This document shows positions 1 to 64,000 of a stretch of DNA of 64,000 nt, piece by piece (the first letter of the stretch is position 1; each line of letters starts with the position of its first letter). The translations under genes and the position numbers were made by a program. Origin of the DNA: Desulfovibrio mangrovi (GTDB lineage: Bacteria > Desulfobacterota > Desulfovibrionia > Desulfovibrionales > Desulfovibrionaceae); the NCBI RefSeq assembly GCF_026230175.1, contig NZ_CP104208.1, positions 2,666,001 through 2,730,000 on the forward strand, in the 5' to 3' direction. The notes below the pieces were generated by a model. The model worked only from the letters and a program-made list of their open reading frames with translations. It did no database searches and was not told where the DNA came from.

Positions 1-934
1 TGAGCGGGGGAATGTCGATACGTACCGTCTGCAGGCGGAAGAGCAGATCGCTGCGGAAGGAGCCATCAGATACCATCTGCTCCAGATTCCTGTTGGTCGC
101 CGCCACCAGCCGGAAGTTGCTGTGCACCTCCGCCTTGCTGCCGATGGGACGCACGGTGCGCTCCTGCAGCACGCGCAGAAAGGCTTTCTGCATGTTAAGT
201 GGCAGTTCCCCTATTTCATCGAGGAACAGGGTGCCCCCGTCCGCCTGAATAACCAGACCTACCTGATCCTGATCGGCACCGGTAAAGGCGCCCTTGCGAT
301 GGCCGAAGAGAATGGATTCCACCAGATTTTCGGGCAGGGCCGCACAGTCCACCACCACAAAAGGCCCGCCTGCCCGCGAGCTGTTCTCATGAATGGCACG
401 GGCGAAAAGCTCCTTGCCGGTTCCGGTCTCGCCGATGATAAGCACATTGGAATCGCCCCACGCCGCCTGCGCCACAAGGTCGAGCGAACGCGCCAGCCCC
501 GGGCTGTCGCCCACTATGCGGTCACGCCGCAGCGCACGCACAGGCTGGCATACAGCCGTGCCCGTCCGCTCGCGCCGGTAGTCCAGCGCTCGCTTCAAGG
601 TCAGGGAAATCTTCTGGATGGAGTCGGTCTTTTCGATATAGTCCCATGCGCCGTTGTTTATCGCGAGCTCCGCGCCGTCGGGATCCCCTTCGCCGGTGAT
701 GATGATCACCTCGGGTGCCGACGGGCACTTAGCCAGATCCGCCAGAATGGACAAGCCATTGCCGTCCGGCAGATGCACGTCGAGAAACACGGCGTCGATA
801 TTCTCGCGTCTGGCCATGGCAAGGCCCGACCCCAGATCTTCCGCCGTGGTGGCGTCATGGCCCATGCGCCGCACCGCCCTTGTCAGGGCGTAGCGCATGG
901 ATTCGTCATCATCAATAATGAGCACTCGGGTCAT
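1..934 (-). CDS. Sigma-54-dependent response regulator, NtrC family (3' end cut by window)
   Basis: Cytoplasmic transcriptional activator of sigma-54 promoters. Translating the minus strand from the ATG at 934 gives MTRVLIIDDDES, a receiver domain (acidic pocket DDD, phospho-acceptor in the stretch AVFLDVHLPDGNG), then an AAA+ domain with Walker A GETGTGKE and the sigma-54 contact loop GAFTGAD, and Walker B GGTLFLDEIGE. The frame is open to base 1, so the C-terminal part of the AAA+ domain and any HTH domain lie outside the window. The start overlaps the end of the upstream hybrid kinase gene by 23 bp, which suggests translational coupling and that the kinase is its partner. Its target genes cannot be told from this window. 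Confidence 0.93.
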   Translation of the reverse strand, partial: MTRVLIIDDDESMRYALTRAVRRMGHDATTAEDLGSGLAMARRENIDAVFLDVHLPDGNGLSILADLAKCPSAPEVIIITGEGDPDGAELAINNGAWDYIEKTDSIQKISLTLKRALDYRRERTGTAVCQPVRALRRDRIVGDSPGLARSLDLVAQAAWGDSNVLIIGETGTGKELFARAIHENSSRAGGPFVVVDCAALPENLVESILFGHRKGAFTGADQDQVGLVIQADGGTLFLDEIGELPLNMQKAFLRVLQERTVRPIGSKAEVHSNFRLVAATNRNLEQMVSDGSFRSDLLFRLQTVRIDIPPL

Positions 935-2846
935 CGTCTATCGCCTTGTCGTTCACAGCAACGGATACGGTCTTTTGCTCATCCAGCAGACGCCGCACGG
1001 CGCTGCACAGCTCCACAGTCTCGAAGGGCTTGGTAAAGAATGCTGAAACGCCTACCGTCTTCCAGTCCTTGGGAATACGCGGCAACAGCCCGCTTCCTTC
1101 GAAACCGCTGTACAGAATCACCGGCAGGTCAGCCCGTACCTTATGGATTTCACGCGTCAATTCAACCCCTGTCAGCGTGGGCATCATATGGTCGGTCAAC
1201 ATAAGGTCCACACCGCCGGGGTCCGAGGCAAAATAATCCAGCGCTTCGGGACTGCTGGTCTTGCTGACCACATCGTATCCCAGCCGCGTGAACAGCTTGC
1301 TTACGGAGTAGGCAAGATCCTCGTCATCATCCACAAGCAGGATGGTCTCGGTACCACGAGGCAGCACAGCCACCTCCTCATGGGTTTCCCGCTCCTCGGA
1401 AATGCCTGTACAGGGAAGGTACACGGTGAAGTTACTGCCCTTGCCGGGCACCGACTGCACGGTGATGGTGCCGCCATGCATCTTGATGATGGAGTGGGAC
1501 ATGGACAATCCGAGCCCCGTACCCCCGCTCTTCTTGCGGGTGGTGTAGAACGGCTCGAAGATGCGCTTGGCCACCACCGGCTTCATGCCCACGCCGGTAT
1601 CGGACACCACGAGACGGACATAGACTCCCGGAGGCAGGGCAAGCGCACGGGCGCGATCCACGGACAGGTCTTCCACGTCCAGCGTCACGGAAAGAGCCCC
1701 TTTCATGCCGCGCATGGCCTGCTCCGCGTTGGTGCACAGGTTCATGACCACCTGCAGCAACTGATCGGGGTCCGCCAGCACCTGAGCGCCGTGGGCGTTT
1801 ATCTTCACCCGCACGTCGATGGTGGCGGGAATGAAGGTCTGCAACAGGTGCATGCACTCCTTGATGACGCTCTGCATATTCACAGCGTGACGGGGCGCAT
1901 CTGTCCTGCGGCTGAACGCCTTGATGCGCTTCACCAGATTCTTTCCGCGCTTGGCGGCCTTGAGCACGTGCCGCAGATCCTCATGCACAGGGCTGTTCGT
2001 GGGCGTATCAGACAGAGCCAGCTCACTGCACGAAGTTATCGCTCCGAGAATATTGTTGAAGTCGTGCGCAATGCCCCCAGCGAATATGCCGATGGCCTCC
2101 ATCTTCTGGGCATGACGCAGCTCCTTCTCCATCTGCTTCCACGGCTTGAGGATGCTGTTCACCATGACAAGACTGGTGGGCAGCACGATGATGATGAGCA
2201 CAAGAATGGTACCGGTGCTGACCGTGAGAATGGCGTTGCGCAGGTGCGCGTCCAGACGGGTGCTCAGGCGCAGCTGCTCCGCCTCTATGGCGTCGATATA
2301 GATACCGGTGGCCAGCCAGAACGAGGTGCCGGGAATCATTTCGGCATAGGCCAGCTTGGGCGCTATGATGGCCTCGTTGGGCTTGTTGAAAAGATAGGTG
2401 ACGAACCCGCCGCCGTTCTTGGCCTTCTCACCCAATGCGGCAATATAGGCGTTGCCCTGCGGGTCTTCGTGCTCGTAGCGGTTGCTCCCCTGAAACTCGG
2501 GGTGCAACGGGTGCGCCACGTTCACTCCCTGCTCGTCGTAAATGAAATAGTAGCCGGAATCTTCATAGCGAATGCCGCGGATGGCCTCCTGCAAGGTAAG
2601 CCGCGGGTCCTGCCCCGCCTGCTTTGCCTCGCGGACCGCATCCCCGAGCACATGGGCGAGGGACTGGACGGATTGCCGCAGCGTACGCTCGTAGCCGTCC
2701 ATCATGGCGGACTTGGCCTCGGTGATGGCGTCCGACTCCACCTTGCCCATGAAATAGGTGTAGGTAACCCCGATGGCCGAGGCAAACACGATCATGAAAA
2801 GCAGCAGCAGGCCGATGCGGCTGGCTATGGTCACGTTGTTCTGCAT
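912..2846 (-). CDS. Hybrid sensor histidine kinase with Cache domain and C-terminal receiver
   Basis: Inner-membrane sensor kinase of 644 residues. There is a TM segment at about residues 10-29. A periplasmic Cache-type ligand domain follows at about 30-195, with the pattern SGYYFIYDEQG and FWLATGIYID, and a second TM lies at about 205-228. The HisKA domain carries the phospho-His in the stretch GGIAHDFNNIL. The ATPase domain has DTGVGMKP and GTGLGLSM, and a receiver domain starts with TILLVDDDEDLA at about residue 510. The start has an AGGA-type ribosome site. It is co-oriented with and overlaps the sigma-54 regulator downstream. The C-terminal receiver suggests an internal phosphorelay. The ligand is unknown; Cache domains of this type often bind small organic acids or amino acids. 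Confidence 0.93.
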   Translation of the reverse strand: MQNNVTIASRIGLLLLFMIVFASAIGVTYTYFMGKVESDAITEAKSAMMDGYERTLRQSVQSLAHVLGDAVREAKQAGQDPRLTLQEAIRGIRYEDSGYYFIYDEQGVNVAHPLHPEFQGSNRYEHEDPQGNAYIAALGEKAKNGGGFVTYLFNKPNEAIIAPKLAYAEMIPGTSFWLATGIYIDAIEAEQLRLSTRLDAHLRNAILTVSTGTILVLIIIVLPTSLVMVNSILKPWKQMEKELRHAQKMEAIGIFAGGIAHDFNNILGAITSCSELALSDTPTNSPVHEDLRHVLKAAKRGKNLVKRIKAFSRRTDAPRHAVNMQSVIKECMHLLQTFIPATIDVRVKINAHGAQVLADPDQLLQVVMNLCTNAEQAMRGMKGALSVTLDVEDLSVDRARALALPPGVYVRLVVSDTGVGMKPVVAKRIFEPFYTTRKKSGGTGLGLSMSHSIIKMHGGTITVQSVPGKGSNFTVYLPCTGISEERETHEEVAVLPRGTETILLVDDDEDLAYSVSKLFTRLGYDVVSKTSSPEALDYFASDPGGVDLMLTDHMMPTLTGVELTREIHKVRADLPVILYSGFEGSGLLPRIPKDWKTVGVSAFFTKPFETVELCSAVRRLLDEQKTVSVAVNDKAIDDDPSAHY

Positions 2847-3130
2847 GCGTATGTCCTGCGGTCGGCTGACGCAATGCGCCGACCGTTTCGTTCACAGGAA
2901 GGAGCCGGGCTGCCGGTCCCAGAAGGCATCCGGATCAACCGGAATGCGCCATTCCTGACGTGCGGTACACACTGACGTAAGACAATACCCTGCAAAAGTA
3001 CAGACTGCCCGGACAAAGAGGCAGCCTCTCCTGCCGAACCGATTCCTTTCCATCATTATAATGTCGGAGAACCATTATTCCTGTATGCTTGGCGCAATAT
3101 GCTCAAAACCGCGAATGGAGGAGTCACTTC

Positions 3131-4183
3131 ATGTCCGACGTTGCAACTAAGCTCGGCAAGGACGCCGAATATCTTCTGACCCACGAATGCAAGACCTTCA
3201 GGAAGGAAACCCTTATTCTGCCCGGCCCCGACTTTGTCGACCGCGTCTTCGCACATTCAGACCGCCCCATTCCGGCCCTGCGCAGCCTGCAGCAACTTTT
3301 CGATCACGGACGCCTGGGGGGAACCGGCTACGTTTCCATACTCCCGGTGGATCAGGGAATCGAGCATTCCGCCGCCGCCTCCTTTGCGCCCAACCCCATC
3401 TATTTTGATCCCGAAAACATCGTGAAGCTGGCGCTGGAAGGCGGCTGCAACGCCGTGGCGTCCACACTGGGCGTACTGGCCATGGTTGCCAGAAAATACG
3501 CGCACAAGATTCCCTTCGTACTCAAGTTCAACCACAACGAACTGCTCACCTACCCCACCTTTGAAGACCAGATCCTCTTCGCCTCCATGAAGCAGGCAAG
3601 AGACATGGGCTGCGTTGCCGTGGGCGCGACCATCTACTTCGGCCACGCCACCAGCAACCGCCAGATCATCGAAGTGGCCCGCGCCTTTGAAATGGCGCAG
3701 GACATGGGCATGGCCACCATTCTGTGGTGCTACACCCGCAACAACGCCTTCAAGAAGGACGGAGTGGACTACCACGTTTCCGCCGACCTGACGGGTCAGG
3801 CAAACCACCTTGGCGTGACCATCAAGGCGGATATCGTGAAGCAGAAGCAACCCGAAAACAACGGCGGCTACACAGCCATCAATTTCGGCAAGACCCACCC
3901 TGCCGTCTACCAGTGTCTGACTACGAACCACCCCATCGACCTGACCCGCTATCAGGTTGCCAACTGTTACATGGGCCGCGCGGGCCTCATCAATTCAGGC
4001 GGCGCATCCAGCGGCGCCGACGATCTGAACGAAGCCGTGCGCACGGCTGTCATCAACAAACGCGCTGGCGGCATGGGCCTCATCTCCGGCCGCAAGGCGT
4101 TCCAGCGCCCCATGCAGGAAGGCGTAGACCTGCTGAACGCCATTCAGGACGTGTATCTCGACGACACCGTCACCATTGCCTAA
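3131..4183 (+). CDS. fbaB: Class I fructose-bisphosphate aldolase (DhnA/FbaB type)
   Basis: Predicted to cleave fructose 1,6-bisphosphate to dihydroxyacetone phosphate and glyceraldehyde 3-phosphate, or the reverse in gluconeogenesis, through a Schiff-base lysine. The 350-residue protein matches the prokaryotic class I aldolase family: [11 protein letters not shown] near residue 75, the conserved FVLKFNHNE stretch, and a C-terminal phosphate-binding region around NSGGASSG and GLISGRKAF. The start at MSDVATK is chosen because GGAGGAG lies just upstream; an in-frame start at 3089 lacks a ribosome site. It stands alone and ends at a strong terminator shared with the convergent lipoprotein gene. 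Confidence 0.93.
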
Positions 4184-4221
4184 CGAAACCCCACAAGCCC
4201 ACATAGAACGCCAGGACCCAC

Positions 4222-4250
4222 GAAAAAGGCCGCCCCAAGGCGGCCTTTTT
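4222..4250. terminator. Bidirectional rho-independent terminator
   Basis: A perfect stem GGCCGCC/GGCGGCC with a short loop is flanked by an A run on the left and a T run on the right. It can therefore end transcription of both the aldolase gene (+) and the lipoprotein gene (-). Confidence 0.85.
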
Positions 4251-4271
4251 CCATCTCATGCCCCCCGCTGA

Positions 4272-4955
4272 TTACTGCGGGGGCGGAACAACACGGGCTT
4301 CATCCATACGCTTGCGTACCAACTCTGCCCATTCCTGTATGGCAGTCTTTGCCTGCCCCAGCTTTTTATAATTATCGGTGGAGTATTTATCGCCTGACTT
4401 ACGGTCCCTGAACATGGCCAGCCGTTTGCCAGTCATGGAATCACGGACTTTCATCTCGACGGCAATCGCCCCCACATTGGCATGATCACCGGTCACGGCC
4501 TTCTTGGCAAAGGAGAGGACTATGCCCACGGGAAGAATGGACGTAATGGTGTTCATCACCGGTTTTGACTCCTGAACTTCCGTGATGGCTATTTCCAGTC
4601 GGGCCACCCGGGGACCGGGATCATCCACAACGGGATAGTCCGTCCCCAGCGTTATCACCAGCGCCTCGCGCATAGCCACAGTCAGCTCCTGTAGTTCTTC
4701 GAGAGCAATACCGCTTTCGTCCGCCATCTGCTCCGGCAACCACAACTCTACATCGTTGATTATGAACTGGTCGTAGTGGGCAGCCACCATATCCATTCCA
4801 GGAGTACGCCAGGCATAAGCGCCATCAAGCGAAGGATCTTCCCGCAAGAGCGAATAGGTAAAGCCGTCGCCCAGAAATCCCTCCTCGGGCACCTGTTTTG
4901 CTGAACACCCTGCCATGAATACCAACAGGCATAGTAACCATATGGATTGTTTCAT
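4272..4955 (-). CDS. DUF3313-like lipoprotein
   Basis: Predicted lipoprotein of 227 residues. The signal peptide MKQSIWLLCLLVFMAGC ends in lipobox MAGC, with the Cys lipidated. The mature part begins near GFLGDGFTYSLL and has the layout I associate with DUF3313 lipoproteins: a short soluble domain of alternating strands and a helical C-terminus. A more upstream in-frame start (5012) exists, but ATG 4955 has AAGGAGT at the right distance and gives a clean signal peptide. Function is unknown. Residues 160-185 are moderately hydrophobic (SILPVGIVLSFAKKAV) and may contact the membrane. The family call is from memory of its pattern. Confidence 0.75.
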   Translation of the reverse strand: MKQSIWLLCLLVFMAGCSAKQVPEEGFLGDGFTYSLLREDPSLDGAYAWRTPGMDMVAAHYDQFIINDVELWLPEQMADESGIALEELQELTVAMREALVITLGTDYPVVDDPGPRVARLEIAITEVQESKPVMNTITSILPVGIVLSFAKKAVTGDHANVGAIAVEMKVRDSMTGKRLAMFRDRKSGDKYSTDNYKKLGQAKTAIQEWAELVRKRMDEARVVPPPQ

Positions 4956-5062
4956 GCGACACTCCTTGTTCCGAGTTCGTATCCGATTCTCAGCCCACCA
5001 ACCACTCTCCATATAACCACGTCAGGATATGCCATGAATTATTATAACCGCACCCAATAAAA

Positions 5063-5092
5063 AAGACCGCCGACACTGCTGCCGGCGGTCTT
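5063..5092 (-). terminator. Rho-independent terminator after cobT
   Basis: The stem GACCGCCG/CGGCGGTC is followed on the minus strand by a run of six T, just downstream of the cobT stop codon. Confidence 0.85.
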
Positions 5093-5117
5093 CATCATCA
5101 TTCCGGACAGGGAGACG

Positions 5118-6197
5118 CTACAGCGACTCTGCGCCCTTGGTCACGCCAGCACCGCTGAACGTGGCCATGTCGTTGAATATGTTGCAGGAAGAGCGCAGCA
5201 GGAACAGGGTGAGCGCAGCCCCCGTGCCTTCGCCCAGACGCAGGTTGAGGTCATGCAGCGGCTTGATGCCGAGCGCGGCCAGAATCTTCCGGTGCCCCTG
5301 CTCGGCAGAAGCGTGAGAGAAGAAGGCATAGTCGCGCACATGCGGGCAGATGGCCGCAGCCGCCGTGTAGGCTGCCGTGGAAATGAAGCCGTCCACCAGC
5401 ACGATTTGCTCGTTCTTGGCTGCGCCAAGGATAAGACCGGCCAGTGCGGCTATCTCGTAGCCGCCGAGAGCGGCAAGCACGTTCACGGCATCGCCGGTCT
5501 GAATGGCGGCCTTGTTGGCCTGCAGGGCACGCACGATGACCTTGGTCTTGTGCAGAATACCCTTGGCGTCCAGCCCCGTGCCCGCACCGGTGATTTCCGC
5601 AGGGTCGATGCCCAGATACGCACTGTACAGGGCCGTTGCCGGAGTGGTGTTGGAAATACCCATTTCGCCCGTAGCCACAGTGCGGCAACCGTCGGCAGCA
5701 GCCATATCCGCCAGCTCTATACCGAGCAGCAGCGCCTTCAGACAGTTTTCACGGCTCATGGCGGGGCCGTTCACGAAGTTTTCCGTCCCCTTCGCGATCT
5801 TCCGCTGAATCAGCTTGGGATGCTCAGGATACTCGCCGCCGCAGCTACCCGCGTCCACAACCATGAGATCTGCTCCCACGGTCTGGGCCAGCACGTTGAT
5901 GCCTGCGCCGCCGTTCAGGAAGTTGAGCACCATCTGGCGGGTCACTTCCTGCGGGAAGAGAGAGACGCCTTCGGCAGTCACACCGTGGTCGCCCGCAATG
6001 GTATATATTCTGGCAGAGTCGGCAGTCAGGGGGCGCACGCCACGCTGAATGCAGTATATACGAAGCGCCGTTTCTTCCAGACGTCCAAGGCTGCCCTTGG
6101 GTTTGGTCAAATCATCCAGGTGCGCCTGACCTGCAACCTCCAGAGAGGTATTCACAGGGGCAATGGCCTCTACGGCACTGGCAAAAAGCTGTTCCAT
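5118..6197 (-). CDS. cobT: Nicotinate-nucleotide-dimethylbenzimidazole phosphoribosyltransferase
   Basis: Makes alpha-ribazole phosphate from nicotinate mononucleotide and 5,6-dimethylbenzimidazole (or another lower-ligand base) in assembly of the cobalamin nucleotide loop. The 359-residue length fits CobT. Family landmarks are KPKGSLGRLEETA near residue 33, the IAGDHGV motif, FLNGGAGINVLA, GEMGISNTTPA, and ALGGYEIAALAG. The C-terminus contains a conserved Glu-rich LRLGEGTGAAL segment that holds the catalytic Glu in the family. The start at 6197 follows GGAG; the frame stays open further upstream but without homologous sequence. No cobalamin riboswitch is obvious upstream. It ends in TAG. Confidence 0.93.
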   Translation of the reverse strand: MEQLFASAVEAIAPVNTSLEVAGQAHLDDLTKPKGSLGRLEETALRIYCIQRGVRPLTADSARIYTIAGDHGVTAEGVSLFPQEVTRQMVLNFLNGGAGINVLAQTVGADLMVVDAGSCGGEYPEHPKLIQRKIAKGTENFVNGPAMSRENCLKALLLGIELADMAAADGCRTVATGEMGISNTTPATALYSAYLGIDPAEITGAGTGLDAKGILHKTKVIVRALQANKAAIQTGDAVNVLAALGGYEIAALAGLILGAAKNEQIVLVDGFISTAAYTAAAAICPHVRDYAFFSHASAEQGHRKILAALGIKPLHDLNLRLGEGTGAALTLFLLRSSCNIFNDMATFSGAGVTKGAESL

Positions 6198-6402
6198 GAC
6201 AAATAATCTCCATTGATTCACTTGGGACAATCCAGTGGGCGACACGCTACGCATTATGCCCTTCTGTGGCAAGCGCCCGGGTGCAGTCCAAAGCGAAGTC
6301 CATCTTGCCCGCTTATCTCCTTGAACGACCTCTCGACGCATGCTACCCTTTTCCCGCAATATGTCCCATGGCCACCGGCCAGACACACAAGGAACGCATC
6401 CC

Positions 6403-7782
6403 ATGAAACGCCTCACTCCGTTTACCCTGCCATATATCATCGCAGCTTTGCTCGCGCTGGCCGCCGTGCCGGCCATGGCCATTTCAGACAAGGAATATGA
6501 AGCGCTGGAGGCCAGCCAGAGCCTGCGCATAACGCCGGTTGTCCGCGCCGTACAGAAGGTGGCTCCCGCCGTTGTCAACATAACCACCCAGCGCATGGTG
6601 GAGCGCAGCAACTCGCCTTTCGGCGAACTGTTTCAGGATGAATTCTTCCGGGAGTTCATGGACAGAAGAGGCGTTCCCCAAAAGCAGATACAGCAAAGCC
6701 TTGGTTCGGGCGTCATCATCGACGGCAAGCAGCAGCTCGTGCTCACCAACGCCCATGTAATAGAAGGGGCCACCGCCATTCAGGTACTGCTGCAGGACGG
6801 ACGCAGCTTTGACGCGGACATGGTCGGCTCCGACCCCGACTTCGACCTCGCCGTACTGCGGCTCAAGAATGCCGCCGACCTGCCGGAAACCCCCATGGCC
6901 AGTTCCGGGGACATCATGCCCGGCGAAACCGTCATCGCCATTGGCAACCCGTTCGGCTTCGGCCACACCGTCACCACAGGCGTGGTTTCCGCACTCAACC
7001 GCTCCATCAAGACGGAACAGGGCGTATTCACCGACTTCATCCAGACCGACGCGGCCATCAATCCCGGCAACAGCGGCGGACCGTTACTCAATATCGAAGG
7101 CCAGCTCATCGGCATAAACACGGCCATCTTCGCCAAGGCGGAAGGCATAGGCTTCGCCATTCCCATCGACAAGGCCAAGCGTGCCGTTACCGAGCTGCTT
7201 GATACGGGCAGCGTCTCCCCTGTCTGGCTCGGCGTAGCCGGTCAGAACATCGACCAGCGCATGGCCTCTTGGCTGCGCCTCAAATCCCCCCGCGGCATGC
7301 TCATTACCGAAGTATATGCAGACACCCCTGCTGCCACGGGCGGCCTCAAGCCGGGCGATGTCATGCTGGGCCTGAACGGCATTGCCGTAGAAGACAACGA
7401 TCACTACCTGCAACTCCTGCGCAACCATACGCAGGGCGAACTCATCCGGCTACAGATGCTGCGCGACGGCAAGCCGATGAACCTGAATCTGCGCACGGTG
7501 GCCCTCAGCCCCGCCATAGCCCGGCAGCTTGCCGAACAGCGCTGGGGCTTCGTTGCCGTTGCGGCCAAGAACGGACTCACGGTGCAGTCGGTACGCGCAG
7601 GCAGCCCCGCCGCCCAGCTTGGCCTGCAACAGGGGGACATCATAGTCAAAATCGGTGGCGTGGCCATGCAGAACTACGGAAACTATCTTTATGCCTTTAC
7701 CAAACACCGTCTGGATGCCACAGTTCTCATGCTTGTAGCCCGCGAAGGACGCGGTTATTATGTCCGCATGAAAGTCCAGTAA
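6403..7782 (+). CDS. HtrA/DegP-type periplasmic serine protease with two PDZ domains
   Basis: Periplasmic quality-control protease of 459 residues. The signal peptide covers roughly residues 1-25 (cleavage near AMA-ISD). The trypsin-like domain carries the triad His118 in TNAHVIEG, Asp148 in FDLAVLRL and Ser224 in NPGNSGGP. Two PDZ domains follow at about 270-360 and 375-459, with substrate-binding loops starting near WLGVAGQNID and WGFVAVAAKNG. The two-PDZ layout fits DegP/DegQ/MucD rather than DegS. The start at 6403 follows AAGGAA. It is monocistronic, divergent from cobT. No sigma-E type promoter could be assigned by eye. Confidence 0.94.
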   Translation: MKRLTPFTLPYIIAALLALAAVPAMAISDKEYEALEASQSLRITPVVRAVQKVAPAVVNITTQRMVERSNSPFGELFQDEFFREFMDRRGVPQKQIQQSLGSGVIIDGKQQLVLTNAHVIEGATAIQVLLQDGRSFDADMVGSDPDFDLAVLRLKNAADLPETPMASSGDIMPGETVIAIGNPFGFGHTVTTGVVSALNRSIKTEQGVFTDFIQTDAAINPGNSGGPLLNIEGQLIGINTAIFAKAEGIGFAIPIDKAKRAVTELLDTGSVSPVWLGVAGQNIDQRMASWLRLKSPRGMLITEVYADTPAATGGLKPGDVMLGLNGIAVEDNDHYLQLLRNHTQGELIRLQMLRDGKPMNLNLRTVALSPAIARQLAEQRWGFVAVAAKNGLTVQSVRAGSPAAQLGLQQGDIIVKIGGVAMQNYGNYLYAFTKHRLDATVLMLVAREGRGYYVRMKVQ

Positions 7783-7860
7783 TACGAACAAGATATAATG
7801 CTTTTTCAGCTTTTTCCCCGGCCCTGCCAGCAAATGTAGCGTGATAATGTGCTTCAAGTC

Positions 7861-7889
7861 TTGACACCTGCTAAGCTGACAGCTATCTG
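7861..7889 (+). promoter_or_regulatory. Sigma-70-type promoter of the ferredoxin gene
   Basis: TTGACA at 7861-7866 and TATCTG at 7884-7889 are separated by 17 bases. Transcription would start near 7897, leaving a leader of roughly 95 bases before the ferredoxin ATG. Confidence 0.55.
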
Positions 7890-7993
7890 CAAAATCGATG
7901 AGTCCAATGTCCCCGATTTCCGAAGCTCTCGGAGCACGGGACCTAAATTTAGAAGATTCCCGTAAGGAATCAAAATAAACCTGGAGGAATACC

Positions 7994-8182
7994 ATGGGTT
8001 GGAACGTAACTGTTGATGTTGACAAGTGCACCGGCGACGGCGAATGCGTAGACGTATGTCCCGTTGAAGTTTACGAACTGCAGGACGGCAAGGCTGTTCC
8101 GGTTAACGAAGAAGAGTGCCTGGGCTGCGAATCTTGCATCGAAGTGTGCGAGTCCGACGCCATCACCATTGAAGAAGTTTAA
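7994..8182 (+). CDS. 7Fe-type ferredoxin ([3Fe-4S]/[4Fe-4S]), Desulfovibrio FdIII-like
   Basis: Small cytoplasmic electron carrier of 62 residues. The first cluster motif is C12-x2-D15-x2-C18-x3-C22-P: an Asp stands where the second cysteine of a usual 4Fe motif would be. This matches the Asp-containing 3Fe site of Desulfovibrio africanus ferredoxin III, as I recall it. The second motif has four cysteines (CLGCESCIEVCE). A strong ribosome site (CTGGAGG) and a good promoter suggest high expression. It is a single gene ended by a strong terminator. Likely partners are pyruvate or 2-oxoglutarate oxidoreductases, such as the oor operon in this window (inference). Confidence 0.93.
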   Translation: MGWNVTVDVDKCTGDGECVDVCPVEVYELQDGKAVPVNEEECLGCESCIEVCESDAITIEEV

Positions 8183-8221
8183 GCATCAGTCGTAATTACC
8201 TGTTACGCACTTGATCTGAGC

Positions 8222-8258
8222 CGGACGGTGGAAATAATTTTTTTCCACCGTCCGTTTT
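8222..8258 (+). terminator. Rho-independent terminator after ferredoxin
   Basis: A ten-base-pair stem CGGACGGTGG/CCACCGTCCG with a T-rich loop is followed by TTTT. Confidence 0.85.
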
Positions 8259-8545
8259 CAGTATCTGGCGGCCTGCAGTAAGTAGGGCCTTACCCGCGAG
8301 AAAGGCTGCATCCCGTCTCTCTCAGACCATCCGGTCCACGGCCCGCCCGCAAGCTTCTGCCCAAGCCGCCGATTCAGGAAAAGCACGCGTTGCAACCATT
8401 GCCCTTGCCAGAGGCAAAAATCGTCCCTATTCATGTGGCGGTGTTCGGCATCGGACTGTATCGCCCGCATATGGTACCGCCTTTTCCTGTCCACTTTCAG
8501 TTGCCGATCGTAATCCCAGCGGGACTACTGGTAAGGAGCGTGTGA

Positions 8546-9220
8546 ATGTTACCTGATTTTTCCGATATTTTTGCCAGATACGAAGCACTGGTTGCCGAAG
8601 TGGATGCCGTGTTCGCCAAGGTTGCCGAACAGCATCCCCAGTGCGTGACCTGTGAAAAGGGCTGCAGCGACTGCTGCCACGCCCTCTTTGACCTGAGCCT
8701 CGTGGAAGCCATGTACCTGAACAAGCAGTTCAAGTCGCAGTTCGGCGACGGCGAGGCACGTTCAAACATCATCACCCGCGCCAACGAGGCCGACCGCAAG
8801 TCATACAAAATGAAGCGGCAGGCTTACCGCGATTCGCAGGCCGGCGTTGATACGCAGACCATTCTCGAAAACATGGCCCGCGAACGCCTGCGCTGCCCCC
8901 TGCTGGGCACCGAAGATTCCTGCGAACTCTACCAGAACCGCCCCATCACCTGCCGTCTTTACGGCATTCCCACCGCCATCGGCGGCAAGGCGCACACCTG
9001 CGGCAAGGCAGCCTTCGAAAAGGGCACCCCTTACCCTACCGTGCACATGGACAGGATTCAGGACCGCCTGATCGCCATGAGTCAGGAAATCGCCGAACGC
9101 GTTCAGTCCAAATTCAGCGAACTTTCCGGCGTGTTCGTGCCCGTTTCCATGGCCCTGCTCACTGTCTATGACGAACAGTATCTGGGTGTCCGCGCAGCCA
9201 AGAAGGACGCAGCGAAATGA
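8546..9220 (+). CDS. YkgJ-family cysteine cluster protein
   Basis: Protein of 224 residues with the YkgJ (CxxCxxCC-type) metal-binding pattern. Cysteines lie at CVTCEKGCSDCC near residues 33-44, then CPLL at about 111, CELY near 120, and the signature RPITCRLYG near 130. The family is thought to bind a zinc or Fe-S centre; no reaction is established. A strong ribosome site (AAGGAG) precedes the ATG. It overlaps the next gene by 4 bp (ATGA), so it is translated with the unknown protein and the TPR protein that follow. A second YkgJ protein lies at 42682-43482. Confidence 0.88.
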   Translation: MLPDFSDIFARYEALVAEVDAVFAKVAEQHPQCVTCEKGCSDCCHALFDLSLVEAMYLNKQFKSQFGDGEARSNIITRANEADRKSYKMKRQAYRDSQAGVDTQTILENMARERLRCPLLGTEDSCELYQNRPITCRLYGIPTAIGGKAHTCGKAAFEKGTPYPTVHMDRIQDRLIAMSQEIAERVQSKFSELSGVFVPVSMALLTVYDEQYLGVRAAKKDAAK

Positions 9221-9606
9221 GCATTTCCGCCACCATGTACCGCGACGGTTCCGACCGCGTGCTCACGCCCGAGGAAGAGGAACAGAAGCGCATAATCTAC
9301 GAGCAGATGAATCCGCGTCGGCGCAAGTACGTCGACCGCATCGGATACGACAAGTGGGATCCCTTCCAGAAACCCAACGATCCCATGGAACTGCGCATGG
9401 ACATCACCAAGCGCACCACGCAGCAGCTGGTTCGCGAGTTCCTGCAGAACTACAAAGGCCAATACAGCAATGACTATGGCCGCGGCGTGCTGGAGACAGC
9501 CGTGGGCATAATCAACAGAGACGAGAAGGTTCGAGGCGTTTTCGACTTCTGCGTCTGGTACTACAATCTTCTGATAGACGAGGGGTACACCGACTATGAA
9601 AGCTAG
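9217..9606 (+). CDS. Conserved-looking protein of unknown function
   Basis: I do not recognise this 129-residue protein. It is soluble, strongly charged (EEEEQKR near residue 19, RRRKYVDRIGYDKWDPF at about 34-50), and helical, with aromatic residues near the end (VFDFCVWYYNLL). No signal peptide or membrane segment is present. The gene starts within the stop of the YkgJ gene (ATGA overlap) and its end overlaps the start of the TPR gene by 11 bp. This tight coupling suggests the three products act together. Codon use matches the GC-rich neighbours. Confidence 0.8.
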   Translation: MSISATMYRDGSDRVLTPEEEEQKRIIYEQMNPRRRKYVDRIGYDKWDPFQKPNDPMELRMDITKRTTQQLVREFLQNYKGQYSNDYGRGVLETAVGIINRDEKVRGVFDFCVWYYNLLIDEGYTDYES

Positions 9607-10222
9607 CTACGACAACATCGACGACTATATTGCCGACCTGCGCGCTTCCATTGAGCAGAACGCCGAGTGCGCCAACCACCACTACAACCTTGGCGTTGCC
9701 CTGCTTTCCAAGCGTGACTGGGAAGGCGCGGAAGCAGCTTTCCTCGAAACTCTGCGCAACTCCCCCCGCTTTGCGGAAGCCTTTATCCAGCTCGGCGGCA
9801 TCTGCCTGCAGCGTGGCGACCTCGACGGCTGCCTGCGCTACAATCAGGAAGCAGCCCAATGCCGCGCCAAGTTCCCCGTACCGTGGGCGAACATGGCGTT
9901 TGTGCACCTGCAGCGCGGTGAAGCCGACGAAGCGCTCAAATGCGCCAAGAAGGCCCTCAAATGGGATGAGAACTTCGTGCAGGCTCAGGCCACCATGGCA
10001 AGCGCCCTGTATATGCTGGGCCAGCTTGACGATAGCGAGAAGGTCAGCCTGAAGTCCATTGCCATGTACCCCGCCTTTGCGCCCGCATACAACAACCTCG
10101 CCCTTGTGGCGCTGGAACGCGGCGATCACGATGCAGCCATCCGCAACGTGGACAAGGCAACCGAACTGGGCTTTGAAGTGGATCCCCGCTTCCTTGAAGA
10201 GCTCGCGCCTCACCGCAAGTAA
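9596..10222 (+). CDS. Tetratricopeptide-repeat protein
   Basis: Cytoplasmic protein of 208 residues made mostly of about five TPR units from residue 20 onwards. Examples are HHYNLGVALLSKRDWEGAE, FIQLGGICLQRGDLDGCL, PWANMAFVHLQRGEADEAL and AYNNLALVALERGDHDAAI. TPR units serve as protein-binding scaffolds. Its start overlaps the preceding unknown gene, so it is the third member of the YkgJ-unknown-TPR set and may dock those proteins. It ends at a strong terminator (10249-10286). Confidence 0.9.
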   Translation: MKASYDNIDDYIADLRASIEQNAECANHHYNLGVALLSKRDWEGAEAAFLETLRNSPRFAEAFIQLGGICLQRGDLDGCLRYNQEAAQCRAKFPVPWANMAFVHLQRGEADEALKCAKKALKWDENFVQAQATMASALYMLGQLDDSEKVSLKSIAMYPAFAPAYNNLALVALERGDHDAAIRNVDKATELGFEVDPRFLEELAPHRK

Positions 10223-10248
10223 GCGCCAAAGCGATACGACAGAACATG

Positions 10249-10286
10249 AAGGCCGACCGGAGTTATCCGGTCGGCCTTACTTTTTT
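10249..10286 (+). terminator. Rho-independent terminator after the YkgJ-TPR operon
   Basis: A twelve-base-pair stem AAGGCCGACCGG/CCGGTCGGCCTT is followed by AC and six T. Confidence 0.9.
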
Positions 10287-10385
10287 ACGATTGTGTATTA
10301 TTCTAATATATTGACACGATACAGCCCACCAAATATAGACACTTTTTCCACCTATCACATCTCCGAATCAAAACTTAAGAGGAAC

Positions 10386-11114
10386 ATGATGCATCGATAC
10401 GCGGTCCGAGCCTACATACTCCTACTATTTATGCTTGTCGGGTGTGGTCCAAAGATCAATATGATTGAACCTAAATCAGAAATTATAAGTTCTCCAATGG
10501 AAGGAGTTATTTCGAAAGCTGAATTTGGTGACAGCATTGTTTCAAAATCATTCGTAGATATATACGATGGAATTATTTAGAAAAACGATATTCAAGGTGG
10601 GGGGGACGGTTCATTTATTATTCGGATCAATATACCTAAAGGCAAACTTCGCCTTGATCGACAAGACCGTTATTGGCTCTACTTCACAAGCGATCACGCT
10701 ACATACTATGACACTTATTCTGGCAACACCAATACACCTGGCGGCCTTAAAATAATGCGTCGAAGTTTAGATTTAGTTAATTCTAAACTTGATTCAAATA
10801 GTTTAATGATTTGGGGGCGAATACCACAAATCACATTCACACCCAACGATATCCCCGTTGTTGAAACTGTAAAAATTGAAACGTACAACGCGAATAGTTT
10901 TAAGCAGGAATTAATTTACAACGGCATAAGTAAAGATAAAATCAAATTTTTATACCGAGAAATTCGGGGAGATCTACTACACCCTCCAATTTCACACGAT
11001 GTTGAGTACGACCTTACTGAAGGAACAACTATTGGGTTTAAAGGTTCGCGCATAGAGATAATTGAGGCGACCAACACTAATATCAGCTATCGCCTAATCC
11101 AAAACTTTCCGTAA
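10386..11114 (+). pseudogene. AT-rich lipoprotein gene interrupted by an in-frame TAG
   Basis: ATG at 10386 opens a frame coding a lipoprotein signal peptide (YILLLFMLVGC, lipobox LVGC). It runs to a TAG at 10578-10580 (codon 65) and then stays open in the same frame to a TAA at 11112-11114. The stretch after the TAG is protein-like (FIIRINIPKGKLRLDRQDRY, then WLYFTSDHATYYDTYSG) and has no other stop, so this was one gene of about 240 codons. Base composition is far more AT-rich than its neighbours, which suggests transfer. Ordinary genes here (for example cobT) end in TAG, so readthrough is unlikely and a nonsense mutation is the simple reading. The family is not recognised. Confidence 0.75.
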
Positions 11115-11182
11115 CATCTCAGACAGCCATGTGGTTCGACCTGTCCTCATATACACCCTCCCCACGCACACCACAAACAATA

Positions 11183-11202
11183 GGCCCGCCTTACGGCGGG
11201 CC
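11183..11202. terminator. Hairpin terminator between the broken lipoprotein gene and glnN
   Basis: A perfect stem GGCCCGCC/GGCGGGCC lies between the convergent genes. T runs are weak on both sides, so termination may be partial. Confidence 0.55.
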
Positions 11203-11253
11203 TTGTCATTTTGCGGAGCGAAGGTGCGGGGCAGGGATGGTGCCTGCGCAACC

Positions 11254-13437
11254 TTACTTGATGAAGAGCATTTCCTGGTAGCTGGGCAGGGTCCACAGAT
11301 CGTCTGCCACAACGCCTTCCAGTGCGTCGGCGAAGGAGCGGACTTCCAGCATCTTGGGGAGTACCTTTTCGCACAGGAACTTGGCTTCGGCCTGCAGGTC
11401 TTCGGAATGGTGGCCGAGCAGAGCTTCCAGTTCGTTGGCAGCAGCCTGCAGGCCGCGCAGCTTGGCGGTAAGGTCGTCAAGAGAGGTCATGACGCAGTCC
11501 TTGCCGATGGCGCGCAGGTTGGCGCAGGTTTCAGCCAGCTGGTTCTGGTAGCGCACGGCACCGGGGAAGATCTGGGTGCGGGCCATCTTGATGACCAGCT
11601 GAGCCTCGGTCATGATGGTCTTCACATACTGCTCAAAGTAGATGTTCTGGCGGCTTTCCAGTTCGCGCACGCTGAACACGGAGTACTTGGTGAACAGGTC
11701 CAGCACTTCCTTGCGGGTCAGCACGGGCAGGGCTTCGGGAGTGGTGCGCAGGTTTTCGAGGCCGCGCTTTTCCACTGCTTCCTTGTGCCATGCTTCGGAG
11801 TAACCGTCGCCGTTGAAGATAACGGCTTCGTGCTTCTTCACGATATCCTGCAGCAGCTTGGTCACGCACTCGTTCAGGTTGGAGAGGTCGGGCTTCACGC
11901 AGTTCTCAAGGGAAGTGGCGATGTAGTCCAACGACTCGGACAGCATGGCGTTCAGAGCAACCTGAGGACCGGCGATGGACATGTTAGAGCCCACGGCGCG
12001 GAATTCGAAACGATTGCCGGTGAAGGCGAAGGGGCTGGTGCGGTTACGGTCGCCGGCATCCATGGGCAGGGGCGGCAGGGTATCTACGCCCACGCGGAGG
12101 TCGCCCTTGGTCTTGGAAGACTTTACGCCGCCCTTCTTGAGCTGTTCGAAGATGTCTGCCAGCTGCTCGCCAAGGTAGACGGACATGATGGCGGGCGGAG
12201 CTTCGTTGGCACCCAGACGATGGTCGTTGCTTGCGGAAGCAACGGTAGCGCGAAGCAGCGCACCAAACTTGTGCACAGCGCGGATGGCGGCAGCACAGAA
12301 CACGAGGAACTGCATGTTCTCGTGCGGGGTGTCGCCGGGATCAAAAAGGCTGCCGAGGGTGCCGTTACCCACGGAGTAGTTCACGTGCTTGCCGGAACCG
12401 TTGATACCGGCAAAGGGCTTTTCGTGCAGCAGGCACACCATGCCATAACGCAGAGCCACTTCCTTCAGGGTGGTCATGATCATCTGGTTGTGGTCGGTGG
12501 CAAGGTTGGACGTTTCGAAAAGCGGAGCGATTTCGAACTGTCCGGGGGCTACTTCGTTGTGGCGGGTCTTCACGGGAACGCCGAGCTTGTACAGTTCACG
12601 CTCAACTTCCATCATGAAGGACAGCACACGGGGCGGAATGGCGCCGAAATAATGATCTTCCATCTCCTGACCCTTGGCAGAAGGGGCACCGAAAAGGGTG
12701 CGGCCGCACATCTGCAGGTCGGGACGGTTCAGAACGAAGTTGCGGTCAACGAGGAAGTATTCCTGCTCGGGGCCGCAGTAGGAAACGATACGCTCATCAG
12801 AATCCTTGCCGAAGAACTTGAGCACACGCTGAGCCTGCTTGTTCAGGGCCTGCTGGGAGCGCAGCAGAGGAGTCTTCTTGTCCAGAGCCTCACCGGTCCA
12901 GGAAACGAAGGCGGTGGGAATGCACAGGGTGGTACCGTTGGGGTTTTCCAGAATGTAGGCAGGGTTGGTTACATCCCAACAGGTGTAACCGCGGGCTTCA
13001 AAGGTGGTGCGCAGGCCGCCGCTGGGGAAGCTGGATGCATCGGGCTCACCCTGAATCAGCAGCTTGCCGGAGAATTCGGCAAGTGCGCCACCCTTGCCGT
13101 CCGGAACGAGGAAGCCATCATGCTTCTCTGCGGTCAGGCCGGTCAGGGGGTAAAATACGTGGGTGTAGTGGGTGGCACCCTTGGAAACCGCCCAATCCTT
13201 CATGGCGCTGGCCACGGTATCGGCAATGGAGGGATCCATCTTTTCGCCCATGTCGATGGTACGTCTCAAGGACTTGTACACGCTCTTGGGCAGACGTTCC
13301 TTCATGACCTTGTCACTGAAGACGTTGCAGCCAAAGAGTTCGGTGGGCTTTTCATCCATGAAGTTCAGAGGCTTGTTGGTTGCTCTGAAGTTGTTTACGG
13401 CAGTGATGGCGTTCAGCCGAGCCTGGGATCCGCTCAT
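11254..13437 (-). CDS. glnN: Type III glutamine synthetase
   Basis: ATP-dependent ligation of ammonia to glutamate in the cytoplasm. At 727 residues it has the size of GSIII rather than the roughly 450-residue GSI. It carries the catalytic-core stretches [12 protein letters not shown] (metal-binding Glu), [32 protein letters not shown] (substrate and ATP loop) and [20 protein letters not shown]. An N-terminal region typical of GSIII starts with [12 protein letters not shown]. It is monocistronic. A canonical sigma-54 promoter lies 90-106 bases upstream, so expression is probably under nitrogen (NtrC-type) control. Confidence 0.95.
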
Positions 13438-13525
13438 GTCTACAGCTCCTTACAAGAAGTTTGGTACAACTCCCGACCACGGGGTTTTTGTTCGTATGAC
13501 CAGCCCAAGCGGGCTTTATCCCGCA

Positions 13526-13543
13526 TAGCACGTTCAGTGCCAT
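13526..13543 (-). promoter_or_regulatory. Sigma-54 promoter of glnN
   Basis: On the minus strand the sequence reads ATGGCACTGAACGTGCTA. It has GG and GC separated by exactly ten bases, matching the -24/-12 consensus TGGCAC-N5-TTGC at nearly all key positions. The start site would be near 13515, about 80 bases before the glnN ATG. Confidence 0.8.
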
Positions 13544-13897
13544 CGCATATAAAACAGCACGTTATCAGCTTCCCCTTCCACGCACCATCGATTTTTCGCA
13601 CTTGTTTTGACAAAAAAGTTAAAAATAGAAAGACTATCGAGCCTTCTTTGATAACAAAATTGTAAATACACCTACAAGTGCGCGATGGCCCTTGATGGAT
13701 TATATTACATTTATGTAAATACCATCATCGCGTTATATTCTGTCTCCCCCAAACCGACCCATCTCTAAAGGTTACGCCACGGGTGCCGATATATATTTGT
13801 GCGATAATCAGGGCAGGTTCTCCATGATACTTCTTTGCATGGCGACTCAGTTCCATGATTATCCTCACAGCAGGAACAGACCACTGGAGCACGGCAC
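13544..13897. other. AT-rich intergenic region upstream of glnN and the following divergent gene
   Basis: No gene is seen here. The AT-rich part (about 13590-13740) upstream of the glnN sigma-54 promoter is where enhancer-binding sites for an NtrC-like activator would be expected. I could not define a clear palindromic site by eye. Confidence 0.4.
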
Positions 13898-14695
13898 ATG
13901 AACAGCATCCAATCTAACGGATACGGATTCGGGAATCTCTTCGACCACGAAGGGGGGCTCGGACGCATCATGGGCAACGGACACCTGTCCGCCTCCATTC
14001 AGGGCGCCAAGGACACTTCCGCCACCTTTGCCGCAGACGTTGTCTCCCGCATCACGCCTCCCAAGCCGGAAGATTTGCAGGACCCCGCAGCCCTCGAGGA
14101 ACTTCAGCAACAATTCGGCGACGATTCCGCCGACCTTGCCGATTCCCTGAAGCGCACCGTGGAATTCGTACAGGAACGATACGGCAAGCACGCCGCCACG
14201 GCCGTGATGGGGATGGTATATAATAGGATAGGAAACGGCGAGGTGACGGAGGAAGCTCTCGGCTCGGGCCTCCTGGACAGCGTGAAGTTCATTGACCGCA
14301 ACTTCGGAATGGCCGAAGGCGACAACTTCATGAACTTCCTGAACAACGACCTGAACGCCGAGATGAACGACTTCTTTGACAACGGCCTCGAAGAACGCTT
14401 CTTTGCTGCCACGCCGGGCATGACCTCGCTGTCGCAGTCTTTCTCCACCGCCCTCGGCAAAGTGACGGAAAGCGCCGGACAGGACGCAGCGGACAGCATC
14501 CTCTCCATCCTTGAAAAGGCCATGGAAGATACCAACAATCCGGAAGAAGCTCTGAAGCTGGCGCTGGAAGAGGCCGACAAGCTGCTGGCCGAACAGGGTG
14601 ACACCCCGTTCACCGCCATTCTCGCCCAGAACGTAGGACTGGGAGCATCGACGGTTGAGCCCCAGGTGGGCACCCTGCTCAACATCTCCGTCTGA
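13898..14695 (+). CDS. Protein of unknown function, acidic and helical
   Basis: I do not recognise this 265-residue protein. It begins MNSIQSNGYGFGNLF, is rich in Glu, Asp and Ala, and appears mostly helical, with no signal peptide, membrane segment or cysteine pattern. The C-terminal half contains repeated acidic helices (ILEKAMEDTNNPEEALKLAL). GGAG precedes the ATG and codon use is like the host. The N-terminal low-complexity stretch resembles flagellar or secreted cytoplasmic substrates only in a general way. It is a single gene with its own terminator. Confidence 0.8.
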   Translation: MNSIQSNGYGFGNLFDHEGGLGRIMGNGHLSASIQGAKDTSATFAADVVSRITPPKPEDLQDPAALEELQQQFGDDSADLADSLKRTVEFVQERYGKHAATAVMGMVYNRIGNGEVTEEALGSGLLDSVKFIDRNFGMAEGDNFMNFLNNDLNAEMNDFFDNGLEERFFAATPGMTSLSQSFSTALGKVTESAGQDAADSILSILEKAMEDTNNPEEALKLALEEADKLLAEQGDTPFTAILAQNVGLGASTVEPQVGTLLNISV

Positions 14696-14722
14696 CTTTC
14701 GCACGCCTCCGCATACAACAAC

Positions 14723-14753
14723 AAAGGCCGGACAGATATTCTGTCCGGCCTTT
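14723..14753 (+). terminator. Rho-independent terminator
   Basis: A perfect 13-base-pair stem AAAGGCCGGACAG/CTGTCCGGCCTTT with loop ATATT lies between convergent genes. It can serve both strands. Confidence 0.85.
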
Positions 14754-14813
14754 ATGCATGCGCATTTAGAAAAGCAGCTGCCCAGGGCAGAAGGACGCCG
14801 CCCCGCCAGCCCC

Positions 14814-16172
14814 CTACTCCATCCCGTAGCGTTTGAGCTTGTTGTGCAGGGTGGCGCGGGTAATACCAAGACGGCGCGCAGCTTCGCTCTTGTTGTCACC
14901 GCATTCCTTGAGCGTGGCCATGATGGCCCTTCGCTCCAGCTCATCGAGCGAAAGCCCGGCAAGTGCCGGTTCGCCATCCGCAGAGATGGGCACGTCCGTC
15001 AGGGGGGCGTCGGAAAGATTCCGCGGCAGTTCGCGCAACGTGATGTATTCGCCGGTCGCCATGATCACGGCACGCTCCATGGCGTTTTCCAACTCACGCA
15101 CATTCCCCGGCCAATCATGACGCACAAGGGCATCCATGGCCTGCGGGGTGGCGCCCTTCACGGCCTTGCGGTTCTTCTCCGCAAAGCGGCGCAGAAAGAA
15201 GTCTGCCAGCAGGGGGATATCGTCACGCCGCTCACGCAACGCAGGAACCCGCAGCCCGATGACGTTCAGACGGTAGTACAAGTCTTCACGGAAGTTCCCC
15301 GCCTGCACTTCTTCATAGAGATCACGATTGGTGGCCGCGATAACCCGCACATTCACGCGAATCACCGTATCGCTGCCCACCCGCTGCACCTCGCCCTGCT
15401 GCACGGCGCGCAACAGCTTGGACTGCAGGGCCAGAGGAATCTCCCCGATCTCGTCGAGAAACAGGGTACCGCCGTCCGCATGCATGAAGCGGCCCTCGCG
15501 CCGCTTGTCCGCTCCGGTAAACGCGCCCTTTTCATGGCCGAAGAGTTCGGACTCCAGCAACGTTTCGGTAAGGGCCGCACAGTTCACGGCCACAAAAGGC
15601 TTGGCGGCGCGTTCGCTACCGGCATGAATGGCATTGGCAACCAGTTCCTTGCCGGTGCCGGATTCCCCGCTGATGAGCACAGTGGCATCCGTGGGCGCAA
15701 CCGTGAGAATCATCTCGGTCAGTTCCAGCATGGCGGCGCTCTTGCCGATCATGCTCTGAGGCCCTCGCCCTTCCAGCCGTTCCCGCAGGGTACGGTTTTC
15801 CACCGCCAGACGGGTATGGTCCAGCATCCGGTCCAGCGTGTGCTTGAGCACATCAAAATCCAGCGGCTTGGTCAGATAGTCGTAGGCCCCGATTTTCAGA
15901 GCCTCCACCGCGGTTTCCACGGATGAATACGCGGTCATGATCAGCACGGGAATGGCCGGATTGAAGCCCTTGATCTCGCGCAGCGCTTCTATCCCCCCCA
16001 TTTTCACCATGCGGATATCCATGAGCACGGCATCATAGGGAGTCTGGCGCACCTTCTCCACGGCAACAGTGCCGTCGTCAGCCTCTTCCACGGTATAGCT
16101 CCAGCCCTTGAGCAAAGTACGCAGCATAGCGCGGTGCGCGGTATCATCATCTACAATCAGAATGGTACTCAT
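14814..16172 (-). CDS. zraR: Sigma-54 response regulator, ZraR-like
   Basis: Transcriptional activator of 452 residues. It has a receiver domain (ILIVDDD at the N-terminus, phospho-Asp in AVLMDIRMVKMGG), then an AAA+ domain with GESGTGKE, the sigma-54 loop GAFTGADKRR and GGTLFLDEIGE. The C-terminus is a Fis-type helix-turn-helix (NKSEAARRLGITRATLHNKL). It lies 8 bp downstream of its partner kinase. The divergent zraP-like gene and its sigma-54 promoter make this a ZraPSR envelope/metal stress system by context. It likely also controls its own operon. Confidence 0.93.
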   Translation of the reverse strand: MSTILIVDDDTAHRAMLRTLLKGWSYTVEEADDGTVAVEKVRQTPYDAVLMDIRMVKMGGIEALREIKGFNPAIPVLIMTAYSSVETAVEALKIGAYDYLTKPLDFDVLKHTLDRMLDHTRLAVENRTLRERLEGRGPQSMIGKSAAMLELTEMILTVAPTDATVLISGESGTGKELVANAIHAGSERAAKPFVAVNCAALTETLLESELFGHEKGAFTGADKRREGRFMHADGGTLFLDEIGEIPLALQSKLLRAVQQGEVQRVGSDTVIRVNVRVIAATNRDLYEEVQAGNFREDLYYRLNVIGLRVPALRERRDDIPLLADFFLRRFAEKNRKAVKGATPQAMDALVRHDWPGNVRELENAMERAVIMATGEYITLRELPRNLSDAPLTDVPISADGEPALAGLSLDELERRAIMATLKECGDNKSEAARRLGITRATLHNKLKRYGME

Positions 16173-16180
16173 GAATATCC

Positions 16181-18127
16181 TCAGGCATCCTGCCCTGCCT
16201 CAACCGGCAGCAGTATGGTGAAGGTGGTTCCGGCTCCGCCGCCATTGGCGGACGCATGCGCATCATCGGCTTCGCCACGCGAAGCCACGTGAATGACGCC
16301 GCCGTGCGCCTCGATAATCTTGTGCACTATGGCAAGGCCCAGTCCGGTGCCCTGACTCTTGGTCGTGTAGTAGGGGTCGAAGATGCGCACCAGAGCCTCC
16401 GGCGGAATGCCGTGCCCCGTATCCGAGATGCGGATGCGCAGAAAATCCTCTTCCTCCATATCAATAACCATACCCAGCACGCCGCCGCCTGCCATGGCCT
16501 CCATACCGTTCAGGCAGATATTCAGCAGTGCCTGCGACAGGCGGTCCGGGTCCACATGAAGATGCGGCAGCCCGTCCGCACAACGGAAGGAAAGCGACAC
16601 GCCCTGCGCCGCAGCATCCGCACCCAGCAGACGCATACAGTGCTCGGCAAGGTCGTGCACATCCGTCTCCCTGCGCTTGAGGTCCGAAGGACGCGAAAAA
16701 CCGATAAGGTCGGTGATGACGCGATTCAGCCTGTCCACCTCCTGCACCATGATGCCCGCGGCCGCCCTGTCTTCACTGCCTTCAGGGAAACGGGTGCCGA
16801 AGTAGGTGGCGTAGCCCTTGATGGAGCTGAGCGGGTTGCGGATTTCGTGCGCCACCCCCGCGGCCAGAGAGCCCACGGCTGCGAGCTTTTCCTTGCGGCG
16901 CACTTCCTGCTGCAGACGCCGCACTTCACGCAGGTCGCGGAGAATAAGAATATCGGCCACGTGCCCCTGCCCGCCTTCCGCACCATCCTGCGCAGCACCC
17001 TGCGCGTACACGCGGGCACCGCTGATGCTCATGGGAATGCAGGCACCGCCCTGAATGAAACATTCCGTCTCAGTCTCGAGCATACGCCCTTCGCGGGAGA
17101 GCACCGCCAGCGCATCTGTCACGGCGCGAGGCAACACGCCCTCGGGCCGCTTGCCGCGTACGGACTCGAAGGAAACGCCAAGCTGCTCCTCGGCCTTGCC
17201 ATTCACGAGAGCAACCAGCCCCTCATCATCAATCAGCACCAGTCCTTCAGGCAGACTTGCCACGATCTCAGCGGAAAAGGCCTGCGAATCCTGCAGCATA
17301 CGCCTAGAACGACGGACATTCTGCGCCCAGATGAGAGAGATGAGTCCGGCCAGCCCCAACAGCAGCAGCATCCCCGCCATGACCAGCGAGTGCCGCGTGT
17401 CCTGCTTCCGCGCCTGCTCAAACGGAGCCACGTCCATGCCGACATATATAATGGGTGGCGGCATGTTGGGTGCCGAGAAAAAACTCATCAGCCCTTTTTC
17501 GTGTTCCTCATGGCGCATGCGCCCCATGCCCATGCCTCGCCCCCGTCCGCCGTTACCCGCACGGTTGCTTCCTGCATCACGCGGATCCCCGCCAAGCTCC
17601 GTTTCGTCACCCGAATCGCCATGTACGCGCCCCCACCAGCCCTCACGCCCCTGCAGGGGCATGAACTGACGGTATACCACAAAGGCGCGGGTATCTCCCT
17701 TGGTCATGATGCGCCAACTCACGTCCTTGGCAGGCTCAAGCTGGGACATGTCTTCGGGCGAAAACACCACTTCGCCCTGCTGCTCAGGCTCACTATGAGC
17801 AAGCACGCGGCCGGAATGATCCGTCACCATGATGAAGAAAATATCGGGCTGATCGGCCATTTCCTCAACAAGCACCTGCATGCGCATTTCCGTGCCGAGC
17901 GGATTGCGCATGCCGGTTCGGGCGCCGGCCTCAAGCGCCTTGATGAGCGAGGCTCCCTTTTCCTGTAGAATAGTGGCCATCTGCTTGCCGTCGCGGTCCA
18001 GATTCCGCAGGGTCATGGCAAGAATGATCACACCAAGGATCACGGCACCGCCTATGACCAGCCACGGCGAGGCAAAGGGACCGGGAAGCCGTTGTTCTCT
18101 ATGCAGTTTCATTGTCGTCAGTTCCAT
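16181..18127 (-). CDS. zraS: Membrane sensor histidine kinase, ZraS-like
   Basis: Sensor kinase of 648 residues (or 643 from the second Met). TM1 spans about 22-41 and TM2 about 246-268. The periplasmic sensor between them holds an unusual Gly/Arg/Met/His-rich loop at about 188-212 (GGRGRGMGMGRMRHEEHEK). A PAS domain covers about 285-400, HisKA carries the phospho-His in GVAHEIRNPLSS, and the ATPase has DTGHGIPP and GTGLGLAI. It is divergent from zraP and followed by zraR. By analogy with enterobacterial ZraS it should sense zinc or envelope stress; the Met/His-rich loop suggests direct metal contact (inference). Confidence 0.92.
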   Translation of the reverse strand: MELTTMKLHREQRLPGPFASPWLVIGGAVILGVIILAMTLRNLDRDGKQMATILQEKGASLIKALEAGARTGMRNPLGTEMRMQVLVEEMADQPDIFFIMVTDHSGRVLAHSEPEQQGEVVFSPEDMSQLEPAKDVSWRIMTKGDTRAFVVYRQFMPLQGREGWWGRVHGDSGDETELGGDPRDAGSNRAGNGGRGRGMGMGRMRHEEHEKGLMSFFSAPNMPPPIIYVGMDVAPFEQARKQDTRHSLVMAGMLLLLGLAGLISLIWAQNVRRSRRMLQDSQAFSAEIVASLPEGLVLIDDEGLVALVNGKAEEQLGVSFESVRGKRPEGVLPRAVTDALAVLSREGRMLETETECFIQGGACIPMSISGARVYAQGAAQDGAEGGQGHVADILILRDLREVRRLQQEVRRKEKLAAVGSLAAGVAHEIRNPLSSIKGYATYFGTRFPEGSEDRAAAGIMVQEVDRLNRVITDLIGFSRPSDLKRRETDVHDLAEHCMRLLGADAAAQGVSLSFRCADGLPHLHVDPDRLSQALLNICLNGMEAMAGGGVLGMVIDMEEEDFLRIRISDTGHGIPPEALVRIFDPYYTTKSQGTGLGLAIVHKIIEAHGGVIHVASRGEADDAHASANGGGAGTTFTILLPVEAGQDA

Positions 18128-18171
18128 GGTGCGCCCGTCTTCTGCTAGAAAATGTCCACATGCTCATTTTT

Positions 18172-18211
18172 TATACACCCCGTTCTTTAGAAGTGTACAG
18201 CAATTATACAC
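18172..18211 (+). promoter_or_regulatory. Candidate ZraR enhancer sites
   Basis: TATACAC occurs at 18172-18178 and again at 18205-18211, exactly 33 bp (about three helical turns) apart. An inverted GTGTA at 18193-18197 lies between them. They lie 85-125 bp upstream of the zraP sigma-54 promoter, a usual distance for enhancer sites. Binding by ZraR is an inference. Confidence 0.45.
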
Positions 18212-18296
18212 ATGCCACTTTCCCACAGAGAACCCGCTAAAGGCGCCGTTCAATTTTTACCAACACTTTCAGTTGCTTGCCATAATTTTACAATTG

Positions 18297-18313
18297 TTGG
18301 CACACCCGTTGCT
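18297..18313 (+). promoter_or_regulatory. Sigma-54 promoter of zraP
   Basis: TTGGCACACCCGTTGCT is an essentially perfect -24/-12 element: GG and GC are ten bases apart. Transcription would start near 18325, about 170 bases before the zraP ATG. Confidence 0.88.
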
Positions 18314-18497
18314 TTATACAGGACAAGCAAAACGTGAACCAAATTCACCTTGCAAAATAATAGAGGAAAAACACATCCGGCATTCCGGGCATGGCCAACG
18401 GGCCATGAAGATGCATAAAAACAACGTATGCTCCGACAAGGTCCCCTTTCTGACCGAAAGCGCGGATCGCTAACCAGCAACAATAGGAGATAATATC

Positions 18498-19016
18498 ATG
18501 AAGACCCGTAACATCCTGATTACCACCATCGCCCTCGGCCTGCTCGCCATTGCGGCAGTATCCTTCGCTGGCATGCATGGCGGCGGTATGGGCTACGGCA
18601 ACTGCGGCAACGGAGGCGGCATGGGCTACGGCCACGGCCATGGTCAGGGCATGATGACCAACTGCCCCGGTGGCGGCATGGGCTACAACCTGACACCTGA
18701 ACAGCAGGAGAAGTTCACCGCCCTTCAGGATGCCTATTACAAGAAGACCGAAACCCTGCGCACCGACATGTGGGCCAAGCACACCGAGCTGGAAGCTCTT
18801 TCCGGCAACGACAAGGTTGATCCCAAGTACATCACCCAGCTTGTTCAGGACATGAAGGACATCGGCACCAAGCTGCGCGCAGAACGCGAAGCCTTTGAAG
18901 CTCAGGTTGAAAAGGAAATCGGCATCAAGAATTTCCGCCGCGGACAGGGCCGCAACCCCAATTGCCCTTACGCTGACGGCACCGCCCCCGCAGCGCCTGC
19001 AGCCCCCGCAAACTAA
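18498..19016 (+). CDS. zraP: Periplasmic ZraP/CpxP-like metal-responsive chaperone
   Basis: Exported protein of 172 residues. Its signal peptide ends near SFA-GMHGG. The mature N-terminus is a Gly/Met/His/Cys-rich stretch with repeats of GGGMGYG and the cysteines NCGN and TNCPGG, followed by the LTPEQQEKF motif and long helices of the heavy-metal-resistance/CpxP type (LQDAYYKKTETLR onward). The C-terminus is Ala/Pro-rich. ZraP proteins are zinc-binding periplasmic chaperones that also feed back on ZraS. A good ribosome site (TAGGAG) precedes the ATG. It is divergent from zraSR, with a sigma-54 promoter upstream and a strong terminator downstream. Confidence 0.9.
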   Translation: MKTRNILITTIALGLLAIAAVSFAGMHGGGMGYGNCGNGGGMGYGHGHGQGMMTNCPGGGMGYNLTPEQQEKFTALQDAYYKKTETLRTDMWAKHTELEALSGNDKVDPKYITQLVQDMKDIGTKLRAEREAFEAQVEKEIGIKNFRRGQGRNPNCPYADGTAPAAPAAPAN

Positions 19017-19082
19017 GGTCAACGGCAGACGACCACAGACGATTGGCCAACAACAAGGTACCTTCACACCTTCCTCATGGCT

Positions 19083-19119
19083 GCCCCGCCAAACCGCACG
19101 GTTTGGCGGGGCGTTTGTT
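19083..19119 (+). terminator. Rho-independent terminator after zraP
   Basis: A perfect stem GCCCCGCCAAACC/GGTTTGGCGGGGC is followed by GTTTGTTTT. Confidence 0.88.
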
Positions 19120-19238
19120 TTCAGACCATTCCAAGTGCAAGTCAGGCTTGCACCCAGTGCAGTATTCAGGCACAACAACCAAAAGCCCCCTTTACCGCAG
19201 GGGTTCACGTCTCACCTGCACCCGGGAACGGAGCCGGA

Positions 19239-19445
19239 ATGACTCAACCTCCATCCCCCATGCTGCGCAAGCTGGAAGCCATGTTCGCCGCACTCAGAGC
19301 GCGGGGAATAGACCGTGCGACCGTCATTACGGCCACGCGCGACCTGCTTCATGCCCGCAGGGCAGAACGCCCGGGCGAAAAGGCTGAAATTCTTGCCTGC
19401 CAGGAGCCGGAAGAAGCAGAAAGCCGAACGGCGCTCTCTGCCTGA
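19239..19445 (+). CDS. Small protein of unknown function
   Basis: A 68-residue frame begins MTQPPSPMLRKLEAMF with a GGGAACGGAG ribosome site. It forms one basic amphipathic helix (RARGIDRATVITATRDLLH) and an acidic tail. Nothing identifies a function. It may be a small regulatory or hypothetical protein. Support is limited to start context and helical character. Confidence 0.4.
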   Translation: MTQPPSPMLRKLEAMFAALRARGIDRATVITATRDLLHARRAERPGEKAEILACQEPEEAESRTALSA

Positions 19446-19519
19446 CCCCACTCCCCAACGCCTCGTATTTCCGTTCTTTTTTGCAAAACACATCCCCTCA
19501 CCCTGTCGTCTGGAATCCA

Positions 19520-19536
19520 TTGGCACGCCCTGTGCT
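19520..19536 (+). promoter_or_regulatory. Sigma-54 promoter of flgE
   Basis: TTGGCACGCCCTGTGCT has GG and GC ten bases apart, fitting the sigma-54 consensus. The predicted start is near 19548, about 80 bases before the flgE ATG. Sigma-54 control of hook genes is common in polar flagellates. Confidence 0.85.
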
Positions 19537-19630
19537 TTATTAAGAAGCGTAAGGAAATCTTTTCCATACGTTTTCGGGATCGTCTGTCCTTTTCGGGTAC
19601 AGGGCAGGCAGATACTGTGAGGAGTCGATC

Positions 19631-21181
19631 ATGGGCCTTACGGCATTATACACAGGCGCCGGCGGCATGAAGACCCTGTCCAGGGGCATGCAGGTTGTGG
19701 GAAACAACCTTGCCAATGTGAACACGTTGGGCTTCAAGCAGCAGATGGCGATCTATCAGGACCTCAAGTCCGTGGGCGTGGATTCCGCTTCGGTCAACGG
19801 AGGGGGACGCGCAGACGGCGCTGCAGTCGGGTACGCACAGCTCGGCATGGGTGTTACCCTTGCCGAAGTTCGCACCATCCATCAGCAGGGCGCCTTTGAC
19901 CTTGCCAATGAAGTCACAGATCTGGGCATCAGCGGCAAAGGGTTCTTCGGCGTCTCCAAGGACGGCGTGGACCATTACACGCGCGCGGGCAATTTCCGCT
20001 TCGACAAGTCCGGCTATCTTGTGGACCCTCACGGCTTCCGCCTGCAGGGGCGCGCCTTCACCGATGGCGTTGAAGGCACCACCCCCGGCGACATCCAGCT
20101 CGCCACCAACAGCGACGGGCTCATCGTCATGCCTGCCGCGGCCACTGAATCCGTACGCCTGATCACCAACCTCGGCTCCACCACCGACAGCTCTGCCGAT
20201 TCCGACAACCCCTTCTTTGCCCTTGCACAAAAATGGGACGGCTCGCAGACCTCGCCCCTTGGCGATGGAGCATACTCCTACGGCACAACCATGCGCGTCT
20301 ACGACGCCAATGGCGGCGCGCATGATCTCAACGTCTATTTCGACGCCGTGCAGGGCGTGAGCAACGCCGGTTCCAAAAGATTTTTCGAGTTCATCGTCAC
20401 GGTTCCCCCATCCGAAGACGGCCGCTCCCTTTCCGGTGCAGGCAAAGGCCTGCTCATGTCCGGCACCCTGACCTTTGATGCCAACAACAAGCTGGAAAAC
20501 ATGACCGCCTTCGTGCCCGGCACCGATCCGTCCACGCTCAGCAACTGGACCCCGGCAGCCATGGGAGCAGATGGCCTGCCACAGTTCAGCGTTTCCTTCC
20601 GTGGCAGCACGGGGGCAGCGACGGCATCACAAACCGTTTCACTTGATCTCGGCATTCACGATGCAGGCTCCGCATGGAGCGGCGTGGCCTCTAACGCCGC
20701 CGCCGTGGGCACCAATGCCGCCAACATCGGCGGCATGAGCTCCGTCATCAACTCGGCGTCCACCACCACAGCCTACTCGGGTTCCTCCTCCACGCTGATG
20801 ATGACGCAGGACGGATACACCGAGGGCTATCTCATGAATCTGGACATCGGCCGCGAAGGCATCATCTCTGGCAAGTACAGCAACGGAGAAAGCCAGGACC
20901 TGTTCCGCATCTCCCTGTACCGCTTCAACAACGAATTCGGACTGAAGCGCGAAGGCAACAACCACTTCTCCGCCACCCGGGAATCCAACACGGCACAGGA
21001 AGGCGTGCCGGACACCGAGAACTTCGGCTCCATCGCTTCCAATGCGCTTGAACAATCCAACGTGGACATGGCCCGCGAATTCGTAACCATGATCGCCACT
21101 CAGCGCGGCTTCCAGTCCAACAGTAAAATCGTCTCCACGCAGGACCAACTGATACAGAATGCCCTGCAGATGAAGCGGTAA
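19631..21181 (+). CDS. flgE: Flagellar hook protein FlgE
   Basis: Structural subunit of the flagellar hook, exported by the flagellar type III apparatus. The 516-residue protein has the N-terminal rod/hook motif (LYTGAGGMKTLSRGMQVVGN, then NLANVNTLGFK), the FlgE central domains, and a C-terminal motif SNALEQSNVDMAREFVTMI with the coiled tail RGFQSNSKIVSTQDQLI typical of the axial family. No other flagellar gene lies next to it in the window. GAGGAG precedes the ATG, and the gene has its own sigma-54 promoter and terminator. It could be a second hook paralogue. Confidence 0.92.
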   Translation: MGLTALYTGAGGMKTLSRGMQVVGNNLANVNTLGFKQQMAIYQDLKSVGVDSASVNGGGRADGAAVGYAQLGMGVTLAEVRTIHQQGAFDLANEVTDLGISGKGFFGVSKDGVDHYTRAGNFRFDKSGYLVDPHGFRLQGRAFTDGVEGTTPGDIQLATNSDGLIVMPAAATESVRLITNLGSTTDSSADSDNPFFALAQKWDGSQTSPLGDGAYSYGTTMRVYDANGGAHDLNVYFDAVQGVSNAGSKRFFEFIVTVPPSEDGRSLSGAGKGLLMSGTLTFDANNKLENMTAFVPGTDPSTLSNWTPAAMGADGLPQFSVSFRGSTGAATASQTVSLDLGIHDAGSAWSGVASNAAAVGTNAANIGGMSSVINSASTTTAYSGSSSTLMMTQDGYTEGYLMNLDIGREGIISGKYSNGESQDLFRISLYRFNNEFGLKREGNNHFSATRESNTAQEGVPDTENFGSIASNALEQSNVDMAREFVTMIATQRGFQSNSKIVSTQDQLIQNALQMKR

Positions 21182-21210
21182 AAACAACCAACATATTTTT
21201 CATGCACTGC

Positions 21211-21247
21211 GGCGCCGGAGAGTTCATCTCCGGCGCCGATTTGTTTT
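21211..21247 (+). terminator. Rho-independent terminator after flgE
   Basis: A perfect stem GGCGCCGGAGA/TCTCCGGCGCC with loop GTTCA is followed by GATTTGTTTT. Confidence 0.85.
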
Positions 21248-21345
21248 ATGGCACCTTCTCAAGGCATGCCTTTTCCGCACCAACCTTTTGTGGCACAATC
21301 AGCATACCCCGAACCATCGGGAAAAGAACATTCCATGGAGGCTTC

Positions 21346-21573
21346 ATGCACGCTGCGCCAACTCAACAGCTCTCGCTCCACGAGCGTCCCGCAAACCATG
21401 GTTGTCGGCAAGAAGGCAACAGCGCCGACCTCGGCAGAAGGATGCGCGGCATATCCGTAGCGCCTTCCTCCGCAGATCCTTCCTCCGGCGCTCCCTCTGA
21501 AAACGCGTCACCCCAATCTACCGACAGAGGCGAGTTTTATGAGGCCAGCTGGACCATTACGACCAGCCCGTAA
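21346..21573 (+). CDS. Possible small protein, unknown
   Basis: A 75-residue frame begins MHAAPTQQLSLHERP with GGAGG ten bases upstream of the ATG. Composition is low in hydrophobic residues and there is no recognised motif. It lies in a 660-base stretch between flgE and kdsB that otherwise holds only the flgE terminator and a GC-rich hairpin (CCGGAACG/CGTTCCGG, about 21791-21809). It may be non-coding. Confidence 0.25.
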   Translation: MHAAPTQQLSLHERPANHGCRQEGNSADLGRRMRGISVAPSSADPSSGAPSENASPQSTDRGEFYEASWTITTSP

Positions 21574-21842
21574 CAAGCCAGCGCCAAAACACAAGCAATA
21601 TTGATTAGTTAACCAGCATCTGCAAAAGGCCGGATTTTCATATTTCCAATTCTGACATTTCCGGCTATAGTCCATCGATTTTGGGTTAGGTGGCAGTTCC
21701 GTTGTGCCTCAGCCAACGCAATTGCCTACAGAGTTGCCCTTACGGTCGCGGACTATTCAGGCCGCATCCCGCACGAACCGGTCGCGGGACCGGAACGCCC
21801 CGTTCCGGCGCGGCGCACATTTTCGGAGGGCGAACACACGCA

Positions 21843-22649
21843 ATGGCATCAGCCGCATCCAACGGTTCTCAGCCGCTCGCGCAGAACGCGCAGGGAACCA
21901 CACAGCATATTCCCTGTTACGGCATCATTCCCGCTCGGTATGCCTCTTCACGCTTTCCCGGCAAACCCCTTGCGGAAATCCTCGGCAAACCCATGTTCTG
22001 GCACGTCTACACCCGCGCCAGCCAATGCCCGCACATGACGCGGGTGGTGCTTGCCACGGATGACGAACGGATCGCACGTGCAGCAGAAGCACACGGGGTG
22101 GACTACGTCATGACCCGCCCAGACCATGCCAGCGGCACGGACAGGGTTTACGAGGCAGCCTGCGCCCTTGGCGTGGAAGAGCATGCCGTGGTGGTGAACA
22201 TTCAGGGTGACGAGCCTGCGCTAAATCCCATGATGCTCACTGAACTTGTCTCGCCTTTCATGCACGACGCTTCAGTACAGGTTTCCACACTGGCGCAGTC
22301 CATCTCCTCAGCAGATGCGGCCAGCCCGGACATCGTGAAGGTCGTCCCTTCCGCAAACGGCGACGCCCTGTATTTTTCCCGTGCCGCCATTCCCTTCTGT
22401 CGCGAGGGGGAACCCGCACGCGGGTACAGCGGTCACATTGGACTGTATGCATTTCGCCTTGGTGCCCTGCGCCGTTTCACCGAGCTGCCCCCATCTTCGC
22501 TGGAGCAGACGGAAAAGCTGGAGCAGTTGCGCCTTCTGGAAAACAACATCCCCATCCGGGTAGTCGCTACCGCGCACAAAACGCACGGCGTAGACAGACC
22601 GGAAGATATTTCCATAATCCTCAACATGCTACGGGAGACAGCCCGATGA
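21843..22649 (+). CDS. kdsB: 3-deoxy-manno-octulosonate cytidylyltransferase
   Basis: Activates Kdo with CTP to CMP-Kdo for lipopolysaccharide core synthesis, in the cytoplasm. The 268-residue protein carries the nucleotidyltransferase motifs [16 protein letters not shown] near residue 28, [18 protein letters not shown] and [10 protein letters not shown]. Residues 1-24 form an unconserved-looking N-terminal extension ([15 protein letters not shown]). The start has GGAGG 18 bases upstream, so a later start cannot be excluded. It overlaps carA by 4 bp (ATGA), an unusual LPS-pyrimidine pairing. Confidence 0.94.
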
Positions 22650-23770
22650 AAGCCATTTTAGCCCTTGAAGACGGCTTCGTTCTTGAAGGACGTTCGTTCA
22701 CCGGTGCCGGTGAGGCGGGCGGCGAGGTTATCTTCAATACCGGCATGACCGGCTACCAGGAAATCCTGACCGACCCCTCCTATGCCGGCCAGATGGTCTG
22801 TATGACCTATCCGCTCATCGGCAACTACGGCATTACCAAGGAAGACCTTGAGTCCGGCAAAGTGCACTGCGCAGCGCTGATCGTGAAAGAGTGCTGCAAG
22901 GAACCCTCCAACTGGCGCTCCGTGGAAAGCCTTCCCGATTACCTCAAGCGCTACGGCGTTCTGGGCATTGAAGGCATAGACACCCGCGCCCTGACCCGCC
23001 ACATCCGCATCAACGGCGCCATGCGCGGCCTGATTTCCACCGAGGAACTGGATCCGGCCAAGCTCGTGGAGCGCGCCCGCCAACTGCCTTCCATGGAAGG
23101 CCAGAATCTTGTGGAAGTTGTGGCCCCGGAAGGCCCCTACGTATGGGACGGCGAAAAGCCGCAGCCCGTCACGCTGGCAAACGGCGAACACGCATGGAAG
23201 GGCACCGGTCCCAAGGTTGTCGTCTATGACTTCGGCATCAAGTGGAACATTCTGCGCCTGCTGGCCGCTCAAGGATTCGACATGCTCGTGGTGCCGCCCA
23301 GCTTCACGGCTGAAGAGGTAGCCAAAGTCAAAGCCGACGGCGTATTCCTTTCCAACGGCCCCGGCGACCCCGCTACCCTGAAGGCGGAGATTGCCCAGAT
23401 CACCAAGCTTGTGGACATGCTGCCCGTGGCAGGCATCTGCCTCGGCCACCAGCTGCTCGGCCATGCCCTTGGCGGAACCACCAGCAAACTCAAGTTCGGG
23501 CACCATGGCTGCAACCACCCCGTAAAGGACCTGCAGACCGGGCGCATCGAAATCTCCTCCCAGAACCATGGCTTCTGCGTGGAACTGAGCGGTGATGATG
23601 TGGAAATCACCCACCTGAACCTGAACGACAACACCGTGGAAGGCATTGCACACAAGACCAAGAAGGTCATTTCCGTGCAGCACCATCCCGAAGCGTGTCC
23701 CGGTCCTAACGATAGCCACTATTTCTTTAAGCGTTTTCGCGATATGATGCAGGAACATACGGGCGCATAG
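22646..23770 (+). CDS. carA: Carbamoyl-phosphate synthase small (glutaminase) subunit
   Basis: Hydrolyses glutamine and channels ammonia to the CarB large subunit for arginine and pyrimidine synthesis. The 374-residue length is typical. The N-terminal CPSase domain has [20 protein letters not shown]. The C-terminal class I amidotransferase domain has the oxyanion FLSNGPGDP, the nucleophile Cys in [10 protein letters not shown] and the His/Glu pair in [10 protein letters not shown]. carB is not in the window. It is translationally coupled to kdsB. Confidence 0.95.
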
Positions 23771-23836
23771 CATTGCGCAACGGAGCCGCCGCAAGGCTGC
23801 GGCTCTTCCGGACAACCAGTAGACACCGGAGCCGAC

Positions 23837-24643
23837 ATGTCCGCCGAACTGACAAAGGCCAGACAACAGCTTAACCAGATCCGCTCGCTGCTCAAGCAGG
23901 GCAAATACCAGCCCGCTGCGCAGGCATATCATGACGCGTTGCTGACTTTTCTGAAGACCCCGCTGATGAAGGCGGAAAAGGAAGAGTTTCAGCGCCTGCT
24001 GGAAGACAATGCGCACCACCTGAACAACGACAAGGAACTGCGCAAGGTATTCCCGCTGACGATACAGTACGCGCCCGGTAAGGAACGCGAGGTGCTGGAC
24101 GTCATCAAGGAGCTGTTGCAGGAACTCATGAATGCCGCCGCCAACGAGGCGCAGCTTATCATGAGCATGATGGAGCAGCGCAAGCAGAACGAGCTGGAAC
24201 GCGGCCAGAAGCTGCTGGACAACCGCCAGAACGATGAAGCCAGCGCCGTTTTCAAAGCCCTTGTCAACGAGTTCTCTGACGACCCCGAGCTGAAGGCAAA
24301 CATCGGCGACCGCTTCATTAAGGCCGGCCGCTACGAAGAAGCGTACGAATACCTGGCTGCGGCCATTGACGAGAGCCCGGAATCCATACACTTCTACAAC
24401 CGCATCGGCATTGCCCTGCGCAAGCTCGGCAAATTTGATGTGGCAGAAAAATACTTTGCCCGCGCGGTCAAATTCGCCGGAAGAGACCCCCATCTCTTCT
24501 TCAACCTCGGCCGTCTGTACGTGGACTGGAAACGCTGGGACAAGTGTGCCAAGGCTGCTGCCATGGCCCTCAAACTCAGCCCGGACTTTGAAGAAGCTCA
24601 GAAAATGCTGGCCTTTGCCAACAAGAAGATGAGCAAGGCGTAA
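23837..24643 (+). CDS. Tetratricopeptide-repeat protein
   Basis: Soluble protein of 268 residues. The N-terminal part is a long helical region with a coiled-coil segment (IMSMMEQRKQNELERGQKLL at about 112-131). TPR units then run from about 130 to the end, for example PELKANIGDRFIKAGRYEEA, HFYNRIGIALRKLGKFDVAE and LFFNLGRLYVDWKRWDKCAK. No signal peptide is present. It follows carA after 66 bases that hold a small hairpin, so it may or may not share its transcript. The strong terminator at 24665 closes the unit. Function is unknown. Confidence 0.88.
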   Translation: MSAELTKARQQLNQIRSLLKQGKYQPAAQAYHDALLTFLKTPLMKAEKEEFQRLLEDNAHHLNNDKELRKVFPLTIQYAPGKEREVLDVIKELLQELMNAAANEAQLIMSMMEQRKQNELERGQKLLDNRQNDEASAVFKALVNEFSDDPELKANIGDRFIKAGRYEEAYEYLAAAIDESPESIHFYNRIGIALRKLGKFDVAEKYFARAVKFAGRDPHLFFNLGRLYVDWKRWDKCAKAAAMALKLSPDFEEAQKMLAFANKKMSKA

Positions 24644-24664
24644 CTGGCGCTTATACCCATAACG

Positions 24665-24696
24665 AAAGGCGGCTCAGCAATGAGCCGCCTTTTTTC
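24665..24696 (+). terminator. Rho-independent terminator after the TPR gene
   Basis: The stem AAAGGCGGCTCA/TGAGCCGCCTTT has loop GCAA and is followed by a T run. Confidence 0.88.
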
Positions 24697-24739
24697 ATGA
24701 CGGATGAATTAGCGGAGCGGCCTACCCGACCTGAACAAG

Positions 24740-24772
24740 AAAAGCCGGAGATGAGACCATCTCCGGCTTTTG
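24740..24772 (-). terminator. Rho-independent terminator after the DUF47 gene
   Basis: A perfect 14-base-pair stem AAAAGCCGGAGATG/CATCTCCGGCTTTT sits just beyond the stop codon of the minus-strand gene. Confidence 0.82.
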
Positions 24773-24816
24773 CATTCTGCATCTTCGCCCCGCGAAAGGG
24801 CTACAGCACGTACCCG

Positions 24817-25494
24817 CTAGCGGGCGATCATGGCACGCAGCATATCTGCGCAGTTTTCCGCATTGTGGGACATTTCGTTCAGGCACTCCACGAAATGGAG
24901 CAGCTGATAGATGTCCTTGAACTCCATGTCGGAGTTGTAGATGGCGGAGATAAGCTGCTGCTTGTTGCGGAACACGTCCTTGTGGTTATAGCGGATGGCG
25001 CGATAGGTGTTCTTCACGCCCTCGCGGTCCAGCTTGCCCACGCCCTGTACCAGGCCGATAGTCGCTTCAAGCGCGGGGCCGAGCAGTTCAAGGGTCTTGT
25101 CCACGGCGTCCATGTAATCAACGAACTGCTTGTGGAATTCCTCCGGCACGGCAACGCGGCGCATGGCAAGCCAGTTCAGGGCATCCTGACCTGCATCGAG
25201 GATGTTGTCCTGGCTGCGGGTGTAATTGAGGAACAAGGTCTTATCCACAGCCATGAACAGGCCGCGGGGCAGATGGTTGCGGATGTTGCGCTTGATCTTG
25301 TCCGCCTTGTCCTCAACCTCGTTCACCTCTTCCTGCAGAGTGTCGAACTCGCGACAGGTGCCGCCGGTAATATAGCATTCCATGGACTCACGGATGAGCC
25401 CCATGCCCTTGCCTATCTGTGCATAGTGCTCCAGCAGGCCGTCCATGGGATTGCGCTCCGAAAGGATGCCGAAAAAAGGTACACGAAACGTCAT
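24817..25494 (-). CDS. DUF47 / PhoU-like protein paired with Pit transporter
   Basis: Cytoplasmic helical-bundle protein of 225 residues of the DUF47 (PhoU-like, TIGR00153) family. Landmarks are the N-terminal FFGILSERNPM, EVEDKADKIKRNIRNHLPRG with its acidic metal-binding residues, and C-terminal HNAENCADMLRAM. Such proteins sit beside low-affinity phosphate transporters and are thought to modulate them. It lies 55 bases downstream of the pit gene on the same strand, consistent with a pit-DUF47 operon. Confidence 0.92.
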   Translation of the reverse strand: MTFRVPFFGILSERNPMDGLLEHYAQIGKGMGLIRESMECYITGGTCREFDTLQEEVNEVEDKADKIKRNIRNHLPRGLFMAVDKTLFLNYTRSQDNILDAGQDALNWLAMRRVAVPEEFHKQFVDYMDAVDKTLELLGPALEATIGLVQGVGKLDREGVKNTYRAIRYNHKDVFRNKQQLISAIYNSDMEFKDIYQLLHFVECLNEMSHNAENCADMLRAMIAR

Positions 25495-25549
25495 AAGATT
25501 ATCCTCCGGTACGAAAAAAATATGGTTGCGTCAGGGCCGTCCGGCAAGG

Positions 25550-26785
25550 CTACAGCGTGGCCCAGCGCAGAAGCTGAAAGATCACTATGCTGCTGAAGGC
25601 CGCAATCGGCACGGTCAGCACCCAATAAATTACTATCTTGAACAATACACGGAAGTCCACAGCACCGAAACCTCTTGCAAGGCCCACGCCCACAATGGAA
25701 CCGACGGCTGCGTGAGTCGTGGAAACCGGCATGCCAAGATTCGAGGCCATAAGCACCGTGGTGGCTGCGCCGAAGTCCACGGCAAAACCGCGGGTGTTGG
25801 TCAGCTGGGTAATCTTCTCACCCACGGTATCCATAACCTTATGCCCCAGCATGGCTATACCCACGGCAATGCCGATACCACCCATGATGAGCAGCCACAG
25901 GGGCACTTCCGCACTGGCGAGCATCTGGTGGTCACGTGCAATCATATAAATGGCTGCCACGGGACCGATGGCGTTTGCCACGTCGTTGGCCCCTTGCGAT
26001 ATCGCCACGTAACAGCTGGTGCCGATCTGCATGGAACGGAAAAGTCCCTCAACGGCTTCCGGTTGCTCGTCAACATCAGGAATGATCCTGTTGATGAACA
26101 TACGGGCACACCCCCATACAACCGCACAAACGCCGGCCGAAAGCGCAATCGCGCCCAGACCGGACAGATGCAAACCCTTGCCGAACGGCGTCTTGAACAG
26201 AAACGACAGCATGACGAGCACCACGGTAACGGCAATCCAGAATGGCGCCCATTTTCGTGCCGCCCGTATCATATCCGTTTTGAACAGGATGAATCTGCGA
26301 ATCTGCCAGAAGACCAGATAGGCAATGCCCGCACCAAACAGGGGCGAGATAATCCACGAAAGGACCACAAAACCGAGATTGGCCCAGTTGACCACCTCAG
26401 GCCCGCCCGCCACAAAGCCGAATCCAAGAATGGAGCCTACAATGGAATGGGTTGAAGAAACCGGCAGAGCCGTCAGCGTTGCCACCAGCACCCAGAGAGC
26501 GGCAGAAAGCAAAGCAGCAAACATGCCTACCATGAGCAGCCGGTGGTCGGTGATCATCTCGGGGTTGATAATCCCCTTGGATATAGTCTTGGTAACATGA
26601 GATCCCAGAAATACGGCACCCACAAAATTGAGTACGCCAGCAATAAGCACGGCCTGTTTGCACGTGATCGCTTTAGCGCCTACGGCCGATGCCATGGAGT
26701 TGGCAACATCATTGGCTCCCAGGTTGAAGGCCATCATGAAGCCTGCAACAACTGATAGAACCAGAAAAACGGTGTACATATCCAT
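25550..26785 (-). CDS. pit: Inorganic phosphate transporter, Pit family
   Basis: Inner-membrane phosphate (metal phosphate):proton symporter of 411 residues. About ten or more membrane spans are visible. The two inverted-repeat signatures are present: NLGANDVANSMASAVGAKA near residue 21 and SQGANDVANAIGP near residue 255. A large hydrophilic loop lies around FINRIIPDVDEQPEAVEG. The ATG at 26785 is chosen; an upstream in-frame ATT codon is less likely. It is divergent from a PhoR-like kinase, with a Pho-box-like repeat between them. Confidence 0.93.
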   Translation of the reverse strand: MDMYTVFLVLSVVAGFMMAFNLGANDVANSMASAVGAKAITCKQAVLIAGVLNFVGAVFLGSHVTKTISKGIINPEMITDHRLLMVGMFAALLSAALWVLVATLTALPVSSTHSIVGSILGFGFVAGGPEVVNWANLGFVVLSWIISPLFGAGIAYLVFWQIRRFILFKTDMIRAARKWAPFWIAVTVVLVMLSFLFKTPFGKGLHLSGLGAIALSAGVCAVVWGCARMFINRIIPDVDEQPEAVEGLFRSMQIGTSCYVAISQGANDVANAIGPVAAIYMIARDHQMLASAEVPLWLLIMGGIGIAVGIAMLGHKVMDTVGEKITQLTNTRGFAVDFGAATTVLMASNLGMPVSTTHAAVGSIVGVGLARGFGAVDFRVLFKIVIYWVLTVPIAAFSSIVIFQLLRWATL

Positions 26786-26906
26786 GTGTTGTCCGATAGT
26801 TCCCAATATGGTTATGGTGAACAGCCGTGTTGCACGGCCAAGGCATGGGGAGTACTAAAAGGAAACGTCCCCGATGTCAAAAAACCGAAACACAGCTAAC
26901 ATGTAA

Positions 26907-26925
26907 TTGTAACAGTTCTGTGACA
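26907..26925. promoter_or_regulatory. Pho-box-like direct repeat between pit and the PhoR-like kinase
   Basis: TTGTAACAGTTCTGTGACA contains TGTAACA and TGTGACA with an 11-bp period. This is the spacing of the PhoB-binding Pho box (two CTGTCAT-like heptamers, four-base spacer). Gene context supports it; the match is partial. Confidence 0.5.
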
Positions 26926-26959
26926 AAAGCGCCATAATGTTACGGTGTACTATAAACAT

Positions 26960-28780
26960 ATGAAAAACTTCTCTATCCGGAACAGACTTCTTCTCGGCAC
27001 GGTGCTGCTGCTCGTGGTGGCTCTGCTGCCACCTTTCTACTATTTCGATAACGCCCTGCGCGGCGACATCATGCATGACGCCTCCGAGAGGGCTATCAAG
27101 GGCCTTGATACTGTTGAACATATTATCAAGGAGTATGCCCTTCCATCCGACAGTGCCGAGCTTGATGCCCGTCTCACCCGCCTGGGCGAACGCATGGGCA
27201 TACGCATCACCTACATTGTCGAGGGTGCCGTCATTGCCGACTCCAATGTCCCCGTTGAAGACATCCCCTCGCTCGACCCCCACGGCAACAGGCCGGAAGT
27301 GCGTAAGGCCCTTGAAGGGCAGACCGGCCTGGAGATCCGCTACTCCACCACTCTGAATAAAGATCTGATCTATGTCGCCCGAGCAATCAGCGGTTCTCCC
27401 GGAGTGCCTGACGGCGTACTACGCATCGCCATTCCCGTTTCCGTGGCGAACGAACGGCTGGACAGGCTTGAATCCGGCATGACGTGGGTGCTGCTCATTG
27501 TCATTCTCGCCAGTTCCCTCATTGCCTACCTGTCCACGCGTCCGCTGCTCCGTTCCATCGTGGAACTCGCCAGCACCGCGCAAAGCATCGGGCAGGGACA
27601 TTACAACCGACGCATCCGCGAATATCCCGGCAAGGAATTCAAGCCGCTGGCAGACGCCATCAACGGCATGGCGCACAACATTGAACAGCACCTGACCATG
27701 CTTGTGGACCAGAAGGGACGGCTTGAGGCCGTGTTCAACGGCATGAACGAAGGCGTAATGGTGCTTGATTCAACCGGCCGCATTCATTCCTTCAACAAGG
27801 CGCTCTCCGCCATTTTCCCCGGCATTGAACAGAAGATTGGCGCATCCCCCATTGAGGCCACCATGAAGCCCGAGCTGCAGAACATGGTCATGGACCTCAT
27901 TGAAAAGGCGCAGGACGATTCCGGTGTACGTACGCAGATGGAGCTTACCGACAACCGCTTCTACGAGGTCAACCTTGTCCCCTTCAAGGATCCTGCAGGT
28001 GCTCGGCGCGTTGTGGCAGTATTTTACGACATCAGTGAACGCGAGCGGCTGGAAAAAGTGCGCCGCGACTTCGTGGCCAACGTATCGCACGAACTCAAGA
28101 CCCCGCTGACCAGCATCAAGGGATACACGGAAACCCTCATTGAGTCGCCGCCCTCCAAGCCGGAACAGACGGCCATGTTCCTCAAGACCATTCTCAAAAA
28201 CGCCAACCACATGACCAAAATGGTCAACTCACTGTTGGTGCTTGCAAGAACGCAACACAAGGGTGAAATGACTGACCTTGTCCCCGTGGATGCACACGAG
28301 GTCATCAGGCTTTCCCTGCGCGATCTTTCCCATGCCGCACAGGCCAAGAACATCACCCTTGAAAATGCCCTGCCCGATGAGCCCATAAACGTTCTCGGCG
28401 ACAAGGACGGCCTGCTGGAAGTCTTCCGCAACCTGCTGGACAACGCCATCAAGTACAGTCCGGCCGGTTCCACGGTCAGCGTTTCCGCCCGCCATGCACA
28501 GGACCGCATGGCCCTGTGCGTCCGCGATCAGGGCCCCGGCATTCCTGACAACGCCAAGGACCGCATCTTCGAACGGTTCTACCGCGTGGAGCACCCCTCT
28601 GAACCTGCCGCCAAAAACGGCAGCGCCGGCTTGGGACTTGCCATCTGCCGCCGCATCATCAAATCGCACGGCGGAGACATTTGGGTGGAATCGCCCCTCT
28701 ACCCTGCCACAGGCACCGGCGCCGCCTTCTTCGTGACCCTGCAGGCAACCCCAACGCCAAATACCGACAATACAGAGTAG
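26960..28780 (+). CDS. PhoR-like sensor histidine kinase
   Basis: Sensor kinase of 606 residues. TM1 is at about 12-30 and TM2 at about 174-195, with a roughly 145-residue periplasmic domain between them. A HAMP domain follows at about 195-250. A PAS domain at about 255-365 (VFNGMNEGVMVLDSTGRIHS) precedes HisKA with FVANVSHELKTPLTSIKGY. The ATPase domain has NLLDNAIKYSP and GSAGLGLAI. The HisKA/PAS/HAMP layout is that of PhoR, and the gene sits opposite a Pit transporter, but no phoB lies next to it. No strong ribosome site is seen before ATG 26960; an upstream GTG (26945) is an alternative. Confidence 0.88.
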   Translation: MKNFSIRNRLLLGTVLLLVVALLPPFYYFDNALRGDIMHDASERAIKGLDTVEHIIKEYALPSDSAELDARLTRLGERMGIRITYIVEGAVIADSNVPVEDIPSLDPHGNRPEVRKALEGQTGLEIRYSTTLNKDLIYVARAISGSPGVPDGVLRIAIPVSVANERLDRLESGMTWVLLIVILASSLIAYLSTRPLLRSIVELASTAQSIGQGHYNRRIREYPGKEFKPLADAINGMAHNIEQHLTMLVDQKGRLEAVFNGMNEGVMVLDSTGRIHSFNKALSAIFPGIEQKIGASPIEATMKPELQNMVMDLIEKAQDDSGVRTQMELTDNRFYEVNLVPFKDPAGARRVVAVFYDISERERLEKVRRDFVANVSHELKTPLTSIKGYTETLIESPPSKPEQTAMFLKTILKNANHMTKMVNSLLVLARTQHKGEMTDLVPVDAHEVIRLSLRDLSHAAQAKNITLENALPDEPINVLGDKDGLLEVFRNLLDNAIKYSPAGSTVSVSARHAQDRMALCVRDQGPGIPDNAKDRIFERFYRVEHPSEPAAKNGSAGLGLAICRRIIKSHGGDIWVESPLYPATGTGAAFFVTLQATPTPNTDNTE

Positions 28781-28834
28781 CACCGGCTCGAACACCGAAG
28801 CCATTACACCACCGTCTACAACTATCCGGACAAG

Positions 28835-28868
28835 AAAGGGCGGGCTGATCTTCAGCCCGCCTTTTCTT
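28835..28868 (+). terminator. Rho-independent terminator after the PhoR-like kinase
   Basis: The stem GGGCGGGCTGA/TCAGCCCGCC is followed by TTTTCTT. Confidence 0.82.
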
Positions 28869-29053
28869 GCTGCCAAAAACACGGGAGCCACACTACAAGA
28901 CAAATACGACGCGACAGATCTTCATATCAACGCTCTCGACAATTGCAATAATACATATATTTGAACATATTGCCATAATCTTACAAAAGGCGTAGCGAGG
29001 CAGTAAGGGGGAAAAGGGGGGCAGGCGAACACGTTCATTACAAAGAGGGACAC

Positions 29054-31087
29054 ATGAAACTTCGCATCATGCACAAACTGCTAGGGTTGTCGTTAGGCAT
29101 CACACTCGCCGTCACCGTCTCCATTTTCTTCACAATCGAATTCTACATGCATCGCGGCTTCTCAGAAGAATCCGAAAAAAACATCCGCAGCATGAAGAAA
29201 GTGGTGGCCCAGCACATCAGTTCATCCATTCTGCATACGGAAGAATCCGCACAACTCCTTGCCGAGGACGATACTCTCATTACCGCCCTCGCCAGCCATG
29301 ATGCAGCAAGCCTCAGAGCCTATCTCACACGTCACATGGCCGAAGCAGGCTTAGATTTCGCGACCATTACGGATGACAAGGGGATCGTCATCACGCGAGG
29401 ACATTCTGACAAGTCCGGCGATTCGATCCGCAATCAAGATACTGTCATGCGCGCCCTTGAAGGCGAAAGCACCGGGGGCGTCGTAGCCGGCTCCGTCATC
29501 CCCTTCTCCATACGCGCCAGCACGCCCGTCCGCCATGAAGGCCGCATCATCGGCACGATCTCTATAGGCAAGTCCCTCTCGACGGAACGCTTCGTGGACA
29601 ACATCAAGGCCTTCACGGACCTTGAAGTCACTGTCTTCAAGGGTGACTCCCGCCTCATGACCACCATTATGAAGAACGGCAAACGCGCAGTGGGCACCAG
29701 AATGGACAACCCGCAGGTGCTGCAGACCGTTCTTGAAGAGGGGCAAGAGTTCCTCGCCAGAAACACCATTCTCGGCAACGAGTACCGCACGGCCTACTGG
29801 CCCATCCTCAACCAGATGGGGGAACCTGTGGGCATGTGGTTCATCGGGGCCCGCATGGACTCTCTCATCGCCACGGAAAACAACGTTACCCATTCCTCTC
29901 TCATCGTCATTGGCGGGCTTGTGCCGGTCATTCTCCTTCTGTCCTGGCTTATGGCGCGCAGTATCGCCAAACCCATTGCCGGAACCACGGCCTTTGCTTC
30001 CGCCGTTGCCGAAGGGCACCTTGACCGCACACTGGACGTGCATACCCACGACGAAATAGGGACTCTGGCAGACGCCTTGCGCACCATGGTGGTCACCCTC
30101 AAGGAAAAGATTCAGGAGGCGCAGGAAGAATCGCGTCATGCGGAAGAGGAAACCCGCAAGGCCCACATCGCCATGCAACAGGCTGAAGAAGCGCAGCGTC
30201 AGGCTGACAAGGCCAAACGTGAAGGCATGCTGCATGCGGCAGGCGATCTGGAAGAGATTGCCCACTCCCTCTCTTCCGCATCCGAGGAACTGTCCGCTCA
30301 GATCGAGCAATCCTCCAACGGCAGCAAAATGCAGAGCCAGCGCACCGGCGAAACCGCCGCCGCCATGGAACAGATGAACGCCTCCGTGCTGGAGGTGGCC
30401 CGCAATGCCGGGATGGCGGCAAGCATTGCCAGGCAGGCCAAGGAAAACGCCCTTTCCGGCACCCAGGTCATGGAGGCGGTGCTGAAGGCCATTGATGGCG
30501 TCCGCGCCCATTCGCAGGAGCTGGAACAGGGCATGAACAACCTCGGCAGCAGCGCGGAGAAAATCGGCGCCATCATGGACGTTATCTCAGACATCGCCGA
30601 CCAGACCAACCTGCTTGCCCTGAACGCCGCCATTGAAGCAGCCCGCGCAGGCGATGCCGGTCGCGGCTTTGCCGTGGTGGCGGATGAAGTGCGCAAGCTG
30701 GCGGAAAAGACCATGCTGGCCACCAAGGAAGTGGGACAGACCATCACCGGCATCCAGCAGGGCACCAAACAGAACATCAATCAGGTAGCCAGCACTGTCA
30801 CCCAGATTACCAGCGTTACCGAACGCGCCATGCAGGCGGAGCAGTCTCTCTCCGTCATCGCTTCGCTGGTTGATGACGTTTCCGATCAGGTAAACGGCAT
30901 CGCCACAGCCTGTGAGCAGCAGTCCGCCGCATCGGAGCAGATCAACCACGCAGTGGAAGAGGTGAACACCATTTCGGGTGAAACCAGCACAGCCATGCAT
31001 CAGTCCGCTCAGGCCGTTGTGGAGCTTGCCTCGCAGGCACAGCACCTGAAGGGAATTATCAGTAAGATACAGCAGGAAAACAGCTAA
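29054..31087 (+). CDS. Methyl-accepting chemotaxis protein
   Basis: Transmembrane chemoreceptor of 677 residues. TM1 is at about 10-29. A periplasmic Cache-like sensor domain covers about 30-275 ([34 protein letters not shown]). TM2 at about 282-302 is followed by HAMP. A Gln/Glu/Ala-rich helix ([20 protein letters not shown]) precedes the cytoplasmic signalling hairpin, whose tip contains [18 protein letters not shown] at about 515-535, the CheA/CheW contact. Gln/Glu pairs suited to methylation are visible on both arms. No C-terminal CheR-tethering pentapeptide is present. GAGGG precedes the ATG. The gene is monocistronic and the ligand unknown. Confidence 0.94.
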
Positions 31088-31117
31088 GGGGTTCATCATC
31101 CCATATGCAATAAAGAG

Positions 31118-31149
31118 GGCCGGAAGCGTGAAGCTTCCGGCCTTTGTTT
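31118..31149 (+). terminator. Rho-independent terminator after the chemoreceptor
   Basis: The stem GGCCGGAAGC/GCTTCCGGCC is followed by TTTGTTTTG. Confidence 0.85.
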
Positions 31150-31160
31150 TGTTGAAGAAT

Positions 31161-31199
31161 GCCTCCGGCGGGCAGGGGGATAATCCCCCTGCACCCTGT
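31161..31199 (+). repeat. Palindromic intergenic repeat, copy 1
   Basis: Begins GCCTCCGGCGGG, followed by the hairpin GCAGGGGGAT/ATCCCCCTGC, and ends ACCC. The same head and tail appear at 42070-42127 (inverted). Related copies lie at 31346-31390 and 35915-35971. Confidence 0.65.
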
Positions 31200-31277
31200 A
31201 ACTACCGATAGTAGTCCGGTTTTGTCGCCTCACCCGAGACCTGGAGGTGCCTCATTTTAGGGGTATAAGAATACAAA

Positions 31278-31305
31278 AAGGCCGGAAACTCACGCTTCCG
31301 GCCTT
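31278..31305 (-). terminator. Rho-independent terminator for nrdD
   Basis: The stem AAGGCCGGAA/TTCCGGCCTT is followed on the minus strand by a T-rich tract. It is nearly the same stem as that at 31118, in the other orientation. Confidence 0.65.
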
Positions 31306-31345
31306 ATACTTTCGATATCTCCCCGCAGTGTTATAACTCCCCCCT

Positions 31346-31390
31346 TTCAGGGTTTCCAAAGGGGGTTACCCCCTTTGGCCTGCGGAGCAT
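31346..31390 (-). repeat. Palindromic intergenic repeat, copy 2
   Basis: Read on the minus strand it starts CTCCGCAGG, continues with the perfect hairpin CCAAAGGGGG/CCCCCTTTGG, and ends GGAAACCC. The layout equals that of copy 1 with a different stem. Confidence 0.55.
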
Positions 31391-31427
31391 TCTTACTCTT
31401 CTCTTGCTTCCCTCTCCACAACCCCGC

Positions 31428-33473
31428 CTACATGCCGTTGTAGCAAACGCGGTCGTCGTATTCCATCTGCTTGCCCTTATTCCACTGGGAAACAGGGCGG
31501 TAGTAGCCCACGATGCGGGTGTACACTTCCGCTTCGCTGCCGCAGGTGGGGCACTTTTCCTGTTCGCCCTGCAGGTACCCGTGGTCCTTGCAGATGGAGA
31601 AGGTGGGCGTGATGGAGATGTAGGGCATCTTGGTCTTGGAGAAGGCCTTTACGATGAACTTCTTCAGCGCCTTGTGGTCCGCCACGGCTTCGCCGAGGTA
31701 GGTATGGAACACGGTGCCGCCGGTGTAGAGCGGCTGCAGCTTGTCCTGATGCTCCAGCGCGGCGAACACGTCGTTGGTGTTGCCCACGGGCAGCGAGGTG
31801 GAGTTGGTGTAGTACGGCGTGCCGTTACCGGAAGCCTTGATGTCCTCGTAGAGCTTCTTGTCAATGCGGGCAAGGCGGTAGCTGGTGCCTTCCGCAGGCG
31901 TGGCTTCAAGGTTGTAAAGGTTGCCGGTCTCTTCCTGATAACGGGAGGTCAGGTCGCGCAGATGATTCAGCATGCGCTGCATGAGGCGGATGCCCGACTC
32001 GGTCTCAATACCCTTGCCCAGCAGGTTCAGACAGGCTTCATGCCCACCCACGAGCCCGATGGTGGAGAAGTGAGCGCGGAAGCCGTTCTTCAGGTACCGT
32101 GCGGACCACGGGAACATACCGCGGTCGAGGTTCTCCTGAATCAGCTTGCGCTTGAACTCCAGCGATTCCTTGGCCAGCTCCGCATACTCGGTAATCAGAT
32201 CAAGGAAGTCCTCTTCCCCTTCGGAAAGATAGGCCAGCTTGGGCAGGTTCAGAGTAACCACGCCGATGGAACCGGTCAGGTCGCCCGCGCCGAACAGACC
32301 GCCGGTCTTCTTGCGCAGTTCGCGAAGGTCCATCTGCAGACGGCAGCACATGGAGCGCACGTCTTCGGGATTGAGATCGGAATTGATGAAATTCTGGAAG
32401 TAGGGAACCCCGTACTTTGCCGTAAGCTGCATGAGCAGGTCGCCAATCTCCGATTCCCACGGAAAATCCTTGGTTACGTTGTACGTGGGGATGGGGAAGG
32501 AGAAGATACGGCCGTCATGGTCGCCCGCCAGCATGACTTCAAGGAAGGCCTTGTTGATCATGGCCATTTCCTCGCCGTACTCGCCGTACGTGGAATCCTG
32601 ATACTTGCCGGCGATGATGACGGGCTCGTTGGCAATGTGCTTGGGGGCCACGAGGTCCAGCGTCAGGTTGGTGAACGGGCTCTGCCCGCCCCAGCGCGAC
32701 GTGGTGTTCAGATTGAAGATGAACTTCTGGATGGCCTGACGCACCTGCTTGTAGTTGAGGCCGTCGTTGCGCACGAAGGGAGCAAGATAGGTGTCCACGT
32801 TGTTGAACGCCTGCGCGCCCGCCCATTCGTTCTGCAGCGTGCCGAGGAAGTTGATCATCTGCCCCAGCGCGGTATCCATATGCTTGGCGGGACCGGCACT
32901 GGCGCGGCCTTCGAGATTGAAGCCTTCCAGCAACAGGTCGCGCAGACTCCAGCCCGCGCAGTAGCCTGCCAGACCGAAGGAAAGATCGTGAATATGGAAG
33001 TAGCCGTGCTCATGCGCCTGCCTGATTTCCACAGGATACTTTTCCAGCGCGTACTTGGCCTGCAGGGTGCCGGAAAGGTGAAGCATCAAGCCCTGGAAGG
33101 AATGCGTCATGTTCGCGTTCTCGTTAACGCGCCAGTCCGCCTTGTCCAGGTAGTTGTTGATGGTTTCCTTGATGTCCAGATAGGCCGCGGTCTGTTCACG
33201 CAACTGACGGCGCTGTTCGCGGTAGATGATATAGCGCTTGGCCACATGGTAGAGGCGGGACTCCATGAGCACCTGCTCTACCATATCCTGCACCTGTTCC
33301 TGCGGTGCTATTTCCGTGTCGGCAAGCTTCTGTTCCACTTTGCGCGCCATACGGCGGGCAAGAAGCGGATCCTTAATGCCGCTGGCCTTCAGGGCTTTCA
33401 GAATGGCTTGCGAAATCCGGTCGATGGACCAGGTTTCCAGACACCCGTCCCGTTTCAAAATCTGTTTCGGCAT
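31428..33473 (-). CDS. nrdD: Anaerobic (class III) ribonucleoside-triphosphate reductase
   Basis: Oxygen-sensitive glycyl-radical enzyme that makes dNTPs from NTPs. The 681-residue protein has an N-terminal ATP-cone (MPKQILKRDGCLETWS) for allosteric control, then the ten-stranded barrel with SRWGGQSPFTNLTLD. The C-terminal zinc site has FSICKDHGY and KCPTCGS, and the glycyl-radical region is at RIVGYYRP. The start is firm: it begins at the ATP-cone and follows GAGGAG. It overlaps the upstream nrdG by 101 bp in a different frame. Together with its activase it supports DNA synthesis under strict anaerobiosis. Confidence 0.95.
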   Translation of the reverse strand: MPKQILKRDGCLETWSIDRISQAILKALKASGIKDPLLARRMARKVEQKLADTEIAPQEQVQDMVEQVLMESRLYHVAKRYIIYREQRRQLREQTAAYLDIKETINNYLDKADWRVNENANMTHSFQGLMLHLSGTLQAKYALEKYPVEIRQAHEHGYFHIHDLSFGLAGYCAGWSLRDLLLEGFNLEGRASAGPAKHMDTALGQMINFLGTLQNEWAGAQAFNNVDTYLAPFVRNDGLNYKQVRQAIQKFIFNLNTTSRWGGQSPFTNLTLDLVAPKHIANEPVIIAGKYQDSTYGEYGEEMAMINKAFLEVMLAGDHDGRIFSFPIPTYNVTKDFPWESEIGDLLMQLTAKYGVPYFQNFINSDLNPEDVRSMCCRLQMDLRELRKKTGGLFGAGDLTGSIGVVTLNLPKLAYLSEGEEDFLDLITEYAELAKESLEFKRKLIQENLDRGMFPWSARYLKNGFRAHFSTIGLVGGHEACLNLLGKGIETESGIRLMQRMLNHLRDLTSRYQEETGNLYNLEATPAEGTSYRLARIDKKLYEDIKASGNGTPYYTNSTSLPVGNTNDVFAALEHQDKLQPLYTGGTVFHTYLGEAVADHKALKKFIVKAFSKTKMPYISITPTFSICKDHGYLQGEQEKCPTCGSEAEVYTRIVGYYRPVSQWNKGKQMEYDDRVCYNGM

Positions 33474-34092
33474 GGGATCTCCTCGGTGGTACGTAGCTCT
33501 GCAACTTCAAAGTAAACCCTTCGGGAACGTAGCTCCTCGCCTCCTCCACATCCTCGTCCGTCAGAATGGGAACACGGGTGAGACGGAACAGAAACGCCTG
33601 CGGATGCTTCTTCGCCATGGCAAAGATCGCTTCCAGATTGCGCTTGGCCTCATCCGGCTGCGTGGTGCCGCCGGTGAGCTGGGGATATTTGCGATACGGC
33701 CCCTTCACGTCCACAGCAAAGAGGTCCACAAGATTCTGTGCGAGCAGCGACTCTACCACCTCGGGGTGCATGCCGTTGGTATCGAGCTTAACGGGCATGT
33801 TCAGGGCGTGCATGTCGCGGATAAGATCATCCAGTCCGGCAACGGTGGTTGCCTCCCCGCCGGTGATGACCACGCCGTCAATCCAGCGCTGACGGGCTTT
33901 GAGATACCCCTCTATCTCATTGCGGGGATACAGGGGCATGGATTCGGAATGCCAGGCAAGCATGTAGTTGTGGCAGGTGGGGCAGCGCATGTTGCAGCCG
34001 CCGAGGAAAATCACACTGGAATTCATGCCGGGCCAGTCACACAGACTCACTCGTTCAAAGCCGAAGATGTTATCCCACGCAGATACCGACAC
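33373..34092 (-). CDS. nrdG: Anaerobic RNR activating protein (radical SAM)
   Basis: Generates the glycyl radical on NrdD from S-adenosylmethionine. The 239-residue protein has the radical-SAM CxxxCxxC motif at C33/C37/C40 (GGCNMRCPTC) and VVITGGEAT, a family GGE motif. The order nrdG-nrdD on the minus strand is an operon. The last 33 codons lie over the start of nrdD in another frame and read as hydrophilic sequence without family motifs. That suggests the gene once ended near LQSYVPP and lost its stop. Confidence 0.92.
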   Translation of the reverse strand: MSVSAWDNIFGFERVSLCDWPGMNSSVIFLGGCNMRCPTCHNYMLAWHSESMPLYPRNEIEGYLKARQRWIDGVVITGGEATTVAGLDDLIRDMHALNMPVKLDTNGMHPEVVESLLAQNLVDLFAVDVKGPYRKYPQLTGGTTQPDEAKRNLEAIFAMAKKHPQAFLFRLTRVPILTDEDVEEARSYVPEGFTLKLQSYVPPRRSHAETDFETGRVSGNLVHRPDFASHSESPEGQRH

Positions 34093-34201
34093 AGTGTTTT
34101 TCCTTGTAGCCTGATGGGGTTGAGGCCATGTGTCAAAAACAGGGCCGACCTGTGACAGCCGGCTATTCGCACGCTCAACCCATTTAAATTGCAGATTATA
34201 T

Positions 34202-34266
34202 TTGGCTAGATATTGTCTAGCAAAAATATAAAATTCCTTCTCTCACTAAAAATGGACTCTAGCCAA
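34202..34266 (-). promoter_or_regulatory. Candidate operator upstream of nrdGD
   Basis: TTGGCTAGA (34202-34210) is followed after five bases by TCTAGC (34216-34221), making a GCTAGA/TCTAGC palindrome. A second TCTAGCCAA at 34258-34266 is the exact reverse complement of the first nine bases. The sites lie 110-175 bp before nrdG in AT-rich DNA. The binding protein is unknown; it is not a clear NrdR box. Confidence 0.45.
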
Positions 34267-34816
34267 TGGGGGATTTTTTGTACAGTCCCAGTCAGAGTGA
34301 TTTGGGTTCTTGACAGGCGCAGAGGGCCGGAAGACCGGAGGAAATAAGGGGAAAAAAAATTCCCTTACGGGAAGTCGGAAAGGGGCCTAGACCTCTTTTC
34401 ACAGGGAAAAAACTGTGGAAAACCCGCCCACATCGCATATGCTGCCGCAAAGGTGCAGGTTGGACTTTTTTTATCCCACACACACATTACATTTCAGCAA
34501 GTTACGCTGTGTAAAACAATGCATTGAAAATATACCGCAGCAAGACCTGCTGTGGAATAGTATGTGTATTTTTGCACAAGCTCCGCAACCTCCCAGCCTC
34601 CTGCAGCGTTTGTCAAAAGCCTTTGCACAGGATACATGAATACGCGGTGGCGAAGCGACGTCCCCACAGTCCGTGCTAGCTTCCGCCGAGCATATGCCAG
34701 CCAGCCGGACCACACAGACAGAGGGGCCCCGCCCCCCGTACAACAGCCAACTCACCGCCCCGGTGCAGGCAGGCACGCCCCTGCCCGCCAAGGCATAACC
34801 GGACAAGAGAGACGCC
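34267..34816. other. Intergenic region upstream of the glycosyltransferase
   Basis: About 550 bases with no convincing gene. There is a T/A-rich stretch at about 34340-34500 and short hairpins, but no tRNA or known riboswitch was recognised. A lone TTGACA at 34309 lacks a good -10 partner. Confidence 0.35.
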
Positions 34817-35830
34817 ATGCGCACATTCATCTTTCTGCCCCCGCTCAAAGGCATGACAGGCGGTGTGGCCGTGCTGCATCAGGTTGCGCAGCACCTGCAT
34901 TCCGGCGGCTTCACCGTGAGCGTTGTCCCCAGAGAAGCAGGCACCCCGCTGCCGGAAGGTGTTCCGGTCTGCCCATGGCAGGACCTTGCGCTCACTCCCG
35001 ACGACCTCTGGCTGGTGCCGGAAGGCTGGGTCAACGCGCTCATGCCGGGCCTGCAGGCAAAGGCCCGCAACGTGGTGTATGTGCAAAACTGGTCGTACCT
35101 GCTCTCCGCACTGCCGGAAGGCGTGCACTGGCCGCAGCTGGACGTCTCCTTCCTGAATGTTTCCGAACCGGTTGCGTGGTTCACGCAGCAGGTCACGGGC
35201 CGTCAGGGCCCCATTCTGCGACCGGGAATTAATACCGCACTGTTCCATCCGGCCAGTGATGCCCCTGCCTCCGCCTCAGTTCCGGTCATTGCGTGGATGC
35301 CCCGCAAGAACAAGGCGCTGGCCGTGCGCATCCGCGAGACTTTCGAGGCCCGCCGCGCTCTGCTCGGCAAGCAGCCCGCCCGCTGGGTGGAAATTCATGG
35401 CATGTCGCCGCAACAGGTTGCCGAAGCCCTGCGCAGTGCCCATATTTTTCTTGCGACCGGCTTTCCGGAAGGCTGCCCCCTGCCCCCGCTGGAAGCGCTT
35501 GCCTCAGGCTGTATCGTGACGGGCTTCTCCGGCATGGGCGGCTGGGACTACATGCGGCAGGCCATGCCCCCCGAACTGGGCGGCCATGCCCCATGGTGGC
35601 CCCAGCGTGAGGTTCCGTGGCAGGGCAATTCGCTGATCGTGGCCGATGCCGATGTGGCCGCCGCAGCCAACGGACTGGAGCTTACCGCCGGATGGCTGGA
35701 AAGCGGAGCGCCGGAGCTGATGGCGTTACGGCAGAACAGCGCCGCCACGGTGGCGGCGTATACTGTGGAAAAGCAGCGCGAGGCTGTACTGGGATTGTGG
35801 CGGGAGGCGGAGAATAAAAAGATCTTTTAG
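34817..35830 (+). CDS. Glycosyltransferase, GT4-like
   Basis: Predicted cytoplasmic or membrane-associated sugar transferase of 337 residues. The N-terminus has the GT-B look (FIFLPPLKGMTGGVAVLHQV, the Gly-rich acceptor-side loop). The C-terminal half has a nucleotide-sugar Rossmann region with HGMSPQQVAEALRSAHIFL and the E-x7-E type motif FPEGCPLPPLEALASGCIVTG, typical of GT4 retaining enzymes. GAGAGAC precedes the ATG. It is single, with no neighbouring polysaccharide genes, so the substrate cannot be told. Confidence 0.85.
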   Translation: MRTFIFLPPLKGMTGGVAVLHQVAQHLHSGGFTVSVVPREAGTPLPEGVPVCPWQDLALTPDDLWLVPEGWVNALMPGLQAKARNVVYVQNWSYLLSALPEGVHWPQLDVSFLNVSEPVAWFTQQVTGRQGPILRPGINTALFHPASDAPASASVPVIAWMPRKNKALAVRIRETFEARRALLGKQPARWVEIHGMSPQQVAEALRSAHIFLATGFPEGCPLPPLEALASGCIVTGFSGMGGWDYMRQAMPPELGGHAPWWPQREVPWQGNSLIVADADVAAAANGLELTAGWLESGAPELMALRQNSAATVAAYTVEKQREAVLGLWREAENKKIF

Positions 35831-35914
35831 GGGCGGGAGGAGAGCAAGAGGCCCGTTCTGGCCTGAACAGGCTTGCACCGACTTGGAGAAGCCCTGTTTT
35901 GATATGCCCGTTGT

Positions 35915-35971
35915 GCCTCCGGCGGGGAGAGCGGGGCCGCCAACGCGCGGCCCCCTCTCCACTCCCCCCGC
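35915..35971 (+). repeat. Palindromic intergenic repeat, copy 3
   Basis: Begins GCCTCCGGCGGGGAGAG and continues with the hairpin GGGGCCGC/GCGGCCCC-like core, ending CTCTCCACTCCCC. It shares the GCCTCCGGCGGG head with copies 1 and 4. Confidence 0.55.
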
Positions 35972-36367
35972 GCTTTTTTGCTTATGGCAGACCGTGCCTT
36001 TGGCACCATCTTCCGCTGACTGCCACTCCCGCCACCTTCGACCTTTGCAATCGTCTCGGATGGGAGTATCCGGTCATCTGACATCCGCACCCTCAACGGC
36101 AAAGGTCTGCGGTTTGCCCAGTGAATGCTCTCGCTTTCTCCTGCCAGAAAGCAAAGCGCTTCCAACCGACAGTAAGGTCTGTTGTAAACAGCCCAGAACG
36201 ACACCTGAAAATTGCCTAAGAATACATGGAAGAACATCACCTGCCGAAAGTCATTCCTGACGTGGATGAATGTGCTTGAAATACCTACAGGCCGATTGCA
36301 TGCGCTTCGCATGCTGGCGGGACTCAATGCCCAGTCAACGCAACAGCAGGGGCGAGGCAGGGAGAGT

Positions 36368-36419
36368 CCAGAGAGGGCCTTGCTGAGGGGCGGCACGCCC
36401 CGGCTGAGGCCCTCTCTGG
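36368..36419. repeat. Long perfect hairpin
   Basis: The outer arms CCAGAGAGGGCCT (36368-36380) and AGGCCCTCTCTGG (36407-36419) are exact complements. Inside them GGGGCG and CGCCCC pair with a three-base loop. It lies in a 740-base gene-free stretch (35831-36572) that shows no credible coding frame. Confidence 0.6.
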
Positions 36420-36572
36420 TCCCGCGGAAGTTTTAGCCGTTGGCGAATCTTCGAGCCCTACGGATAAAGACAGCAGAGCAGCGGCAACGGGCTGACCTTT
36501 TCAAGACTCCATGTAGTCAGTGATAATCTACCCAAGTTACAACCAACCATCTTATCAATTCACAATACAACC

Positions 36573-37403
36573 ATGTCCAAAAAGAAAAACACACTCCCCG
36601 CTCCAGAACCCGAATCCCTGAACCTGCCGCGCACTGGCGTGGAATCCCACGCCCATCTCGACCTTTCCGCCTTTGCCGAAGACCTGCCGCAGGTGCTGGA
36701 GCGCGCCCGCAGATCCGGCGTGCGCCACATGGGCAACGTGTTCCTCGGACCGGAACCATATCTCGCCAACCGCGACCTCTTTGCAGACAGTGACGATGTC
36801 TTCTTCCTGCTCGGCCTGCACCCCTGCGATGCGGACAAGTGCACACCCGACGCCGTTGCCGCCATGAAGGAAGCCTTTCTGAACGATCCGCGCCTCAAGG
36901 CCGTGGGCGAAATCGGCCTCGACTACTACTGGGACGACCATCCGCGCGAACTCCAGCAGCATGCCTTCTGCATGCAGCTGGCCATGGCCCGCGAGCTGGA
37001 CCGCCCCATCGTCATCCACTCCAGAGACTCCAATGACGATGTCCTGCGCATTCTGGAAGAGCGCGGCTTCAAGGATTATCCCGTGCTCTGGCATTGCTTC
37101 GGCGCAGACATGGCCCTTGCCGAACGCATTGTCGCCAACGGTTGGCACATCTCCATTCCCGGTCCCGTGAGCTATCCCAAGAATGTGGAACTGCGCGAGG
37201 CGCTTTCCGTCATCCCCGAAGACCGCATCATGCTGGAAACGGACTGTCCCTACCTTTCGCCCCAGCAGTACCGCGGCAAGCGCAACGAACCAGCCTATCT
37301 GGTCTTCACCGCAGAAGCCGTGGCCAGGGAACTGGAAATGCCTGTTGAAGAACTCTGGACCCGCTGCGGCGATAACGCCATCCGCTTCTTCGGTCTGGAA
37401 TAG
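36573..37403 (+). CDS. tatD: TatD-family metal-dependent hydrolase / DNase
   Basis: Amidohydrolase-fold protein of 276 residues, predicted cytoplasmic DNase or phosphoesterase. The metal ligands are present in ESHAHLD near residue 24 (H-x-H), KAVGEIGLDYYW (Glu), IVIHSRDS (His), VLWHCFG (His) and MLETDCPYLSP (Asp). The N-terminal 20 residues are a Pro/Lys-rich extension. No strong ribosome site is seen before the ATG. It is followed 30 bases later by a DUF309 gene, possibly in one transcript. Confidence 0.92.
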   Translation: MSKKKNTLPAPEPESLNLPRTGVESHAHLDLSAFAEDLPQVLERARRSGVRHMGNVFLGPEPYLANRDLFADSDDVFFLLGLHPCDADKCTPDAVAAMKEAFLNDPRLKAVGEIGLDYYWDDHPRELQQHAFCMQLAMARELDRPIVIHSRDSNDDVLRILEERGFKDYPVLWHCFGADMALAERIVANGWHISIPGPVSYPKNVELREALSVIPEDRIMLETDCPYLSPQQYRGKRNEPAYLVFTAEAVARELEMPVEELWTRCGDNAIRFFGLE

Positions 37404-37432
37404 TCTCCGACCAGACCTGTCAGGCCATACCC

Positions 37433-37867
37433 ATGACCGACCACCCCGCAAACAAAACCTTTCGCCTCCCCGCACTATCCGACGGGGAGCGGGAGGCATT
37501 GCTCGAAACGGGCATCTGCCTGTGCAATCAGGGCAGATGGCTGGAAAGTCACGAAGCCTTCGAGATGCTCTGGCGAACGGAAGCAGCGCCCCACCGCGAT
37601 GTGTACAAGGCCATGGTACAGATCGTAGCCGCCCTGCACCATGCGAAGCTGGGAAACTTCCGAGGCGCCAACCGTCTTTTTGGCAGGGCGTGGGAGTTAC
37701 TGGCCCCCCATGTCGCAGTGGACTGCTCCCCTGCGGGAATTGATCTCTCAGCCGTGGCACAATGGCTGCGCCCCGTAGTGCAAAACCGCAAGGAACACCC
37801 TTCAGGGATGGATTTCACAACTTTTTATGATACAGTGCCCTTAACGCTTGCCCGCTGTCCGTTGTAG
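37433..37867 (+). CDS. DUF309 domain protein
   Basis: Small helical protein of 144 residues with the DUF309 signature: GRWLESHEAFEMLWR at about 34-48 and KAMVQIVAALHHAKLGNFRGA at about 62-82. The family has a buried His/Glu pair (SHEAFE) but no established activity. It lies close downstream of tatD. Confidence 0.82.
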   Translation: MTDHPANKTFRLPALSDGEREALLETGICLCNQGRWLESHEAFEMLWRTEAAPHRDVYKAMVQIVAALHHAKLGNFRGANRLFGRAWELLAPHVAVDCSPAGIDLSAVAQWLRPVVQNRKEHPSGMDFTTFYDTVPLTLARCPL

Positions 37868-37994
37868 CGGAACCAGAGGACACGCCGCCCCCGTTCAACG
37901 CCACCTTCGTCAACTTATAATTAGCTGTGTTTTTCAGACGTGGTACATCTGTGGAACATAGGCCTGACAGGCTATTCTTACGCGGGAGAAGTAC

Positions 37995-38378
37995 ATGAAA
38001 AGAATATTCATCGCAGAAGACGATATCGTCACGCGCACACTCATATCTGAACAGGTAAAATCCTTCGGATACACGGTCACGGCATTCGAGGACGGCATCT
38101 CGGTTTTCGAGGCGCTCAGCAACAACCCGGACAGCGCAGACCTGCTCATCACGGACGTACGCATGCCCGGCATGGACGGCATCGAACTCATCGCCAAACT
38201 GCGCAAGCTGGACAAGTTTGCCAAATTCCCCATCATCATCATGTCCGGCGTGGTCGGTGTGAAGGATATCTCGGACCTGCTCAAGAACGGCGCAAGCCGG
38301 TTCCTTGCCAAGCCCATTGATCCTCTGGACCTGAACGAGAACATCAGCAAGGCACTTTCCGTGCCCCACTACTGCTGA
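37995..38378 (+). CDS. Single-domain response regulator (CheY-like)
   Basis: Receiver domain only, 127 residues. It has the acidic pair in IFIAEDDIV, phospho-acceptor Asp in LLITDVRMPGMDG, the conserved Ser in IIIMSGV and Lys in FLAKPID. No output domain is present, so it acts by protein contact, in a phosphorelay or at a motor or kinase. No kinase is adjacent. GGGAGAA precedes the ATG. It is convergent with the M48 protease gene with an 11-base gap. Confidence 0.93.
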   Translation: MKRIFIAEDDIVTRTLISEQVKSFGYTVTAFEDGISVFEALSNNPDSADLLITDVRMPGMDGIELIAKLRKLDKFAKFPIIIMSGVVGVKDISDLLKNGASRFLAKPIDPLDLNENISKALSVPHYC

Positions 38379-38389
38379 AAAACCGCCGA

Positions 38390-39649
38390 TCAGTCCCTGC
38401 GGCCCGATTCCATTCGGGCAAGATGGCGGATGCGCTCCACAACAGGCGGGTGTGAGTAGTGCAGAAACACCGCAAAGGGGTGCGGCGTAAGGTTGGAAAG
38501 ATTCGATAGGGAAAGACGTTTCAGGGCGGAGGCCAATGCCTCCGCCTTTTTCGTGCTCTCTGCGGCAAAGGCGTCTGCCTCGAATTCATAGGCACGCGAA
38601 CGCATGTTCGCCCACAACCCCATGATCAGGGAAACCGGCGCGTACAGAAACCCGAAAAAGACAATACCCGCGTGCGTGCTCATGCGCTCCATGCCGAACG
38701 CATCAAACATGGGCCCGTATCCGAGCACAAAGGACAAGAGAAGAAACGTCACGCCCGTCTGGATAATGCCGGAAAACATCATGCGGTGCACATGGCGCAA
38801 CTTGCAGTGCCCCACCTCATGCGCCACCACGCCCACGACCTCCTCTTCCGTCATGGAGTCGATAAGCGTGTCAAAAAGCGCAATGCGCTTCTTCCTGCCA
38901 AAGCCTGTAAAAAAGGCGTTGCCCTTGCCGGAACGCTTGGAGCCGTCCATGACGAACAGGCCGGAAAGCGCAAAGCCCGCAGAACGCACATACGCCTCAA
39001 TGGCGCTACGCAACGAACCTTCAGGCAACGGCGTAAACTTGTTGAACATGGGCAGAATGAGCACCGGCGCCACATACTGCACCAGCAGCATCACAGCCAC
39101 GGTGAACAGCCATGCGGTGAGCCACGCCCAATCACCCAGCACCGCAAAGAACCACAGCACGCCTGCCAGCAGCGGACCGCCGATACACACGGCAAGAAAG
39201 GCACCCTTGATTCTGTCGCGGATGAACAGGGCAGGCGTTGTACGGTTAAAGCCGAAGCGCTCCTCCAGCACAAAGGTGCGGTATACCGCCGCCGGCATGG
39301 AGACTGCGGAATTAACCAGCGCGAGCAGGCCGAAGAATACCAGGCCCTGCAGAATGGGGTGTTCCGTCACCTTCATGGCCGCCACATCAAGCCAGTTAAA
39401 GGCTCCGATGAAGATGGCAATCACGAGCAAAACGGTGCCCAACGTTTCCGTCACCATGTCGAAGCGCACGTTGGCGCGGGTATAGGCCTGCGAACGGGCA
39501 TAGGAAGCCTCGTCTGCAACGTCCCGGAACTCGGCGGGCAGCGCGGCTTCGTCAGAATCCAGCCTGCGGATTGTCAGCAGGGAGGAAACCACCTCCAGCC
39601 CCCAAGCGAGCAACAAAAATACGAGCACCAGCACCAGACATATATTCAT
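38390..39649 (-). CDS. M48 family membrane metalloprotease (Ste24/CAAX protease-like)
   Basis: Integral membrane zinc protease of 419 residues. An N-terminal TM segment (ICLVLVLVFLLLAWGLEVV) and several further spans precede the zinc-binding HEVGH motif in VVAHEVGHCKLRH at about residue 278, with the third ligand Glu in YEFEADAFA. The cytoplasmic or membrane-embedded Ste24-type arrangement (TM bundle plus peptidase domain) fits the length. ATG 39649 is preceded by AGGTGG; an upstream in-frame Met is less likely. Role in membrane protein quality control is by family analogy. Confidence 0.9.
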   Translation of the reverse strand: MNICLVLVLVFLLLAWGLEVVSSLLTIRRLDSDEAALPAEFRDVADEASYARSQAYTRANVRFDMVTETLGTVLLVIAIFIGAFNWLDVAAMKVTEHPILQGLVFFGLLALVNSAVSMPAAVYRTFVLEERFGFNRTTPALFIRDRIKGAFLAVCIGGPLLAGVLWFFAVLGDWAWLTAWLFTVAVMLLVQYVAPVLILPMFNKFTPLPEGSLRSAIEAYVRSAGFALSGLFVMDGSKRSGKGNAFFTGFGRKKRIALFDTLIDSMTEEEVVGVVAHEVGHCKLRHVHRMMFSGIIQTGVTFLLLSFVLGYGPMFDAFGMERMSTHAGIVFFGFLYAPVSLIMGLWANMRSRAYEFEADAFAAESTKKAEALASALKRLSLSNLSNLTPHPFAVFLHYSHPPVVERIRHLARMESGRRD

Positions 39650-39970
39650 CGGTTGAACCACCTGCCATATTCCAACACATTGTTTCAGCGGCACACAGGA
39701 TTCTCAAAACACAATCCGGCCAGCCACGCAAAACCGCCGCAACGGGCCGCCCTGCAAGCTTTTTCCACCCAACAGGAGCATTACGCGAACTCTTCATCCC
39801 CAGCCTTACCCTGATGCCGGAACAAATCCAAGGCGTCGCGGCTTGCTCACTACGCTTTTTTTTCTTATGTTTTTTAACTTAGTCCAACGATGAAATTTCA
39901 CCGCTCAGCAGAATCCGGGAATCCCACACGTCCCTCTCTGCCGAAAACTCCAGCGATACGAGGATAATTC
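39650..39970. other. Intergenic region between the M48 protease and flavodiiron genes
   Basis: It must hold both divergent promoters. A T-rich tract (about 39857-39880) lies before the flavodiiron gene. No clear -35/-10 pair, FNR box or sigma-54 element was found by eye. Confidence 0.35.
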
Positions 39971-41176
39971 ATGAAGCCTGTAGAAATCAAAAAAGATATT
40001 TTCTGGGTAGGGGCCGTAGACTACGTAAGCCGCGACTTCCATGGCTACTCCCTCTCCCCGCAGGGCACCACCTACAACGCCTATGTGGTGAAGGACGAAA
40101 AGACCGTCCTGTTTGACAACGTGAAGGAAGGCTTCCTCTCCACCATGCTGTGCCGCCTGTCTCAGGTGGTTGAGCCCGAGAAGATCGACTACATCGTCTG
40201 CAACCATCTTGAGCCCGACCACGCAGGCTGCCTGCCGGAACTGGTCAAGCTGTGCAAGCCCGAAAAGATATACTGCTCTCCCATGGGCAAGCGTTCCATG
40301 GAAGCTCACTTCGATATCGAAGGCTGGCCCGTGGAAGTGGTAAAGACCGGCGACTCCATCAACATCGGCTCCCGCGACATCAACTTCGTGGAAACCCGCA
40401 TGCTGCACTGGCCGGATTCCATGGTTTCCTACATCCCGCAGGACAAGCTGCTCATCTGCAACGACGCCTTCGGCCAGAACATCGCCTCCACCGAGCGCTA
40501 TGCCGATGAAGTGGACCGCGCCGTGCTTGAGCACGCCATGACCGAATACTACCACAACATCGTGCTGCCCTTCTCGCCCATCGTCATCAAGACGCTGGAC
40601 ATGATTGCAGAAATGAAGCTCGACATCGACATGCTCGCCCCCGACCACGGCCTCATCTTCCGTGGCGAAGACGTGCAGTGGTGCCTGAACAAGTACCGCG
40701 AATTCGCCGAACAGCGCTGCCAGAAGCGCGCCGTCATCGTATACGACACCATGTGGCATTCCACCGAGAAGATGGCCTACGCCGTGGCCAGCGGTCTGGA
40801 ATCCGAGGGCGTGCCCACCCGCATCATGTGGCTGAAGGCCGACCACCACAGCGCCGTGATGACCGAACTCTCCCGCTGCGGCGCGGTGATCCTCGGCTCG
40901 CCCACCCATAACAACGGCATCCTGCCCAACATGGCCAAGATGCTCACCTACATGAAGGGCCTGCGTCCCCAGAACAAGATCGGCGGCGCATTCGGTTCCT
41001 TCGGCTGGTCCGGCGAATGCGTGAAGCAGCTCACCGAATGGATCGGCGACATGGGCTTTGAAATGCCCGTGGAAGGCGTGAAGGTGAAGCATGTGCCCAA
41101 GCATGACAACTATCAGGAATGCTTCAATATGGGCGCAGAAATCGCCAAGGCTCTGAAGGAAAAGTGCGGCGAATAA
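39971..41176 (+). CDS. roo: Flavodiiron protein, rubredoxin:oxygen oxidoreductase-like
   Basis: Reduces oxygen to water (and possibly NO to N2O) using electrons from rubredoxin. It protects an anaerobe. The 401-residue protein is a class A flavodiiron protein: an N-terminal metallo-beta-lactamase domain with the diiron ligands in CNHLEPDHAG (H-x-E-x-D-H) at about 77-86, and His/Asp residues in RMLHWPDSM, CNDAFGQ and LAPDHGLIF. The C-terminal flavodoxin domain starts near VIVYDTMWHSTEKMA (FMN phosphate loop). No rubredoxin gene is next to it. GAGGA precedes the ATG. Confidence 0.95.
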   Translation: MKPVEIKKDIFWVGAVDYVSRDFHGYSLSPQGTTYNAYVVKDEKTVLFDNVKEGFLSTMLCRLSQVVEPEKIDYIVCNHLEPDHAGCLPELVKLCKPEKIYCSPMGKRSMEAHFDIEGWPVEVVKTGDSINIGSRDINFVETRMLHWPDSMVSYIPQDKLLICNDAFGQNIASTERYADEVDRAVLEHAMTEYYHNIVLPFSPIVIKTLDMIAEMKLDIDMLAPDHGLIFRGEDVQWCLNKYREFAEQRCQKRAVIVYDTMWHSTEKMAYAVASGLESEGVPTRIMWLKADHHSAVMTELSRCGAVILGSPTHNNGILPNMAKMLTYMKGLRPQNKIGGAFGSFGWSGECVKQLTEWIGDMGFEMPVEGVKVKHVPKHDNYQECFNMGAEIAKALKEKCGE

Positions 41177-41202
41177 GCCACGCATCCTGAACGGAATATG
41201 AA

Positions 41203-41238
41203 ACGCCCCCGTCTGCATTGGCAGGCGGGGGCGTCTTT
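41203..41238 (+). terminator. Rho-independent terminator after roo
   Basis: The stem ACGCCCCCGTCTGC/GCAGGCGGGGGCGT (with one G-T pair) is followed by CTTTCATTT. Confidence 0.8.
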
Positions 41239-41340
41239 CATTTCCTGCTTGCTCACGACCAAAGGTTTTACACCGCTGATTGACAATGAGGCTACCCTGT
41301 TCCCAAAACCGTTGCACCCTGCCCATTGTTCCAAAACAAA

Positions 41341-41370
41341 GGGCCGGAAGCACACACGTGCTTCCGGCCC
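41341..41370 (-). terminator. Rho-independent terminator after the SagB-like gene
   Basis: The stem GGGCCGGAAGCAC/GTGCTTCCGGCCC is followed on the minus strand by TTTGTTTTGG. Confidence 0.82.
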
Positions 41371-41394
41371 TGCAATTACTTTGCTGATGGCTCC

Positions 41395-41994
41395 CTATGC
41401 CTTCCAGCCTACGGGCAGAACCAGCATGGGGTGATGGTCGGGCGGAAGGTCGAGCATATCCATCAGCTCTTCCTCCTTGAAGCCGCCCACGCAGGTGGTG
41501 CCAAGGCCGAGCGCCTCGCACTGCAGATAGCAGTTCTGCGACATGTGCCCAGCCTCGAAGAAGGCGTAGGCCACGCCACGGTCACCAAACTTCTGCTGAA
41601 TGCGCTCAAAGCTGGCGGTTATCACCAAAATCGCGGGAGCCGCTTCCATCCAGTCCTGCTCAAGGCAGATTTCCGCCACCTCGGCGCGGACGTCGCCATC
41701 CTCCTGCACTGCTTCCAGCGAATGGCTGAGGGGCAGATAGTGGTACACACCCGGCTCCAGCCCTTCCACATCGCCTGCCACCACATAGACTTCCATGGGA
41801 TAGATGGCGGCATGCGAGGGCACGGTGCGGCGGTTCCACGGGCCTTCCTCGCTCACGCCATAGATGGCCCAGAGCAGTTGGCCGAGCGAATCGGGGGTAA
41901 GGGGCTCCTCGGCATATTCGCGTACGGAACGCCGGTTGGCCAACGCGGTTTCAACGGAAAGCGGACCTTCCATCATCGGTTCTGGGAACTGCAT
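41395..41994 (-). CDS. SagB/ThcOx-type nitroreductase-fold oxidoreductase
   Basis: FMN-dependent oxidoreductase of 199 residues. Family features are the N-terminal RRSVREYAEEPLT, the SLGQLLWAIYGVS helix, RTVPSHAAIYPMEVYVVAG, and C-terminal LGLGTTCVGGF with VLPVGW. SagB/ThcOx enzymes oxidise thiazolines and oxazolines in peptide natural products, but stand-alone members in anaerobes have unassigned substrates. No cyclodehydratase or precursor gene is nearby, so a peptide-modifying role is not supported. ATG 41994 follows AAGGA. Confidence 0.85.
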   Translation of the reverse strand: MQFPEPMMEGPLSVETALANRRSVREYAEEPLTPDSLGQLLWAIYGVSEEGPWNRRTVPSHAAIYPMEVYVVAGDVEGLEPGVYHYLPLSHSLEAVQEDGDVRAEVAEICLEQDWMEAAPAILVITASFERIQQKFGDRGVAYAFFEAGHMSQNCYLQCEALGLGTTCVGGFKEEELMDMLDLPPDHHPMLVLPVGWKA

Positions 41995-42069
41995 GCTATC
42001 CTTCCTTGAAGGGGATAAAATATAACGAAGCCGCCGTTGTCGCAAACAACGGATTGCCGTCGCTTACAA

Positions 42070-42127
42070 GGGTGCAGGGAGACTATCTCCCTGCCGGGTG
42101 GAGGGCTGCGCCCTCCCCGCCGGAGGC
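42070..42127 (-). repeat. Palindromic intergenic repeat, copy 4
   Basis: Read on the minus strand it starts GCCTCCGGCGGGG, has a first hairpin GAGGGC/GCCCTC and a second GCAGGGAGA/TCTCCCTGC, and ends ACCC. The head and the last hairpin match copy 1, so it is a longer modular version. It lies just after the heptose adenylyltransferase stop. Confidence 0.65.
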
Positions 42128-42144
42128 ATCTTCAAATACTACTA

Positions 42145-42678
42145 TTACTTTTCGCCGCGAATCTTCGCCAGCAACGCGGTGGTGGAGAATCCGCCCAACA
42201 GGGGCAGGCTCAGCACGATACCGCCGTCGGCTTCCACAATATCACGGCCCACGATCTTGTCCACCGACCAGTCGCCACCCTTCACCAGCACCTGCGGCCG
42301 CACGGCTTTGATCAGCTCATAGGGCGTGGACTCGTCGAACTCCGCCACAAAATCCACACTGGCAAGATGCGCCAGCACGTAGGCGCGCACGGGGAAGGGA
42401 TTCACCGGCCTGTCGTCGCCCTTGCCGAGACTGCGCACGGAGGCATCGCTGTTCAGGCCGAGCACGAGAATATCTCCCTGCGCACGGGCACGGGCCAGCA
42501 GGTCCACGTGACCGGGGTGCAGAATGTCGTAGCACCCGTTGGTGAAGACGATGCGCTTGCCGCGGTGCGGGGCCAGCGCGTCCAGCAGGCCGCTCCAGCT
42601 ATCGGCACGGAACACGGCGGGATGCGCGGGCACGGCGTTGTTCATTTCAGAGACAGGGGGCATGCCGTTGCCGGACAT
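42145..42678 (-). CDS. rfaE2: D-glycero-beta-D-manno-heptose 1-phosphate adenylyltransferase
   Basis: Transfers AMP to heptose 1-phosphate to make ADP-heptose for lipopolysaccharide core. At 177 residues it is the stand-alone C-terminal half of HldE. It has the cytidylyltransferase-fold motifs [28 protein letters not shown] and VLVKGGDW, and the C-terminal STTALLAKI. An N-terminal extension of about 20 residues is not part of the domain. A perfect AAGGAG precedes the ATG. It is 3 bp downstream of a YkgJ-type gene, so they are co-transcribed. Confidence 0.93.
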
Positions 42679-42681
42679 GGC

Positions 42682-43482
42682 TTACTCCTTGATGGTCAGG
42701 CGGTCGTTCTTGCCGTAGAGCACCAGTTCGATCCAGTCGAACCCGAATTCAAGCCGCGCGGTTTCATCATCCATAACGCGCTGCTTTTCCTCTTCCGTCA
42801 TGACGAGACGATCCATCACCCGCATACTCTGCAGGAAACCGGCAAAACGGTCCAGCTGATAGAAAGCCAGCGTACACAGGGTGGCGTGCTTCTGGGCAAG
42901 GGGATACCCCGTGCGCTGCTGCAAGGCCATGAGGTGCATGTAGCGGTCGTTCAGGCGGTTGTATTCAACCAGTTCCTGATCCTGCAACCAGGTGTCGGTG
43001 GTCCAGTCACTGGTTTCATTGAAGCCCTGACAGTGAGGTTCCTGCACGAGAAAATATTGTTCGATCAGCTTGCCGTTGTCGTCCTCGCGAGTGGCGCGGC
43101 CAAGCGGATAGGTACGGCAGGCGGCGGAACGACCGGGATACACGGAGCAGCCTGCGGGGGTCAGGAACGGACAGGTACGCTCGGGGCCGTTGTCCATCTT
43201 CAGATACAGCACGGGGTAGCCGTTGGGATACTGGCCCACCTTGGTGTGAAAGCCGATGAACTCTTCGCTGTTCATATCCAGCTCATAGCGCAGGCGCAGC
43301 ACGTCGTAGGGGGCCAGCGGCATATTCAGATCACGGCAGCAGGCATTGAAGCAGGCCACCTTGGGATGACACGCAAAGCGAAAGCTTTCGCCGGGCTTGA
43401 TCTCCGGCAGGCTGTCCAGAAAGGCCTGCGTTTCTTCTGCGGCGGGATCCACGGGAGTGTCTGTTTCAATGCGCTTGATCAT
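42682..43482 (-). CDS. YkgJ-family cysteine cluster protein
   Basis: A 266-residue protein with the YkgJ cysteine pattern: FACHPKVACFNACCRDL near residue 38, TCPFLTPAGCSVYPGRSAAC at about 104-123, and RTYPLGR. A metal or Fe-S centre is likely; the function is unproven. The ATG at 43482 is chosen because GGAGAG precedes it; a longer start at 43572 lacks a ribosome site. It is immediately upstream of rfaE2. It differs from the YkgJ protein at 8546 in having a long C-terminal region. Confidence 0.85.
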   Translation of the reverse strand: MIKRIETDTPVDPAAEETQAFLDSLPEIKPGESFRFACHPKVACFNACCRDLNMPLAPYDVLRLRYELDMNSEEFIGFHTKVGQYPNGYPVLYLKMDNGPERTCPFLTPAGCSVYPGRSAACRTYPLGRATREDDNGKLIEQYFLVQEPHCQGFNETSDWTTDTWLQDQELVEYNRLNDRYMHLMALQQRTGYPLAQKHATLCTLAFYQLDRFAGFLQSMRVMDRLVMTEEEKQRVMDDETARLEFGFDWIELVLYGKNDRLTIKE

Positions 43483-43908
43483 ATGCTCTCCGGCATCGCG
43501 GGCTGTGACGGCAGGCGGAATGGGAGCCGCAACATCCACGATGAATTGATGGTTTGCGTAGGGCATCGGCAATCACTTGCAAGCGGCGGTCGCCCGCCGC
43601 AGTTGCTTCGTTCAAGGGCTTGCGATGCGCTGCGGGAAGGCTACGCATTACCCGATGCCCCCTGAAATATCAATCACGCTCCGGAGACGGACTCGCCCCG
43701 GCGAAAGCGCACACTCCACACGGAGAAGAGAGCCGGAAAGACAGTACCGCCACCCTGTTCCGTTCATCAGCACAAGACCGGCACGAGCATAATGCAGGCG
43801 CATGGACAAACGCACAGGGAAGACGTATCCCTAACCCTTCGGGAATATAGGCGAGACTTGCTGTTTCGCCTGCCCCTCATCCGCATGCACCGCAGTCAGG
43901 AGGGCACC
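43483..43908. other. Intergenic region between YkgJ and carbon-nitrogen hydrolase genes
   Basis: No confident gene is seen. The frame of the YkgJ gene remains open to 43572, but without start support. Promoters for both divergent genes should lie here; none could be assigned. Confidence 0.3.
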
Positions 43909-45426
43909 ATGGGAGTCTTTCGCATCGCCGCCGCGCAGACCGGTTCCGTCAAGGGCGACATCACAGCCAATGTGGCCACGCATACCGTCGTTGCTGAACA
44001 GGCGGGCAGGCTGGGCGTTACCTACCTGCTCTTTCCCGAACTCAGCCTGACCGGCTACGAACCCACTCTTGCCGCAGAGCTGGCCATAACGCCGCCCCAC
44101 GTTCAGACAGACGCCCGCCTCGCCCCGCTCACGGAGGCTGCGCAGAAACACGGCATGATCATCGTGGCGGGTGCGCCGCTACGGGTTGAAGACGCTTCCG
44201 GCAAGCCCCACCTCGCCTCCTTAATCTTCCGGCCAGATGGCAGCGTGGGCGTGTATGCCAAGATTCATCTGCACTCCACGGAGGAAAACTACTTCTCCGC
44301 AGGCACCGAACATATGCTGGAGCCCTGCCATGGCGAACAGGTTGGGGTGACCATCTGTGCGGATATGTCCGCTCCTGAGCATGCCGCCACATATAAGAAT
44401 ATGGGCGCGACCATATACGCAGCCAGCGTGCTTGTTTCCGAAAACGGCTACGCGGCCGATGCCGCCATCATGGAAGCCCGCGCCAGAGAGCATGACCTGC
44501 TTGTGGCGATGTCCAACCACAACAAGCCCAGCGGCGGCTGGATTTCCGGCGGTCGCACCGCCATCTGGACGCCCGACGGGCAGTATTGTGCCGCAGGTGC
44601 CACGGAAGATGCACTGGTGGTGGCGGAGAGGGATGGGGATGGGTGGAAAGTGGAGCTTAAGAACCTACTGTCTGAGCAGCTACAAACACTAATCCATTCT
44701 GGTCCTATCAATGACATTTTTTCTTATGAAGAAGCCAAGGCCTGCTTAGAAGTCATCGCTGAACATGCATCAGCTATCAACATCAGAAGGCATGGACAAT
44801 TCTTTGGATACAACCAAAGAGTACTTTACGAAAAAATGATAATGCATGTTTGTAAAATATACAACAAGGAAAAATCACGATACAACGGATCATCAATATA
44901 CGACATATTAGAGTTTTTAGAATACAACAAAGATAATTTACCAATATTTGAAAGAGGAGCCGATGACATCACGTGGGAATATGAATGTAAAAAAATTGAG
45001 AATCATGTGCTCAATGCAGGGCGAGGAGAGGTACAAACAATCAACATTCCACACCTTACAATAACTTCAAAACCAAAACTAACAGAGAATTTTATTTCAA
45101 AAACAAAAGAAAGAATCCCTCGCAACTATTATAACGAAAAATGTGATTCACGAATTTCTCAACTAGAATATGTTAGAAACAAAAAAATAGCTCATCCTTC
45201 TCATGAATATGTCAGCAAGGATCAATATCCTGACATTGAAACACTAGACGACCTCATCGCAATAGCGAAAGAAAGCATTACGGAAATTTACAACAACTAT
45301 TTTCCTGACAGGTGTATACGTTACTCCGATGGAACATTCACAACAGCAACTACATCAAGCCGTTCCGCGACATCACTTAAAAAAATATTAAAAGATCTCA
45401 ACATAACACCTGATCCTCCAAAGTAA
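43909..45426 (+). CDS. Carbon-nitrogen hydrolase fused to an AT-rich HEPN-like segment
   Basis: A 505-residue chimera. Residues 1-246 are a GC-rich nitrilase-superfamily amidase with the Glu44/Lys118/Cys150 triad (LLFPELSLTGYE, VYAKIHLH, VTICADMS). Residues 247-505 are AT-rich and unlike the host: helical, Lys/Asn/Ile-rich, with R423-x5-H429 (VRNKKIAHPSHE), the RX4-6H motif of HEPN ribonucleases such as AbiU2-type proteins. The fusion begins at 44648, right after a 69-bp segment that recurs at 45498-45566. There the original amidase tail (WIARVVELAL and stop) survives. The cargo has no usable start of its own, so it is made only as this fusion. ATG 43909 follows GGAGG. Toxin or defence action is an inference. 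Confidence 0.85.
   Translation: MGVFRIAAAQTGSVKGDITANVATHTVVAEQAGRLGVTYLLFPELSLTGYEPTLAAELAITPPHVQTDARLAPLTEAAQKHGMIIVAGAPLRVEDASGKPHLASLIFRPDGSVGVYAKIHLHSTEENYFSAGTEHMLEPCHGEQVGVTICADMSAPEHAATYKNMGATIYAASVLVSENGYAADAAIMEARAREHDLLVAMSNHNKPSGGWISGGRTAIWTPDGQYCAAGATEDALVVAERDGDGWKVELKNLLSEQLQTLIHSGPINDIFSYEEAKACLEVIAEHASAINIRRHGQFFGYNQRVLYEKMIMHVCKIYNKEKSRYNGSSIYDILEFLEYNKDNLPIFERGADDITWEYECKKIENHVLNAGRGEVQTINIPHLTITSKPKLTENFISKTKERIPRNYYNEKCDSRISQLEYVRNKKIAHPSHEYVSKDQYPDIETLDDLIAIAKESITEIYNNYFPDRCIRYSDGTFTTATTSSRSATSLKKILKDLNITPDPPK
44579..44647 (+). repeat. Direct repeat DR-A1 (host-gene end, attached copy)
   Basis: 69 bp of the amidase gene (codes QYCAAGATEDALVVAERDG and the next three residues), 66 of 69 identical to 45498-45566. 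The three differences (GCA/GCG, CTG/TTG, GAG/GAA) are all synonymous. Confidence 0.95.
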
Positions 45427-45497
45427 AAAATACAGACGTAACCAACTGGTCTTTCTTATTTTTTTACCGCGTCGCCCTACTTATTCAGGCCCAACAC
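44648..45497 (+). mobile_element. AT-rich single-gene island A in the carbon-nitrogen hydrolase gene
   Basis: An 850-bp insert between the two 69-bp repeats, strongly AT-rich against GC-rich flanks. It holds only the HEPN-like coding segment and 71 bp of non-coding DNA after its stop (45427-45497). There is no integrase, transposase or terminal inverted repeat. Its sister island is 62519-63511. Confidence 0.75.
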
Positions 45498-45566
45498 GGC
45501 AGTATTGTGCCGCAGGTGCCACGGAAGATGCGTTGGTGGTGGCGGAAAGGGATGGGGATGGGTGGA
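45498..45566 (+). repeat. Direct repeat DR-A2 (distal copy)
   Basis: The distal partner of 44579-44647. Offset is 919 bp. Homology weakly extends leftwards as GCCC(G/A)AC, so the true exchange point may lie a few bases before 45498. Confidence 0.93.
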
Positions 45567-45595
45567 TCGCAAGGGTTGTGGAATTGGCGTTGTAA
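45498..45595 (+). pseudogene. Displaced 3' end of the carbon-nitrogen hydrolase gene
   Basis: 98 bp carry the last 31 codons and TAA of the original amidase. The first 69 bp (45498-45566) are the second copy of the direct repeat; the remainder codes IARVVELAL. No start codon serves it, so it is a dead fragment that marks the pre-insertion gene end. Confidence 0.9.
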
Positions 45596-45680
45596 CTCGC
45601 ACGCCTGCACATATGGAGAGAATTACCGGCCTCATTTTCGGACACGACAACCGGATCAAAAAAAACACAAGAGCAGCACC

Positions 45681-46022
45681 ATGAAAATGCAGAACATTCC
45701 CTTCGGCGTAACGGACTGGGACACTGTTGAACGCACCGAGCACAAAGGCGATACCGGCGTTGCCTACTGGCGAACCCGCCACTTCGGGGAGACGGGGAAC
45801 GAAATTCGCGTCCGCATGGTGGAATATTCTGCGGACTACCGGGCGGACCACTGGTGCAGCAAGGGGCACATTCTGCTCTGTCTGGAAGGAGAGCTCGAAA
45901 CCACGCTGGAAGACGGCCGCGTTTTCATCCTGAAATCCGGCATGAGCTATCAGGTGGCAGATCAGGCTGAAGCGCACCAGTCATATACGGAAAAAGGCGC
46001 GAAGCTGTTTATCGTGGATTAG
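45681..46022 (+). CDS. DHCW-motif cupin-fold protein
   Basis: Small cupin of 113 residues with the motif ADHWCSKGHILLCLEGEL at about 51-68, that is the D-H-x-C/W signature with metal-ligand His, and a second cupin stretch GMSYQVADQAEAH. The family is structurally known but its reaction is not. It follows the displaced amidase end after 85 bases. The ATG at 45681 begins MKMQNIPFGVTDWD; no strong ribosome site precedes it. It ends at a hairpin terminator. Confidence 0.88.
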   Translation: MKMQNIPFGVTDWDTVERTEHKGDTGVAYWRTRHFGETGNEIRVRMVEYSADYRADHWCSKGHILLCLEGELETTLEDGRVFILKSGMSYQVADQAEAHQSYTEKGAKLFIVD

Positions 46023-46031
46023 CACATAAAC

Positions 46032-46060
46032 AAAGGGCAGCCGCTTGCGACTGCCCTTTC
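46032..46060. terminator. Terminator between the cupin and ybaK genes
   Basis: The stem AAAGGGCAG/CTGCCCTTT with a ten-base loop lies between convergent genes and has A and T flanks for both strands. Confidence 0.75.
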
Positions 46061-46076
46061 ATTCATGGAAATACGT

Positions 46077-46559
46077 CTATTTCTTTACTTCCAGCACGGC
46101 ACCCCTGGTCATCTCCACCAGTATCTGCGGCGTCAGACGGAACACGGAATTGGGCGTGCCCGCCGCAGCCCAGATCTCTTCATACTGCAGCAGATCTTCA
46201 TCCACTATGGTGGTAATGGCCGTTGCATGCCCCACAGGCGGAATGCCGCCGATGGCGTAGCCGGTGTGTTTCAGCACGAAGGCGGCGTCGGCTTTTTCCA
46301 GCTTCTCGCCCAGATGCGCCTTCACGGCCTTTTCATTCACCCTGTTCGCGCCGCTGGCAATGACCAGAATGGGCGACTGGGATTCCTTGCCCTTGAAGAT
46401 CAGCGACTTGGCAATCTGCCCCACGGTGCAGCCAATGGCGTCCGCAGCCTCCTGCGAGGTGCGGGTAGACTCGGCAAATTCCTTGACGCTCAGCGCATAG
46501 CCGAAGGCATCCAGCGCCTGCTGCACCTTCTGGGCGCTCTTTTTCAGATCGGAAGGCAT
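46077..46559 (-). CDS. ybaK: YbaK/EbsC-family aminoacyl-tRNA deacylase
   Basis: Protein of 160 residues of the YbaK/ProX editing family, which hydrolyses mischarged aminoacyl-tRNA (for example Cys-tRNA-Pro). Visible motifs are AIGCTVGQIAKSLIFKG near residue 42, the conserved Lys in VNEKAVKAHLG, and GYAIGGIPPVGHA, the family Gly-Gly-Pro loop. It acts in trans in the cytoplasm. The gene is followed by the cupin terminator and preceded by a short gap to the unknown gene upstream. Confidence 0.92.
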   Translation of the reverse strand: MPSDLKKSAQKVQQALDAFGYALSVKEFAESTRTSQEAADAIGCTVGQIAKSLIFKGKESQSPILVIASGANRVNEKAVKAHLGEKLEKADAAFVLKHTGYAIGGIPPVGHATAITTIVDEDLLQYEEIWAAAGTPNSVFRLTPQILVEMTRGAVLEVKK

Positions 46560-46604
46560 GACGGAACTCTCCTGTGCAACACGAAGATGCGCGATTCGCT
46601 CTCC

Positions 46605-47540
46605 CTACCCCCGCAGCGTGACGGCGGTCTTCAGGAAGGCGATGACGGCGGGAACGGTGCCCTGATTCTTGAGCAGGATGTCGATATCCGGCAGAGCGAT
46701 GAGCCGGTGCCCAAGGAACTGGGTGAAGGTGTAGGGGGCAAGGCCGAGGTTCGGCGCAAAGGTGCGCAGCGCCTTGGACCCGAAGGTGATGCAGTAGCGG
46801 GGCCGCGCACGGCGAAGACCCGCAAGAAAGATTTCCGGAGCGGCAATGAGCTCGCTGCCTGCGTCCGTTCCGGATTCAGGGGCAACCTCGGGCAGGGCCA
46901 CGGGCCAGAACGCGCTGGAGCCGGCGGGCAGTTGCAGCGAACCGATGATCTTGCGCAGCAACGCGCCGCGCTCGGCATTGGCTCGACCGCTCAGGTCGTC
47001 GCCAAGGCTCCAGTAGGTCCAGACCACGGCGCTGGGGGCCTTCACCTTGCCCCATACGGCCTGCCACGGGGCGGGCCACTGTTCCGGCGGCTGCGAGGTG
47101 GGATGCACGGCAAGCCCGCTGGTCCCCATGGCCCGAACATTTCCGGCGGGCTGAGCACCATGAGCCTGACTCGGCGCCTGAGTCGGAGCCTGACCTTGCA
47201 TGGGCTGATTCTGCGCAGCCTTCTGGCGTGCGGCATAAGCCTGCGCATGCGAAGGCTGGGCCTGCTGCGGTCGGGCAGCCTGCGGAGGATACGACTGACG
47301 AGACTGGGGCGACACGCCCTGTCCTGAACCGGCCTGAGAAAAGACCTGATTCGCGACAGGCCCCTGCGCCTGCTGTTCCGCAGCGTCACTTACGGAGCCA
47401 GCAGCAAAAAGTCCGTGTTCATCCAACACGAACTCAAGCCCTGCGTTCCGCCATGGACGCAATGATTCAGCAATCGTTATAACTGCAGGAGCCAATCGAG
47501 CACTCTCCACGCCACTTCGGTCTTGGGCTGCACAGGCCAT
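46605..47540 (-). CDS. Protein of unknown function overlapping coaBC
   Basis: A protein of about 311 residues that I do not recognise. Residues 1-50 form a short domain. Residues about 55-150 are a low-complexity Gln/Ala/Pro/Ser linker. The C-terminal 150 residues look folded (AVVWTYWSLGDDLSG, YCITFGSKALRTFAP, HRLIALPDIDILLKNQ). The gene begins inside the 3' end of coaBC in another frame (64 bp overlap from ATG 47540; a GTG at 47510 is an alternative start). The C-terminal part vaguely resembles DNA-glycosylase-type folds, but no motif supports this. Confidence 0.7.
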   Translation of the reverse strand: MACAAQDRSGVESARLAPAVITIAESLRPWRNAGLEFVLDEHGLFAAGSVSDAAEQQAQGPVANQVFSQAGSGQGVSPQSRQSYPPQAARPQQAQPSHAQAYAARQKAAQNQPMQGQAPTQAPSQAHGAQPAGNVRAMGTSGLAVHPTSQPPEQWPAPWQAVWGKVKAPSAVVWTYWSLGDDLSGRANAERGALLRKIIGSLQLPAGSSAFWPVALPEVAPESGTDAGSELIAAPEIFLAGLRRARPRYCITFGSKALRTFAPNLGLAPYTFTQFLGHRLIALPDIDILLKNQGTVPAVIAFLKTAVTLRG

Positions 47541-48685
47541 TCTTCCTGCCGCCCGTTACGGTCGGTGACAAATACCTCGTTCGTGGGCGATTGAAAACCG
47601 GAATCCGGCCTTCCCACAATGTTGCCCACGACCATGTCCGCATTCTTGGCGCGCAGCTTCTTCAGCGCGTTTTCCTGCATGGAACTGGTTTCCGCGGCAA
47701 AGCCGACAACGCGCTGCCCCTGCTTCTTGGCAGTGCCCAGCGTCTTGAGAATGTCCGTGGTGGGGGTAAAGCGCACCACAAGCTCGTCGGAGCCTTTCTT
47801 GAACTTCTCGTCACCAAAGGGAACGGGGCTGAAGTCGGCAACGGCGGCAGTGAACACGCCGATATCCATGGCAGGCCACAGCCCTTCCGCCGCCTCGAAC
47901 ATCTCCTTGGCAGAGGTCACGGCGTGTCGGGTGATCATGGAAGGCAGCCACGGCGTTCCGGGACCGGTCACGGCATGCACGGTGGCCCCGCGCAGCCATG
48001 CGGCCACGGCAAAACACGCGCCCATGGTGCCGGATGAGGGATTGGACCAGAAGCGCACCCCGTCCCACTTCTCGCGGGTGGGTCCAAGGGTGATCATGAC
48101 GGTTTGCCCCGCCATGTCCTGCGGCGCAAGCGCCCGCAGGCCGTAGAGGTAAATCTCGTTCAAATCCGCAAGCCTGCCCTGCCCTTCCTCCATGCAGGCA
48201 GTGCGACCGCATCCGGGCTCTATGCACACGTGCCCGCGGGCCTTCAGGGTTTCCCAGTTGGCCTGCGTGGCGGCATTGTGCCACATGCGCGGATTCATGG
48301 CCGGTGCAATGACCAGCGGCTTGGGAAACGCCAGCGCCTGACAGCTGAGCATGTCGTCGGCAAGGCCGTTGGCAAGACGCGCCAGCGTGGCGGCCGTGGC
48401 AGGCGCAATGAGCATGGCATGCGCCGCCTCACCGGGGGTGAGATGCCCGAAGACATCATCACCGACCGGATACATGGCGGAAAATACGGGAGAGGCCCCC
48501 AGAGCCTCAAAGCTCAGGGGCATCACGAATTGACGGGCAGAATCGGTCAGGGTCGCGCCCACGTCCGCGCCAGTGTCGCGGAACATGCGGACGAGATCCA
48601 GCGCCTTGTAGGCGGCAATGGAGCCGCACACACCCAGATGCAGACGCTTGCCGAGAAAGCCTTTGAACGAGAGATGGGAAAGCAC
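47477..48685 (-). CDS. coaBC: Bifunctional phosphopantothenoylcysteine decarboxylase / phosphopantothenate-cysteine ligase
   Basis: Two steps of coenzyme A synthesis in one protein of 402 residues. The N-terminal CoaC flavoprotein domain has GVCGSIAAYKALDLVR, the catalytic-His region and the PAMNPRMW substrate motif. The C-terminal CoaB domain has TLGPTREKWDGVRFWSNPSSG, AAVADF and GFAAET. The start is GTG 48685, sharing one base with the TAG stop of the upstream lipoprotein gene (TAGTG). This tight junction implies coupled translation. Confidence 0.95.
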   Translation of the reverse strand: MLSHLSFKGFLGKRLHLGVCGSIAAYKALDLVRMFRDTGADVGATLTDSARQFVMPLSFEALGASPVFSAMYPVGDDVFGHLTPGEAAHAMLIAPATAATLARLANGLADDMLSCQALAFPKPLVIAPAMNPRMWHNAATQANWETLKARGHVCIEPGCGRTACMEEGQGRLADLNEIYLYGLRALAPQDMAGQTVMITLGPTREKWDGVRFWSNPSSGTMGACFAVAAWLRGATVHAVTGPGTPWLPSMITRHAVTSAKEMFEAAEGLWPAMDIGVFTAAVADFSPVPFGDEKFKKGSDELVVRFTPTTDILKTLGTAKKQGQRVVGFAAETSSMQENALKKLRAKNADMVVGNIVGRPDSGFQSPTNEVFVTDRNGRQEEWPVQPKTEVAWRVLDWLLQL

Positions 48686-49251
48686 TACTGGCTTAGTCCT
48701 TCTTCTTTGAGGGGAGCGGAACCGCCTGCGGGGGCGGAGGGAGCCACATTGATTCCGTTGCCGTTCCCCATGGAGGGCGAAATAACCGGACGGATGGTCC
48801 GTTCCTGCCCGTTAATGGGATAGACATCAACAGACAATTCGGTTCTGGTGGTGCCGTCTACAATCTTCATGACACAAAACCGCGTGGACTTGCTGAAGAT
48901 GAGCACGCTGCGCGGGGACGAAACAAAATTGAAATTGAGGGTCCAGCCGTCATTGGTCATGTTGGCGATCAGGGTTGTCGCCAGCGAACGAAATTCCACA
49001 CGACCGGTAAAGAACATCAGCCCCAGCTTGTCGGAGCCGGTACCGATGAAAAACGACTCGTTCCCTTTGTAGGTCATTTCGTTGGGAATGAAGATATCGT
49101 CATAGTCAATGTAGCGGAATTTCTGAGCGGCGGAGCCGGAAACAGTGCCTTCGACGGGATCGGAACCTGCACCGGAAGAGAGCGTTGATCCGGTACAACC
49201 GGAGACGGCGATACCCAGCAGCATGAGCAGGGCGAGAAGTCTGGTTCGCAT
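48685..49251 (-). CDS. Lipoprotein of unknown function
   Basis: Predicted lipoprotein of 188 residues with a signal peptide MRTRLLALLMLLGIAVSGC (lipobox VSGC). The mature domain (about 45-150) is beta-rich with YIDYDDIFIPNEMTYK and a region of conserved-looking FFTGRVEFRSLATTL. The C-terminus is low-complexity Gly/Pro/Ala. The family is not certain. It is transcribed upstream of coaBC, which is unusual for an envelope protein. Confidence 0.78.
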   Translation of the reverse strand: MRTRLLALLMLLGIAVSGCTGSTLSSGAGSDPVEGTVSGSAAQKFRYIDYDDIFIPNEMTYKGNESFFIGTGSDKLGLMFFTGRVEFRSLATTLIANMTNDGWTLNFNFVSSPRSVLIFSKSTRFCVMKIVDGTTRTELSVDVYPINGQERTIRPVISPSMGNGNGINVAPSAPAGGSAPLKEEGLSQ

Positions 49252-49403
49252 TCGTTACTCCTTTATGATTGAGTCTTGAGCGAATCAGGTGTACGCACGG
49301 CCTTGCCGAGGGCACAGCATCATCGCTAGCCCTTACTAACGGATTGCGGAACAAACTGCAAATTTCCGCACCGTATTTTACACTACACAGACTGCAATCA
49401 CAC

Positions 49404-50549
49404 ATGAAAACCAAAGCAATAGACACCAGTAACGCCGTTCTCACAGAGAGTGGAGCCCCTGTTCCGCCGGACTTTGCTCTCGCATCCTACACCTACGACC
49501 TGCCGGAAGAACAGATCGCACAGCACCCTGCAGACAAGCGCGGGGCCTCGCGCCTGTTTGTGGTGAACCGCGCCACTGGCACCAACACCCACGCCATGTT
49601 CTCCGATCTGGCCGACTTTCTGCCCAAGAATGCCCTGCTGGTGGTCAACAATTCCAAGGTGCTTCCCGCCCGTATCTTCGGCACCCGCCCCTCAGGTGGA
49701 CGGGTGGAATTTCTCATGCTCACCCCCCTGCCGCTCATTGTGGCAAGCGCCGCCCCCGAGAAGGGCGAAGGTTGGCAGACCGCAGAGGTTGAAGGCCTGC
49801 TGCGCATGTCCAAGCGCGTGAAGCCCGGGGGAGAAGTGACCTTTTCCGACGATTTCCACCTTGTGGTGGCGGAGACCGGCGAGTTCGGCAAATGCTTCGT
49901 GCGCCTCTTCTGGCGCGGTGAGCTCAAGCAGCACTTCCTCTCGCAGGGTCATCTGCCCCTGCCCCCTTATATCAAGCGCGAGGACGACTCAGCCGACAAG
50001 GACCGCTACCAGACCGTATACGCCAAGGACGAACAGCTCGGTTCCGTTGCCGCCCCCACCGCGGGCCTCCATTTCACGGACGAGTTGCGCACCCGACTTG
50101 CCGAACGCGGCTTCACCTGGGCGGAAGTCACGCTCTACGTGGGCTACGGCACGTTCAGTCCCGTACGCTGCGCGGACATCCGCGACCACGGCATGCACAA
50201 GGAATTTATCGAGATCACACCCGAAGCGGCCGAGGCCATTGCCAAGGCCAAGGCGGAAGGCCGCCCCATCGTCACCGTGGGCACCACCTCCACCCGGGTT
50301 CTGGAAGGTGCCTTTGCGCAAACCGGCAAAATAGCCCCTTTCAGAGGCTGGACTGACATCTTTATTTATCCCGGATTTGCGTTTAAGGTGGCGGACCACG
50401 TGATCACGAACTTTCATCTGCCGGAGTCTTCCCTCCTTATGATGATAGGCGCGTTCGCCGGCCGCGAGCGGGTACTGGAGGCCTATGCCGAAGCTCTGAG
50501 CAAGGGGTTCAGGGTGTTCAGCTACGGCGATTCCATGCTGCTTCTGTAG
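49404..50549 (+). CDS. queA: S-adenosylmethionine:tRNA ribosyltransferase-isomerase
   Basis: Transfers and isomerises the ribosyl part of SAM to form epoxyqueuosine in tRNA. The 381-residue length is a little longer than usual, because of about 27 N-terminal residues and an insert. Family landmarks are the YDLPEEQIAQHPADKRGASRL start, VVNNSKVLPARIFG, GHLPLPPYI, APTAGLHFT and LPESSLLMMIGAFAG. The start at MKTKAIDT is not well supported by a ribosome site; a start nearer LASYTYDLP is possible. It is divergent from the lipoprotein-coaBC set. Confidence 0.94.
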   Translation: MKTKAIDTSNAVLTESGAPVPPDFALASYTYDLPEEQIAQHPADKRGASRLFVVNRATGTNTHAMFSDLADFLPKNALLVVNNSKVLPARIFGTRPSGGRVEFLMLTPLPLIVASAAPEKGEGWQTAEVEGLLRMSKRVKPGGEVTFSDDFHLVVAETGEFGKCFVRLFWRGELKQHFLSQGHLPLPPYIKREDDSADKDRYQTVYAKDEQLGSVAAPTAGLHFTDELRTRLAERGFTWAEVTLYVGYGTFSPVRCADIRDHGMHKEFIEITPEAAEAIAKAKAEGRPIVTVGTTSTRVLEGAFAQTGKIAPFRGWTDIFIYPGFAFKVADHVITNFHLPESSLLMMIGAFAGRERVLEAYAEALSKGFRVFSYGDSMLLL

Positions 50550-50870
50550 GCTGCCGTCGGGGGCAACCGACGGGCTGCGTCGTTCGCACAGGCTCCGGCC
50601 GTCCACGGCTGTCGGCCTGATGCCGCGCGCAGAACGCGAAGACTGAACTCTGTGCCGGACCTCGTTGTCCCGGCCGAAGACGAAGAACGCATTCACGGGG
50701 ACTGGCCCATCGGGATTCCAGTAACAGAAACGCCGTACGCAGGGTGGGCTGTGGCGATTTGAATCGGGCGCGAATCCGGTGTATGAAACCGGTCGGCCTG
50801 AGTATACCGCAACCTGCGGTATCGCCCGCCTGCAGGGCAAGGCAACATCCTTAACCCAGAGGTGTTACGA
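50550..50870 (+). other. Leader region of the oor operon with stable hairpins
   Basis: No gene is seen. Two clean hairpins precede the operon: CCGGT/ACCGG (50776-50792) and ATACCGCA/TGCGGTAT (50804-50822, three-base loop). They sit 50-95 bases before the first ATG and may form a structured leader. No known riboswitch class was recognised. Confidence 0.45.
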
Positions 50871-51098
50871 ATGGCACGGGTAGAATTTAGGGACGAGAGG
50901 TGCAAAGGATGCCTTCTCTGTACGACCGTATGCCCCAAGGAGATCATCTGCCAGTCAGCCCGCTTCAACAAGCAGGGCTACAAGGTGGCAGAGGTCAAGG
51001 AAGAGGACATGGAAAAATGCACGGGCTGTGCGTCTTGTGCATTGATATGCCCTGATCTTGCGATCAAAGTGTACCGCGAGAAGAAGGAGAAGAAGTAG
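50871..51098 (+). CDS. oorD: 2-oxoacid:ferredoxin oxidoreductase, ferredoxin-like delta subunit
   Basis: Small electron-transfer subunit of 75 residues with two 4Fe-4S motifs: CKGCLLCTTVCP at about 11-22 and CTGCASCALICP at about 50-61. It is the first gene of a four-gene operon in the order D-A-B-C, as in the oorDABC genes of epsilonproteobacteria. AGAGG precedes the ATG. Confidence 0.92.
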   Translation: MARVEFRDERCKGCLLCTTVCPKEIICQSARFNKQGYKVAEVKEEDMEKCTGCASCALICPDLAIKVYREKKEKK

Positions 51099-51100
51099 CC

Positions 51101-52162
51101 ATGGCCGACAACAAGCGAATTTTCATCAAGGGGAACGAGGCAATCTCCCGCGGCGCAATGGCCGCAGGACTGAAGTGCTACTTCGGTTACCCCATTACCC
51201 CCCAGAACGACATTCCCGAATTCCTGTCCACCGAGCTTCCCGCTGCAGGCGGTGAATTCGTGCAGGCCGAATCCGAAGTGGCTTCCGCCAACATGCTGCT
51301 CGGCGCTGCCGCCGGCGGCGCGCGCGCCATGACCACGTCTTCCTCTCCGGGCGTTTCGCTGATGCAGGAAGCCATTTCCTACCTCGCAGGCTCTGAACTG
51401 CCCGCGGTTATCGTGAACATCAACCGCGGCGGCCCCGGCCTCGGCGACATCGGCTCCTCGCAGGGCGACTACTTCCAGTCCACCCGCGGCGGCGGCCACG
51501 GCGACTACCGCACCATCGTGCTGGCTCCCGGCACCTGCCAGGAAGGCTACGACATGATGATCGAAGCCTTTGACCTCGCCTTCAAGTACCGCAACCCCGT
51601 TCTGGTGCTCGGCGATGCCATCGTGGGCCAGATGAAGGAACCGGTTACCCCCTGGGTTCCCGAAAAGATCAACAACTACGGAGCTGAAGACTGGTGCCTC
51701 TCCGGTGCCAAGGGCCGCGACAAGCGCCTTCTGAAGTCCCTGTTCCTTGAAGACGGCGCTCTGGCCAGCCAGAACATCCACCTGCAGGAAAAGTATGCCG
51801 CGCTGCAGGCCGAAGCCCGCGCCGACGTATTCGCCTGTGACGATGCCGAACTGGTTGTCGTTGCCTTCGGCTCCATCGGCCGCATAGTGAAGTCCTCCAT
51901 CCGCAGACTGCGCGCGGAAGGCCACAAGGTGGGTCTGGTTCGCCCCCTCACCCTGTACCCCTTCCCCGCCAACGTGCTGGAAGACCTTGCCAAGCAGGGC
52001 AAGAAGTTCCTGACCATCGAGCACAACTGCGGCCAGATGGTGGAAGACGTTCGCCTCTCCGTCCGCAAGTACGGCGATTCCGACTTCCACGGCCACATGC
52101 CGGGTAACCTGCCCGGTTCCGACGACTTCGTAGAGCCCATTCTGGCGCGTCTGGGGAGGTAA
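51101..52162 (+). CDS. oorA: 2-oxoacid:ferredoxin oxidoreductase alpha subunit
   Basis: The 353-residue alpha subunit, combining the pyrimidine-binding domain (CYFGYPITPQNDIPEFL, ESEVASANMLLGAA) with a transketolase C-terminal-like domain (LTLYPFPANVLEDLAKQ). It acts with the TPP-binding beta subunit to oxidise a 2-oxoacid, most likely 2-oxoglutarate, to the acyl-CoA, reducing ferredoxin. It starts two bases after the oorD stop. The substrate could also be a branched-chain oxoacid. Confidence 0.93.
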   Translation: MADNKRIFIKGNEAISRGAMAAGLKCYFGYPITPQNDIPEFLSTELPAAGGEFVQAESEVASANMLLGAAAGGARAMTTSSSPGVSLMQEAISYLAGSELPAVIVNINRGGPGLGDIGSSQGDYFQSTRGGGHGDYRTIVLAPGTCQEGYDMMIEAFDLAFKYRNPVLVLGDAIVGQMKEPVTPWVPEKINNYGAEDWCLSGAKGRDKRLLKSLFLEDGALASQNIHLQEKYAALQAEARADVFACDDAELVVVAFGSIGRIVKSSIRRLRAEGHKVGLVRPLTLYPFPANVLEDLAKQGKKFLTIEHNCGQMVEDVRLSVRKYGDSDFHGHMPGNLPGSDDFVEPILARLGR

Positions 52163-52165
52163 GCC

Positions 52166-52954
52166 ATGTCAGCAGAACAAATCGTATTCGAAGCTCCCGA
52201 AATCATGATCGACAGGCCGACGCACTACTGCCCCGGCTGTCACCACGGCATAGCGCACCGCCTTGTGGGCGAAGTGCTCACCGAAATGGGCCTTGTGGAC
52301 GACACCCTGTGCGTGGGCTCCATCGGCTGCTCCGTGTTCATCTACAACTACCTGAACGTGGACGCCGTGGAAGCGCCCCACGGTCGTGCGCCCGCAGTGG
52401 CCACCGGCCTCAAGCGTGCCCGCAAGGACAAGTTCGTGTTCACCTATCAGGGTGACGGCGACCTTGCCTCCATCGGCATGGCCGAGATCATCCACGCCGC
52501 CAACCGCGGCGAACGCATCTCCGTGGTCTTCGTGAACAACACCGTATACGGCATGACCGGCGGCCAGATGGCCCCCACCACGCTCATCGGCCAGAAGACC
52601 ACCACCTGCCCCGGTGGCCGTTGCGCCGACCGCGAAGGCTCCCCCATCCGCATGAGCGAGATCATCGGCGGCCTTGGCGGCACCGCATACTGCGAACGCG
52701 CCTCTCTGGACAGCGTGAAGAACATCCGCCGCGCCAAGAAGGCCATCCGCAAGGCATTTGAAGTGCAGCAGCAGGGTATCGGCTTCGGCTTCGTGGAACT
52801 GCTCTCCGGCTGTCCCACCAACTGGCGCATGGATGCCGTTGCCGCAAACAAGCGCATTACCGAAGAAATGATCCCCTACTTCCCGCTGGGCGTGTACAAG
52901 GATGTAACCGCCGAAGGCGGCTGCGAATGCTCCGAGAGCAAGGAGGACAAATAA
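52166..52954 (+). CDS. oorB: 2-oxoacid:ferredoxin oxidoreductase beta subunit (TPP-binding)
   Basis: TPP-binding subunit of 262 residues. The TPP/Mg motif is visible as YQGDGDLASIGMAEIIHAAN with VFVNNTVYGMTGGQM. An N-terminal HYCPGCHHGIAHRL segment and the CPGGRC and GCPTNW stretches are usual in OorB. It is closely packed with oorA and oorC. Its stop overlaps the oorC start (TAATG). Confidence 0.94.
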   Translation: MSAEQIVFEAPEIMIDRPTHYCPGCHHGIAHRLVGEVLTEMGLVDDTLCVGSIGCSVFIYNYLNVDAVEAPHGRAPAVATGLKRARKDKFVFTYQGDGDLASIGMAEIIHAANRGERISVVFVNNTVYGMTGGQMAPTTLIGQKTTTCPGGRCADREGSPIRMSEIIGGLGGTAYCERASLDSVKNIRRAKKAIRKAFEVQQQGIGFGFVELLSGCPTNWRMDAVAANKRITEEMIPYFPLGVYKDVTAEGGCECSESKEDK

Positions 52955-53508
52955 TGAGCCTCTATCAGGACGTCATCATCGCCGGTTTCGGCGGACAGGG
53001 TGTCATGCTGATCGGCAACCTGCTGGCCTATGCAGGCATGGAAGCCGGTCTCGAAGTGACCTACATCCCCGTTTACGGCCCGGAAATGCGCGGCGGCACT
53101 GCCAACTGCACCGTGGTTATCTCCTCCGAGGACATCGGTTCCCCCATCATCCAGCGCCCCAAGTCGCTGATCGTGATGAACCAGCCCTCCATGGACAAGT
53201 TCCAGCCCCGCATGCAGGACGGCGGCGTGCAGATCATCAACTCTTCGCTGGTTGATGCAGCGCAGGCAGACCCCCGCGTGAAGACCTTTGCCGTGCCCGC
53301 CAATGAAATCGCGGACAAGCTCGGCAACACCCGCATGGCCAACATGGTCGCCCTTGGCGGCTACGTACAGGCTACGGGCGTGGTGCCGCTGGACGTGGTG
53401 AAGAAGTCTCTCACCTCCGTCATCAGCGTCCACTACAGCCACCTCATCCCCAAGAACGCGGACGCACTGCAGGCCGGTGCCGACCACGTTGCCGCACTGA
53501 TGAAGTAG
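52954..53508 (+). CDS. oorC: 2-oxoacid:ferredoxin oxidoreductase gamma subunit
   Basis: The 184-residue gamma subunit with the family start IIAGFGGQGVMLIGNLLAYAG and the VYGPEMRGGTANCTV motif near residue 45. It completes the four-subunit enzyme for CoA-dependent oxidation of a 2-oxoacid coupled to ferredoxin. In an incomplete TCA cycle of a sulfate reducer this would run in the 2-oxoglutarate to succinyl-CoA step or its reverse. AAGGAGG precedes the ATG. Confidence 0.94.
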   Translation: MSLYQDVIIAGFGGQGVMLIGNLLAYAGMEAGLEVTYIPVYGPEMRGGTANCTVVISSEDIGSPIIQRPKSLIVMNQPSMDKFQPRMQDGGVQIINSSLVDAAQADPRVKTFAVPANEIADKLGNTRMANMVALGGYVQATGVVPLDVVKKSLTSVISVHYSHLIPKNADALQAGADHVAALMK

Positions 53509-53541
53509 AGCTGAAGCAGGACCGACCGCCTAATAGAAATG

Positions 53542-53575
53542 AAAGTCCCCGCAGGATTACCTGCGGGGACTTTTT
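53542..53575 (+). terminator. Rho-independent terminator after oorDABC
   Basis: A perfect 14-base-pair stem AAAGTCCCCGCAGG/CCTGCGGGGACTTT with loop ATTA is followed by TT. Confidence 0.9.
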
Positions 53576-53823
53576 GTGCTTTCAACAGTCCTCATTCCGT
53601 GCCTCCCTCAAGCCGCAAAGGAGGTACGTCTCTCTCAGCCCTTCAAGCCAAATGGTTTACCGAGCATACCCCCGTGGGTAAATGATGTTGCTACGGCTCT
53701 GCAAGTATAGTATGAGCGGTCAACGCCGCGAACCGGAAGGGGGGGCCTTGTCCGGCACGCGCACGCAGACATGTTCTGCCGCATTACGGGCATGTTAACG
53801 CCGCCCTTATCGCTGGAGCCACC
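53576..53823 (+). other. Intergenic region upstream of the hybrid kinase operon
   Basis: No gene is seen. The promoter for the four-gene signalling operon should be here. No convincing sigma-54 or sigma-70 element could be chosen. Confidence 0.3.
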
Positions 53824-56800
53824 ATGTTTCACTTTCTTGCCGATATCCGCATAAGGCCCAAGCTGGTCTTTCTTTTTGTCGCGACCGGTCTTGTCCCGCT
53901 TATCATCGTTGGTGCATTCGGCACCAAGCTGACTAAAGACTCCCTTTTACAGAAGTCCTTTGACCAGCTCGAAACGGTTCAGTCCGTCCGCAAAGCCCAG
54001 ATAGAAGACTTTTTCCACGAACGCTTTGCCGATACGCAGGTGATGGCCGACTCCATCCGTATCCGCGACCTGCAGAGCCTGCTCAATGCCTTTGACACCG
54101 ACAAGCGGACAGAGGAAATGGAAACGGCTGCACGCGAAAAGGCCCACAGGGCGCTGGTTGCCCCCTACCTCAAGGGGCTCGAAAGCCACATTGCCGCTTA
54201 CGGCTACCAGAACCTGTACCTCATAGACGCCAATCACGGCCACGTACTACTCTCACTGACCGGTGAACTGGAATCGGGCGACAGTCTCAGTGTCGGATCC
54301 CACAAGAAAACAGGGCTCGCCGACGCATGGCGCGCAGCACTGGCCTCCAATGACACGGTCATCACGGACTTCGCTCCTTACGGCCCGCGCCGGGGAGCCG
54401 AGGCAGCCTTCATCGCCCAGCCCGTCAGGAATGATGCGGGCGAGATCATCGGGGTTCTGGCACTGCAGCTTTCTCCCGAACTCATCACCCGTATCGTCGA
54501 CTCCCGAAAGGGCATGGGCAGCACCGGAGAATCCTACCTGCTGGGCATCAATGCCCAGACCAGCGAATACGAACTGCGCAGCAACCTGAAAACCATGGGC
54601 GACGGACGCTACGTGGTCGGGTATTCACTCTCCACGCCGCTCCAGTACTGGCACTCGGCGCGCAAGGCCGGAGAGACAGGCGGTCAGGGAACGTACACCG
54701 ACAGCGCCGGCAACCCCGTACAGGTGGCCTACAACAAACTCTCGGTGGCTGGTCTTGACTGGTATCTCATCTCCAAGATCGATGAATATGAAGTCACCGC
54801 TCCCGTACGGGCCATCTACTGGGCCATCGGCAGCATCGCGGCCGGATTGGCCCTGTTCATCAGCATCGGCTCCATCATTTTTTCCCGCACCCTCACCCGC
54901 CCCATCATTGAAGGCGTGCATTTCGCTAAGGCCATTTCAGAAGGGGATCTGCACTCCTCCCTCGCGCTGGACCAGAAGGACGAGCTGGGCGAACTGGCCA
55001 ATGCGCTCAACACCATGGCCCAAGACCTGCGCAACATGGACTGGCTGCAATCCGGCAAGGAAGGGCTGGACGATGAAATGCGCGGAGAGCACGAAACGGA
55101 CGATCTTGCCCGCCGTGCCATCAGCTACCTGACCAAGCATCTGGGGGCACAGCTTGGGGCCATCTACCTGCTGGAAGACAATGAGCTCAAGCTTCGCTCC
55201 AGCTACGCCTTCACTGACCGAGGCGGCAACTTCAACAGCTTCGCACTCGGCGAAGGCATGGTCGGACAGGCCGCGCTGGAACAGAAGACCATCGTCTTCT
55301 CCAATGTGCGGCCCGAAGCGAATACACCTGTCCCGGCAATCAATTTCGGCGCAGGCGAGACCGTACCCACCAACTTCATGGCGGTTCCGGTCATATTTGA
55401 AGAAATGCTTCTGGGCGTGATACTTATCGGCTCCCTGCAAACGCTCTCCCCCCTGCAACGGCAGTTCGTGAACCAGAACATCCCCAACGTGGCCATCATG
55501 CTCAATGCCGCCCGCTCCAGACAGGTCATCCGTGAACTGTTCGAACAGGCCCAGCGGCAGCAGGAAGAGCTGCGCGTAGCCAACATTGAACTGGAAGACC
55601 AGACCAGAGCCCTGCAGGAATCCGAAGCCGAACTGCAGGCGCAGCAGGAAGAACTGCGCGTTACCAACGAGGAGCTGGAAGAACAGACCAAGGCACTCAG
55701 GGAATCCGAGGCGGAACTGCAGGCACAGCAGGAAGAGCTGCGCGTTACCAACGAAGAGCTTGAGGAACGCACCAAGGCCCTGCAGGACCAGAAGGACGCC
55801 ATCCGCACCAAGAACGCAGAGCTGGTCAAGGCGCAGGAAGTGGTACGCCAGAAGGCACGCGATCTGGAGATCGCCAGCAAGTACAAGTCGGAATTTCTTG
55901 CCAACATGTCGCACGAGTTGCGCACGCCGCTGAACAGTATTCTCATCCTGTCCCAGCTCATGGCCAACAACAAGGACGGCAACCTCAACGTTCGCCAGAT
56001 CGATTCCGCCAAGGCCATCAATTCCGCCGGTTCCGACCTGCTCACGCTCATCAACGAAATTCTGGACCTTTCCAAGATCGAAGCGGGCAAAGTGGAGCTG
56101 CTTGTGGAAACCTTCCCCGTGGACGCCCTTGTGACAGACCTCAAACGGCTCTTCAACAACGTGGCGGAAGACAAGGGGCTGGATTTCCGCATCAGCGTAT
56201 CCGGCAATGTGCCGCAAGACATCACGACGGACTCGCAGCGCCTGCAGCAAGTTCTGCGCAACCTGCTGACCAACGCCTTCAAGTTCACGCACAAGGGGGC
56301 CGTAACCCTCGACATCATGCGCCCGGCCCCGACGAATGGAGATTCGGGCTCGAGAGGCATCGCCTTCATCGTCAAGGATGAGGGCATTGGCATCGCAAAG
56401 GAAAAGCAGGAAGCCATCTTCCAGGCTTTCCAGCAGGCAGACGGCAGCACCAGCCGCAAATACGGCGGTACGGGCCTTGGCCTGTCCATTTCCCGCGAGC
56501 TGGTGAGACTTCTCGGCGGCACCATCAGCCTGCACAGTGAGGAAGGCAAAGGCAGCACCTTCACGGTCATCCTGCCGGAGAGCTACACAAAAGCCGCCTC
56601 AGAGGACCTGCCCGAAGCAGCAGTTCTGCCCGAAACGAATGACGTGCTGCCCGACGCTGCAAAGACCCCTTCCGAGCCCCTTGCCTGCAATCCCTCTCCG
56701 GAAACAGTCAGCGGCCCCGGCCTGCCCGTACCGGACAAGAAGACCGTGCCTCCCTGCGAGAGCGGCTATCTGGAAGACGACCGCAAGGACATAACGCCGG

Positions 56801-57972
56801 CCTCCCGCAGTCTGCTCATCATCGAGGACAACCTTGAATTTGCCCGCATCATGCGCGATTTCGCCCGTGAACGCGGCTTCAAATGTCTTGTGGCAGGCGA
56901 TGGCGAAACCGGCCTGCACTACGCGGACTACTACAAGCCAAGCGCCATCATTCTTGATATCGGCCTGCCCGGTATTGACGGTTGGACCGTCATGGAGCGG
57001 CTCAAGGACAATCCCGAACTGCGCCACATTCCCGTCCATTTCATGTCCGCGGCAGACAGCTCGCTGGACGCCATGCGCATGGGGGCCATAGGCTACCTGA
57101 CCAAACCCGTAAGCATGGAAAAGATCGAGGAAGCGTTTGCCAAACTGGAACATGTCATCTCCAAGCCGGTGAGCAAACTGCTGCTGGTGGAAGACGACCC
57201 CATTCAGCGCCGCAGCATTCAGGAGCTCATCGGCAACGGCGACGTGCAGACCATTGCCGTTTCCACCGGGGCAGAAGCCTTCCGCGAACTGGAAAAGGGC
57301 GGCTACGACTGCATGATTCTGGACCTCGGCCTTGAGGACATGTCCGGCTTCGATCTTCTGGAGCAGGTACGGCAGAGCGAAACCTCCGTACGCGTGCCCA
57401 TCATCATCTATACCGGCCGCGACCTGACCCGCGAAGAGGAAAAGCAGCTCAACCGCTATGCGGAAACCATCATCATCAAGGGCGTGAAGTCGCCGGAACG
57501 CCTGCTCGACGAATCGGCTCTGTTCCTGCATCGCGTGGAAGCCAACCTGCCGGAGGAAAAGCGCCGCATGCTCAAGCAGGCGCACGACAAGGAAGCCGTG
57601 CTGGCCGAAAAGACGGTACTTCTTGTGGATGACGACATGCGCAACGTCTTTGCCCTTTCCAGCCTGCTGGAAGAAAAGCAGATGAACGTTGTCATCGCCC
57701 GCAACGGCATTGAATGTCTGGACAAGCTCAAGGAAGGCCTGCGCCCCAACGCAGTGCTCATGGACATCATGATGCCAGTAATGGACGGCTACGAGGCCAT
57801 GCGCGAAATCCGCAAACAGCGCAACTTTGCCAAGATGCCCATCATCGCCCTCACGGCCAAGGCCATGAAGGGGGACCGCAGCAAGTGCATTGAAGCCGGT
57901 GCCAGCGACTATCTCGCCAAGCCCGTGGATACGGAAAAGTTGCTCTCCATGCTGAGAGTCTGGTTATATTGA
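53824..57972 (+). CDS. Large hybrid histidine kinase: Cache-HAMP-GAF-coiled coil-HisKA-HATPase-three receivers
   Basis: Inner-membrane kinase of 1382 residues. TM1 is at about 12-32 and TM2 at about 337-360, with a double-Cache type periplasmic domain between. HAMP covers about 362-415 and GAF about 440-570. A coiled coil at about 575-690 is built from three 28-residue repeats. HisKA has His697 in NMSHELRTPLN, and the ATPase has DEGIGIAKE and GTGLGLSI. A Pro-rich linker follows, then receivers starting near 997 (LLIIEDN), 1118 (LLLVEDD) and 1264 (VLLVDDD), each with its phospho-Asp. It is the first gene of an operon with cheR, cheB and a diguanylate cyclase. The signal is unknown. Confidence 0.94.
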   Translation: MFHFLADIRIRPKLVFLFVATGLVPLIIVGAFGTKLTKDSLLQKSFDQLETVQSVRKAQIEDFFHERFADTQVMADSIRIRDLQSLLNAFDTDKRTEEMETAAREKAHRALVAPYLKGLESHIAAYGYQNLYLIDANHGHVLLSLTGELESGDSLSVGSHKKTGLADAWRAALASNDTVITDFAPYGPRRGAEAAFIAQPVRNDAGEIIGVLALQLSPELITRIVDSRKGMGSTGESYLLGINAQTSEYELRSNLKTMGDGRYVVGYSLSTPLQYWHSARKAGETGGQGTYTDSAGNPVQVAYNKLSVAGLDWYLISKIDEYEVTAPVRAIYWAIGSIAAGLALFISIGSIIFSRTLTRPIIEGVHFAKAISEGDLHSSLALDQKDELGELANALNTMAQDLRNMDWLQSGKEGLDDEMRGEHETDDLARRAISYLTKHLGAQLGAIYLLEDNELKLRSSYAFTDRGGNFNSFALGEGMVGQAALEQKTIVFSNVRPEANTPVPAINFGAGETVPTNFMAVPVIFEEMLLGVILIGSLQTLSPLQRQFVNQNIPNVAIMLNAARSRQVIRELFEQAQRQQEELRVANIELEDQTRALQESEAELQAQQEELRVTNEELEEQTKALRESEAELQAQQEELRVTNEELEERTKALQDQKDAIRTKNAELVKAQEVVRQKARDLEIASKYKSEFLANMSHELRTPLNSILILSQLMANNKDGNLNVRQIDSAKAINSAGSDLLTLINEILDLSKIEAGKVELLVETFPVDALVTDLKRLFNNVAEDKGLDFRISVSGNVPQDITTDSQRLQQVLRNLLTNAFKFTHKGAVTLDIMRPAPTNGDSGSRGIAFIVKDEGIGIAKEKQEAIFQAFQQADGSTSRKYGGTGLGLSISRELVRLLGGTISLHSEEGKGSTFTVILPESYTKAASEDLPEAAVLPETNDVLPDAAKTPSEPLACNPSPETVSGPGLPVPDKKTVPPCESGYLEDDRKDITPASRSLLIIEDNLEFARIMRDFARERGFKCLVAGDGETGLHYADYYKPSAIILDIGLPGIDGWTVMERLKDNPELRHIPVHFMSAADSSLDAMRMGAIGYLTKPVSMEKIEEAFAKLEHVISKPVSKLLLVEDDPIQRRSIQELIGNGDVQTIAVSTGAEAFRELEKGGYDCMILDLGLEDMSGFDLLEQVRQSETSVRVPIIIYTGRDLTREEEKQLNRYAETIIIKGVKSPERLLDESALFLHRVEANLPEEKRRMLKQAHDKEAVLAEKTVLLVDDDMRNVFALSSLLEEKQMNVVIARNGIECLDKLKEGLRPNAVLMDIMMPVMDGYEAMREIRKQRNFAKMPIIALTAKAMKGDRSKCIEAGASDYLAKPVDTEKLLSMLRVWLY
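55561..55797 (+). repeat. Three tandem 84-bp units coding a coiled coil
   Basis: Units start at 55561, 55645 and 55729. Each codes 28 residues of the form QEELRVTNEELEEQTKALRE. The period of 28 fits four heptads, so repeat-number changes would keep coiled-coil phase. Confidence 0.85.
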
Positions 57973-57973
57973 T

Positions 57974-58810
57974 ATGAGCATGCCGGAACACATAGACAAC
58001 GAACGGCTTGAAATACAGCTGCTGCTGGAAGCCGTGTACCGTAAATACGGGTACGACTTCAGGAATTACGCCTGCGCCCACACCAAGCGGCGGCTGGAAC
58101 ACAGGCGTGCGATGGAAGGGCTGGGCGACTATTCCCAGATGATGCACCGCCTCATCCACGACGAGGAATTCTTCGATACGGTGCTGCTCGACCTTTCCAT
58201 CAACGTGACGGAAATGTTCCGCGACCCGTGGTTCTATAAGAAAGTGCGCGAAGCCGTGGTGCCGCACCTGTGCACCTACCCCTTCATCAAGGTATGGCAT
58301 GCCGGATGCTCCGCAGGGCAGGAAGTCTATTCCATGGCCATTCTGCTGGAAGAGGAAGGCATGCGCGAACGCGTGCAGATCTATGCGACGGACTTCAACG
58401 AAATCGTTCTGCAAAAAGCCAAGGACGGCATTTACCCTGTAGATCTCATCCGCGAATACACGACGAACTACCAGAAAGCGGGCGGCACCCAGTCCTTTTC
58501 CGATTACTACACTGCGGACTATGCCAGCGTGGTCATGAAGCGCTCCCTGCGCGAACAGGTGCTTTTTTCTTCCCACAATCTGGTTACAGACGGCGTGTTC
58601 GGCGAGATGAACGTCATATTCTGTCGCAACGTCCTCATTTATTTCAACAGAGAACTCCAGAACAAGGTACTCAAACTCTTCTACGACAGTCTCTGCCCCG
58701 GCGGTTTCCTGTGCCTTGGCTCCAAGGAGACACTCATGTTCTCTGAGATTGCGGACAAGTTCGAGGTCATCGCGGACAGGGAAAAGATATACCGTAAAAA
58801 ACGGATGTAG
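57974..58810 (+). CDS. cheR: CheR-type protein-glutamate methyltransferase
   Basis: SAM-dependent methyltransferase of 278 residues. It has the N-terminal helical CheR domain, then INVTEMFRDPWFYK near residue 77, the SAM-binding HAGCSAGQEVYSMAI, an ATDFNEIVLQKA motif, and VIFCRNVLIYF in the catalytic domain. It begins one base after the hybrid kinase stop. No chemoreceptor, CheA or CheW gene is nearby. Its substrate may be the coiled-coil or another part of the partner kinase rather than a classical receptor (inference). Confidence 0.93.
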   Translation: MSMPEHIDNERLEIQLLLEAVYRKYGYDFRNYACAHTKRRLEHRRAMEGLGDYSQMMHRLIHDEEFFDTVLLDLSINVTEMFRDPWFYKKVREAVVPHLCTYPFIKVWHAGCSAGQEVYSMAILLEEEGMRERVQIYATDFNEIVLQKAKDGIYPVDLIREYTTNYQKAGGTQSFSDYYTADYASVVMKRSLREQVLFSSHNLVTDGVFGEMNVIFCRNVLIYFNRELQNKVLKLFYDSLCPGGFLCLGSKETLMFSEIADKFEVIADREKIYRKKRM

Positions 58811-58824
58811 CCGGACGGAGAACC

Positions 58825-59409
58825 ATGTCCCCACACCCGAAGAAATACGAAGCCGTTGTCATCGGCGTATCTGCCGGAGGCCTTACCGCCCTGGAGACCA
58901 TCCTTTCGGCGCTCCATGCCTCGTTCTCCCTGCCCGTACTCATCGTGCAGCACATCAGCCCGGATGCCGAAAGCTATCTGCCGCAGCATTTTGCCACCCG
59001 CTGCCCACTGCCTGTGAAAGAGGCGGACGATAAAGAAGACATCATGGCCCGCACCATATATTTTGCCCCGCCCGACTATCACATGATGGTTGAGCTTGAC
59101 CGCAGCATCTCTCTTTCCGTAGAACGCCGCGTCAACTTTTCCCGCCCCTCCGTGGACGTGCTGTTTGAAACTGCGGCAGAAGCTTACGGAGACGGCCTCA
59201 TCGGGATCATCCTGACCGGTGCGAACCACGATGGTGCAGCGGGACTGGCCCGCATCAAGCAACTCGGCGGCCTCACCATCGTGCAGGCACCTGAAACCGC
59301 TCAGGCTAATGCCATGCCCCGCGCTGCGCTGGAAGCCACACAGGCAGACCATATTTTGACCCTGAAAGACATTGCAAGGCAGCTCAACGCCCTGGAGGGT
59401 GCATTATGA
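58825..59409 (+). CDS. cheB: CheB-type methylesterase lacking the receiver domain
   Basis: The catalytic domain only, 194 residues. It has GVSAGGLTALE (nucleophile Ser), QHISPDAESYLP (catalytic His) and LTGANHDGAAGL (Asp). Classical chemotaxis CheB has an N-terminal receiver; it is absent here, so activity is not controlled by direct phosphorylation. It lies between cheR and the REC-GGDEF gene and overlaps the latter by 4 bp. Confidence 0.93.
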   Translation: MSPHPKKYEAVVIGVSAGGLTALETILSALHASFSLPVLIVQHISPDAESYLPQHFATRCPLPVKEADDKEDIMARTIYFAPPDYHMMVELDRSISLSVERRVNFSRPSVDVLFETAAEAYGDGLIGIILTGANHDGAAGLARIKQLGGLTIVQAPETAQANAMPRAALEATQADHILTLKDIARQLNALEGAL

Positions 59410-60449
59410 GAAAGCCCAAAATACTCATCGTGGACGACAAACCCGCCAACCTGCTGGCGCTGGGTGGCCTGCTGGCCGACCTTGACGTGGAACTCGTCGA
59501 AGCCAATTCCGGTGCGGACGCCCTTGCGCAGACGCTGGACCACGATTTCGCCCTTGTGCTGCTGGACGTGCAGATGCCGGACATGGACGGCTACGAAGTT
59601 GCCGAACTCATGCGCGGCAACAGAAAGACGCGACATGTGCCCATCATCTTCGTTACCGCCGCCTACAAGCGCGAAACCCACATCTTCAAGGGCTACGAAT
59701 CCGGTGCCGTGGACTATCTTTTCAAGCCCCTTGAGCCGCTCGTGTTCAAAAGCAAGGTAGGGGTGTTTCTCGAGCTGTTCCGCCACAAGGAAGAGCTGGA
59801 AGCGAAGAGACGGGAACTGGACAGGAAACTTGTGGAACTGGAAGAGTTGCAGCAGCAGCTTGAAGAAACCAACGAACAGCTCCTCTATCTTTCCGTCACG
59901 GACGGCCTGACCGGTCTCAGCAACAGGCGACACTTTGAAGAGGTCTATAATGAGGAATGGGCGCGCAGCCTGCGCAACCGCACCCCCCTTTCCCTGCTGC
60001 TGCTCGATATCGACCACTTCAAGGCATACAACGATACCTACGGACACGGCGCTGGTGACGACTGCCTGCGACGCATATCGCTCACCCTTTCCGAGATCGT
60101 CCAGCGGGATGTGGACAAGCTGGCCCGCATAGGCGGAGAGGAATTTGCCATTCTGCTGCCCGGAACAGACACCCCCGGTGCCGAGTTCGTGGCCAGAAAA
60201 CTGCTGCTTGCCGTCTCCACCAAGGACCTGCCCCATGGCGCTTCCGGCACAGCCGACTATGTGACGATTTCCATAGGCGTCGCCTCTACGGTGCCGGACA
60301 GAATGCTCTCGCCCCGCACCGTGTATGATGCTGCGGACAAGGCGCTCTATTCTGCCAAAAAACAAGGCCGTAATCGGGTGTGCAGTTCCCCCCAGTTCTT
60401 CGTGGAACTGGGTGATGACTCCCTTCACAATGCGGCCTCCATGTTCTGA
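59406..60449 (+). CDS. Response regulator with GGDEF domain (diguanylate cyclase)
   Basis: A 347-residue protein with an N-terminal receiver (ILIVDDKPAN; phospho-Asp in LVLLDVQMPDMDG) followed by a coiled linker (about 125-160) and a GGDEF domain. The active site reads GGEEF in RIGGEEFAIL. An inhibitory I-site RxxD (RDVD) lies five residues before it. The protein should make cyclic di-GMP when phosphorylated, probably by the hybrid kinase of the same operon, and be feedback-inhibited. Its ATG overlaps the cheB stop (ATGA). Confidence 0.95.
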   Translation: MRKPKILIVDDKPANLLALGGLLADLDVELVEANSGADALAQTLDHDFALVLLDVQMPDMDGYEVAELMRGNRKTRHVPIIFVTAAYKRETHIFKGYESGAVDYLFKPLEPLVFKSKVGVFLELFRHKEELEAKRRELDRKLVELEELQQQLEETNEQLLYLSVTDGLTGLSNRRHFEEVYNEEWARSLRNRTPLSLLLLDIDHFKAYNDTYGHGAGDDCLRRISLTLSEIVQRDVDKLARIGGEEFAILLPGTDTPGAEFVARKLLLAVSTKDLPHGASGTADYVTISIGVASTVPDRMLSPRTVYDAADKALYSAKKQGRNRVCSSPQFFVELGDDSLHNAASMF

Positions 60450-60481
60450 TCCTCATAGCGCCAGTCGCAACAGAACAACAA

Positions 60482-60526
60482 AGCCCCCTCCCCTGTGAAC
60501 AGCTTCCAGAGGAGGGGGGGGTCTTT
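60482..60526 (+). terminator. Possible terminator after the signalling operon
   Basis: GCCCCCTCCCCT pairs imperfectly with a G-rich arm (AGAGGAGGGGGGGG), followed by TCTTT. It is GC-rich but imperfect. Confidence 0.4.
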
Positions 60527-60650
60527 AGGCGAAGTGCACGGGCAACATGGCCCATGCCCGTCAGAGACAAACGCAGAAAAGGCTGACTGCAATACAAACC
60601 GTACAGCAGAGCCGTTACATATCGCAGCCAATCTTCGGCAAAGTCATCGG

Positions 60651-61286
60651 CTACCGCTCGGAGACCGCCAGTTTCACCCCCAGCCCCACAAGCACACCGC
60701 CAAGGGTACGATCCAACCAGACGCGCAAGCGGCGGCTTTCACGCAGGCGTCCGGTAAGACGATCGCCGACAAAAACAAGCGGCGGTTCCACAAATGCGGC
60801 CACCACAATGACGAGCACGCCATGCAGCATCAACTGCACCCACGCCGGCCCCGCCTCCGGCTCCACGAACTGGGGCAGAAAGGCAAGAAAGAAGGTCGCC
60901 ACCTTGGGATTGAGCAGGTCTACCAAAGCTCCCTGACGGAAGACGGAAAACAATCCGACCTGTTCCTGAATGTCGCCGATATCCAACGCATCGCCCTGTG
61001 AACGCAAGGCTTGCCAGCCCAACCATAACAGATAGCCCACGCCTACCCACTTCACCACGGCAAACACGGCTGCCGAGGCGGCAATAATGGCGGAAAGGCC
61101 CAGCGCAGCCAGCAACACATGCCCGAAGGCACCGGTCCAGATGCCCAGCATGGCAGCGGTTCCGGCCCGCCTGCCTCCCTTGACCGTATGGCTCAAAATA
61201 AACGCGAAATCCGGCCCCGGAGCGATGTTCAGCAGAAAGGCCGCCGTGAAGAAAGACAGCCAGTGCGTAAGGTCATATTCAAGCAT
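60651..61286 (-). CDS. LysE-family amino-acid exporter
   Basis: Inner-membrane protein of 211 residues with about six membrane spans. It shows the LysE/RhtB features: FLLNIAPGPDFAFILSHTVKGG with the Pro-Gly-Pro motif near residue 17, GIWTGAFGHVLLAALGL, a central LLNPKVATFFLAFLPQF, and C-terminal hydrophobic helices. The start at ATG 61286 has AAGGGG; an upstream in-frame Met would add an unlikely hydrophilic tail. Substrate is unknown (homoserine, Thr, Lys or similar). It is a single gene on the minus strand. Confidence 0.9.
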   Translation of the reverse strand: MLEYDLTHWLSFFTAAFLLNIAPGPDFAFILSHTVKGGRRAGTAAMLGIWTGAFGHVLLAALGLSAIIAASAAVFAVVKWVGVGYLLWLGWQALRSQGDALDIGDIQEQVGLFSVFRQGALVDLLNPKVATFFLAFLPQFVEPEAGPAWVQLMLHGVLVIVVAAFVEPPLVFVGDRLTGRLRESRRLRVWLDRTLGGVLVGLGVKLAVSER

Positions 61287-61535
61287 ATTCGCCCCTTGCG
61301 TTACGAATGATGAAGGGCAGTGTCCTATCACCCGACAGAGGGCTCGGCAAGGGGATGGAAAAGCTGCACCAAACCCCACCTAGGCGGTTCCGTGCCTGCA
61401 CAGAATATAATTCCATAGAGCTATATAGAATGCACTAATCATCCTGCAATACACCGCAGCGGCATGGCTGGTTTCCGATGGCCGGATAGCTCAACACCAT
61501 GGCGGAGGCGGAAAAACAGACAAAGGAGATACAAG

Positions 61536-62351
61536 ATGAAGTGCATGCAAGTACGGTTTGTCACACGAGTAATTACGATGGTTATAGCTTGTTTGCTGCT
61601 GGGCGCCATGTTCATTCCACAGGTGTTCGCCCAGTCGGCTGCGGATGAAAAAGACGAGATATACATGCTCACCGCCTATTCCGTTGTGCTGAACGACTGG
61701 CAGGCAGACGGCACCCCCGACAAACGGGGACATAATATCGGCTCCATCCTTGTTGACGATCAAGGCAACATCGTTCGCTGGGCACGCAACTGCAACGCCC
61801 GACTAAAAAACGGCACTCAGCACGGCGAGGTGCGGCTGATGGTTGGCTATCTCAGCACAACGCAAAAAAACTATCTTTCCGGCTACACCATTTACACCTC
61901 GCTGGAACCCTGCGCCCAGTGCAGCGGCATGATGGACCTGACCCAGGTGTCCCGCACCGTATACGGCCAGACAGACCCGGCCTACGGCAAGGCCATTGAA
62001 CGGCTGGCTCTGAACAGCAAAGCATGGAACGAGCACGGCTACACCCCCTATCCCCGTTCCGAAAACCTGCATTCCGACAGAAGCAAAACGCCCTACTGCC
62101 AGCAGCTTGAAGATGCCTACGCACAGGCCGGCGGCTCCATCACCAAGTTCCTGCTGAGCCCGACGGCAAAGGGAATATACGAAGCCGCCGCGCAGAAACT
62201 GCAAGCCTATCAGATCGAACATCAGGAAAATGCCGCTGTTCTGCAGCAGGCCAAGCAATTCCTGCAGACCGTTCAGCCCGGCATTCCCCATATCCAGATG
62301 AGTGATGCAGCACGGTATCTTAACACCCGCGCCATAGCGCTCATGCCCTAG
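61536..62351 (+). CDS. Exported protein of the cytidine/deoxycytidylate deaminase fold
   Basis: A 271-residue protein with a signal peptide (VITMVIACLLLGAMFIPQVFA) at the N-terminus, so it is exported. The mature part carries both zinc-site motifs of the deaminase fold: H-x-E in TQHGEVRL near residue 100, and PCxxC in SLEPCAQCSGMM near 127. The C-terminal 130 residues are helical without a known domain. AAAGGAG precedes the ATG. Nucleobase or nucleoside deamination outside the cytoplasm would be unusual; the substrate is unknown. Codon use matches the host. Confidence 0.8.
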   Translation: MKCMQVRFVTRVITMVIACLLLGAMFIPQVFAQSAADEKDEIYMLTAYSVVLNDWQADGTPDKRGHNIGSILVDDQGNIVRWARNCNARLKNGTQHGEVRLMVGYLSTTQKNYLSGYTIYTSLEPCAQCSGMMDLTQVSRTVYGQTDPAYGKAIERLALNSKAWNEHGYTPYPRSENLHSDRSKTPYCQQLEDAYAQAGGSITKFLLSPTAKGIYEAAAQKLQAYQIEHQENAAVLQQAKQFLQTVQPGIPHIQMSDAARYLNTRAIALMP

Positions 62352-62377
62352 CGCCGGTTCGCTGCTGCCCAAATAAA

Positions 62378-62402
62378 AAAGCCGCCCTTTCGGGCGGCTT
62401 TC
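62378..62402. terminator. Terminator between the deaminase gene and the displaced hisF end
   Basis: AAAGCCGCCC/GGGCGGCTTT with loop TTTC, flanked by A and T runs. A near-copy lies at 63463-63489 beyond the attached hisF end, so the terminator appears duplicated with the gene end. Confidence 0.85.
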
Positions 62403-62426
62403 ATTATTCTTGCGATTGCGACGACA

Positions 62427-62518
62427 CTACCAGACCATGCGCATTTTCGCGCCCATGGCGTTGATCTGCCGCTTCAGGTCCGGAATGGTGTATTCCCCAT
62501 AATGCACGATGGAGGCGA
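62427..62518 (-). pseudogene. Displaced 3' end of hisF
   Basis: 92 bp on the minus strand code the last 30 residues of HisF (from [13 protein letters not shown] to MRMVW) and a TAG stop. Positions 62428-62518 match 63512-63602 in 88 of 91 bases. All three changes are synonymous (GAC/GAT, CTG/CTC, TAT/TAC in the coding strand), and the stop differs (TAG here, TAA in the attached copy). It has no start and is a relic of the gene end before insertion. Confidence 0.92.
62428..62518 (-). repeat. Direct repeat DR-B2 (distal copy of the hisF end)
   Basis: The distal partner of 63512-63602. Offset is 1084 bp. The match ends sharply on both sides. Confidence 0.93.
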
Positions 62519-62640
62519 AGGAACTAACAAAGACGTCGTCATGATCGAACCTCTAACCAAGAGACAATACACTTAAGCCGGCACAAGCGGTGTTCTCTAC
62601 ATGCAAGACAACCGCAAAGTCATGCCCCCCTCGACAAAGA

Positions 62641-62669
62641 TTGACACATATAAACTCCGCGAATATTCA
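62641..62669 (+). promoter_or_regulatory. Sigma-70-type promoter of the island B gene
   Basis: TTGACA (62641-62646) and TATTCA (62664-62669) are 17 bases apart, giving a start near 62677, about 35 bases before the ATG. Confidence 0.55.
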
Positions 62670-62710
62670 GACAATTAACAAGCTACAGCACAACCTACAC
62701 CCTATACTCA

Positions 62711-63454
62711 ATGGTGCCCAATAACATGACGAAAGCTCCAACCTCTTGCGTTCTCAACCACGACGGAACATTGAAACGTTGGTTCATTATCTCAACGTTA
62801 TCAATATGCCTATTAGCAACAATAGCAACATCTGACGATACATACATACACCCATCTCTCAGCAATCATTTATTAAGTCATATTTTGAACCATACAAACT
62901 CTACGCTACACTCTATATCAACCTCGATACTCACAAGCATAATCTTTTATTACTTTGTTGTTTATCTATATGAATCAAGCAAAGTCAATCGTTTAAAAAG
63001 AATTCTAATAAAACCAGTTAATTTTATATTGGATACTAAAGACTCTGGGATATATTATTGGAGTAAAAATATATATTTTTGTGACAATACAATTTCTCAC
63101 GAGAAAGTTTCAGAATTCAAGAAATATTTATCAAACACAAAATTAAATGGCTTAGATATGAAATATACTCTAACGGCATGTTCAGAGTCATACCACACCT
63201 TCACCGCCCTAACCACAATTGCCGCCCAAATATCACCAGAGTGCCTAGCTCAATGGACTGGACTCACAAGAAGCATTCAGCTTCTTGCAGACTTAAGCTA
63301 TCGTTTTGAGAAAGAAACGCAACTAATCGATACCAATAACAAAAACTCATCGGAATTATTTCAAGAATATATAAGTTTATCCGACAAGAATAGGGAGGAA
63401 TACAAACTATACTTTGACGAATTCATTAAAATACTCGAGGACTTTCTACGATAG
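62711..63454 (+). CDS. AT-rich membrane protein of unknown function (island B cargo)
   Basis: Protein of 247 residues, not recognised. Two membrane segments are visible, at about 24-41 (FIISTLSICLLATIAT) and 68-88 (SISTSILTSIIFYYFVVYLY), followed by a cytoplasmic or periplasmic helical domain of about 155 residues rich in Lys, Asn, Ser and Ile. The two-TM plus soluble-domain layout is like that of several phage-defence effectors, such as SLATT-type proteins, but no motif proves it. Base composition is strongly AT-rich against the surroundings. A second Met at 62726 is an alternative start; neither has a strong ribosome site. Confidence 0.75.
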   Translation: MVPNNMTKAPTSCVLNHDGTLKRWFIISTLSICLLATIATSDDTYIHPSLSNHLLSHILNHTNSTLHSISTSILTSIIFYYFVVYLYESSKVNRLKRILIKPVNFILDTKDSGIYYWSKNIYFCDNTISHEKVSEFKKYLSNTKLNGLDMKYTLTACSESYHTFTALTTIAAQISPECLAQWTGLTRSIQLLADLSYRFEKETQLIDTNNKNSSELFQEYISLSDKNREEYKLYFDEFIKILEDFLR

Positions 63455-63462
63455 CCCAAACA

Positions 63463-63489
63463 AGAAGCCGCCCTTTCGGGCGGCTTCTT
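63463..63489. terminator. Terminator between the island B gene and hisF
   Basis: The stem GAAGCCGCCC/GGGCGGCTTC with loop TTTC is almost the same as 62378-62402. It serves both convergent genes. Confidence 0.85.
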
Positions 63490-63510
63490 TATGTATCTAT
63501 TGTCGGCTTT

Positions 63511-64000
63511 TTACCAGACCATGCGCATTTTCGCGCCCATGGCGTTGATCTGCCGCTTGAGATCCGGAATGGTGTATTCCCCGTAATGCACGATGGAGGC
63601 GATGAGCGCGGCGGTGGCCTTGCCCTTGGTCAGCGCATCATGCATATGCTTGGGGTTGCCCGCACCGCCTGAGGCGATGACGGGAATGGACACGGCTTCG
63701 GCAATCATGCGGGTCAGGGTCAGTTCATAACCGTCCTTGGTGCCGTCGGCGTCAATGGAGTTCACGCAGATTTCACCGGCACCGAGGGCTTCAGCGGTCT
63801 TGGCCCACTCGATGGCGTCCATGCCCATGTGCTTGCGGCCGCCGTGGATGACGATCTCATAGCCGGAGGGAATGTCTTCGGTCTTCTCCACCTGCTTCAC
63901 GTCCATGCCCAGCACGATGGCCTGCGAGCCGAAACGGACAGCACCTTCACTGATGATGTCGGGATTCTTCACCGCGCCGGAGTTCACGGAAATCTTTTCG
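63511..64000 (-). CDS. hisF: Imidazole glycerol phosphate synthase cyclase subunit (5' end outside window)
   Basis: Cyclase half of the HisFH enzyme of histidine synthesis, which forms IGP and AICAR. The visible 163 residues cover the C-terminal part of the (beta/alpha)8 barrel. They include [12 protein letters not shown], the VLGMDVK strand, the catalytic-Asp region [26 protein letters not shown] (phosphate loop) and the C-terminus [18 protein letters not shown]. The frame continues past the window edge. The final 91 bp are duplicated at 62428-62518; this attached copy completes the gene and ends in TAA, so the enzyme should be intact. Confidence 0.95.
63512..63602 (-). repeat. Direct repeat DR-B1 (hisF end attached to the gene body)
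   Basis: 91 bp identical to 62428-62518 at 88 positions. It forms the present 3' end of functional hisF. Confidence 0.93.

Follow-up and report, generated by a model that had tools for sequence, protein, structure and literature searches.

Duplicated host-gene ends around single accessory genes in Desulfovibrio mangrovi: probable scars of one-sided DNA import

Two single-gene islands behind doubled gene ends

The window, by which we mean the whole stretch of 64,000 nucleotides analysed here (Desulfovibrio mangrovi, NZ_CP104208.1, positions 2,666,001 to 2,730,000; genome G000), contains two islands of similar build (Table 1). In each, the end of a conserved gene, a carbon-nitrogen hydrolase gene in one case and hisF in the other, is present twice, and the copies are separated by DNA that carries one gene and has a GC content of 0.36 in both islands; GC in the surrounding block is 0.57. 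The two hydrolase copies (the attached one and 45498-45566) agree at 66 of 69 positions, and those of hisF (the attached one and 62428-62518) at 88 of 91. In the frame of the host gene, each of the six mismatches is synonymous (A, L and E in the hydrolase; Y, D and L in hisF), as expected if one copy of each pair came from a related strain. This anatomy, the lengths of the displaced tails and the origin of one copy in a relative had been proposed in an earlier sequence-only reading of the window, and on these points our results agree with it.

Table 1. Features of the hydrolase and hisF islands (window positions)
Feature	Position	Strand	Remarks
CN-hydrolase gene, attached part	43909-44647	+	Pfam CN_hydrolase 2.7e-30; frame runs on into cargo
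Attached copy of hydrolase tail repeat	44579-44647	+	
Cargo 1, HEPN_AbiU2 protein	44650-45426	+	Pfam HEPN_AbiU2 2.4e-10; possible GTG start
Possible YbaK-family gene-end remnant at hydrolase joint	45477-45500	-	17-18/24 match
Displaced hydrolase tail	45498-45595	+	98 bp, stop included
Cupin gene (DHCW_cupin), resident, behind displaced hydrolase tail	45681-46022	+	NCBIfam NF038084
YbaK-family gene, resident	46077-46559	-	Its end copied at the G009 joint
Terminator-like hairpin behind displaced hisF tail	62369-62400	.	Repeat family D3
Displaced hisF tail	62427-62518	-	92 bp, stop included
Donor-side DNA, joint to cargo 2	62519-62710	.	Among fetched sequences matches only itself
Cargo 2, 247-aa protein, two likely membrane spans (by eye)	62711-63454	+	Convergent with hisF
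Terminator-like hairpin between cargo 2 and attached hisF	63455-63486	.	Repeat family D3
hisF, 3' part within window	63511-63999	-	Pfam His_biosynth 3.3e-40
Attached copy of hisF tail repeat	63512-63602	-	

The two host genes were left in different states. hisF regains a complete end at its island; beyond the 91 bases the copies differ further in the stop (TAA/TAG) and in the codon at the joint (I/F), and the duplication takes in the terminator-like hairpin, reaching 153 bp at 87% identity. The attached hydrolase copy instead forms a single in-frame ORF with the HEPN gene (43792-45426, 544 aa), so that no replacement hydrolase end with a stop of its own is seen. Behind the displaced hydrolase tail the resident neighbours, cupin and YbaK, are still in place. 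The short YbaK-like segment at the hydrolase joint is suggestive only, because the YbaK gene of G003 has a 17/24 match at another place as well.

The HEPN label previously given to the hydrolase cargo proved right, and a homologue in G149 begins, by eye, within ~3 residues of the GTG at 44650. Compared with Pfam, PADLOC, NCBIfam and PHROGs, cargo 2 matched no family at the thresholds applied. Among 297 genomes its only full relative is in G000 itself, with partial matches of ~75-80 residues in G125 and at a second place in G000, and a search of assembled genome contigs returned no relatives. No recombinase match was seen among the cargo proteins tested, in keeping with the earlier description of the islands as recombinase-free. 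At the DNA level, the hisF island had no match in phages and the hydrolase island none in plasmids. A tRNA target was rejected, ARAGORN having found no tRNA in the window.

Empty sites in relatives and a different cargo in a sister species

Repeat pairs were collected under one filter (at least 50 bp long, 400-3500 bp apart, repeat GC at least 0.10 above that of the intervening DNA) from 1.674 Mb of G000 and 0.8 Mb of G009. Eleven direct and no inverted pairs were obtained, on which basis chance repeats were rejected. Sites lacking the islands, which the sequence-only reading had suggested searching for, exist among relatives. The second hisF tail is found in G000 only and is absent from all nine other genomes of the genus, which rejects an old, genus-wide duplication of this tail; at the other locus, G004 carries hydrolase-cupin-YbaK without an island, its hydrolase being only 52% identical.

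The sister species G009 carries an island at the same hydrolase gene, with a tail repeat of 112 bp (97%) and a different cargo, an HNH protein. At its joint, 83 bp cut from the end of a YbaK-family gene abut the displaced hydrolase tail, the two sharing 3 bp (GCC), and this is the one joint at which microhomology can be read. The 83-bp piece is 96% identical to the YbaK gene of G009 itself and 84% to that of G000. The stops of the HNH gene and of the YbaK piece lie 2 bp apart, a spacing that would fit a donor with the order hydrolase-HNH-YbaK. The hydrolase repeats of the two species start 19 bp apart.

The same scar at other loci

Further loci with the repeat-cargo-repeat build were found: besides the G009 hydrolase, these are a phage baseplate gene in G000, rlmN in two Syntrophaceae-type MAGs, and, as a variant in which the extra gene is GC-rich, a DUF2784 gene in G114. 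The two MAGs (L214 and L215) are near-identical, at 99.7% over 8.7 kb, and count as one case. The rhs loci of G009 bear the same scar, with a three-copy array at 315359-317819. Across all six non-rhs events the displaced tails are short, measuring 92-156 bp, or 0.12-0.23 of the host gene.

AbiU2 was found in 12 of the 297 genomes. Four of the 12 loci have direct repeats, which lie on both sides only at the window locus (~1.5 kb examined per side); at the G088 locus they lie on one side. For relatives of the HNH cargo, 80 of 146 loci in genome contigs were examined, 50 of them with 2.5 kb on both sides, and both-sided repeats were present at eight of the 80. Other patterns among HNH loci include repeats in several copies (L210, L249 and L272), hairpin-like repeats (L233), repeats with no ORF of 60 codons (L262), two long ORFs that match each other at 75% (L221), and one-sided repeats at a locus that also contains the 72-mers of G114 (L250). 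The idea that such islands disperse defence genes is borne out in part: HEPN_AbiU2, HNH and an MNT/HepT pair fit it, but the two-TM protein, GNAT, DUF6933 and a methyltransferase do not clearly do so.

Origin of the islands

We consider the islands to be, with a probability of roughly 0.55, scars of an additive import of genes from a neighbouring slot by homology-facilitated illegitimate recombination (HFIR). The doubled ends with their synonymous divergence, the absence of the islands from relatives, the other cargo at the hydrolase of the sister species, the truncated YbaK end at one joint and the recurrence of the scar at other genes are observed directly; the donor, the uptake route and the recombination pathway are what we infer here. 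The retained resident neighbours, the unrelated host genes, the offset joints of the two species and the absence of a recombinase match in the cargo tested also favour this reading. The donor would be a close relative in which the host gene is followed directly by a different gene. Incoming chromosomal DNA would recombine within the host gene at one of its ends, where there is homology, and its other end would be joined illegitimately, with little homology, some 90-160 bp before the end of the resident gene. The resident tail and the DNA following it would be retained and moved ~1 kb downstream, beyond the newly arrived gene, and housekeeping genes would in this way acquire the anatomy known from rhs C-terminal displacement. 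A homologous anchor is present, consisting of the host gene and a tail of 69-153 bp at 87-97% identity, and the GCC overlap at the G009 hydrolase has the form of an illegitimate joint. Several observations count against HFIR. Tails of 92-156 bp are narrower in range than expected, since joints formed freely would lie at scattered positions, barring a loss of long repeats; microhomology is legible at a single joint; and the stopless attached hydrolase of G000 would not be predicted if an intact donor end had simply been imported. Nor did the 297 genomes or assembled genome contigs yield a donor strain. DprA and ComEC were both found, but E. coli and other controls have them too, so they do not prove competence.

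The joints bear also on a related reading, in which small circles, formed in donors by joining the ends of a fragment with a host-gene tail and cargo, enter the chromosome through one crossover within the homologous tail. The junction of YbaK end and hydrolase tail in G009 is exactly the product of end-joining a hydrolase-HNH-YbaK fragment, a circle might carry its homology in the form of the 92-156 bp tails, and a model of this type is published for rhs tips (Jackson et al., PMC2935791). No circles were seen, however, crossovers should be infrequent where imperfect homology extends over ~100 bp, and the map cannot separate circles from one-sided import of linear DNA; we regard circles as unlikely. 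Improbable, in our view, is the broader proposal of recombinase-free mobile cassettes, circles or fragments with one or a few cargo genes and ~90-160 bp of host-gene end that would spread between related strains by this homology alone, often with defence-type cargo. If it were true, the vehicle itself, and not survivorship, would account for the narrow tail length and for the reuse of the same gene in two species.

The sequence-only reading favoured a compact element with an integration logic of its own. Non-autonomous elements inserting site-specifically at gene ends, mobilised by a recombinase in trans and bringing a replacement gene end, would account for the use of the same hydrolase end in two species with different cargo, for the complete end regained by hisF, and for islands that need no recombinase gene inside. 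Yet the hydrolase repeats start at offset positions, the host genes are unrelated to one another, a piece of the chromosomal neighbour forms the end of the G009 island, the hydrolase end of G000 was not restored, and the same scar is seen at rhs loci, so that such elements seem to us quite improbable. A dedicated element is not supported, because no recombinase was found, the host genes are unrelated and the joints differ; integrase-borne islands, too, are a poor match, no recombinase having been seen among the cargo proteins tested and the hydrolase repeat borders differing between G000 and G009. Least credible of all is an old tandem duplication of gene ends in this lineage with later exchange of cargo between the copies. 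The hydrolase tail is indeed doubled in both G000 and G009, perhaps with a YbaK end at both joints, but tail copies are 96-97% alike within a species as against 88-90% between species (G000-G009 longer matches, attached copy), the joints of the two species do not coincide on either side, the duplication is missing from G004, and hisF is doubled in G000 only.

Comparison with known systems

Minimal mobile elements of Neisseria are alternative genes occupying one slot between conserved genes and moved by homology in the flanks, and they are replacements. Our islands, unlike these, leave the resident gene of the slot in place, together with a copy of the host-gene tail.

C-terminal displacement at rhs loci has already been published (Jackson et al. 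2009, PMC2935791). As described in the passages on displacement, it shares with our islands a repeated conserved end piece, imported DNA between the copies and the old end downstream; three-copy arrays occur as well, as at the rhs locus of G009. The Rhs cores treated there end in variable toxin tips, whereas the products of hisF and the hydrolase gene are not secreted polymorphic toxins; hosts of toxin type are not what we find (hisF, CN_hydrolase, rlmN), and hisF regains the same end.

HFIR was proposed for effector displacement at Vibrio T6SS loci (Kirchberger et al. 2017, PMC5361080). The passages that set out this model likewise have anchor homology upstream, an illegitimate joint downstream and resident DNA kept behind the new module. 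There, in contrast, displacement affects the ancestral effector, whose immunity gene is retained; our hosts are housekeeping genes and our cargo consists of single accessory genes. Small variable segments within species (PMC2884548) are also short accessory segments between conserved genes, for which homology-assisted illegitimate recombination was suggested. Direct repeats border some of them, with 66-94% of these repeats shorter than 30 bp, and displaced gene ends of ~100 bp are not described in the passages on these segments.

Against this background, the scar points to lopsided but ordinary DNA recombination, not to a self-moving element. The displaced tail of a housekeeping gene is a readable scar, preserving the recipient's original end, the imported end and maybe a piece of the donor's next gene. 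Scans for such tails in single genomes would measure how often, with no recombinase involved, accessory and defence genes become trapped at the flanks of core genes; discussion of this rate has so far centred on toxin loci and on transformation in the laboratory.

Doubled gene ends in the window

Both the carbon-nitrogen hydrolase gene and hisF have ends that are present twice, as the sequence-only reading had claimed (see table), and it was equally right that AT-rich DNA separates the copies (GC 0.36 at both islands against 0.57 in the surrounding block) and that the mismatches inside the repeats are synonymous (6/6). Its further proposal, that each insert supplies a replacement host-gene end, suits hisF, where the duplicated stretch (153 bp, 87%) extends beyond the stop codon to take in a terminator-like hairpin that the convergent two-transmembrane (2-TM) cargo gene also reaches. 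It does not suit the hydrolase: no gene end is restored in the attached copy, whose frame runs on into the HEPN_AbiU2 cargo. The single open frame seen there may be either a real fusion or a chance product of the joint, and its product could be either the fusion protein or a separate HEPN protein from GTG 44650; a homologue in another genome (G149) starts, by eye, within about three residues of that codon.

Features in the window
Feature	Position	Remarks
Hydrolase tail repeat pair	44579-44647 / 45498-45566	66/69 identical
hisF tail repeat pair	62428-62518 / 63512-63602	88/91 identical
Hydrolase-HEPN open frame	43792-45426	544 aa; CN_hydrolase, HEPN_AbiU2
Cytidine-deaminase-like protein, behind displaced hisF tail	61464-62351	PF00383 1.3e-12; also Bd3614-deam, MafB19-deam

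A similar frame occurs near hisF in the congener G004; in the sister species G009 none is among the frames listed for the segment examined behind hisF. The 2-TM cargo has one other relative in the genome of the window (42% over 73 residues, E 2.8e-4; L180; L145/L146, 1526500-1528000); this second member stands in AT-rich DNA next to portal-like and baseplate genes of phage type, and some 4 kb separate it from the baseplate tail island described below.

Empty sites and a second cargo at the same gene

Empty sites are evident for hisF: among the 10 genomes of the genus searched, only that of the window carries a second tail. For the hydrolase the picture is partial. G004 has an uninterrupted hydrolase-cupin-YbaK order, but this is a single genome whose hydrolase is 52% identical; a close relative of the gene occurs in G009 only, and other genomes score lower than G004. 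G009 likewise has two copies of the hydrolase tail (112 bp, 97%), with two of three mismatches synonymous and one V to M, around an HNH protein (PF01844, 1.3e-8). An 83-bp piece of the YbaK-family gene 3' end, 96% like G009's own YbaK, which stands past the cupin gene, immediately precedes the displaced tail; the two share a 3-bp overlap (GCC), and 2 bp separate the HNH stop from that of the piece. Read plainly, the island would be DNA from a hydrolase-HNH-YbaK donor, broken off within YbaK. The window has a YbaK-end-like 24-mer (17-18 of 24) at the corresponding position, which is only suggestive of such a piece since a 17/24 match also occurs elsewhere in the YbaK of G003. The G009 hydrolase (L051) has a short in-frame repetitive insert (REDTSSSEDTSPRADEATPERDG) that the window's lacks.

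Further loci

Further repeat-cargo-repeat loci, which the sequence-only reading had led one to expect, were found at other genes and in other genomes (baseplate, rhs-type, rlmN). Repeats no shorter than 50 bp and separated by 400-3500 bp, whose GC exceeded that of the DNA between them by 0.10 or more, numbered 11 direct pairs and 0 inverted in a scan that covered 1.674 Mb (42%) of the window's genome together with 0.8 Mb from G009. Three of the pairs are in the window's genome: those of the hydrolase and hisF, and one at a gene for a phage baseplate protein (phrog_4011). A GNAT protein is part of the 2.2-kb cargo of this third pair, whose tails differ by 8 synonymous and 7 non-synonymous codons. 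At a frequency of three events per 1.67 Mb, finding the two islands 17 kb apart is by our own estimate unremarkable. Of the eight in G009, one is at the hydrolase and one at a locus assigned by eye as polymorphic-toxin-like; the other six come from four rhs-type loci, among them a triple array that counts as three pairs. Three of the four rhs-type loci match RHS models above cut-off; 81449/82516 has a Teneurin YD-shell match alone, below its cut-off. At L121:15359-17819 (G009 C16:315359-317819) three consecutive rhs core ends are separated by about 1 kb of AT-rich DNA, giving two displaced tips in succession.

The filter is blind to GC-rich cargo, as in G114, where a DUF2784 gene and the decayed copy of its tail (72 bp, 82%) enclose a methyltransferase gene. 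At this locus (L183) and at L250 an HNH relative immediately follows the decayed DUF2784 tail, and the methyltransferase gene between the copies is GC-rich.

Outside the genus, one clear case of the scar emerged among 80 HNH-family loci from genome_contigs; it is shared by two MAGs that are nearly identical, one of them titled Syntrophaceae. Here rlmN (TIGR00048) has a second copy of its last 128 bp (97.7% and 96.1%), and an MNT/HepT pair, an HNH protein and a DUF6933 protein lie between the copies. None of these proteins matches a recombinase; the locus also has a 106-aa frame. The scar is hence bound to no single cargo or host gene. HNH relatives of the G009 cargo also occur among multi-copy repeats (L210, L249, L272), which from their appearance might be integron attC arrays.

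Mechanism

The islands could arise by homologous recombination on one side of the insert and an arbitrary joint on the other, with downstream DNA retained, a combination that matches the prediction of homology-facilitated illegitimate recombination (HFIR). Selection may account for a bias towards 3' ends: when it is the 3' tail that is displaced, the host gene would stay full-length and keep its own promoter. Tail length is harder to accommodate. The six non-rhs tails span 92-156 bp, or 0.12-0.23 of the host gene (product of fractions 8e-6; gene lengths approximate and hand-entered), and rhs-type repeats 85-167 bp; so narrow a range does not fit random joints, which would scatter. Long repeats may be lost by RecA deletion, or the vehicle may have a size of its own, an option that keeps alive the bolder reading of vehicle-borne cassettes.

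Among titles and abstract openings of open-licence PMC papers on HFIR, duplicated ends, islands and insertion hotspots, we found no description of displaced housekeeping-gene tails; with the search confined to such papers, this is weak evidence of novelty. Transformation can yield duplications through unequal pairing (PMC3784515); DprA and ComEC were found, but both are also present in E. coli. In the model that Jackson et al. put forward for rhs tips, circles integrate via one crossover (PMC2935791), and the map alone would fit such circles and HFIR equally. HFIR itself has been reported, at low efficiency, in E. coli conjugation (PMC3240628), and has been proposed for variable segments (PMC2884548) and for effector displacement in Vibrio (PMC5361080).
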